Shown: positions 1 through 30,772 of the stretch, in pieces | How positions within the stretch are numbered: the stretch's first letter is position 1 | Layout of the letters: every line of letters starts with the position of its first letter | Virus record (IMG/VR): IMGVR_UViG_3300047557_002182 | Coordinates: 1-30,772 of that record | Direction: 5' to 3' (one strand) | Source: a virus | Length of the DNA stretch: 30,772 bases | Translations under genes and position numbers: made by a program | The notes under the pieces: generated by a model | The model's database searches: none | What the model was told of the DNA's origin: nothing | The model's input: the letters and a program-made list of their open reading frames with translations, nothing else

Positions 1-2
1 AT

Positions 3-194
3 GATCAATTTGGTAAACAAAATCTATATTCAATAAACATATTCAAAAACATATTCAAATCTGATTTACAACATAGGCTATCACAAATATGTAAAATATG
101 GAATCTTCAAGTCGTAGATATAAATCAAAAACACGATAACAAACTATCACAGATATCAATTGGTAGTATAGAAATTTATAAAAATAGAGTATGA
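3..194 (+). CDS. 3' end of an unidentified gene (partial)
   Basis: The frame starting at base 3 is open from the window edge to a TGA at 192-194 and gives a 63-residue C-terminal fragment rich in Lys, Asn and Ile. Its stop overlaps the next ATG (ATGA at 191-194), the usual sign of translational coupling, which supports real coding. The 5' end lies outside the window. The fragment has no motif I recognise. Its place ahead of an unknown gene and a likely single-stranded DNA-binding protein suggests the end of a replication or early operon. Confidence 0.6.
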   Translation, partial: DQFGKQNLYSINIFKNIFKSDLQHRLSQICKIWNLQVVDINQKHDNKLSQISIGSIEIYKNRV

Positions 195-733
195 TACAGA
201 AAGATAAAGATTTAATTACAAAATTAATGGTTGGTAAAAATTGGGTACTTTACGGCGAAAAACAAGGTTTAGAACCTATGAGTTTAGATATAATAACCGC
301 AATCGAAAATGGTAGAAGACCACACAAAAATACCATTATAACATTTGATAACTTATACGCTGATGAAAGAGCAGAATGGGATAAATTGTTTCTGCAGTTA
401 ATGTCAATAACATCAAATATAAAAAAAGTAGGTAAGCAACTCAATATAAAAAAGTTATCAGTCTATCAATTTACTTTAAATGTAAATAATAGGACTATTC
501 TTTATGATTCTATAAATAATATTGCAACAGGTTATAAAGAAGACTGTATTGAAATCTTAAACAAGTTATTACATATATCATTAAGTTTGGCAGATTGGAT
601 AAATATCAAATACAAATATAATCTATACTATCTTTACGATGAATCAGATGCTATCAACCTTATTGATGATGACAATGAAGACTTATTTGATTCTGTAGAT
701 AAAATTATTTATCCGTGGATGACAACTAAATAA
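191..733 (+). CDS. hypothetical protein, 180 aa
   Basis: The start ATG overlaps the stop of the upstream frame (ATGA), so it is probably co-translated with it. The protein is predicted soluble: basic at the N terminus, then a helical middle, and an acidic stretch near residues 150-168 with several Asp and Glu in a row. There is no signal peptide, membrane segment or catalytic motif that I recognise. It ends 57 bases before the putative single-stranded DNA-binding protein gene, which points to DNA metabolism by context only. I do not assign a function. Confidence 0.75.
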   Translation: MIQKDKDLITKLMVGKNWVLYGEKQGLEPMSLDIITAIENGRRPHKNTIITFDNLYADERAEWDKLFLQLMSITSNIKKVGKQLNIKKLSVYQFTLNVNNRTILYDSINNIATGYKEDCIEILNKLLHISLSLADWINIKYKYNLYYLYDESDAINLIDDDNEDLFDSVDKIIYPWMTTK

Positions 734-744
734 TATAATTGCCA

Positions 745-769
745 TATAAATATTACTCTACTGATAGAG
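745..769 (+). promoter_or_regulatory. possible promoter/hairpin before the SSB-like gene
   Basis: The 57-base gap contains the octamer TATAAATA (745-752) and a small hairpin CTCTA-CTGA-TAGAG (756-769) ahead of the ATG at 791. TATAAATA is the T4 late-promoter consensus, and its distance to the gene (about 38 bases) would allow a short leader. In so AT-rich a genome this octamer can occur by chance, so support is weak. Confidence 0.25.
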
Positions 770-790
770 CCAAAAACAAAACATAATGAT

Positions 791-1525
791 ATGTTAAGAG
801 AACAAACAATTAACACAGCCGCAAATATTATTTGGGCAACAATTTCAAACGGTTACATCGTAACTAAATCAGATCAATCAGATCCTAAAGCCAAATCACG
901 TGTCAACAAATTAGGTAACACAGTTTATGAAAGATACTGGGCAAGTATCTTCGGTCAAATCACTTCAATCGTAGTTGAAGACAACAAGTTCGGTGAAACT
1001 GACATTCGAGTTGGTTTAGAAGATGATGACAATCAATCAGTACTAACTTTCAAGTTAGATTCATCTTATGGTAGATCTTTTTTATCACAAATTTTCAATG
1101 CAGACCTTACAAAGAAAATTGAGTTCAAACCTTGGACTAAAGTAAAAGAGGATGGCACCAAAGTAACAAGACTTTACCTTTCTTATGGTGTAAGAAACTC
1201 AAATGTTGAGTGGAAATTACCGCAAGGCACACCTGAGGTTAACTTCATCGAAGTTAAAGGTAAAAAAGTAGTTGATACAAGATCACAAATTGAACACATC
1301 ACTTTCTTGACTGACAAACTTAATGAGTTTATTCAAGTTAAAGGTTTAACATACTTACCTGCTCAAGTTGATACACTTGGTGAGAATGTTGATACTACAC
1401 CTTTGAGTGAAGCCGAAATAAAATCATTAAACCAACTAAAAAAAGCAACTTCACCTAAAACAAAAGTTGAATCTGCACCTATAAATGAAGTAAGTCAAGA
1501 AGACTTTTTCAATGACTTTAATTAA
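791..1525 (+). CDS. putative single-stranded DNA-binding protein
   Basis: This 244-aa protein has a beta-rich body (about residues 15-185) consistent with an OB-fold type protein, a Ser/Thr/Lys-rich linker (about 195-230), and an acidic tail ending in DFFNDFN. An acidic, aromatic C-terminal tip on a flexible linker is typical of bacterial and phage single-stranded DNA-binding proteins (E. coli SSB, T7 gp2.5), where it recruits replication partners. It is the last gene of the + strand operon before a strong terminator. No sequence motif proves the fold, so the assignment rests on tail architecture and context. A nucleoid or recombination protein is the alternative. Confidence 0.5.
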   Translation: MLREQTINTAANIIWATISNGYIVTKSDQSDPKAKSRVNKLGNTVYERYWASIFGQITSIVVEDNKFGETDIRVGLEDDDNQSVLTFKLDSSYGRSFLSQIFNADLTKKIEFKPWTKVKEDGTKVTRLYLSYGVRNSNVEWKLPQGTPEVNFIEVKGKKVVDTRSQIEHITFLTDKLNEFIQVKGLTYLPAQVDTLGENVDTTPLSEAEIKSLNQLKKATSPKTKVESAPINEVSQEDFFNDFN

Positions 1526-1565
1526 TTCTGTTTTGATTTGATACATATAATTGGCAAATTGTATG

Positions 1566-1601
1566 AAAAAAGCCACCTTGAATTCATCGGGTGGCTTTTT
1601 T
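1566..1601. terminator. bidirectional rho-independent terminator between convergent operons
   Basis: AAAAAAGCCACC (1566-1577) pairs with GGTGGCTTTTTT (1590-1601): a six-pair GC-rich stem flanked by A and T runs, so it can end transcripts on both strands. It lies between the end of the + strand SSB-like gene (1525) and the end of the minus-strand late block (1604), exactly where convergent transcription must stop. Confidence 0.9.
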
Positions 1602-1603
1602 AT

Positions 1604-2986
1604 TTACTTTCGGTTTGTGCGACTTAATCTAAATGCACAACTTAATTCACGAGATTCTAAGCCTACATTTCTTTCATAAGTATCGTTTGTCAAAGTAATA
1701 GGTATCAAAGCGCCATTACGAATCCAATAAACTTCATTTGATATAAACAACTCTTGAAGCCAGTTTGATTCATCATCATTCAGCGGATCTGATACAACCG
1801 TGAATTGATCAAAGTCATTTAATCTATAAGTAGATAAGCCTCTGTCTTGATTTGTTGAACCATAAACAATTTGTTTATCAAAATTACTTCTTTCTACGCG
1901 TTTAGACGAGTTATTTATGAACTTGAAGGTATAGTAGTCAATTCCACCATAAGAATTCAACCAGCACACTCTAAATGGCGTCCAATAAATATTCAAACAA
2001 TTTATGTTATATCTAAAAGTTTGACTTACAGACTGAGTGCCATTTCTTAAAGTAATTTCATACCAATCAGCACTACCAGCAATATTTAGATTCTGTGTGC
2101 CTGAAGGTATATCAATTTTAACTGAAGCAGTTGCAATTGTAATTGATTTAGAGTAAGTAGCACCTAAGTTATCTACCACATACATCGAAGTTACGGCTTG
2201 AGTTAAGCCTTGTATAAAGCTTAAAGTTGCAGCCTCGTTTGGTTGTATTGAGATACCGCTTGGTGCCTTTGTTAAAAATGATGCGGTAGCTGATGTGGCC
2301 ACAAAGCCACTATAATTATTTGTAGAATTATAATCTAAGTAATCAAAGTTGGCACCGGCTGCAAACTTTAAGCTTGTTGAATAAGTTGCTGTATCTGAAA
2401 ACACAGTATAATTTGTTAAAACTATGAAACCTTCTGATGTTCCGATTGAACCTGTTGCAGGTATATTTGATGTAGCAGACGAAGAAAGGCTTAATCTATT
2501 GATATAACCATTTGAAGCAGTGGCATATGAATAAACATAAACTGTAGGTGAAGTAATTGAACCACCTACAAACCCTATCTCAGAAACTAAGGCTGGCGTT
2601 ACAATACTTTTAAGAGTGTAATTATTAATTACTGAAGCCGTTGCAACTCTACCACCTGATGAAGAAGCCGTGATATACAATCCTTCAAAGTTTTCAGTAA
2701 CACCGAGTTTGTATTGTCTTACAGTTTGAGACGCCGTAGCTGAAGTTATAAAACAATTGAAATCAGGCGTAACATAATCATCAATTATATTTTTTATGTT
2801 AAAAACATTTAGGTTTGAAGGATTTGTAGGTACTAAAACAGTATTATAAAGAACGTTTGATTCATTCAATATACTCATCTTCATATTGAAGCGTGGCGCA
2901 AATCTCAAATCAGATTGAAAAACAAACCAGTTGTCGTTACCTGATGAATGAACAGTTAAAGGTTGACTTAAAAGTGTAGTAGCCAT
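1604..2986 (-). CDS. phage tail protein (minor tail/baseplate-like), 460 aa
   Basis: This beta-rich, Ser/Thr-rich protein has no transmembrane segment. The C-terminal third (from about residue 330), rich in aromatic residues and ending in a run of polar strands, resembles the last structural gene seen in related Bacteroidota phage late regions. The tetrapeptide ATAS recurs five times, possibly in loops between beta-sandwich domains. It is the last gene of the late block. It has its own copy of the bipartite late promoter with the ATG at the predicted transcription start, and it ends 3 bases before the bidirectional terminator, so it is probably a one-gene transcript. Exact role in the tail is unknown. 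Confidence 0.6.
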   Translation of the reverse strand: MATTLLSQPLTVHSSGNDNWFVFQSDLRFAPRFNMKMSILNESNVLYNTVLVPTNPSNLNVFNIKNIIDDYVTPDFNCFITSATASQTVRQYKLGVTENFEGLYITASSSGGRVATASVINNYTLKSIVTPALVSEIGFVGGSITSPTVYVYSYATASNGYINRLSLSSSATSNIPATGSIGTSEGFIVLTNYTVFSDTATYSTSLKFAAGANFDYLDYNSTNNYSGFVATSATASFLTKAPSGISIQPNEAATLSFIQGLTQAVTSMYVVDNLGATYSKSITIATASVKIDIPSGTQNLNIAGSADWYEITLRNGTQSVSQTFRYNINCLNIYWTPFRVCWLNSYGGIDYYTFKFINNSSKRVERSNFDKQIVYGSTNQDRGLSTYRLNDFDQFTVVSDPLNDDESNWLQELFISNEVYWIRNGALIPITLTNDTYERNVGLESRELSCAFRLSRTNRK

Positions 2987-3018
2987 ACTGATATTGTAAA
3001 TCTAAAGCGCAATGCTTC
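2987..3018 (-). promoter_or_regulatory. bipartite late promoter, copy 1
   Basis: On the minus strand GAAGCA (3018-3013) is followed after 14 bases by TACAATAT (2998-2991). The first base of TACAAT lies 12 bases before the A of the ATG at 2986, so the ATG is at the expected +1. The upstream half overlaps the stop codon of the preceding gene. Spacing is identical to the copies at 8369, 12611, 21757 and 24835. Confidence 0.75.
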
Positions 3019-3553
3019 ATTTATTAAATTCTTTTTGTCTTTGCTTGAAAGTTTTTTCTAACTCTTCTAAATAAGCATCACCCCATTGATTTTTCAAATC
3101 ATCAGTAAATGTTTCTTGAATCATCTGAATTGTTTTTTCTAAGAAAAGCACAGGCGCAATGCCATCACGACCAATCTTACGAGCAATTAAAAAAGACATT
3201 TGGTTAAGTGACATAGGTCTACCTGATTTAGTCAAAAATTGAATTTTACGAGTTTTAATCCAATCGCCAATAGGATCTGAACCATATTTATCTAAAGCAA
3301 ACTGGCCATAAGGCGGTCTTTTAGAGCCGGCTTTACGACCGTAATTAACATAAATCCAGTAATTTTCAGCAAGCAATGATAGTGAGTATTGATTCGAGCC
3401 TTTACCAAGTGATGTTATAGCGTAATCAATCGAATTATAAAGTAAGCCTGAAGCAATTTTATTTGATGAAGATAAAATCTTTTTGATTTCTAAAACCATT
3501 GCTGGTCCGAGTTTATCAAATAAATCGAAAAGTTTTTCTTGTTCAGCTGTCAT
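3017..3553 (-). CDS. HK97 gp10-like tail completion / neck protein
   Basis: The 178-aa protein has the layout of the HK97 gp10-like family, which joins the head to the tail: an N-terminal helix, a central strand region with YWIYVNYGRKAG (about residues 65-76), a KTRKI segment (about 100-104), and LIARKIGRDGI then FLEKTI (about 122-142). It lies in the portal - adaptor - completion gene cluster, next to a tail-terminator-like gene, as expected for such a protein. The stop TGA is the first part of the GAAGCA promoter element of the next gene. The family assignment is from pattern, not a search. Confidence 0.6.
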   Translation of the reverse strand: MTAEQEKLFDLFDKLGPAMVLEIKKILSSSNKIASGLLYNSIDYAITSLGKGSNQYSLSLLAENYWIYVNYGRKAGSKRPPYGQFALDKYGSDPIGDWIKTRKIQFLTKSGRPMSLNQMSFLIARKIGRDGIAPVLFLEKTIQMIQETFTDDLKNQWGDAYLEELEKTFKQRQKEFNK

Positions 3554-3559
3554 AATATT

Positions 3560-4018
3560 TTACGTGATAGGTATATCGCAAGTACCTGTAATCTCTGTTG
3601 TTTGAACCACGATTTCACAAAAGCAGCCAGCAGCTTGTAGATTATATTTTTCCTCGAATGGAGTAATGACTGGATTATTAACAAGTTTGTACTCTTGTGA
3701 ACGATACGAGAAAAGTCTACATACATCAATTAAAATAAGTTCAGTTTGATTCCAGATAGAAAGTACATTGTTTTCATCTTGTCTGACTAAATCATAACAA
3801 TAAAGAACGAATCTACGTTGATCATTGCCAGCATTTCGTCCTAAAACTACTTGAGTATTTATATGTGAAACCCACAGTTGAGGTAATTTGACATCAAGTT
3901 GGTTTTGAGTTTCAATGCCGAATTCTTCACCATAGCCAAAAGATTTGATTTCTAAGTGATCTTCAGCAATCTCTTTGAACTCATTGTAAAATTTATTTAT
4001 TGTCCAGATCTTAGTCAT
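3560..4018 (-). CDS. tail terminator / neck-like protein, 152 aa
   Basis: Small alpha/beta protein with two Cys near the C terminus (GCFCEI). Size, position and mixed strand/helix pattern fit the tail terminator (lambda gpU / SPP1 gp17-like) slot between adaptor and gp10-like genes. Its start overlaps the end of the preceding membrane/coiled-coil gene by 8 bases. It contains no diagnostic motif, so the call is mainly by gene order. Confidence 0.45.
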   Translation of the reverse strand: MTKIWTINKFYNEFKEIAEDHLEIKSFGYGEEFGIETQNQLDVKLPQLWVSHINTQVVLGRNAGNDQRRFVLYCYDLVRQDENNVLSIWNQTELILIDVCRLFSYRSQEYKLVNNPVITPFEEKYNLQAAGCFCEIVVQTTEITGTCDIPIT

Positions 4019-4280
4019 TTTGTCTTAGTTCCTCGTTTTCTTTTTTTAAATATTCCATTTCAACTTTTAGTCTCGCATTTTCTTCCATAACAGTAGTTAA
4101 TTGTTTAGACTGCTCTTCAATTCTGCCTTCTAAAGTAGACACTCTCTGTATTAAGGTTTCTATAAACTGCTGATCAGCTTCTTTTTTATCTTTTTTAGGT
4201 AGTAAAAACGTTGAAAGTATCCACTGACCTAAGCCACCACCGATAAGTGATATAATTGCAATCCAAACTTCTGTCGTCAT
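4011..4280 (-). CDS. membrane-anchored coiled-coil protein (holin-like candidate)
   Basis: This 89-aa protein has one N-terminal hydrophobic segment (about residues 5-27) followed by a KKDKK basic stop-transfer patch and a heptad-rich coiled coil from about residue 37 to the end. This is the topology of small phage membrane proteins such as pinholins or membrane-anchored lysis accessories. No endolysin was recognised nearby, so a lysis role is only a possibility; a structural or membrane-tethering role is equally open. Its ATG overlaps the stop of the HNH gene (ATGA). Confidence 0.6.
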   Translation of the reverse strand: MTTEVWIAIISLIGGGLGQWILSTFLLPKKDKKEADQQFIETLIQRVSTLEGRIEEQSKQLTTVMEENARLKVEMEYLKKENEELRQND

Positions 4281-4789
4281 AATGAATTAATTTTATTTTT
4301 GTATGCTTCATGAGCTGATATCTCATCATCATAATAGCCAATGTGTCTTGATTTACCGTTTATTACAGCACTAGCACGCCATCTATTAATTTTTTTGTTG
4401 TAATGTACACCAGTATATTCTGATGTAGTTTTAGACTTATTTTTATCTTTAGATGTGTTGATTCTATAAGTTGTTATTTGTAAATTTTTCAACCTGTTGT
4501 CGGTTTTTATGTTATTTATATGGTCTATTACCAATCCTGTTCGATTGATATTTATAAAGTTATCTACTACTATTTGATGCACATACATATACTCTCTCCT
4601 TTGCTGTGTATTTAGTATCACGACTTCATAACCAACACCATTTACAACTTTTTTTAACATTCTTCCTTTATAAGTTCTCTTGTGGTTATTATAACCAACA
4701 GTAATTTCTCTATCTAAACTTCTGATATTACCGAGGTTACTTACTTGATATAGTCCTTCAAAACCCTTTATGTCAATCCAATTCTCCAT
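4277..4789 (-). CDS. HNH homing endonuclease with NUMOD4 and AP2-like domains
   Basis: The 170-aa protein opens with a NUMOD4-like domain (about residues 3-48, WIDIKGFEGLYQVSNLGNIRS pattern). An HNH nuclease core follows, with H71, D89-H90 in VIDHINN, and Asn 98, 102 and 111. The C terminus (about 124-168) is AP2-like, with YTGV near its start and RWRA and IGYY further along. This is the standard layout of free-standing phage homing endonucleases. It is wedged between the head-tail adaptor and the membrane/coiled-coil gene, overlapping the latter by 4 bases, and looks like an intruder in the structural operon. It is distantly similar to the HNH gene at 24818-25372. Confidence 0.9.
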   Translation of the reverse strand: MENWIDIKGFEGLYQVSNLGNIRSLDREITVGYNNHKRTYKGRMLKKVVNGVGYEVVILNTQQRREYMYVHQIVVDNFININRTGLVIDHINNIKTDNRLKNLQITTYRINTSKDKNKSKTTSEYTGVHYNKKINRWRASAVINGKSRHIGYYDDEISAHEAYKNKINSL

Positions 4790-4801
4790 ATAAATTATAA
4801 T

Positions 4802-5380
4802 TTAATATCGCTTATAGTTGATGACCTTCAAGATTAGATCCGCATCTGAACCAAGAGGAATGCCATATGGGTAGCCTTTATAGCCTATAAAGCCACCAAA
4901 ATCATAAGGATTTTCATAAGTTTTATCATTCAAAACGTTTGGATCGTTGTATTGAGGATAAAGATATGAGTAATTACACATCCATTCTTCTACACGAGCC
5001 ATATAATAGTTAGACATTTGTAAAAATTCCTGTCTTAAATCAAGCATATCTTGTCTTGATATAGTTTGAATAAAGGTGTCTTGCCCTTTTACTAAACCTT
5101 TGTTACGAATTTTAGTTTGTAGAAAAGGTAAAGCCAAATAAACTGTATAATAAGCAGAAGCAGGTCTTACAAGTTTTAAGAGTTCAAGCTCTGATGAGTT
5201 CCAATCTTCATTTGTAATAGCTTCTACAAGTCTATCATAAAGTGATTTACCAATACGAACTTTTATAAGTTGTTCTTGAGCAGGAAGTATAAACGGTGTT
5301 ATATCTTGATAATCGACCGTTTGTGCGACTGCGGTATTTGCTTTTAACCAGTTTTCACTGAAGAAGAATCCGTTACTCAT
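4802..5380 (-). CDS. head-tail adaptor/connector protein (DUF6712-like)
   Basis: This mostly helical 192-aa protein follows the portal gene by 1 base. The pattern - an N-terminal ITPFILPAQE segment, a KIRIG-like helix (about residues 40-48), a central YYTVYLALPFL helix (about 77-87), then aromatic-rich C-terminal helices - is that of the connector proteins found directly after the portal in Bacteroidota phages. It would sit on the portal ring and form the next layer of the neck. Family naming is from memory. Confidence 0.55.
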   Translation of the reverse strand: MSNGFFFSENWLKANTAVAQTVDYQDITPFILPAQEQLIKVRIGKSLYDRLVEAITNEDWNSSELELLKLVRPASAYYTVYLALPFLQTKIRNKGLVKGQDTFIQTISRQDMLDLRQEFLQMSNYYMARVEEWMCNYSYLYPQYNDPNVLNDKTYENPYDFGGFIGYKGYPYGIPLGSDADLILKVINYKRY

Positions 5381-5381
5381 A

Positions 5382-6533
5382 TTATTTAATTTTTACTTTT
5401 GTTGTTAGACCGTGTGTCTTTAATATATCTTCTAAAGTCTCTTCAAGCATCAATCTTGCAGGATCAATTACGAATTTATTGAATTGTTCTGCTGAGAAAG
5501 CCAATTCTTCAGCATTTGATCCGCCAAGTTTACCAGGTACAAGAAGACCTACTAAAGCGCCATTTGTAACTTTATGTGCAAAGATTAATTGTTGTAAAAT
5601 GAAATCACCTAAAGCAATTAACTGAGCGTCAAAATCAGGAACTTCTACTTTTTCTACAGTCCATTCTGCTTCACCATTCTTAGCCAAGATTAAAGGGTTT
5701 TTATTATTACGAGCACCTTTGAAGTGAGCCATGAATTCTTGAATAAAAGCATATTTTTCTTCTGCTGATTTGAATTGATAAGGCACCTTAAACATCAAGC
5801 CAGGATTCATACCGTTTTGTATATGTGAAAGATTAAACAGACCAAGTTCTGAATCGAGATTGATATAAGTTAAACCTCCGATATAACTTGGCTCTGTGTA
5901 ATAGTTCAAGTCTGGGTAATAATCTCTTTTATAAATTATTTGATTATAATCTTGTTCATTATCAAAAGAAAACACTGAAATAGGTGTCATATCAGAGTTT
6001 TTCATATTCCAAGAAGCCCAATCACGTGAAAAGTAATATTTTTCAATCTCACCGTTCTTATTCATAGGCGCTGAACGAATCTTTGAAGTATCAATATGCT
6101 TAAAAACTTTAATATATTCAAAATCAGATGACCAAATTACTTCTGTTGAATAAGCACCGAACAATTCATAGTCATAAGCTGTTCTTTTTAACCAATCTCT
6201 TAACGGAAATTTAGAGTTAAAGAATAAATTCTGAACTCTGATTTGAGTTGCGCCACTTAATGTTGCAATCCATTCTTCTAAAGGCAAGTCATTGACTAAA
6301 ACCTCTGAACCAGCTACGAGTTTAGCTTTATTTTCTATAAGTGTTCTGTGTAGCGCTGAAGTTTTAGATAACTCAACTAAGTATTGTGGATATTTGTTAT
6401 CAGCACCATAATTGATGAACTTATAGTTCAATGACTCCTTCATTATAGGAAGTTCAACTCGACTCAAACTCAAGCCGCCAATCAAATCTTGTGGATTTAT
6501 GTTTTCTTTTTTATCGTTATTGAATAAAGCCAT
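5382..6533 (-). CDS. portal protein
   Basis: The 383-aa protein is near the short end of the size range for PBSX/SPP1-type portals. It has an N-terminal region placing a NYGADNKYP motif (about residues 41-50), a wing-like segment with TAYDYELFGAYSTEVIW (about 118-134), and a long C-terminal helical part with FKGARNNKNPLIL, DFILQQLIFAHKV and LGGSNAEELAF, typical of the stem/crown of phage portals. The DNA entry pore is its expected role. It is followed at once by an adaptor and neck genes, which supports the call, but it lies about 16 kb downstream of the terminase, which is unusual. Confidence 0.75.
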   Translation of the reverse strand: MALFNNDKKENINPQDLIGGLSLSRVELPIMKESLNYKFINYGADNKYPQYLVELSKTSALHRTLIENKAKLVAGSEVLVNDLPLEEWIATLSGATQIRVQNLFFNSKFPLRDWLKRTAYDYELFGAYSTEVIWSSDFEYIKVFKHIDTSKIRSAPMNKNGEIEKYYFSRDWASWNMKNSDMTPISVFSFDNEQDYNQIIYKRDYYPDLNYYTEPSYIGGLTYINLDSELGLFNLSHIQNGMNPGLMFKVPYQFKSAEEKYAFIQEFMAHFKGARNNKNPLILAKNGEAEWTVEKVEVPDFDAQLIALGDFILQQLIFAHKVTNGALVGLLVPGKLGGSNAEELAFSAEQFNKFVIDPARLMLEETLEDILKTHGLTTKVKIK

Positions 6534-6562
6534 TTAACTTTTCTTTATTTTTATTTATTTGT

Positions 6563-7426
6563 TTAATATACTGACCAGTATGAATTTATGTTACTCAATA
6601 GACCAGATTTATTTGACGTTTGATCTTGATTATAAAATATAGCCTCTTGAATATGTGCTCTTATGTTGAAATTATTACCTCTACCCAAGAATCTTCTTAA
6701 TCTTAGCGTGTTAAATGTAGAAACTGCTTCAGCATCAGCATTTGAATTCAATGAAGCATATAATTTACTACTTTTTACTTGTGTATAAGCAATGTTTCTA
6801 TCAAGTGAGCCTGTTTGTGATAGACCGCCATAATTAGCACCATCATATCCACCAAGTCCTGTAGCAAATGGTGAATTGAATCTCAACCACAAACCACTTA
6901 TATCACCTGTACCAGCGCCTTCTGTATAGTAGTTACCATTTCCGCCGCCACCAGGAGCTGAAGTCGTGAAGATATCAGCAACAACAATAGAATTACTAAA
7001 TGTGAAACCACTAGCATCAGAGCCAGTTAAAATATATGGTTGTAAAGTTTGGCTTGTTGCATCAACTGCAACTTTACTGCCGTTAGTAGATACCGTGCCA
7101 CCAGCATAAATAAAAGCCGCTTCACCTGATGCCGTAGCATGCCTTCCAAAGCCAGATTGGTCATACCAGATGCTTACAGATCCAGTAGTTCCTGAACAAA
7201 AGGTAGATATAGCAGTTGTGTCTAAATCGTTACCGACAAAGCCTATGTCTTGTGTAGTATCATCCGAAGTTCTTTTTACCTGAATAGCCGCACCAGTATA
7301 ACTACTGCTAAGTTTCCTAAGTGAAAACGCAGCAACTATATTTGATGAGTATATGTCAAGAATTAAAGATTCAGACGAAGTTTTGACTTTATTTTGACTG
7401 TAAAAATTTATTATGGCATGATTCAT
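6563..7426 (-). CDS. tail fibre with arabinofuranosidase-B-like (LamG-type) domain
   Basis: From about residue 32 the 287-aa protein carries AFSLRKLSSSYTGAAI, then VKRTSDDTTQDIGFVGNDLD and SIWYDQSGFGRHAT. This is the signature of the N-terminal domain of alpha-L-arabinofuranosidase B (AbfB catalytic, PF09206), a concanavalin-like sandwich often borrowed by phage fibres. The domain could bind or cut host surface glycans. I see no proof that the catalytic residues are intact. It begins 2 bases after the preceding collagen-like gene, whose N terminus may act with it as one fibre, and precedes the portal gene. Confidence 0.7.
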   Translation of the reverse strand: MNHAIINFYSQNKVKTSSESLILDIYSSNIVAAFSLRKLSSSYTGAAIQVKRTSDDTTQDIGFVGNDLDTTAISTFCSGTTGSVSIWYDQSGFGRHATASGEAAFIYAGGTVSTNGSKVAVDATSQTLQPYILTGSDASGFTFSNSIVVADIFTTSAPGGGGNGNYYTEGAGTGDISGLWLRFNSPFATGLGGYDGANYGGLSQTGSLDRNIAYTQVKSSKLYASLNSNADAEAVSTFNTLRLRRFLGRGNNFNIRAHIQEAIFYNQDQTSNKSGLLSNINSYWSVY

Positions 7427-7428
7427 AT

Positions 7429-7977
7429 TTATTTGAAATCTAAATTGTAGTTCCAGTTGTAATTAGTTCCATCGTAGTAGAAGCTATAAATATCAACAGA
7501 ATTAGTAGCACTTGTAAATGAATATGTGCCTGAAGCAAATTTATTTGAAGCAGTCGCAAAATTCATTCTTGTATTTGCGTTTGTATGAGTGATCTTCAAA
7601 GTTCCATAATCACCAGCAGTTGCACTTGTGATAGATAAATCTGAGTTGCCTGTTAAACCTATCTCAGCATTATAACTGTTTGAATAGTTCCAAGAAATTG
7701 TAGCATCATTCGTTAATGTGATTGGTGTTTTAGAAGGCAAAGTTGCTGAAGTTCCTGAAGTTCCACTCGAACCCGCTTGACCTGAAGTTCCTGACGAACC
7801 ATTTGCTCCTGAAGTTCCTGACGAACCCGAAACCCCTGAAGTTCCTGATGAACCCGAAACCCCTGAAGTTCCTGCAGAGCCTACTGCGCCTGTATTTATA
7901 TCAGTTAAAAGTGAGTTCAAAGTTGTTCTCACGCTTAAACCTGTATCTCCATTGTTGATTAAAGAATATGTGCTCAT
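7429..7977 (-). CDS. collagen-like short tail fibre protein, 182 aa
   Basis: The N terminus (about residues 1-30, starting MSTYSL like the gene at 8371-9366) is a probable attachment segment. Residues about 31-79 are Gly-X-Y triplets made almost only of GSS, GTS and GVS units. The C-terminal about 95 residues form a beta-rich knob ending in YNWNYNLDFK. Gly-X-Y stalks trimerise in phage fibres. It lies directly upstream of the AbfB-like fibre gene and is likely a partner or base of it. Confidence 0.75.
   Translation of the reverse strand: MSTYSLINNGDTGLSVRTTLNSLLTDINTGAVGSAGTSGVSGSSGTSGVSGSSGTSGANGSSGTSGQAGSSGTSGTSATLPSKTPITLTNDATISWNYSNSYNAEIGLTGNSDLSITSATAGDYGTLKITHTNANTRMNFATASNKFASGTYSFTSATNSVDIYSFYYDGTNYNWNYNLDFK
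7741..7885 (-). repeat. collagen-like Gly-X-Y coding repeat
   Basis: A tandem 9/18-base repeat encodes GSSGTSG units. It is nearly identical at base level to the repeats at 9110-9262, 9782-9990, 10641-11070 and 18708-18775, so these tracts could recombine with each other. Confidence 0.8.
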
Positions 7978-8001
7978 TTTTCTTTTTTATATTTTTCTTT
8001 T

Positions 8002-8337
8002 TTAGTCAATCCATAAAGCTACATCATCCCATTCACCAGCATCAGCCCAGTTACCTGTTGCTAAAATCCAATTTGAAGGAGGTGTCGCACCAATGATGGC
8101 TTGAATCCAGTTACCATTTACCAATTGAGTTTTATTATAGTAAAAGGCTATTGCTTGAATCCAAGAACCATTTACTGGCTCAGTGATTCCTAAAGCTTTA
8201 GCAATTGCTTGTATCCAAGAGCCATTCACAGGCTGTGTTGCACCATAATCTTCAGCGATAGCTTGAATCCAAGAACCGTTTTTAGTTTCATAAACTCCTA
8301 AGCTATTGGCCCACTCTTGTAAGAATATAGTAGTCAT
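8002..8337 (-). CDS. tryptophan-repeat protein (NGSWIQAIA repeats), 111 aa
   Basis: Residues 20-82 contain four copies of NGSWIQAIA starting at residues 20, 38, 56 and 74, an exact 18-residue period; the linkers are of the type LGITEPV. A degenerate unit may precede them (W9). The tail, residues 89-111, has four more regularly spaced Trp. No enzyme motif is seen. The even period and hydrophobic Trp/Ile pattern suggest short helical hairpin repeats, perhaps a binding or tail-tip adaptor protein. It is the first gene after a late promoter whose +1 is its ATG. Function unknown. Confidence 0.75.
   Translation of the reverse strand: MTTIFLQEWANSLGVYETKNGSWIQAIAEDYGATQPVNGSWIQAIAKALGITEPVNGSWIQAIAFYYNKTQLVNGNWIQAIIGATPPSNWILATGNWADAGEWDDVALWID
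8092..8280 (-). repeat. 54-base tandem repeat coding for 18-aa Trp units
   Basis: Four copies of a 54-base unit, each starting with the codons for NGSWIQAIA (last copy NGNWIQAII). The core is well conserved and the linker varies, which suggests expansion by duplication followed by divergence. Confidence 0.8.
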
Positions 8338-8369
8338 ATTTATATTGTAATGTTTTTGAGTTTTGCTTC
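8338..8369 (-). promoter_or_regulatory. bipartite late promoter, copy 2
   Basis: Minus strand: GAAGCA (8369-8364), 14-base spacer, TACAATAT (8349-8342), with the ATG at 8337 exactly at the predicted +1. It would drive the Trp-repeat, fibre, portal, adaptor and neck genes down to 3017. Confidence 0.75.
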
Positions 8370-8370
8370 A

Positions 8371-9366
8371 TTATGGAATTGATAAAATCCTCATCGGTAA
8401 AAATCTCATATTATTTGAGTTACCACCAACAATGGTCAATCCACCTGCACCTTCAGGCATCACACTCGGAAAACTATTTGTTCCTATTGTAAAAGGATAT
8501 GCGGTACTAAAAGTTGTTCCAGTGTAAAATCCACTGAGTGCATTGAAAAAGTGTGTGTTTACTCCATTTTGTATTGTTGGTGAAGCAAAACCAAGATTCG
8601 GTCTTTGTGTTAAACAACCTTGAGCCCAAGATGTAACTGCACCAATTTGTGAAGCACTACCATATGAACCAATAAAATATGGAGTATTTGCTTGCAATTG
8701 AACTGGTGTAGATAATGGTTTAAACCATAAACCAGCACCAAGCCACTCTGTACTTGTTGGTGGATTTGCTGAAAAGGTTGCTGTGGTAATCAAATTATTC
8801 GGGTGATACATCAAGTTACTCAAATTGTTTGCAACTTGTGCAGATGCAAAACTTATACTTGCTGTTCTTGCATCATAAATTGCAGCAGCTACCGAAGCCG
8901 TGAAATTGTTTCCACCACCACCAAACATACCAATTGCATCTATCGTAATTGTTTGTTCCAATATGAAACCTGTCATAAACAATTGGTTATGAGTCGTGTT
9001 AAAAGTCAATGTTGTGGAAATCATATTATTGGTATTATTATGTGTGATAAAACCAGTGCCAATTGGCGAAGTTGAAGTTCTATAATTGAAGGTTTGTAAG
9101 CCACCGCTTCCAGAACCAGAAGTTCCGCTTGATCCTGTCTGTCCTGATGAACCTGAAGTTCCTGATGAACCTGAAGTTCCACTTGCACCACTTAATCCTG
9201 AAGTTCCTGACGAACCATTTTGTCCACTTGAACCACTTGTTCCACTTGAACCTGAAACTCCTGCAGAAGACGCCATATTTTCTAAATAAAGGAAATTGTC
9301 ATCGAGTTCTGTATAAGTTAAGGCTGAGCCTTTTACATTTCTTAAAGTTAAACTATATGTACTCAT
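8371..9366 (-). CDS. collagen-like tail fibre protein, 331 aa
   Basis: Residues 1-34 form an N-terminal segment (MSTYSLTLRNVKG, then LTYTELDDNFLYLEN) that is common at the base of phage fibres. Residues about 35-85 are Gly-X-Y triplets (GSS/GTS/GQN type). Residues about 90-331 form a beta-rich receptor-binding-like knob with a Gly-rich loop near residue 150. It follows the 849-aa fibre gene by 6 bases and shares its collagen-like stalk type. The knob has no enzymatic motif that I recognise, so a binding role is most likely. Confidence 0.75.
   Translation of the reverse strand: MSTYSLTLRNVKGSALTYTELDDNFLYLENMASSAGVSGSSGTSGSSGQNGSSGTSGLSGASGTSGSSGTSGSSGQTGSSGTSGSGSGGLQTFNYRTSTSPIGTGFITHNNTNNMISTTLTFNTTHNQLFMTGFILEQTITIDAIGMFGGGGNNFTASVAAAIYDARTASISFASAQVANNLSNLMYHPNNLITTATFSANPPTSTEWLGAGLWFKPLSTPVQLQANTPYFIGSYGSASQIGAVTSWAQGCLTQRPNLGFASPTIQNGVNTHFFNALSGFYTGTTFSTAYPFTIGTNSFPSVMPEGAGGLTIVGGNSNNMRFLPMRILSIP
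9110..9262 (-). repeat. collagen-like Gly-X-Y coding repeat
   Basis: A tandem repeat coding for GSSGTSG-type triplets in the 331-aa fibre, of the same base-level type as the other collagen-like tracts in the window. Confidence 0.8.
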
Positions 9367-9372
9367 ATTTTA

Positions 9373-11922
9373 TTATTGTTTTAGTAGTCTTCCAAACTTC
9401 TTTTTTAGTGTAATTGTGTTTGCTGATGTAGCGAATGCTAAACCAAAAACGTTATTATTAGAACTAAATTCTATAAAACCAATAAGTTCTCTATAAAATT
9501 CAGTTGCATTTGGACTTGTCATAGTTTGAGTTTCATCAGCATTACGCATTAACGAAGTTGTTACAGTAGTTGAGCCATCCCACCATTTACCATAGAAGTT
9601 TGAATCAGTGACGGTACCTGAATAAGTCAAACCGACAATCATACTGTCTGTATCACCATAAGACCAAGAGAAATAAAACTCATAAAGACCTGAGGCGAGT
9701 GAGAAAGTCATACCATTGATGGCTTGTCTTGTTCCAGTAGTTATTGTTTGATCAGCAGTATTTTTTTGAATGAATATTGCGGCGGCTGCTGAAGTTCCTG
9801 AAGAGCCACTTGTTCCAGCTGAGCCAGCAACACCTGATGTTCCAGAAGAACCCGCAAGTCCAGAAGTGCCACTTGAACCTGACGTTCCAGACGTTCCAGA
9901 TGATCCTGATTCACCCGATGAGCCTGAAGTTCCTGAAGAACCAGCAATTCCTGAGGTTCCTGATGAGCCTGAAGTTCCAGAAGAACCTGTCAAAATCATT
10001 GATTGTACTTGACCATAGTTGACTGCATCCAATGGATTTGAACCAGTCGCAACGCTTGTAATCTTTTGACTATTTAAGTCCAATCCATAATTTATACTCA
10101 TTGTGCCAGTCGATCTATCAATCTCCCAAACTTGTTTGACGCCACTAAATCCTGTTAACCCATAAACATTAAAACGAGTTTCAGTTGCTCCATTTTGGAT
10201 TGCTGATAAAATTGCGTTTGTTGATTCATCTCTAAAATTGATTGCGTTATCTGCTGGTTTTGCCAAAACACTGAAGCCAGCCGTTGTTCCGAAAAATCTT
10301 TCAACTCCATCGACACTGAAACACAATTCGCCGGGTTGAACCCACATACCACTCTGTGTTGCTGACTCATATTGATAACCAGGTGAACTTACGTTTCCTG
10401 CGGTCGCTCTGATTGGAGTTCTGACGACCATAAAATCTGTTCCAATAACCCATTTTAATTGACCCATTGCACTCGCTCTGATGTCATCACCTGCAAGATT
10501 TGTAAAAAATCCTGTTGAACCACCTAAAGAACCTGTAAAAGATAGTGAAGGTTGTGCAGCTGAGCCTGTAGCCAATATAATTGAATATGGTGAAGCTTGA
10601 TTACCAATCGCAAGTGTCTGTGATAGGTTTTGAGCCGCACCTGACGTTCCTGACGAGCCATCTTGACCAGATGTTCCTGATGAGCCTGAAGTTCCAGAAG
10701 AGCCAAAGCCTGACGTTCCTGATGAACCTGACGTGCCGTCTAAACCTGAAGTTCCTGAAGAACCGTTTATACCAGAGGTTCCTGAAGAACCGTTTATACC
10801 AGAAGTTCCTGACGAGCCATCAATTCCAGAAGTGCCAGACGAGCCTGTTAAACCACTTGAGCCTGAAGTTCCTGATGAGCCTGACGTGCCAGAACTACCT
10901 GAATCACCAGAAGAGCCTGAGGTACCCGATGAGCCATTCATTCCTGAAGTACCTGAGCTACCTGAAGTACCGTTCAAACCTGAAGTTCCCGAGCTACCTG
11001 AGACTCCTGATGTACCAGATGAGCCGCTGATACCTGAAGAGCCTGATGTTCCTGACGAGCCACCTGAAAAAGATACAGTGCCTGTAATCCACAATTTTTG
11101 TGTTGAATCCCATTTCAAAATTGAATCATTTGCAAGGGTATTCTTGTCGTATGCTTTTACGTCGTGAATCTCATCTAACTCGTAACCATTTTGTACTTTG
11201 ATATAAGCAATACCATTTCCTGCATTTGCTCTGACAACAAATCCCACATAAACAAGGTGGTTCGGTGCAGTTTGTTTTACTCGTGTAAAAGTTCCAGCCG
11301 TTGCACCTAAATAAAGTGTATCACCTTCTTGAAATGGTGAGCCCAAGTTTAATCCTGAGATGTATCCGTGGCTTGTAACGAATCCATTTTGTCCTGCTGA
11401 TATGTTTGTAGTCACGACGCCTAAAGTTCTCGCAGAAGTCGCGTCTGACAAGTTTGAAGCACGTTTTACTGATGGTCTATCACCTGAAGCTCCTGAAATA
11501 TAAACAACCTCACCTTTTTGAAGCGTTGTTGCTTCTGTGTTTCTTACATAAACAACTTCTTCTTGACCAACAAGTATATTGAAGCCATCGACATCGAGTT
11601 GTAAAGTTTGATAATCAACATTCCAACCTAAACCACCTTTAGTAAGTGCAGGTGTTGAAGCTGTTGAGAATAAAATCGAGCCACTAAGTCCTAAAATTTG
11701 ACCATTAAATGTTAAATTACTCTCAGCTTGAAAGTTACCGATAGAATCTGAGGTCAAAACTCGATTATCAGCATAATTATTGATGTAATTTCCGAAAACT
11801 TTCTTAGATTCATCAACATTTATACGCCAAGTTTGATCACCTTGAGCTATAGCAAACTCGCCAGTACCATTTACTGCGGTAGCTGAGATAGGATTTAGTT
11901 GTGATATTTTCTTTTTAGCCAT
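9373..11922 (-). CDS. large collagen-like tail fibre protein, 849 aa
   Basis: Order of parts: an N-terminal attachment region MAKKKISQLNPI (1-12) and beta domain to about residue 280, including a GEVVYISG segment; a first Gly-X-Y stalk at about 284-427; a middle beta domain with LDLNSQKITSVATGSNPLDA, a common fibre shaft motif, near 620-640; a second stalk at about 644-713; and a C-terminal knob to residue 849. The N-terminal domain probably fixes the fibre to the tail, and the knob probably contacts the host. The stalks are made of Ser/Thr-rich triplets with almost no Pro. The antisense strand of the stalks is also open, an effect of the repeat. Confidence 0.85.
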   Translation of the reverse strand: MAKKKISQLNPISATAVNGTGEFAIAQGDQTWRINVDESKKVFGNYINNYADNRVLTSDSIGNFQAESNLTFNGQILGLSGSILFSTASTPALTKGGLGWNVDYQTLQLDVDGFNILVGQEEVVYVRNTEATTLQKGEVVYISGASGDRPSVKRASNLSDATSARTLGVVTTNISAGQNGFVTSHGYISGLNLGSPFQEGDTLYLGATAGTFTRVKQTAPNHLVYVGFVVRANAGNGIAYIKVQNGYELDEIHDVKAYDKNTLANDSILKWDSTQKLWITGTVSFSGGSSGTSGSSGISGSSGTSGVSGSSGTSGLNGTSGSSGTSGMNGSSGTSGSSGDSGSSGTSGSSGTSGSSGLTGSSGTSGIDGSSGTSGINGSSGTSGINGSSGTSGLDGTSGSSGTSGFGSSGTSGSSGTSGQDGSSGTSGAAQNLSQTLAIGNQASPYSIILATGSAAQPSLSFTGSLGGSTGFFTNLAGDDIRASAMGQLKWVIGTDFMVVRTPIRATAGNVSSPGYQYESATQSGMWVQPGELCFSVDGVERFFGTTAGFSVLAKPADNAINFRDESTNAILSAIQNGATETRFNVYGLTGFSGVKQVWEIDRSTGTMSINYGLDLNSQKITSVATGSNPLDAVNYGQVQSMILTGSSGTSGSSGTSGIAGSSGTSGSSGESGSSGTSGTSGSSGTSGLAGSSGTSGVAGSAGTSGSSGTSAAAAIFIQKNTADQTITTGTRQAINGMTFSLASGLYEFYFSWSYGDTDSMIVGLTYSGTVTDSNFYGKWWDGSTTVTTSLMRNADETQTMTSPNATEFYRELIGFIEFSSNNNVFGLAFATSANTITLKKKFGRLLKQ
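9782..9990 (-). repeat. second collagen-like coding repeat of the 849-aa fibre
   Basis: Tandem triplets coding GSSGTSG-type units. Codon use alternates at the third position between copies, but the 9-base pattern is retained. Confidence 0.8.
10641..11070 (-). repeat. first and longest collagen-like coding repeat
   Basis: About 430 bases of Gly-X-Y coding repeats, the longest tract in the window. Length variation by slippage or recombination is expected here, and assemblies of such tracts from short reads may be collapsed. Confidence 0.8.
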
Positions 11923-11924
11923 TT

Positions 11925-12257
11925 TTAATATAATATTTGTATATTATCTTCTGTAATCAAGTATTCACCAGTTTCAGCAATCAAAGCTTGGTCGTTGAAT
12001 TCTGGATCGAAGACTTCATTTTCATAATTTGAGTCATAATCAAATCTTTGAACTTGAGTATATACATCGAAGATTTTGTTAAGAGGTAACTCATCAAAAT
12101 CAAAAGAGGAACCAGCAACATCAAAATCATCAAAGACATAATTTTTATTACCAAGTAAAACATACGAATCGGCGACATAATCTTCAAAAACATAGTCTTC
12201 ATCTACATTAAAAAAAAAAGTTTTGGTACTCACCATTATAAAAGACTGCTTTACCAT
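11925..12257 (-). CDS. acidic protein overlapping the previous gene in another frame
   Basis: This frame codes for a strongly acidic protein, rich in Asp, Tyr, Phe and Val with repeated YVFED / YVFDD / FDFDE units. It overlaps the 3' end of the 123-aa gene by 50 bases; a second possible start is the ATG at 12236. Both frames read FFF through the same run of ten T, so the two could form one 217-aa protein if one base of the run were absent or skipped. It ends 2 bases before the large fibre gene. Function unknown; a small tail or fibre-base protein by position. Confidence 0.55.
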   Translation of the reverse strand: MVKQSFIMVSTKTFFFNVDEDYVFEDYVADSYVLLGNKNYVFDDFDVAGSSFDFDELPLNKIFDVYTQVQRFDYDSNYENEVFDPEFNDQALIAETGEYLITEDNIQILY

Positions 12258-12579
12258 AGTCTAAGATGACATCGTTTGTTGATGCCGTCAGTCCGTAATC
12301 AGTTTTCTGATAGACTTTATAATTGTAAAAGCCGCCATATTCTAAGAGTATTTGAGGTATCGAAGCTGTAAGAGCTAAAGAAGCCGTTACACCTGAGATT
12401 TCATAAATATAGAATTGATTAAAGCGAGTATTTGTACTAAAATCTTGAGCAGTAAAGTAAAACTTCTCTAAACTTTGTACACTTTGTAATTCAAACAAAT
12501 AAATCGGGTTCTGAACCGTTACATTATCGTTGAATCTAAGAACTACTGAATTGGTTAAACCTTGATTTATAGTTATCAT
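12208..12579 (-). CDS. small tail-associated protein, 123 aa
   Basis: The beta-rich protein starts MITINQGLTNSVVL and has a WYSYEI-like region (GGFYNYKVYQ, about residues 83-92), then VILDYGKAVFYNGEY before the end. This resembles small proteins that precede fibre genes in Bacteroidota phages. The stop codon falls inside a run of ten T, so the C terminus is uncertain. It is the first gene of an operon: a terminator lies 47 bases upstream and a bipartite late promoter places +1 on its ATG. Confidence 0.65.
   Translation of the reverse strand: MITINQGLTNSVVLRFNDNVTVQNPIYLFELQSVQSLEKFYFTAQDFSTNTRFNQFYIYEISGVTASLALTASIPQILLEYGGFYNYKVYQKTDYGLTASTNDVILDYGKAVFYNGEYQNFFF
12210..12219 (-). other. T10 homopolymer at a gene junction (possible frameshift site)
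   Basis: Ten T on the minus strand span the end of the 123-aa frame and the overlapping 110-aa frame. A +1 shift (or a nine-base run) would join them into 217 residues. Slippage by polymerase or ribosome, a true mutation and a sequencing error are all possible. Confidence 0.5.
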
Positions 12580-12611
12580 ACTTATATTGTAAATTAAACG
12601 AGTATTGCTTC
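12580..12611 (-). promoter_or_regulatory. bipartite late promoter, copy 3
   Basis: Minus strand: GAAGCA (12611-12606), 14-base spacer, TACAATAT (12591-12584), ATG at 12579 exactly at the predicted +1. It lies immediately after a rho-independent terminator, so it must start a new transcript. Confidence 0.8.
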
Positions 12612-12616
12612 AGTAT

Positions 12617-12651
12617 AAAAAGAGAAAAGCCAACTCATAAGAGCTGGCTTT
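12617..12651 (-). terminator. rho-independent terminator after the tail-tube-like gene
   Basis: On the minus strand AAAGCCAGCTC (12651-12641) pairs with GAGTTGGCTTT (12636-12626) around a 4-base loop: 11 pairs including one G-U, followed by CTC and a run of five T (12621-12617). The wobble pair makes the stem perfect only in the minus-strand RNA, which gives its direction. Confidence 0.85.
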
Positions 12652-12678
12652 ATCTCACTATACAAAATATGCCGCGGT

Positions 12679-13197
12679 TTAAGGAAAGTTTGGTGCTATA
12701 ATTACACCTGACTGAACTTCATAAGCGAATTCAGTTTCTCTAGCCGTAAGAGTTACGGTCCAGATGTTGTCATCGCCTCTATCAGCACCGCTGTTCTGTT
12801 CGAGGTTTGTCAATCTGACACCAAGGTTTTTACCAGATAACCAGTATTGACCGTTAGCATCTTTATAGACTACAACAAGTTTTTTACCTCTCAATAAGTT
12901 GAAAGCATTACGCTTTACAGTTGAAAGTTGTTGGAAAACTAAAGTACCTACCTGTTCTACGATGTCAGCTGACAAAGTAGGTGTGTTTGTTTGAGCAAAC
13001 GAAGAAGTATCTTCTCTGAATTCAAACTGGTAGAAGATACCTGATTGAGTCATTGAGATAGCAGTTACTACACTTTGAGTAGATACGGTTACAGAACCTA
13101 CTTTATCATAATCAGCTATCCAGGCTTCGACTACACCTCCAAGATTTGGGCCACAAAAAGGACTCAAACCAGTATCTAAAGGATCACAATATGCCAT
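12679..13197 (-). CDS. probable major tail tube protein, 172 aa
   Basis: The N terminus has Cys, Pro and Gly in loops (YCDPLDTGLSPFCG), followed by beta strands alternating with a single helix, and ends in a strand with WTVTLTARETEFAYEV (about residues 145-160). Size and fold pattern fit the tail tube proteins of siphoviruses. The gene follows the capsid gene and is closed by a strong terminator. High expression with the capsid is implied by the shared transcript. A head decoration protein is the alternative. Confidence 0.5.
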   Translation of the reverse strand: MAYCDPLDTGLSPFCGPNLGGVVEAWIADYDKVGSVTVSTQSVVTAISMTQSGIFYQFEFREDTSSFAQTNTPTLSADIVEQVGTLVFQQLSTVKRNAFNLLRGKKLVVVYKDANGQYWLSGKNLGVRLTNLEQNSGADRGDDNIWTVTLTARETEFAYEVQSGVIIAPNFP

Positions 13198-13225
13198 GTT
13201 TAATTTTTAATTTTTTTTATCTATA

Positions 13226-13249
13226 GGCCGGCCTCTTTCGAGACCAGCC
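13226..13249 (-). other. GC-rich hairpin with GAAA loop between capsid and tail-tube genes
   Basis: In minus-strand RNA the stem GGCUGGUCUC (13249-13240) pairs fully with GAGGCCGGCC (13235-13226) around GAAA (13239-13236), a GNRA-type tetraloop: 10 pairs, two of them G-U. The complementary strand would have two A-C mismatches, so it acts in the minus-strand transcript. No T run follows, so it is not a classic terminator; an mRNA-stabilising or processing hairpin fits better. Confidence 0.75.
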
Positions 13250-13268
13250 ATTAAGATTGTGTTTTTGA

Positions 13269-14171
13269 TTATGAATAAAGAACTACTTCAGCACCGATAC
13301 CGTATGCAGGAGCGTATTTGAACTGCATCGCTAATCTTGCTTTTGGTTCAGCAGTAGTTTGAGTCATATCTACGATGATCAAACGCTGTTCGTCTGAACC
13401 TAAGTCATTCACGTTCCACAAGTTAGACAATGTGGTAGCGAACATCTGCTTACCAGAAAGACCTGGTGTTGCTTTCAATGTGTAACCATTGTACGCCAAC
13501 TCAGGCTTTTCACCAGCTTTGAAGTAAGGAATAGTTAAAGCACCGATTGCTTGACGGAATAAGAATTCAATCTCACGTGATACGTAAAGTACGAAATCAT
13601 CTTTTTCACGAACTACTGCAGGAACAGCAGCCAATACTCTTGCAACTTCACCTAATACGTTAGATACTGAAAGTGCTGAAGCAGTTGCTCCTACATCGAT
13701 TACAGTACCGTCGTCTTTAGCTTGGTTTACTAAACCACCTTCGCAAGAAGCAGTAGAACCCTGCCAAGTTTGATACTCAAGATCGTATCTTACTTGTTCT
13801 TTTACGTAGTTGATTAAGAAATCAGTCATTTCAGAAGGTGCCCACTCGCCATTTAATTGACCAGCGTTCATTCTTTCTGATAAGAAAGTAGCTTCGATGT
13901 CTTTTTTGCAAATCTCAAGATTTACATAGAAAGGACATACAGTAACTTCTTTTCTTGAAAGTGTTACAGAGCCAGTTGCTCCGAAATCACAGAATTCACC
14001 AGTCTTGGTGATACCTGCTAGTGATAATTGAGGTACTAAAACGTCATTCTTCACTGAAGAAAGGTTTTTCCAGTCGCTTCTTGAACTGAATTCAGCATCG
14101 ATAAGAGCTGCATAAAATTCAAAGGCACTTTTACCTTCAAAGGTTGAATTGTTTACAAATGAACTTGCCAT
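13269..14171 (-). CDS. major capsid protein
   Basis: The 300-aa protein has the order expected of an HK97-fold capsid protein. The N-terminal arm comes first, then a strand-rich part with CPFYVNLEICKKDIEATF (about residues 79-96). A spine-like helix follows (SEMTDFLINYVKEQVRYDLEYQTWQG, about 114-138). The A-domain has SREIEFLFRQAIG (about 199-212), and the C-terminal strands contain KARLAMQFKYAPAYGIGAEVV. It directly follows the protease/scaffold gene and precedes a tail-tube-like gene, the classic position. The codons look more even in G+C than in neighbours, fitting high expression. A strong RNA hairpin lies 20-43 bases after the stop. Confidence 0.85.
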   Translation of the reverse strand: MASSFVNNSTFEGKSAFEFYAALIDAEFSSRSDWKNLSSVKNDVLVPQLSLAGITKTGEFCDFGATGSVTLSRKEVTVCPFYVNLEICKKDIEATFLSERMNAGQLNGEWAPSEMTDFLINYVKEQVRYDLEYQTWQGSTASCEGGLVNQAKDDGTVIDVGATASALSVSNVLGEVARVLAAVPAVVREKDDFVLYVSREIEFLFRQAIGALTIPYFKAGEKPELAYNGYTLKATPGLSGKQMFATTLSNLWNVNDLGSDEQRLIIVDMTQTTAEPKARLAMQFKYAPAYGIGAEVVLYS

Positions 14172-14204
14172 TTTTTATAATTTTATTTTTTTTATTTTAA
14201 CGAA

Positions 14205-14900
14205 TTAAAATTTTGTGTTGTATTTTTTGATCAAATCGTAGTCAGCTCTTTTTTTACCAACTTCACTTTGAGCAACTTTTTTCAAAGAGTCTACAGTTTC
14301 AACAGACTTCAACTCTTTTTCTGCGATTACTTTTTCAAATTTAACTTCTAAAGCATCTACAGACTGCTTTACTTTACCCATTTCTTCTTCACCCATTAAA
14401 GCGTCGATTTTAAGGTTTAAGTTTTCAAGCATTCCTTTGAGAGCATCGAATTGTTCCATTAACATAGGATCAATTTCCATTTTCTCTTCTTTTTTACCAT
14501 CTCTCATCATTTCTTCATCTTCTTTCTTGTAATCGCCACCAAGTTCTACGTCCTTGATTTCTTTGATTTTAGAATCTTCAACAGTGATGATGGTTCCATC
14601 TTCAAGCTCATACTCTCCTGAGTCTACAGCTTGTTTCTGGTCGTTCTCCATAAAGTAAACTTCAACACCTACCGCCATTGATTCAGCGTCAGTGTTTAGA
14701 GTTCTACCGTCTTTTAAGTTAGCACTTACCATATTTATGTTTATTTTTTCTTGTTTCTCATCCCAATAAGCGTAGCATACGGCAGCTCTTTGTTCTTGTT
14801 CAGGAAATTCAGAGTTCATTTTTTCATCACCCATACAACGAGATATGAATTCTTCTTGTGATTCTGATGCACCTGGTTTAACTAAAGCTACTTCTGCCAT
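14205..14900 (-). CDS. possible internal-start scaffold protein (in frame within protease gene)
   Basis: An in-frame ATG (codon 306 of the 536-aa frame) is preceded by TTACAATATAGGTATG, nearly the same string as at the late-gene starts. Starting here gives a 231-aa acidic, Lys/Glu-rich, coiled-coil protein: a Gly-Ala-Ser-Glu-Ser / FISRCMGDEKM region, then DPMLMEQFDALKGMLENLNLK and later heptads. This matches the shape of scaffold proteins made from nested genes (lambda C/Nu3). The upstream GAAGCA half is absent (2 of 6 bases), so a separate transcript is not certain; a nested translation start is also possible. Confidence 0.4.
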   Translation of the reverse strand: MAEVALVKPGASESQEEFISRCMGDEKMNSEFPEQEQRAAVCYAYWDEKQEKININMVSANLKDGRTLNTDAESMAVGVEVYFMENDQKQAVDSGEYELEDGTIITVEDSKIKEIKDVELGGDYKKEDEEMMRDGKKEEKMEIDPMLMEQFDALKGMLENLNLKIDALMGEEEMGKVKQSVDALEVKFEKVIAEKELKSVETVDSLKKVAQSEVGKKRADYDLIKKYNTKF

Positions 14901-15815
14901 ACCTATATTGTAATTTGAAGACATTTTTTCTTTTTCTATTTGTTCTATCTTATTTTCTTCTTCTTCTTCTTCAGCCAAGGTTAAGTCACCACCTTTTTGA
15001 TATTTGACATTTCTATCTCTTAATTGTTCCCATACAGCAGCACCGATAGAAGGTGTTTTACCAACTTCCCAAGAACCGAATTGATTTGAGCCTTCAGTCT
15101 TACAAACACCACCTGTGCCAGTGACTACACTTCTAAATGTGTTTGGCTCAATATTAAAGTAAGTATAAATATCACCTTCTTGAAACTTGATTACCATTTC
15201 TTTAGTTACGTCATCATATAAAATTGAATTAACATTCGAACTTCTTAGATTACGTCTAAAGAATCTTTCTTGTTTTACAAGTCTAGATGAGCGCTTGAAC
15301 TTAAATAAGCCTTCGATTGAAAAGCCTTTATATTTACCAGACTTGATTTGCTGCCATAATTCAGGATTATCTACTTTCATAGACACCATCCAAGTGCCTT
15401 GTGGCACGTCAAAGCCTAAATCTTTTGATTTGTCATTTTCACCAACAATCCAAGACTCAAAAATGAAAGTGTCTTCAGCTTGATTGTTTTTGTGGTCTTT
15501 GTTTACAGAATAATTGTCTTTTAACTTGAAAAACTTTTGAGCGATCTTTTCAATTTGGTCTTTTGAGTACTTAATGTAATAAGGCTCGCCGTCATCATCT
15601 TTTCTGATAATTTCTAAATCAGGAATAAGTGCTGGACCAGTAATGATTTGTTTATCATCTTCAGAAAGTATGATTTGCTTATATTCTTCGGCTACTTGAT
15701 CTGCCATATAAACAAAGTCAGTTAAAATTGCGGGTTTTTTTACAAGGCTGATCTTATCTACACCAGTCATTTCTTCTTCATCGACATAAACATCGAATGA
15801 TATAATCTCGTTCAT
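14205..15815 (-). CDS. prohead protease (XkdF-like) with KTSC domain and scaffold tail
   Basis: The 536-aa protein is a fusion. Residues about 1-170 resemble the XkdF-type prohead serine protease, with VNKDHKN (H108) and KGFSIEG (S166) as the likely catalytic His and Ser. Residues about 190-265 form a KTSC-like domain (SSNVNSILYDD then GDIYTYFNI). An acidic Glu-rich linker (about 280-300) leads to a Lys/Glu-rich coiled-coil C-terminal part (about 306-536). The protease would process the prohead, and the C-terminal part would serve as scaffold. It stands just upstream of the capsid gene. The start ATG lies 2 bases after a TACAATATAAGT element. Confidence 0.8.
   Translation of the reverse strand: MNEIISFDVYVDEEEMTGVDKISLVKKPAILTDFVYMADQVAEEYKQIILSEDDKQIITGPALIPDLEIIRKDDDGEPYYIKYSKDQIEKIAQKFFKLKDNYSVNKDHKNNQAEDTFIFESWIVGENDKSKDLGFDVPQGTWMVSMKVDNPELWQQIKSGKYKGFSIEGLFKFKRSSRLVKQERFFRRNLRSSNVNSILYDDVTKEMVIKFQEGDIYTYFNIEPNTFRSVVTGTGGVCKTEGSNQFGSWEVGKTPSIGAAVWEQLRDRNVKYQKGGDLTLAEEEEEENKIEQIEKEKMSSNYNIGMAEVALVKPGASESQEEFISRCMGDEKMNSEFPEQEQRAAVCYAYWDEKQEKININMVSANLKDGRTLNTDAESMAVGVEVYFMENDQKQAVDSGEYELEDGTIITVEDSKIKEIKDVELGGDYKKEDEEMMRDGKKEEKMEIDPMLMEQFDALKGMLENLNLKIDALMGEEEMGKVKQSVDALEVKFEKVIAEKELKSVETVDSLKKVAQSEVGKKRADYDLIKKYNTKF
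14901..14912 (-). promoter_or_regulatory. late-promoter half-site inside the protease gene
   Basis: TACAATAT (14912-14905) with its first base 12 bases before the internal ATG at 14900, inside codons for NYNIG. The position relative to the ATG is the same as in the complete copies. The GAAGCA half is not present at the expected place. Confidence 0.45.
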
Positions 15816-15817
15816 AT

Positions 15818-15829
15818 ACTTATATTGTA
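15818..15829 (-). promoter_or_regulatory. late-promoter half-site before the protease gene
   Basis: TACAATATAAGTAT (15829-15816) is followed by the ATG at 15815. Relative to the complete copies the ATG is 2 bases further on, so +1 would fall on the A at 15817 and leave a 2-base leader. The upstream half is GTAAAA, 3 of 6 bases matching GAAGCA. Confidence 0.5.
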
Positions 15830-15835
15830 TTTTAT

Positions 15836-15854
15836 TGTAGTTTTTTACACTACA
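15836..15854 (-). other. small inverted repeat over the tape-measure stop codon
   Basis: TGTAGT (15854-15849) and ACTACA (15841-15836) flank 7 bases. The palindrome overlaps the stop codon of the tape measure and the place where GAAGCA would be in the next promoter. Possible weak hairpin or operator; may be chance. Confidence 0.3.
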
Positions 15855-18271
15855 TTCGAGTTTGTCTCAATTACTCTAACTCTATTTTGAGTTTTAGTAA
15901 TATCTGACTCGACAACGTAAACTCTGTTGTCGGTTTGTTGTTGTGGTCTACCTGTAGGTGAAATCACACCTGAGGCTTGTTGATTTGCAAATGGATTTGG
16001 TGGAGCTGATACTGCACCTCCGCCTCCTGAATTAGGCGCTGTGCCACCTCCGCCACCACCTGAAGCGCCTCCTCCTTCAAACTTTTGAGATTTGATTTTA
16101 GCCACGTTGGCTAAACCAGCAGCCACAGCAGCAGCCGCTGATATAAAAGGATATGCAGGAAATATAGTAGTCAAAGGATTGGCTGACGCTGCTGCGAAGG
16201 CTGCGTTGGCACCTTGATAAGTTTGAATCAAAGCTTGAGCAATTTGTAGTTTCTTATTCAACTCAAATGCTTTCTTTCTTGACTTTTCATCCTTACCAGC
16301 AAAGAATGTAGTTAAAGTCTGTAAGTCATTCAATAAATTCAAAGCGCCTTGTAATTTACCTTCATTGAACTGTTTTTCTTTTTCAGCCAATGCATCAGTG
16401 TTGGCTGAAATCTTTGCATTGTACTCGTCTTCAGAAATTAATTTCTTATCAAGTAATTCTTTATACTTAACTGCTTCTGCATCGTTCTTGGCTTGAACTT
16501 GTTCAGGTGTTAAGCCGTATTGACCTTGTTTTGAAGCTAAGTTCTGATAATAAGTATCAATATTACTTAAATCAGACTCAAGTTTAGTACGAGTCGCATC
16601 AGCCACCGCTTTTTCACCTTCAGCAATTTTCAAATCATATTCAGATTTACTTAATAATTGTTTATCAAGTTGTTCTTTATAAATTGCTGCCTTGGCATCA
16701 GCTTGTGCTTTGACTTGTTCGACAGATAAACCGGCTTCACCTTCTTTCAAAGCAAGTAAAGCATAGTAATTTTCAGTATCTTTAAGTCTTTGGTCTAAAG
16801 CCGAAGCTTCATCTTCTTTAATCTTATTATTCAAAGCAGTTTGTTGAGCTAAAACTGCAATATCAAATTGTTCTTGAGTAATTTTCTTGTTCTGAAGGTT
16901 TAATTGTAACAATTTTAACTCTTCAGATTGAGTCTTTTTCAATTCATCAAGAGTTAGTTTACCATCAGCCTCAGCCAAGGCTTTAGTATTGTCTAAAATT
17001 AACTTTTGTTGGTCTTCAGCTTGTTTTGCAAGTAAAGCCAATCTTAATTTTTGAGTTTCTTGATCTACTAAAACTAAATTTTCACCTGCTTCTTTGGCTT
17101 TCTTACGAATTTCTTCACGTTGAAAGTCAAAAGCAGCTATTTCTCTTTTATTACCATCTTCAATTAAAGCAATTTCACGTGTTTTGTTGGCTACTCGTAT
17201 ATCATTTTGTTTCTTCAAGTAGTCTTGATAACGTTTATTGGCTTCTTCTTGTTTCTTTTTCTCATCTTCAGCCGCTTTCTTGGCTTCTTCAGCAGCCTTT
17301 TTAGCCACTTCTTCAAGTCTTTTCTTTTCGTTGATAGCAGCAATTTGTTTCTCGTTTTCTAAGTCTTTTAACTGCTTTAATTCTTCTTCGGTCAATTTTT
17401 TATTGACTTCTTGTCTTTTTCTTAAAACAGCAATCTCATCATCAATTCTTTTAGTCTTGAGTTTGAATATCTCTTCTTCTTTACCACCTTGAGCTTCAAG
17501 TAATTTGATTTGTCTGTCGATGGCTTCGTTGTTCTTATTTGTTGCTTCTTCAAACTTAGCCAAGTCTCTATCAGCTTGAGATGTAAGACCAAAGAAGTCT
17601 GTGATGGCTGTGATCACTGAACCTATGGCTTCACCTACGGCTTTCAAGCCAGGAATGAAGTTATAAACAGCTTCTTTTACTTTGTCAAAGTTTGTGATAA
17701 GTGAAGCAAGTGCAATTACAAGTAAACCTACACCTGTTGAAGCAAGTGCAACTCTAAAAACTTTAGCTGCTGCTGAAGTTCCTAAAAATGAAGAACTTAA
17801 AACTGCTTGTGAAGCGGCTTGAATCTTAGCACCGATGGCTGACTCTTTTTGTAGAGTCAATTGTATTTGTTGTAAGCCGTTAAGAAGTGCAATTGAGCCT
17901 TGAACTTTTGCTAAAGTCTTTTCTAAATTCTTATTTTCTGAACCGAATAAGGCTGCTGCACCTTGAGCCACAGAAAAAGCTGAAGCCACACCAGTTACAG
18001 CGCCTATCGCTACGTCTAAGTTCTTTGTATCAGAAGCAAAGTTGTTAATTTGAGCTCTAATATCACCGATTTGGTCATTAATTTCACCTGCAGCTTGTGC
18101 AAATCTGTCAGCAACAGCTGGATCTGAAGCATTGAGTGCTGCTTCACGTAATAATTTGTATTGTGTTCTAAGACTTTCAGTAGATTCAATCAAATTGTTG
18201 ATTTGTTGGTCAGCCGACTTAACATCGGTTACTACTTTTACGTCAAAGACGACTTCTTTTTTCTCAGCCAT
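15845..18271 (-). CDS. tail tape measure protein, 808 aa
   Basis: The layout is that of a tape measure: an N-terminal coiled coil (about residues 15-80), hydrophobic Ala/Gly-rich segments (about 87-110 and 177-193, the latter able to span a membrane), a long Lys/Glu-rich coiled coil (about 235-500), and a tandem 72-residue repeat (starting at 502 and 574). The C terminus is Gly-rich (about 730-780). The protein sets tail length and can reach the host membrane during DNA injection. At 808 aa a helical rod would give a tail of very roughly 120 nm by the usual 1.5 angstrom per residue rule. It is separated from the preceding tail gene by 16 bases. Confidence 0.8.
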   Translation of the reverse strand: MAEKKEVVFDVKVVTDVKSADQQINNLIESTESLRTQYKLLREAALNASDPAVADRFAQAAGEINDQIGDIRAQINNFASDTKNLDVAIGAVTGVASAFSVAQGAAALFGSENKNLEKTLAKVQGSIALLNGLQQIQLTLQKESAIGAKIQAASQAVLSSSFLGTSAAAKVFRVALASTGVGLLVIALASLITNFDKVKEAVYNFIPGLKAVGEAIGSVITAITDFFGLTSQADRDLAKFEEATNKNNEAIDRQIKLLEAQGGKEEEIFKLKTKRIDDEIAVLRKRQEVNKKLTEEELKQLKDLENEKQIAAINEKKRLEEVAKKAAEEAKKAAEDEKKKQEEANKRYQDYLKKQNDIRVANKTREIALIEDGNKREIAAFDFQREEIRKKAKEAGENLVLVDQETQKLRLALLAKQAEDQQKLILDNTKALAEADGKLTLDELKKTQSEELKLLQLNLQNKKITQEQFDIAVLAQQTALNNKIKEDEASALDQRLKDTENYYALLALKEGEAGLSVEQVKAQADAKAAIYKEQLDKQLLSKSEYDLKIAEGEKAVADATRTKLESDLSNIDTYYQNLASKQGQYGLTPEQVQAKNDAEAVKYKELLDKKLISEDEYNAKISANTDALAEKEKQFNEGKLQGALNLLNDLQTLTTFFAGKDEKSRKKAFELNKKLQIAQALIQTYQGANAAFAAASANPLTTIFPAYPFISAAAAVAAGLANVAKIKSQKFEGGGASGGGGGGTAPNSGGGGAVSAPPNPFANQQASGVISPTGRPQQQTDNRVYVVESDITKTQNRVRVIETNSNVV
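16352..16768 (-). repeat. tandem 72-aa repeat in the tape measure
   Basis: Two adjacent units with a 72-residue period each start with a YY pair (residues 502 and 574), then a GLSVEQV / GLTPEQV motif, a YKEQLDKQL / YKELLDKKL motif and an SEYDLKI / DEYNAKI motif. A weaker third unit may lie upstream (about residue 440). Confidence 0.7.
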
Positions 18272-18287
18272 TTTAATTCTTTATTTT

Positions 18288-21200
18288 TTAGTAGCTTAAT
18301 CTAAATATATTCCATTGTGTTGATTTATCAGCAGTCGGATTTGTTTCAAGTGAGTTAAAGACTTGAAAACCACTGGCACCGTTACTTGCAATCTCTAAAA
18401 CTACTTGATTGCCAGCACTTGTTGTTACAATTGTGCTTAAATTGATTGTAGTATAAGCATTCAAAGGAAAGTTCACATTACTTTCTGCTGATGCGTAAGT
18501 AACACCACCACCATCAGAAATTCGAACTGACATTGTTTGTTGAATGTCACCAGAGCCTGCAGTTGCTCCTGTGTAAACCTGTGCACTTACAAACCAAGTT
18601 CCTCCAGTTGAGTCAGTCCAAGTATCTAAGTTAAAGTAAGTTGAAGCTGTTGCAAACTTTTGATTTGTTGATAAGAACCACTGATATGTATCGATTGTTG
18701 GTGAAGTACCTGAAGTACCACTTGTTCCGTCAGACCCTGATGAGCCGGATGAACCTGATGAGCCACCAATTACACCTTGAGTTCCACCACCGATATAAGA
18801 AAATGTGCCACCACCATAAACATAAAGTCCTTGTGAAGTACCACCCCAAACCATCATACCGTCAGTTGAGTTTGTAAATGTGTTGATGTCTCTTTGACCT
18901 AAAACAGGATTAAAATCACCAAATGCAAATTGATTTGCTGTAGAATAAGTTTTACCAGAATCAAATGTAACAATGTTTGAAGACTCAATATTATTGTTAT
19001 CACCGAAAACAAAAGCTTTCTGAACTGAATCAGCAAAGATGTTATTATCACCATTTAGGATAATAGTTTCATTGTCACCAGCAAAGGCGTTGTTTGTTCC
19101 TGTAAATAAACCATTTTTAATTGTGCCAATGCCATCGCCAGTATTTGAGCCACCACCTTTAACGCCACCGCCTAAGTCAGGATATAAATCACCTGGCTTG
19201 ATGCCTATATCACCTATACCTACTTGACCGACATATCCACCTGTGTCTATAAAACGGTTTCTTTTAGGCTTTGCACTTCTGAAGTCATAATATGTTAAGA
19301 ACTTCATTGTGGCCATAGTAGTTTGAGTTGGATCGTAGTTGTCTATACTCAATAAAGTGTAATATTGTGAGTTGCCACCTATTTCAAAGTAAAAAAGATC
19401 ATTAAAATCTATTGATTGTAAAATCTTAGTGTTTAATTCTACTTCTAAAGTCAAAATATGTGAATTTTGGTCAGCATAAGTTTCAATCTCGTTTTCATAG
19501 TAGTTATAATAAAGTGAATTTTCTTTAGTTGTGCCACCATTTATTGCAAAAAGTAAGGAATCTGAGGTTCGATCACCATATGAATAATTGTTTGAAGTAG
19601 CAGGAAAATTAGAATAAGTAAAAACTGCGCTTTGTGTTGCAGTAGTGTTAAGTTTGAATTTAATTGTAGTAGGCACAGAAAAAGATGCACTTACAATTCG
19701 AGCTTGTTCTTGTCCACAATACCACCAGTATCTAGTTTTGAAACTAGTTGTTGCTTTAGTCAAATCTTCATTTTGAATAGAAGGTAAAGTAACGTTTAAG
19801 AACTCAGGTCTTGGCGTAAATTGAGTAGGTGCTGCAACCAATGAGATTTTTCTTTCATTATTTAAGAAATCATTATCAAGTTCGATTTGAGCATCACCAT
19901 AAATTCTACCTTTATTGGCATCTTGAAATGTTTTATTTGCATAATCGTTATCTGAAGCATAACTAAATAAATATTTACGAGCTGCTAAGTCGTTTAGATA
20001 AGAAATCTGAACTGAATTAACATCGTAATTTAGATTTGTTACTGTTTTACCTCTTTTATAAAAATCGTCTCTTGGTTCAATTATAAACTTTCGTGAATTA
20101 GTTTTATCAGGTTTAATATAAAGATTAAACATCTTAATAACGTCACCGATTATATCTACTTGTTTTACATTCAAAAAAGTAGGCAATAAATTTGTTGAAA
20201 ACAATTCATTTTCGATTGCAAGCCAAGGTGTGTAATTATCGTTGTGTATATTAATTGATGAGTTGTCAGTCATCAAATAAGAAGCAGTTCCTGAAAAGAA
20301 TGGTATTTGTACGTCGCCTTCAATACCTGTTTTAGGAAGATTCAAGAAAAATTCAATTTCATCTTCGGCTAAGAAGTCAAAAGGAATTGGTACGTGATTC
20401 AAAGTCAAACCATCTGTATCATTATTATAAACTTGTGAAACATTATTAGGATCTATATCAATTAACTCATCAACTTGACCTAAGTTTAGATTTGTAACAA
20501 TTCTTAAACCTCTACGCCAGATATTACAAAGTAATCTTAGATTACCTACGCGATTACGAGCCACATTAGGATCGTTATAAGTTCCCCAACCCCATAAAAA
20601 ACCAAAGCCACAAGAAAGTGTAAATCTATCTCTGAATGGTATTTTGAATCTACCAGTTCCAGAGTTATAACTATTGCCATATTGATCTACAATTTGTGTT
20701 GTAAAAGGTATTTTAAGAATTTCTCTTTCATAAATGCGATAGTTAGTGCTTGCTTGATACTCAACAAAAGCATCACCTGTTGGCTTTTCAAAACTCGGCA
20801 TTATAAGTAAATCTTTGAATAAATCAGAGTTAAAGAAGTTTGAATCATACTCATAACCCCACTTAGCAAATATTTTATCAATTACATATTTGACTCTCAA
20901 TTGAGGATAAAGTTTAGTAGTAGGAATGCCTGTTGTATTAATCTCACCTGATGTAATTTGATTTGTATTGGTTTTAATCATCGTGTAAACATAATCACGT
21001 TGATTATTCCAAGATGCTTCAATTTCAGATTTAACTTTATTATGAACAGTATCGTCAAAATTTAAGTTATCAGCTCTATCTGAATTACCGAATACAAATT
21101 TGTCGCCGATATCGTCAAATAAGTTTTTAGTTTCACCATAAAAAACACATTTGTATAATTTATTAGGCAGATCAATCTCTTGAACTTGTAAATAACCTGA

Positions 21201-21725
21201 GGCTATCAAAATACCACCATCAGTAATAGTACAATCTGATTTCTTTTTAGGATTAAAGCCATTTGTAACGTTGATATTAAATATTTGTGTAAATATTTTA
21301 TCATTGTTTTTTGTAAAAGGTATGTCTACTGTTTTAGTAAAGGTTGAACTACGTTTAAGTTCTTTTAAATCAAAGATCCTAAAGTTTAACAAAATTTCAA
21401 TTACGCCGTCAAGCTGAAAAGCACCTTCATCATAATAAGGCTCTTCAATTTGAGTAATTGCTGATAAGTCAGCCGTGCCATTTATAGGTTCAACAACAAT
21501 GTTCCAACCAAAAATTGAAAAATAAACGTCATTTATCTTTGCATTGTAGGTGCCTGCGGTTGCTTGTGTGATTCTTATAACAGAACCTATCACAAATTGT
21601 ACATTGCTAAAAAACCAAAGATTACCAGAAGAAGGTACGTTTAATTGATAAGTTGTATAAGTTCCTGGCACATCGATATAACCTTGTGCAGGTGATGACC
21701 AGTTTGGCAGTAATTTTAGTTCCAT
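18288..21725 (-). CDS. large tail / baseplate-spike protein with beta-roll and collagen-like segments
   Basis: The 1145-aa protein has a long N-terminal beta-rich part (to about residue 850) with no catalytic motif that I recognise. A region of repeated GDN and NNI units follows (about 870-970), resembling the YadA-type head beta-roll that forms trimers. A short Gly-X-Y tract (about 985-1005) and a C-terminal beta domain of about 140 residues, probably a receptor-binding tip, end the protein. It follows the large terminase and precedes the tape measure, an odd place for a tail-tip gene. A bipartite late promoter puts +1 on its ATG. Confidence 0.65.
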   Translation of the reverse strand: MELKLLPNWSSPAQGYIDVPGTYTTYQLNVPSSGNLWFFSNVQFVIGSVIRITQATAGTYNAKINDVYFSIFGWNIVVEPINGTADLSAITQIEEPYYDEGAFQLDGVIEILLNFRIFDLKELKRSSTFTKTVDIPFTKNNDKIFTQIFNINVTNGFNPKKKSDCTITDGGILIASGYLQVQEIDLPNKLYKCVFYGETKNLFDDIGDKFVFGNSDRADNLNFDDTVHNKVKSEIEASWNNQRDYVYTMIKTNTNQITSGEINTTGIPTTKLYPQLRVKYVIDKIFAKWGYEYDSNFFNSDLFKDLLIMPSFEKPTGDAFVEYQASTNYRIYEREILKIPFTTQIVDQYGNSYNSGTGRFKIPFRDRFTLSCGFGFLWGWGTYNDPNVARNRVGNLRLLCNIWRRGLRIVTNLNLGQVDELIDIDPNNVSQVYNNDTDGLTLNHVPIPFDFLAEDEIEFFLNLPKTGIEGDVQIPFFSGTASYLMTDNSSINIHNDNYTPWLAIENELFSTNLLPTFLNVKQVDIIGDVIKMFNLYIKPDKTNSRKFIIEPRDDFYKRGKTVTNLNYDVNSVQISYLNDLAARKYLFSYASDNDYANKTFQDANKGRIYGDAQIELDNDFLNNERKISLVAAPTQFTPRPEFLNVTLPSIQNEDLTKATTSFKTRYWWYCGQEQARIVSASFSVPTTIKFKLNTTATQSAVFTYSNFPATSNNYSYGDRTSDSLLFAINGGTTKENSLYYNYYENEIETYADQNSHILTLEVELNTKILQSIDFNDLFYFEIGGNSQYYTLLSIDNYDPTQTTMATMKFLTYYDFRSAKPKRNRFIDTGGYVGQVGIGDIGIKPGDLYPDLGGGVKGGGSNTGDGIGTIKNGLFTGTNNAFAGDNETIILNGDNNIFADSVQKAFVFGDNNNIESSNIVTFDSGKTYSTANQFAFGDFNPVLGQRDINTFTNSTDGMMVWGGTSQGLYVYGGGTFSYIGGGTQGVIGGSSGSSGSSGSDGTSGTSGTSPTIDTYQWFLSTNQKFATASTYFNLDTWTDSTGGTWFVSAQVYTGATAGSGDIQQTMSVRISDGGGVTYASAESNVNFPLNAYTTINLSTIVTTSAGNQVVLEIASNGASGFQVFNSLETNPTADKSTQWNIFRLSY
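18708..18775 (-). repeat. short collagen-like coding tract
   Basis: Bases coding for the GSSGSSGSSG / GTSGTSG triplets of the 1145-aa protein, the shortest of the five collagen-like tracts in the window. Confidence 0.7.
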
Positions 21726-21757
21726 ATTTATATTGTAATTGATTTGACTGCTGCTTT
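21726..21757 (-). promoter_or_regulatory. bipartite late promoter, copy 4
   Basis: Minus strand: AAAGCA (21757-21752, one base different from GAAGCA), 14-base spacer, TACAATAT (21737-21730), ATG at 21725 exactly at the predicted +1. It would drive the 1145-aa tail protein and tape measure. Confidence 0.7.
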
Positions 21758-21758
21758 A

Positions 21759-22934
21759 CTAAAAAAGTAAAGACCAGTCTTTTAATGAAGGCATTCTTTT
21801 ATTGTTCCAGATACAATATCTGAATGAATCACATAAGTCATCACCTACTTTTACAGGCTCATAAACTATTTGTTCACCTTTAGTTTTCCAAGAATAACGC
21901 TTCATTTCGTCAATTAAGTTCAAAGACTCGTTGTTTACAAAGATTTTAAGTGATTTTATATAATCAATGCCTTCTTTTACAGACTTATCTGCTGATTTTG
22001 CGTTGAAACCTGCTCGTTTTAAGTCCTCGACCATAGCAGGCGCAGCTGCATCGACCCAGATATATTTGTCTTGATCAATTTTTAAATCTTTCATTAAAGA
22101 AATTAAATCAGCTGAGGTCAAGTTCGATTGATAAATTAACTCTTCGATCCAAACCGTATCATCTTTGAAGTAACATTTAGTCAAAGCCATTGCGTGACCA
22201 TAGCCTACATCAAGACCATACGAAAAATCATCATACAAAGCAACATCATTTAGATATAACTCTCTTGAGTCATAAAACTTATGATGAGTATAAATTGTAG
22301 TAATCGCATAGCCAGGTAAGCCTAAAGCATAAACTCTGTAAAAGTTTTCATCTAAGTCTTTATAAGATTCGATTTGTTGTACTTGTTGTTGAGTTAAGAA
22401 AGGATTTTTGAGATAAGTTGAATGAATATAATCACAATCATCTCTATGTTGATACTTCATTGACCAGTGCCATACATCTGATGGGTTTTCATCCATGAAA
22501 ACTCGCTCTGAAGTTCTTAAAAACAACTGCTGTGCTGATTCATAATCAACTTCATTTGCCTCATTCAGATAAAGAATGTCCCTTTTTGCACCACGTATCT
22601 TCTGTGAATCAGATAATGAAAAAAATTCAACCCAATTACCAAAAACATCTACTTTATGTTCAGTTTTGTTGTGTTTTTTCTGATCATAAATGCCATATTC
22701 TTTGATCATATCGATAAATTCTCTGTAAACAGTCCTTCGTAAAGATGGAAATGACTTTCTTACTATCGAGATATACTTTGCTTGATTTTGATTCTGCAAA
22801 CAGTAGTATATGATCCATTGCATCATAGAATATGTTTTTGAAGATCTACTCGAACCTACTGAAAGCACAAACCTTTTGTCAGTTTTAAGTAAATCATTAA
22901 AAATTTCTGTAGTTTTAATCTTCAGTTCGTTCAT
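21759..22934 (-). CDS. terL: terminase large subunit
   Basis: The 391-aa protein packages DNA into proheads. The ATPase part shows a Walker A motif GSSRSSKT (residues 27-34, K33) and Walker B ILYLNEAN (120-127, E125). Asn replaces the usual acidic residue just before E125, a common variant in Terminase_3-type proteins. The nuclease part shows GLDVGYGH (about 240-247, D242) and IWVDAAAP (D295), with a third acidic site near DDLCDSF (about 364-370). Length is near the family minimum. It is preceded by a GIY-YIG endonuclease gene and the small terminase, and followed by a late promoter. Confidence 0.95.
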   Translation of the reverse strand: MNELKIKTTEIFNDLLKTDKRFVLSVGSSRSSKTYSMMQWIIYYCLQNQNQAKYISIVRKSFPSLRRTVYREFIDMIKEYGIYDQKKHNKTEHKVDVFGNWVEFFSLSDSQKIRGAKRDILYLNEANEVDYESAQQLFLRTSERVFMDENPSDVWHWSMKYQHRDDCDYIHSTYLKNPFLTQQQVQQIESYKDLDENFYRVYALGLPGYAITTIYTHHKFYDSRELYLNDVALYDDFSYGLDVGYGHAMALTKCYFKDDTVWIEELIYQSNLTSADLISLMKDLKIDQDKYIWVDAAAPAMVEDLKRAGFNAKSADKSVKEGIDYIKSLKIFVNNESLNLIDEMKRYSWKTKGEQIVYEPVKVGDDLCDSFRYCIWNNKRMPSLKDWSLLF

Positions 22935-22947
22935 TTGCGTCTTTGGT

Positions 22948-23247
22948 TCAAAAGTATTTTATCGCTCTTGGTGGTGCTTGCCACAATTCTTTTTCATTAA
23001 ACCAATCCTCTAAAATCAAATATGCTTCCATTCTCACAGCATCCGTCTTGGTTACAAATTCATATAATTTATTTAACTTAATCTCCTCAAAAGCTTTTCC
23101 CTCTAAGTACAATTTTTTATACAAGGTTTTCTTTTCTCCACTTTTTAATCCTCGGTTATGTTCCTTTTCTCTTCTACTCAAATCATTCGTCATTCCAACA
23201 TACCTTCTTACACCATCCACTAAAATCTCATAAATAAAATAGTTCAT
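22948..23247 (-). CDS. GIY-YIG homing endonuclease
   Basis: This is a compact 99-aa single-domain GIY-YIG nuclease. The FIY (residues 4-6) and YVG (16-18) motifs stand for GIY and YIG; R25/R26 and H30 follow in the catalytic helix, and E74 in RMEAYLI is the metal-binding glutamate. It has no extra DNA-binding domain. It lies between the small and large terminase genes, 13 bases before the latter, so it has moved into the packaging operon. It is the third endonuclease of selfish type in the window. Confidence 0.85.
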   Translation of the reverse strand: MNYFIYEILVDGVRRYVGMTNDLSRREKEHNRGLKSGEKKTLYKKLYLEGKAFEEIKLNKLYEFVTKTDAVRMEAYLILEDWFNEKELWQAPPRAIKYF

Positions 23248-23261
23248 AAATCCTTTTTAAT

Positions 23262-23663
23262 TTATATTTTCTCATTTCTGATGATTTCAAAAGTAATTTT
23301 ACCTATGTCTTTACCATTTGTAGTAATATCTACTTGTGTTTTATTTGTTATGCCTGTAATTTTGTTTAACTCTTTTTTAAGTTCGTTCCACAATTTCCAG
23401 TCTTTTCTACGTCTTGCATCCTCTAAAGCTGTTTCGTATTGACCGATGGCTTCTTCAATCATAGCAGGATTAGTCATCGGATATTGTTCTTTGATTTCTT
23501 CACGTGCCCATTTGAGGTATTCATAAGCCATAACTTTACTCATACCTATTTTTTGAGTCAAAAAATCAATGATTGTTTTAGTTGAAGCCATATCAACTAG
23601 TCTCATCCTGATAACTGAGGCTATGATGTCGTCTTTTTTGAATGCGCCTTTTGTATTTCCCAT
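23262..23663 (-). CDS. terS: terminase small subunit
   Basis: The 133-aa protein has a helix-turn-helix (about residues 27-57, with KIGMSKVMAYEYLKWAR) for DNA recognition, then a helical oligomerisation region with EDARRRKDWKLWNELKKELNKI (about 86-107) and a short C-terminal tail. It lies ahead of the large terminase with only a GIY-YIG gene between, the expected order. It would bind the packaging site and bring in the large subunit. Confidence 0.75.
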   Translation of the reverse strand: MGNTKGAFKKDDIIASVIRMRLVDMASTKTIIDFLTQKIGMSKVMAYEYLKWAREEIKEQYPMTNPAMIEEAIGQYETALEDARRRKDWKLWNELKKELNKITGITNKTQVDITTNGKDIGKITFEIIRNEKI

Positions 23664-23681
23664 AATTAAGTTTGGTTAATT

Positions 23682-23831
23682 TTATAGCTTCTTCTTTTTT
23701 TGTCTTTCAATCTCTTGTTTCATTTTCTGATTGCGTCTACCAACCATAATCACGTGCGTAAAAACTAATTGATGATTTATTTTTAAGTATTCGTTTACTT
23801 TGATTAAATCATAATCGTTTACGTCCATCAT
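23682..23831 (-). CDS. small basic hypothetical protein, 49 aa
   Basis: A short frame starts with two ATG codons; the first overlaps the stop of the upstream gene (TAATG), a coupling arrangement. It fills the gap before the small terminase gene. The protein is basic at the C terminus (QRKKKK type end) with a short hydrophobic middle. It lies inside the packaging operon, so it may be a minor packaging or DNA-binding factor, but no motif is seen. Confidence 0.55.
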   Translation of the reverse strand: MMDVNDYDLIKVNEYLKINHQLVFTHVIMVGRRNQKMKQEIERQKKKKL

Positions 23832-24478
23832 TATTTGAAGCCAAGCTTGTTCAGTAGATTCTTTTTTAGATTCTTTATTTTTTGAACCTTTCGTTGAACT
23901 TTGTCTATCGTTGCTTTCTGTTTGAGCAGGTTCTCCGAAAAGAGCTCGGTAGCTCTTCCTAACACGAGATGCGTAAACAAAAAAAAACTTGCTGACCAGA
24001 AGTATTCTGTTGCAGGTGCGTGTAAAAGATAGTCAGATACTTTATCGTGCTCTTGAGTGTTATATTCTTGAGCTGGAATGTAGAAAATTGCAATCAACTT
24101 ATGAGCTTCTCTTAAATTTGAGTATTTCTCTGTATCAATCCACTGCTCTAAACTCATCATCTTAAAATCTTGAAAAGTATAAACTTTACCGTCGATAGTA
24201 AGTTGTTTACATTCTCGAAGTACTGGTCTATCATCTAAAAACTCAATTTGCTTGTAATAAGACTGTAGTTGAGGTAGAGTCAAAAGACCTATCTCTTCTA
24301 AAGTGTATTGAGGATTTAAAATATGAACTTGTTCGAGTCTGTATTTAACAACCTCGATTGCGTCTTTAAGATCATACTTTTCACCAGCTTCGATTAACTT
24401 AACATATTGATCTAAGGTAATATCTTCCCACGATTGAGGTGATTTAAGCTTGATTTGTGTCTGAGTCGGTTGAGTCAT
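23831..24478 (-). CDS. hypothetical protein, 215 aa (packaging operon)
   Basis: Helical protein with a WEDITLDQYVKLIEAGEKYD segment near the start (residues 17-36) and a basic C-terminal helix ending in KKNLLNKLGFK. Its start overlaps the end of the previous gene by 35 bases. Its style is like that of small assembly chaperones, but it is not next to the tape measure, so I do not assign this role. It probably has an assembly role with the terminase genes. Confidence 0.65.
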   Translation of the reverse strand: MTQPTQTQIKLKSPQSWEDITLDQYVKLIEAGEKYDLKDAIEVVKYRLEQVHILNPQYTLEEIGLLTLPQLQSYYKQIEFLDDRPVLRECKQLTIDGKVYTFQDFKMMSLEQWIDTEKYSNLREAHKLIAIFYIPAQEYNTQEHDKVSDYLLHAPATEYFWSASFFLFTHLVLGRATELFSENLLKQKATIDKVQRKVQKIKNLKKNLLNKLGFK

Positions 24479-24773
24479 CTTCTTTTTTCTTTTTTTCTTT
24501 TTCTTTAGACCAGTTAATTAGTGGTTTGCCTACGTTGTCGCCATAATTAACAAAGTCTTTAAGCTTACGAAAAATCGTGTCTTGGCAAGCGCCGCAGTTG
24601 TATCTTCCTGCGTAGGTATTGTCTCCTGATGATTGTTGATATAAGTCATACATAAATTTTGTTATTTCTGCACTAAGACCATATCTCGGATCTAAACCTA
24701 AATTTAAGAATTTTTCTACTTTTTCTTTGTTTGTTTTAAGAGCATTAATCTCTTCAATAATGTGATGTGCCAT
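24444..24773 (-). CDS. hypothetical protein, 109 aa, first gene of terminase operon
   Basis: N-terminal helices, then a NCGACQD segment with two Cys in a CxxC (about residues 59-62), and a charged C-terminal tail with repeated Lys and Glu/Asp. No catalytic motif is clear. It is the first gene behind the bipartite promoter at 24804-24835, with a 30-base leader. The following gene overlaps it by 35 bases, so both are coupled. Confidence 0.65.
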   Translation of the reverse strand: MAHHIIEEINALKTNKEKVEKFLNLGLDPRYGLSAEITKFMYDLYQQSSGDNTYAGRYNCGACQDTIFRKLKDFVNYGDNVGKPLINWSKEKEKKKKEDDSTDSDTNQA

Positions 24774-24803
24774 ATTATCTTTTTAATTTTTAATAAATGT
24801 TGT

Positions 24804-24835
24804 ATAGATATTGTATTTCATACTGACTGTGCTTC
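24804..24835 (-). promoter_or_regulatory. bipartite late promoter, copy 5 (with a leader)
   Basis: Minus strand: GAAGCA (24835-24830), 14-base spacer, TACAATAT (24815-24808), predicted +1 at 24803. There is no ATG at +1; the gene starts 30 bases on at 24773. The GAAGCA half lies in the 3' end of the HNH gene. This copy shows the element does not depend on a start codon. Confidence 0.75.
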
Positions 24836-25372
24836 TTTATATTTTTTAATAGCACTTTTTATTTCATTGTATTCTAGTTCTGCATCTACAAGTTTATACA
24901 GATATTCGGAAATTTTTTCTGCATCATTCAATTCTTCATATCTACCAGCCCAAATGTTTTTATTTTGATAACCTACAGAGACAGCATATTTTTTATTATA
25001 ACGATCATAATAAATGCCTCTTGTTAAATCATTTGTTTTCTTAATTTTACCTTTTCTTACGTTCTGGTGCTGCGTAATTGCTTGTAAATTGGTCAAGTTA
25101 TTATTTTTTGTGTTTCCGTCAATATGATCGATTACTAAATTGTCAGGTATATTGCCATAGAATGAAAGATAAACAACTCTATGTAAAGCAAGGTGTCTAC
25201 CTTCAATTGTCGTAATTGTATATCTTCCAGTATGACAATTTTTTAGTATATTTTCTTTTCTAATATAACTACAAGCACCTGAATTAATGTACTGCTGCTT
25301 ATACTTTATGCGACCATAGTTACTGACCACATATTTGTTACTATAAAAACAATCTACCCAAATTTCTGTCAT
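24818..25372 (-). CDS. HNH homing endonuclease
   Basis: The 184-aa protein has a NUMOD4-like N terminus (W5, and VVSNYGRIK at about residues 15-23) and an HNH core with H64, D82-H83 in VIDHIDG, N95 and N104. A C-terminal AP2-like region follows (about 112-160, with RGIYYDRYNKKYAVSV and WAGRYE). It is related to the HNH gene at 4277-4789 in layout and in the VIDHI...NLQ core. It lies between the regulatory genes and the terminase operon, whose promoter begins inside its last codons. Confidence 0.9.
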   Translation of the reverse strand: MTEIWVDCFYSNKYVVSNYGRIKYKQQYINSGACSYIRKENILKNCHTGRYTITTIEGRHLALHRVVYLSFYGNIPDNLVIDHIDGNTKNNNLTNLQAITQHQNVRKGKIKKTNDLTRGIYYDRYNKKYAVSVGYQNKNIWAGRYEELNDAEKISEYLYKLVDAELEYNEIKSAIKKYKEAQSV

Positions 25373-25374
25373 AA

Positions 25375-25656
25375 TTATCTCTTTAATTTTAAAATTATAT
25401 CATAAATCAGCATACAAATTAAACCATTAACTATACAATCTATACTAAAGCCGTATAAAATGCCTGGATAAAGCCAGCCAATGTGAAATGAAAGGCAAGC
25501 TGGACAACTAAGCAAATCAAAAATGAATTTTTTAGTGCCTGAAAAGCCAAGATAATTTTCAGGCTTAAACCATTTAACAACAATGCTTCTTACTATTGTT
25601 TGTTCACTTATTAAGTTAGCAATTGCAATTATGGTTAAGTAGTCAAGCAATTTCAT
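25375..25656 (-). CDS. DUF1360-like small membrane protein
   Basis: A 93-aa protein with two hydrophobic segments (about residues 3-16 and 56-88) and the motif LLSCPACLSFHIGW in front of the second, like the CPxCxxFW pattern of the DUF1360 family known from phages and Bacillota. The two Cys could bind metal or form a disulfide. Its start overlaps the previous zinc-ribbon gene by 14 bases. Role unknown; possibly host membrane modification. Confidence 0.6.
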   Translation of the reverse strand: MKLLDYLTIIAIANLISEQTIVRSIVVKWFKPENYLGFSGTKKFIFDLLSCPACLSFHIGWLYPGILYGFSIDCIVNGLICMLIYDIILKLKR

Positions 25657-26125
25657 TCTTCTTTTTTATTTTTTCTTTCGATGTCAAATAATCACATAAA
25701 TCATCAAACATCAACTTGAGTTGTTCGTGTTGAGGTTTGTGCCAATATCTATGAGGCTGAAGTGTGATTTGACACCATAAATCTATGATCTTAAATATAT
25801 CAAGTGTATATAAATTATATCCTCTACGCTTGATTTGTTCTACAAAAATGTAAAGATCTACTTTGAAATCTTCGCTTTTATCTCTATATTTGTAGCCTGA
25901 TTGATAGTGCGCTGCACACTTCTTACATTGCTTAGTTCTCGAGCCACTCTTTGATTCATAACAAGTCGAGCAGTAGTCTTGAGTTTGGTTTTTATATTTT
26001 TCTTTACTGCGAGCACTTAAGCAGGTTTTGCAATAAGCTCCTGTTGCATAAAGGTTTTCTGTTGTGCCACAGATATAGCAAGTTCTTGGCTTGCCTTTAT
26101 TTTGACGATAAGGTCCTCGTTTCAT
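25643..26125 (-). CDS. double zinc-ribbon protein, 160 aa
   Basis: Four CxxC pairs (C16/C19, C32/C35, C52/C55, C67/C70) make two zinc ribbons. A helical C-terminal part (about residues 85-150), with FVEQIKRRGY, DLW and QLKLMFDDL, is similar to the C-terminal part of the zinc-ribbon protein at 26717-27082. The two genes flank the ECF-like sigma gene, with a 4-base overlap here (ATGA type). Zinc ribbons of this kind often bind nucleic acid or RNA polymerase. A transcription regulator is the likely reading; no direct proof. Confidence 0.7.
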   Translation of the reverse strand: MKRGPYRQNKGKPRTCYICGTTENLYATGAYCKTCLSARSKEKYKNQTQDYCSTCYESKSGSRTKQCKKCAAHYQSGYKYRDKSEDFKVDLYIFVEQIKRRGYNLYTLDIFKIIDLWCQITLQPHRYWHKPQHEQLKLMFDDLCDYLTSKEKIKKKNEIA

Positions 26126-26679
26126 TCTTTGATGGCTGCTCTTAATTTTTGAATCACTGATTTACGATAACGATAACACCAAGAAGCCGAATTGCCTGTG
26201 ATTTTAGCAATATCGCGTATAGATAAACCTTGTACAAACACATAATCAAAAACTATTTCTTCAAAAAGGTCGAGTTCAACTCTTTTTTCGTTCATAATTT
26301 TGTAGATTTGTATCCATTTGTCATTTTGATCGTTGTGAAGTAAAAAGTCTATCAGTCTTTCATCGTCTAAATCGATTCTCATCATTAACTCTACCTCAAG
26401 ATCTTCATTTTGAGGCAAGTTTTTCATCATTTCTTCTGCTTCTTCTGAGTCAAAAGTCTTAAATGTAACCGGAATGTAATTGATTTCTGAATTTGGCTTA
26501 CTTAAATTACACATAAAGTAATAAACATGAGGATAAGGTCGTGCGGGTAGTTTGTCTTGGTTGTGTAAATAAATAAAATATGAGCTGATGCCTTCACGAA
26601 AGCGACTCTTCAGTACTTTTTTCGCTATCTCTTCAATTTTGTGATAATGTAAATCAAAATAATTGTTTAATTGGCTCAA
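26122..26679 (-). CDS. ECF-like RNA polymerase sigma factor
   Basis: The 185-aa protein has a region like sigma domain 2 at the start (YFDLHYHKIEEIAKKVLKSR, about residues 7-26, then ISSYFIYLHN) and a clear sigma-4-type helix-turn-helix at the end (FVQGLSIRDIAKITGNSASWCYRYRKSVIQKL, about 148-179). An acidic linker separates them, as in ECF factors. It would redirect host RNA polymerase to phage promoters. The start is TTG: an upstream stop and the absence of an ATG in frame leave no better choice. It is flanked by zinc-ribbon genes that are paralogues of each other. Confidence 0.7.
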   Translation of the reverse strand: MSQLNNYFDLHYHKIEEIAKKVLKSRFREGISSYFIYLHNQDKLPARPYPHVYYFMCNLSKPNSEINYIPVTFKTFDSEEAEEMMKNLPQNEDLEVELMMRIDLDDERLIDFLLHNDQNDKWIQIYKIMNEKRVELDLFEEIVFDYVFVQGLSIRDIAKITGNSASWCYRYRKSVIQKLRAAIKE

Positions 26680-26716
26680 ATTAGCTCATTTTTATTTATA
26701 TATCAAGTTATAAAAC

Positions 26717-27082
26717 TCAATTAAAGTCGCCTTTAATCCTGGATTTAAATTTCTTCAAATCTTGCCACATATAATGCAGTTGATGACCAGGATTTAGTGC
26801 GTCATATTCAAAGCTTCTGACATTCAAACAATGCCAAGCTTCTAAGAGGTCGTTCAATTGTGTTAAATCACGTAAAAAACCGCCTTGTAGTTCAATTTTA
26901 TTTACAAAGTTGATTACTGCTTCAGTATTTTCAGGATCGTTGAATATAGACCTTTTAATTTGATAACCTTCTGCGTCAAGGTGTCGTCTTCTACAATTCC
27001 TACATTGATTACCGGTTGATTTAGTCTTCAAAAAGACACGACCGCATTTATAGCAAACTATTTTGATGTTATATTGTTTCAT
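26717..27082 (-). CDS. zinc-ribbon protein, 121 aa, paralogue of the 160-aa gene
   Basis: C10/C13 and C27/C30 form one zinc ribbon at the N terminus. The C-terminal half (about residues 55-117, with FVNKIELQGG, LLEAW and QLHYMWQDLKKF) aligns by pattern with the 160-aa protein at 25643-26125. It overlaps the upstream sigma-like gene by 4 bases (ATGA) and precedes the ECF-like gene. Likely a regulator of transcription or DNA binding; function unproven. Confidence 0.7.
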   Translation of the reverse strand: MKQYNIKIVCYKCGRVFLKTKSTGNQCRNCRRRHLDAEGYQIKRSIFNDPENTEAVINFVNKIELQGGFLRDLTQLNDLLEAWHCLNVRSFEYDALNPGHQLHYMWQDLKKFKSRIKGDFN

Positions 27083-27423
27083 TGTTGATTTAATAAGTCT
27101 TCGAATCTGATGAATTCAATCTCAGTTGGGTTATAAAAGTTCCAAGTTTCAGCAAGTGCTCTTTTTGATATTTCTGTGTAGTAAGGAAAAGCATCTGTGT
27201 ATTTTGTTTGATCGAAACTACGCCAATGCTTACAAAGTCTAAATATAGAGTTTGAGATTGCATCTTGTTTGATTTGTTCGTCTTTATAAAACCTTTTCTT
27301 AGCTACTCCGTGAGATATCAAAATAAAGTAATTTGCCAATTTTGTCGATAACTGGTTTGTTTGTTTACAAAGTACGACTTCTTGATAAAGTTCTTGCTTG
27401 TTAATATAGTGTTTTTTACTCAA
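27079..27423 (-). CDS. sigma domain-2-like protein (T4 gp55-like)
   Basis: The 114-aa protein has the profile of the T4 gp55-type late sigma factor, which is mostly sigma region 2: a helical N terminus with YFILISHGVAKK (about residues 32-43), then DEQIKQDAISNSIFRLCKHWRSFDQTKYTDAFPYYTEISKRALAE (about 48-92). The order 'acid-AISNSIFRL ... FD ... AFPYYTEI' is the hallmark. There is no C-terminal domain 4. The start is TTG with no ATG available in frame. It is the first gene of the minus-strand block. Confidence 0.6.
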   Translation of the reverse strand: MSKKHYINKQELYQEVVLCKQTNQLSTKLANYFILISHGVAKKRFYKDEQIKQDAISNSIFRLCKHWRSFDQTKYTDAFPYYTEISKRALAETWNFYNPTEIEFIRFEDLLNQQ

Positions 27424-27465
27424 GATTACAAATTAATTTATATATTTTATATGAACTTATGTGTA

Positions 27466-27477
27466 GTAAAGTTTTAC
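27466..27477. promoter_or_regulatory. inverted repeat in the divergent control region
   Basis: GTAAA-GT-TTTAC (27466-27477), between the divergent starts at 27423 (-) and 27485 (+), is a possible operator for either direction. Short, and the region is AT-rich, so support is modest. Confidence 0.35.
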
Positions 27478-27484
27478 AAATTAT

Positions 27485-27616
27485 ATGATATCTTTAAAAG
27501 AAGGCCGTTGGATTTGGCATCAAAATTTAGATGATAATGTACTAAAAGCCTCATTAATCAAACAATATCGTAAATGGAAGCTTCGTAAAATAAACTTTTT
27601 GATTTCTAAATTATAA
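27485..27616 (+). CDS. small hypothetical protein, 43 aa
   Basis: A short frame with ATG at 27485 and stop at 27614-27616. The protein is basic (RKWKLRKI) with two Trp near the N terminus (GRWIWHQ). It is the first + strand gene after the divergent start and lies ahead of three other small genes. Small, basic early proteins of phages often inhibit host factors, but no motif allows a call. Confidence 0.5.
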   Translation: MISLKEGRWIWHQNLDDNVLKASLIKQYRKWKLRKINFLISKL

Positions 27617-27658
27617 AATTAACTTTTTTGCTGTTTTTTTATATAATATATATAAATT

Positions 27659-27826
27659 ATGTTAGAAGTAGATGCAAACATATTAAAGTTTAATGAAGAG
27701 TTGATTCACGAGAATCACTTTCAGTTTATGCTTTCTTTAAGTTACCTCAGAAAACACAAAATCAACAAAATAAAACTCAAGTTATGTCAAAAAGAAAAAA
27801 GTACGGTTATAAAAACCTACACGTAA
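27659..27826 (+). CDS. small hypothetical protein, 55 aa
   Basis: A frame from ATG 27659 to TAA 27824-27826, helical N terminus and basic C-terminal half with several Lys. It overlaps the next gene by 43 bases, which is long for an overlap, so it may be a chance frame. A strong AT-rich promoter-like stretch (TATAAT type, about 27640-27655) lies directly before it. Confidence 0.4.
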   Translation: MLEVDANILKFNEELIHENHFQFMLSLSYLRKHKINKIKLKLCQKEKSTVIKTYT

Positions 27827-27969
27827 AAAAAGAGCTTTGGTCTCAGCTTGATGAAATGCGACGTTCTTATGGCTTTGTAAGCTTTACAGAACTGATTGTT
27901 TACCTTAGAGACCGTGAAGCAGCATCAACTGCTAGAAAAATTAATTGTAATTGTAATTATGGAAAATAA
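27784..27969 (+). CDS. ribbon-helix-helix DNA-binding protein, 61 aa
   Basis: The chain begins with basic residues, then a short strand (YKNLHVKK, about residues 9-16), then two helices (ELWSQLDEMRRSYG and SFTELIVYLRDR, about 17-44), the layout of Arc/CopG-type repressors. It is related by pattern to the next gene, with which it overlaps by 11 bases. A cluster of 9-bp repeats about 300 bases downstream, before the replicase gene, could be its operator. It probably acts as a repressor of early genes. Confidence 0.6.
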   Translation: MSKRKKYGYKNLHVKKELWSQLDEMRRSYGFVSFTELIVYLRDREAASTARKINCNCNYGK

Positions 27970-28141
27970 AACCGACAGAAGTAAATTCACTTCATTGATG
28001 ATTGACCGAGACACTAAAGCTGAATTGAAACGTATTATGGATGATTCAGGCTGTAAAAATTATCCTGAGTTGTTGAGGAGACTGATTTACATTTATGACA
28101 AGGTAAATCACTTACCTATCACTTTTGGAACCAGAGATTAA
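27959..28141 (+). CDS. ribbon-helix-helix DNA-binding protein, 60 aa, tandem paralogue
   Basis: The ATG at 27959 is chosen because it opens a normal-sized RHH protein and overlaps the previous stop closely; an upstream TTG would add 21 residues. The chain has a strand (FTSLMIDRD, residues 10-18), then helices DTKAELKRIMDDSG and NYPELLRRLIYIYD (about 18-47), with the same plan as the gene before it. The stop lies within the 5' arm region of a rho-independent terminator. Likely role: DNA-binding repressor. Confidence 0.65.
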   Translation: MENKTDRSKFTSLMIDRDTKAELKRIMDDSGCKNYPELLRRLIYIYDKVNHLPITFGTRD

Positions 28142-28157
28142 AACTCTGGTTTTTTTT
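28129..28157 (+). terminator. rho-independent terminator after the ribbon-helix-helix pair
   Basis: AACCAGAG (28129-28136) pairs with CTCTGGTT (28144-28151), loop 7, followed by a run of T to 28157. The stem begins in the last codons of the gene. Confidence 0.9.
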
Positions 28158-28410
28158 ATGTTAGGATTTTAGCCTAATTAATCAATATTATTTTTCCATA
28201 TATTTATATACTACTGTCCAGTATATGCGTGCATTTATTATATATATATATTTATTTATTATATTTATTAATAATATACTAACTATACTAACTTAACTAT
28301 AATTTGTCAAGTAAAATAAAGACTTTTTGTGTTAGTTAATATACTAACTTCATTTTAACTAAAAAAATTATACTAACATAAAAACGAACTTTTATTTATA
28401 ATCACATATA
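28142..28410 (+). other. AT-rich control region upstream of the replicase (possible origin)
   Basis: After the terminator there is no coding frame. The stretch holds long TA-rich runs (about 28190-28275), an inverted repeat TACTG-TC-CAGTA (28212-28223), and four TATACTAAC repeats (28275-28377). The combination of easily melted DNA, repeats and a downstream primase-helicase is what an origin or a regulated early promoter would look like. Confidence 0.5.
28275..28377 (+). repeat. TATACTAAC repeats (operator or iterons)
   Basis: Four exact copies of TATACTAAC at 28275-28283, 28284-28292 (tandem, no gap), 28340-28348 and 28369-28377. The third copy is also half of the inverted repeat GTTAGT-TAATAT-ACTAAC (28331-28348). 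Spacings are 9, 56 and 29 bases between starts. Confidence 0.75.
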
Positions 28411-30772
28411 ATGTATATGAAATTTAAATTTGTAGAAAATGGAGAAACAGTTAAGATATTAGAGACTGATAAATACTTAACTAACGTAGAAGCAGAAGAA
28501 TTAATTAGATATACGGTTGAAGGTAGAATTAAATTAGACATATCATTAGAGTCTGCAAAATTGAGAAAAAAGAACATCACTATCATTGATTCTAAAAACT
28601 CAATATATCAATTTGAGCAAGGTGATATCAATAGCTTTGTTATAACTAGAACAAGTTCAGACTTCTCAGGTTTAACAGGATATTTGTTTTTAGATTTTGA
28701 CTTTAAAGATAAAGGATTAAGCGACGAATTGATCAATGATATTATTTTGAGAGTAAGAGAAGGGTGTCAAAGTAACGTTTTAGTTTCTGAAGGCTTATTC
28801 ATGTTTAAATTATCAAGGTCTAGAAAAGGTTTTCATTTGATCTACGCTTATGATAAATCTGAGCTTCAGTATATGCAAAGAGAGAAGATTAAAGGATTCA
28901 TTGATAAGCTCAATAAACGAATTGTTAACAGAATAGATTACACTTTATCAACCGATTTGATAAAATATTATGATGAGACATGTTCATCATCTAAACGCCA
29001 ATGTTATTCACTGGCTCTTATTGATGTAGATGATTATTATATTCCGTTATTTAAAACAACTATATCACCTTATTTTGAATTTGATGAGGTTTCACAAATG
29101 AAGTCAGATAATGGTAGTTTAGAATCTCTTTTGAAGCATCAAGACATTAATATAGAAGAAATACCAGAAGAATATATTAGTGGCTTTCACAACAGACTGT
29201 TTACACTTTTTGGTAGAATGAAAACAAGTGGCATTGATATATCTGAATTCAAATCGAGATTTGCAGATCAATTAACAGACAATAGAAAGCCTGTAGTTGA
29301 GCTTAGAAGTTCTACATGGGACAAATACCTCGATCGTATATGGAATTCATCAAAAGGTAAACAAGGTTCTAATTTAGCCAATATAATTGATTATGATGCT
29401 GGTAAGATAAAGGTTAACATATCCGCACTATTGAATCGAATTAACGATGCTTATGATATTAGAAACATAGGAACATTTGACAGTAGAAGGCTAATATTAC
29501 GCAAAAGACAAACAAGAATATTCAAAGAACTTATTAGACCTAAAGACGATAGAAGATTTCCTTATTTAGAAAGTGAAATTTATAAAGATTTTAATGTAGG
29601 TGAATCACCTGATGTTAGAGAAAAAGTAAGAGCCGCAATATACAAGATTCTTGATAATAATTTCTTAGAGCCAGAAAATATAGATGATGTAATATTAAAA
29701 GATGACAGTAAAAGTTCATATTTAAATATAAGAAGTGGCAATGATATTATAACATTTCAAGTAACTAAAGATAGAATTGAACCTTATACTGGTAACAAGT
29801 ATATTTTTGATCATCAGATAATAAGTTTATTCAATGGCTTTACATTCAATCCGAATGTCAATTTAAATAAATGGGATCCAATAGAAAAGTATTTTACTAA
29901 AATCACACATAACTGGGAGATGTTGAGACTGATATTAGGTTATTTATCTCATCACTATAACTCATCAATAAACTCAAATAAGTATGTAGTTATATCAGAT
30001 GGTAATAATGCATCAGGTCATTATGGCGGTGGTGGTACAGGTAAAACAACACTTACTAAGTACCTAAAGTTTTTGAATAATGTTGCTATAATAGATTCTA
30101 AAGGTGATAAGTTTGACTTTGATTCAGTTGATGAATCAACGCACATTATATGTATAGATGATGCAGATACTAAGTTCGACTTAAAGATGCTTAGACAATA
30201 TGAAGGCTCTACCATAACTATTAGGCGCAAGAACAAAGACTCTCTCAAAATTAAACCAACCAAAGTAATGATAACCACAAACTATGACCTTTTATCATTA
30301 TCTAACAGTGAAACGCCTGAAGAGCGTAGAATGATTGAAATAAACATATCTAATTTCTTTGGCGAGAAAACAAGATCACTAGTTGATTATTTGGGATATA
30401 GAATGTGGGATGATAGTCGCATATCTGAAGATTCAGACTGGTGGTCTTGTTATATAAAATTTTACTTAACAAATTTAAAGTTATATCTACAATCATTACA
30501 TGAGAATAAAAAAATAGAATCGATTGTAAATGAAAGAGGTAAAATTGAAAGAAAGCACTTTGAACTTTTAGAAAAAGCAACTGGTCCGAATTATGAGTCT
30601 ATCTGTATAAATATTGACCATATTTTATCTAAAGAAACTTCAGGTAAGATTCAGAGTTCAGATGTTTATACACCTAATCCTAATTCAATTCATAATCTTT
30701 CACCAAGAACTGTAATAGAATACATTAAAGTCTATTTGAATTATAAGGCAATAAGCTGGAGTATAATAAGAC
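28411..30772 (+). CDS. primase-polymerase / SF3 helicase fusion (partial)
   Basis: The frame is open from the ATG at 28411 (a second ATG is at 28417) to the window end, at least 787 codons. The N-terminal part shows an archaeo-eukaryotic primase (AEP/PrimPol) core: LFLDFDF (D95, D97), SRKGFH (137-142, H142) and RIDYT (D176). The C-terminal part shows an SF3 helicase: Walker A GGGGTGKT (539-546, K545), Walker B IICIDDAD (D583, D584) and motif C MITTN (N624), followed by EERRM. Such fusions initiate and unwind in phage and plasmid replication. It is preceded by the repeat region and runs off the right end. Confidence 0.9.
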   Translation, partial: MYMKFKFVENGETVKILETDKYLTNVEAEELIRYTVEGRIKLDISLESAKLRKKNITIIDSKNSIYQFEQGDINSFVITRTSSDFSGLTGYLFLDFDFKDKGLSDELINDIILRVREGCQSNVLVSEGLFMFKLSRSRKGFHLIYAYDKSELQYMQREKIKGFIDKLNKRIVNRIDYTLSTDLIKYYDETCSSSKRQCYSLALIDVDDYYIPLFKTTISPYFEFDEVSQMKSDNGSLESLLKHQDINIEEIPEEYISGFHNRLFTLFGRMKTSGIDISEFKSRFADQLTDNRKPVVELRSSTWDKYLDRIWNSSKGKQGSNLANIIDYDAGKIKVNISALLNRINDAYDIRNIGTFDSRRLILRKRQTRIFKELIRPKDDRRFPYLESEIYKDFNVGESPDVREKVRAAIYKILDNNFLEPENIDDVILKDDSKSSYLNIRSGNDIITFQVTKDRIEPYTGNKYIFDHQIISLFNGFTFNPNVNLNKWDPIEKYFTKITHNWEMLRLILGYLSHHYNSSINSNKYVVISDGNNASGHYGGGGTGKTTLTKYLKFLNNVAIIDSKGDKFDFDSVDESTHIICIDDADTKFDLKMLRQYEGSTITIRRKNKDSLKIKPTKVMITTNYDLLSLSNSETPEERRMIEINISNFFGEKTRSLVDYLGYRMWDDSRISEDSDWWSCYIKFYLTNLKLYLQSLHENKKIESIVNERGKIERKHFELLEKATGPNYESICINIDHILSKETSGKIQSSDVYTPNPNSIHNLSPRTVIEYIKVYLNYKAISWSIIR

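Follow-up and report, generated by a model that had tools for sequence, protein, structure and literature searches.

In a 30,772-nt stretch of viral DNA (the window), the bipartite motif GAAGCA-N14-TACAATAT, with AAAGCA in one case, occurs five times, always on the minus (late) strand and directly ahead of late genes (Table 1). These sites would be the late promoters of a small tailed Bacteroidota phage, and they are probably best explained by a T4-like split late sigma factor acting on host RNA polymerase. The initial annotation had proposed a late promoter specific to the phage and recognised by a sigma factor that the phage itself encodes. Judged from sequence, this is supported as the best reading by a gp55-like candidate at 27079-27423 and by retention of the motif in two related phages. 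Two points go beyond that annotation: some late promoters appear to consist of the -10 element alone, and the -10 element abuts the start codon, predicting leaderless mRNA.

A bipartite motif ahead of late genes

All five annotated minus-strand sites were located (upstream halves at 3018, 8369, 12611, 21757 (as AAAGCA) and 24835), and the two halves lie exactly 20 nt apart, start to start, at 5 of 5, as had been claimed. The described placement of the ATG 12 nt past the first T of TACAAT likewise holds at four sites (2998 to 2986, 8349 to 8337, 12591 to 12579 and 21737 to 21725). At the fifth, the -10 element at 24815 is 42 nt from the ATG at 24773, and the promoter overlaps the 3' end of the HNH gene. 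Spacers and flanks vary among sites, and most genes within these late operons lack the motif. Ordinary sigma-70 promoters have a spacer about 3 nt longer than the 14 nt seen here. The 1145-aa product annotated as tail/tape measure is a large tail protein, and the tape measure is the 808-aa product of 15845-18271.

Table 1. Features of the window discussed in the text.
Feature	Position	Strand	Details
Late promoter (predicted), GAAGCA-N14-TACAAT(AT)	2993-3018	-	Ahead of 1604-2986; ATG 12 nt after first -10 base
Late promoter (predicted), GAAGCA-N14-TACAAT(AT)	8344-8369	-	For 8002-8337 and portal/neck genes down to 3017
Late promoter (predicted), GAAGCA-N14-TACAAT(AT)	12586-12611	-	For 12208-12579 and fibre-like cluster to 8371; orthologous promoters in G3 and G6
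Late promoter (predicted), AAAGCA-N14-TACAAT(AT)	21732-21757	-	For 18288-21725, then tape measure and head genes; orthologous promoter in G6
Late promoter (predicted), GAAGCA-N14-TACAAT(AT), leadered	24810-24835	-	For 24444-24773 to terminase 21759-22934
-10-only copy TACAATAT, no GAAGCA	15822-15829	-	Ahead of protease/head gene 14205-15815; ATG 14 nt after first base
Intrinsic terminator	12626-12651	-	11-bp stem, T-rich tail; directly upstream of 12611 promoter
Last late (tail) gene	1604-2986	-	460 aa
Portal protein	5382-6533	-	phrog_33693, E 4.4e-18
Protease/head gene	14205-15815	-	
Tape measure protein	15845-18271	-	808 aa; phrog_1506, E 3.5e-13
Large tail protein	18288-21725	-	1145 aa
Terminase large subunit	21759-22934	-	phrog_2, E 1.6e-34
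HNH gene	24818-25372		3' end overlapped by 24810-24835 promoter
Sigma-region-4-like helix-turn-helix protein (putative)	26122-26679	-	185 aa from TTG start; candidate RAARCA reader
gp55-like late sigma factor (putative), sigma region 2 only	27079-27423	-	114 aa from TTG start

Enrichment, which the promoter proposal predicted, was evident: RAAGCA-N14-TACAAT is expected 0.013 times per strand in second-order Markov sequence, compared with five minus-strand sites and none on the plus strand, and a backwards-read control pattern gave 0 matches in the window. TACAATATnnnTATG was observed five times (once intragenically) against 0.01 expected, with 0 on the other strand. When all hexamer pairs with gaps of 8-22 were considered as a look-elsewhere control, shuffled genomes usually reached three copies of some pair, and 1 in 30 reached four. 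The bare GAAGCA/TACAAT pair (four exact copies) taken alone is only borderline after this correction; what makes the motif decisive is the extended -10 element, the fixed distance to the ATG, the position ahead of genes and the independent relatives.

Besides the -10-only copy at 15822-15829, a seventh perfect -10 element lies at 14912, inside the protease/head gene. Since perfect -10 elements without the upstream box exist (15829 in the window, and 4571 and 10150 in the related phage G3), RAARCA is not obligatory.

The Bacteroidota element TAnnTTTG, which the initial annotation had said does not fit, was not enriched (41 observed against 46.7 expected), and the housekeeping pattern TTTG-N17-23-TAnnTTTG matched once in the window against 2.94 expected, with no match at the late sites. 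Sites similar to the sigma-70 pattern TTGACA-N16-18-TATAAT were no commoner than in shuffles, and the GAAGCA/TACAAT pairs were not among the matches listed.

Conservation in related phages

The relatives G3 and G6, with major capsid proteins ~80% identical, keep the motif at orthologous genes. In G3, TACAATAT lies 12 nt ahead of the ATG at three of these; the G6 form of the -10 element is [TG]CCAATAT, and GAAGCA-N14-TCCAAT precedes the G6 orthologue of tail gene 18288-21725. Upstream of the orthologue of 12208-12579 stands AAAACA-N14-TCCAATAT in G6 and AAAACA-N14-TACAATAT in G3. The G3 orthologue of 14205-15815 has TACAATAT and lacks RAARCA, as in the window. The 24810-24835 promoter has no counterpart at the orthologous gene in G3 or G6.

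RAARCA stands exactly at -20 in 8 of 13 promoter sites and elsewhere in the whole alignment at only one other position; for the G3 and G6 sites alone it is present in 3 of 7, the base rate being ~0.002 per position. Both boxes are retained at 24815 in the window and 28761 in G6 with the -10 element 28-42 nt from the ATG. Kept this far from the start codon at two sites, the boxes behave as a DNA signal would.

Scanning IMG/VR for the full motif recovered L007, a fragment of the phage itself (100% identity). The other matches were rejected as apparent chance: one (L006) falls within coding sequence of a large phage that is unrelated, and in L041-L047 the frames that begin at the ATG run to no more than 23 codons. 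Single-protein IMG/VR searches with either sigma candidate or the terminase gave no matches, and alignment-based capsid and portal scans yielded no further species.

Candidate sigma factor subunits

The 27079-27423 product matched the PHROG family phrog_234, 'late sigma transcription factor' (E 4.9e-9), and weakly Sigma70_r2; its sole match in a PDB sequence search was T4 gp55 (7d7c_F, E 5.1e-5), which was also the top fold match of its AlphaFold model (pLDDT 81.6; TMq 0.72, rmsd 1.7). tblastn found matches in PAU gp112 and in Lak, Chryseobacterium and pT24 phages, and hhalign aligned the protein with PAU gp112 (98.5%, E 2.7e-15). By homology it is a putative late sigma factor of the gp55 type. 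The model has the sigma region 2 fold, and the protein is not long enough to hold region 4. Identity among relatives is 28%; a search of the incomplete G3 contig did not find the gene.

Two genes downstream lies 26122-26679, whose product carries a helix-turn-helix at its C-terminal end, is conserved at 41-47% in both relatives and adjoins the same genes in all three phages. It matched phrog_36 (E 0.0015), the sigma family phrog_1740 (E 0.023), Sigma70_r4_2 (E 0.068; 13.3 bits against a curated cut-off of 25.7) and sigma-28 region 4 (E 0.21). At E 0.02-0.2, the sequence evidence for the putative sigma-region-4 assignment is weak. Its fold resembles the -35-binding (sigma4) domain of SigD (TMt 0.80 over 60 aa), and beyond the C-terminal helix-turn-helix the model is of poor quality (mean pLDDT 52). 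Domain, PHROG and profile searches detected no sigma region 2, and hhalign gave nothing firm for this protein against either P12024S gp33 or the gp55-like protein.

Proposed mechanism and alternatives

In the mechanism we propose, the gp55-type sigma factor would redirect host RNA polymerase to the late sites by reading the -10 element TACAATAT, and RAARCA, at its fixed 14 nt from the -10 element, would most likely be contacted by 26122-26679, which would supply the second half of a split sigma factor. With a standard -10 element 12 nt from the ATG, position +1 coincides with the A of the start codon. Transcription would therefore start there at four of the five sites, which predicts that most late mRNAs have no leader. 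At the 12611 site the terminator at 12626-12651 would end the preceding transcript. The motif, its retention at orthologous genes and the homology to gp55 are observed; late transcription, the start sites and the protein-to-box assignment we infer, the reading of RAARCA by 26122-26679 being the least certain step. The complete scheme, in which a gp55-type subunit on the -10 element and a separate sigma-4-like protein on the upstream box provide real -35-type recognition at promoters fused to start codons, giving a largely leaderless late regulon, is put forward tentatively, as somewhat short of probable.

Alternatively, the late sigma factor might consist of just the gp55-like protein, aided or not by a clamp in the T4 manner. 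RAARCA would then be an accessory element bound by the alpha C-terminal domain of RNA polymerase or by some unrelated activator, and 26122-26679 would have another role. T4 reads no -35 element and its gp33 lacks sequence recognition (PMC2988020), -10-only promoters occur in the window and in G3, and in PAU, which has a gp55 homologue, the -10-like TTATACATAT is not accompanied by an upstream box. We nevertheless consider this arrangement unlikely, given that the exact 14-nt distance from RAARCA to the -10 element in three phages is what one holoenzyme would give and that the gp55 homologue has a conserved sigma-4-like protein as its neighbour. That 26122-26679 is a complete ECF-like sigma factor reading both boxes by itself, the gp55-like protein serving other promoters, is quite improbable: no sigma region 2 was detected in it, and the -10 elements TACAATAT and TCCAATAT are T4-late-like, not of the CGT type expected of ECF sigma factors. 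It is, however, better conserved among relatives than the gp55-like protein (41-47% against 28%), and Nonlabens phage P12024S combines an ECF-like sigma factor with an analogous AAAACA-N16-CGTTAATA 12 nt before the ATG.

Bacteroidota possess many ECF sigma factors, which leaves some room for a host alternative sigma factor in place of a phage one. The -10 element nevertheless differs between the related phages (TACAAT against TCCAAT) and the phage carries its own putative late sigma factor, making such a reader very improbable. The fixed 12-nt distance to the ATG would also suit a signal in the RNA, whether Kozak-like and acting in translation initiation or of another kind, with no promoter at all. 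A at -3 and -6 favours initiation in Flavobacterium johnsoniae (PMC6847099), and the A residues at these positions here agree with that preference, which counts against the split-sigma explanation. An RNA signal is nonetheless extremely improbable, as the upstream GAAGCA is fixed too, both boxes are kept at two sites with the -10 element 28-42 nt from the ATG, the motif is missing from most genes of the same operons, and a terminator precedes one site.

Significance and comparison with known systems

Late transcription in T4 is a textbook case of a split sigma factor without -35 recognition. A gp55 homologue combined with a fixed upstream box in small Bacteroidota phages would allow asking how -35 specificity is acquired or lost by a split sigma factor. 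The predicted absence of leaders from late mRNAs is of interest since Bacteroidota host transcripts are mostly leadered: 87% of predicted transcripts in F. johnsoniae have leaders of >10 nt (PMC6847099), and only ~3.7% of 5' UTRs in Bacteroides thetaiotaomicron are <10 nt (PMC7366714). The motif could serve as a short marker for late operons in phages of this kind, and possibly as an orthogonal promoter for Bacteroidota. Our search of the openly accessible literature turned up no description of promoters like these in small Bacteroidota phages.

SPO1 gp33/gp34 and Bacillus SigO-RsoA distribute sigma functions over two proteins and use a two-box promoter, as proposed here. In Deinococcus-Thermus the -10 element abuts the start codon and transcripts are leaderless, but there the genes are cellular and the motif is TANNNT, and neither a phage sigma factor nor a fixed upstream box is involved (PMC12340547). 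The Nonlabens phages P12024S/L have related capsid and protease genes, a bipartite motif whose -10 8-mer lies 12 nt before the ATG, and a phage-coded sigma factor (annotated Sigma-70 region 2) ahead of the terminase; their motif, however, is AAAACA-N16-CGTTAATA and the sigma factor looks ECF-like, not gp55-like. TACAATAT is not used in P12024S. The Bacteroidota jumbo phage PAU shares a homologous sigma factor (gp112) and an AT-rich -10-like box before structural genes, but the box is TTATACATAT (28 observed against 1.8 expected), lies 13-81 nt ahead of the following ATG, and no upstream box was seen. TACAATAT was rejected as a PAU late motif (22 against 17.9 expected).

The likeness to T4 gp55/gp33/gp45 lies in a gp55-homologous sigma factor with region 2 only and an 8-bp -10-like element before late genes (PMC2988020; PDB 7d7c), and possibly in having the part of sigma region 4 played by another, separate protein. 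The T4 -10 element is TATAAATA with no -35 conservation, whereas here TACAATAT or TCCAATAT is joined by RAARCA at a fixed offset, with a candidate helix-turn-helix partner and the ATG on the predicted +1, in a phage of ~30-32 kb as against the large T4-like phages. Because T4 late promoters lack an upstream element and gp33 does not recognise DNA sequence (PMC2988020), the late promoter proposed here, while resembling the T4 type in its working, is a variant of that system rather than a member of it.

Bipartite motif and its conservation

As the initial annotation had claimed, the window contains exactly five copies of RAAGCA-N14-TACAAT (2993-3018, 8344-8369, 12586-12611, 21732-21757 and 24810-24835), all on the minus (late) strand; a pattern scan of the whole window found none on the other strand, and random expectation is 0.013 per strand. 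All five share the extended form TACAATAT, and four read TACAATATnnRTATG, in which the first base of TACAAT and the following gene's ATG are exactly 12 nt apart; for the fifth (-10 at 24815) that distance is 42 nt. TACAATATnnnTATG occurred five times, once within a gene, versus 0.01 expected, and was absent from the other strand. When all hexamer pairs and gaps were searched, four exact copies of some pair were near the chance ceiling (1 of 30 shuffles), and the listed pairs with more copies derived from collagen-like SSGTSG repeats. Position, the extended -10 and conservation are therefore the stronger evidence.

The intragenic copy, TACAATATAGGTATG, precedes an in-frame ATG (codon 306) of the protease/head gene. 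Its product could be a separate C-terminal scaffold-like protein; the copy is not conserved in G3 or G6. Both ends of the G6 contig lie in SSGTSG repeat.

A capsid-based search yielded a second species (contigs G3, G4 and G5) and a third (G6, 32 kb), each with an 80% identical capsid. In G3, TACAATAT with an ATG 12 nt on precedes the orthologues of 18288 (1145-aa tail protein), 14205 (protease/head) and 12208 (first gene of the fibre-like cluster). G6 carries [TG]CCAATAT at 5979, 23579 and 24162, with the ATG 12-13 nt on; the 24162 copy (GCCAATATAGATATG; L035 8662-8676, contig 24162-24176) precedes G6's own gp55 homologue, suggesting autoregulation. All three phages have RAARCA-N14-TMCAATAT, with the ATG at 12 nt, before the 12208 orthologue. 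The G6 orthologue of the 1145-aa tail gene is preceded by a leadered GAAGCA-N14-TCCAAT, its ATG lying 28 nt beyond the first -10 base. Spacers and flanks vary. RAARCA stands at offset -20 in 8 of 13 sites and recurs just once elsewhere across the full alignment. The seven non-window sites include three matches versus a base rate of ~0.002 per position, a chance of ~4e-7 by our own arithmetic, which is an order of magnitude only because selection of the G6 -10 sites was partly visual. Protein alignments begin at residue 1 for the 12208 and 1604 (last tail gene) orthologues in both relatives and for 18288 in G3, making the start codons credible. On the proposed check, the motif exceeds random expectation in the window, and the two other species retain it or a variant of it.

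A purely translational signal before the ATG would agree with the A-3/A-6 preference of Flavobacterium (PMC6847099), but two leadered sites and a terminator before the 12611 site argue against it. The motif is real and conserved, and very probably a phage-specific late promoter.

Coordinates of features in the window and in Nonlabens phage P12024S
Feature	Position	Remark
Terminase	21759	gene call
Portal	5382	gene call
Tape measure	15845	gene call
Protease/head protein	14205	gene call; frame 14205-15815
Capsid-like	13269	by position and its relatives
Intragenic motif copy	14905-14912 (-)	inside protease/head gene
HNH-endonuclease-like gene	24818-25372 (-); with the promoter, 24810-25372	3' end overlapped by 24835 promoter
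Homing-endonuclease-like genes	4277-4789, 22948-23247 (-)	among structural genes; HNH-like, GIY-YIG-like, by eye from translation
Fibre-like proteins	8371-11922 (-)	long SSGTSG repeats
gp55-like sigma	27079-27423
Sigma-4-like helix-turn-helix protein	26122-26679
Zinc-ribbon-like proteins	25643-26125, 26717-27082 (-)	small; weak Pfam matches
P12024S (L050) AAAACA-N15/16-CGTTA[AC]T	167, 3019, 5400, 21269, 23949, 25189, 26790	mostly exactly 12 nt before gene ATG
P12024S (L050) ECF-like sigma	20595-21074

The promoters divide the late block roughly as initially described, except that the tape measure lies downstream of, not inside, the 1145-aa gene. G3 and G6 lack the HNH-endonuclease-like gene at the corresponding position, and their orthologue of the gene behind the promoter (24444-24773) carries no site of this type; the 24835 site may have arrived together with the HNH insertion. 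The 30.8-kb record is probably incomplete, since its right end cuts through a long open frame. A Bacteroidota host is indicated by the relatives and by A-rich leaders that lack a Shine-Dalgarno sequence.

A gp55-type sigma factor

The gp55-like frame matches a PHROG late sigma family (E 4.9e-9), and in tblastn its best matches came from jumbo phages, chiefly ones of Bacteroidota (PAU gp112, Lak, Chryseobacterium MA9V, Tenacibaculum pT24). T4 gp55 was the only PDB profile match (E 5e-5) and, in its promoter complex, the top match of the structural model (pLDDT 81.6; TM 0.72, rmsd 1.7 A). All 40 phage matches listed are in genomes of at least 84 kb, so a gp55 homologue in a ~30 kb phage is itself unusual. 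The phage-coded sigma anticipated by the initial annotation is thus encoded as a homologue of T4 gp55, and very likely reads the late promoter.

Two genes on lies a protein conserved in both relatives (41-47%), whose C-terminal helix-turn-helix has a suggestive resemblance to sigma region 4. The zinc-ribbon-like genes flank it and share the gp55-like gene's cluster.

Comparison with T4 and other phages

The late promoters of T4, which lack a -35, owe their specificity to gp55. T4 gp33 occupies the beta flap in region 4's place, reading no DNA, and the two proteins together have been described as a split sigma (PMC2988020; PMC7892883). In the mechanism we propose, the gp55-like protein would read TACAATAT, the helix-turn-helix protein would take gp33's place and add RAARCA recognition, and +1 would be the A of the ATG at four promoters. 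The upstream box would raise strength over a T4-like core, which the -10-only promoters (15829, before the protease/head gene; G3 4571 and 10150) fit.

Sphingomonas phage PAU has a homologous gp55, and no upstream box was found at its TTATACATAT sites. With 28 copies on the plus strand (L036-L040) versus 1.8 expected and none on the other, before structural genes, TTATACATAT is likely a gp55-type late promoter. In P12024S, distantly related through its capsid and protease, the sigma is ECF-like, and the phage has a bipartite motif of its own, AAAACA-N16-CGTTAATA, whose 8-mer likewise lies exactly 12 nt before the ATG (6 versus 0.03 expected). The upstream boxes are alike (AAACA and AAGCA, respectively). 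Start-codon-abutting late promoters in phages with their own sigmas thus appear twice, with different sigmas. The window promoter system is best seen as a new variation on T4 late transcription, not as a category by itself.
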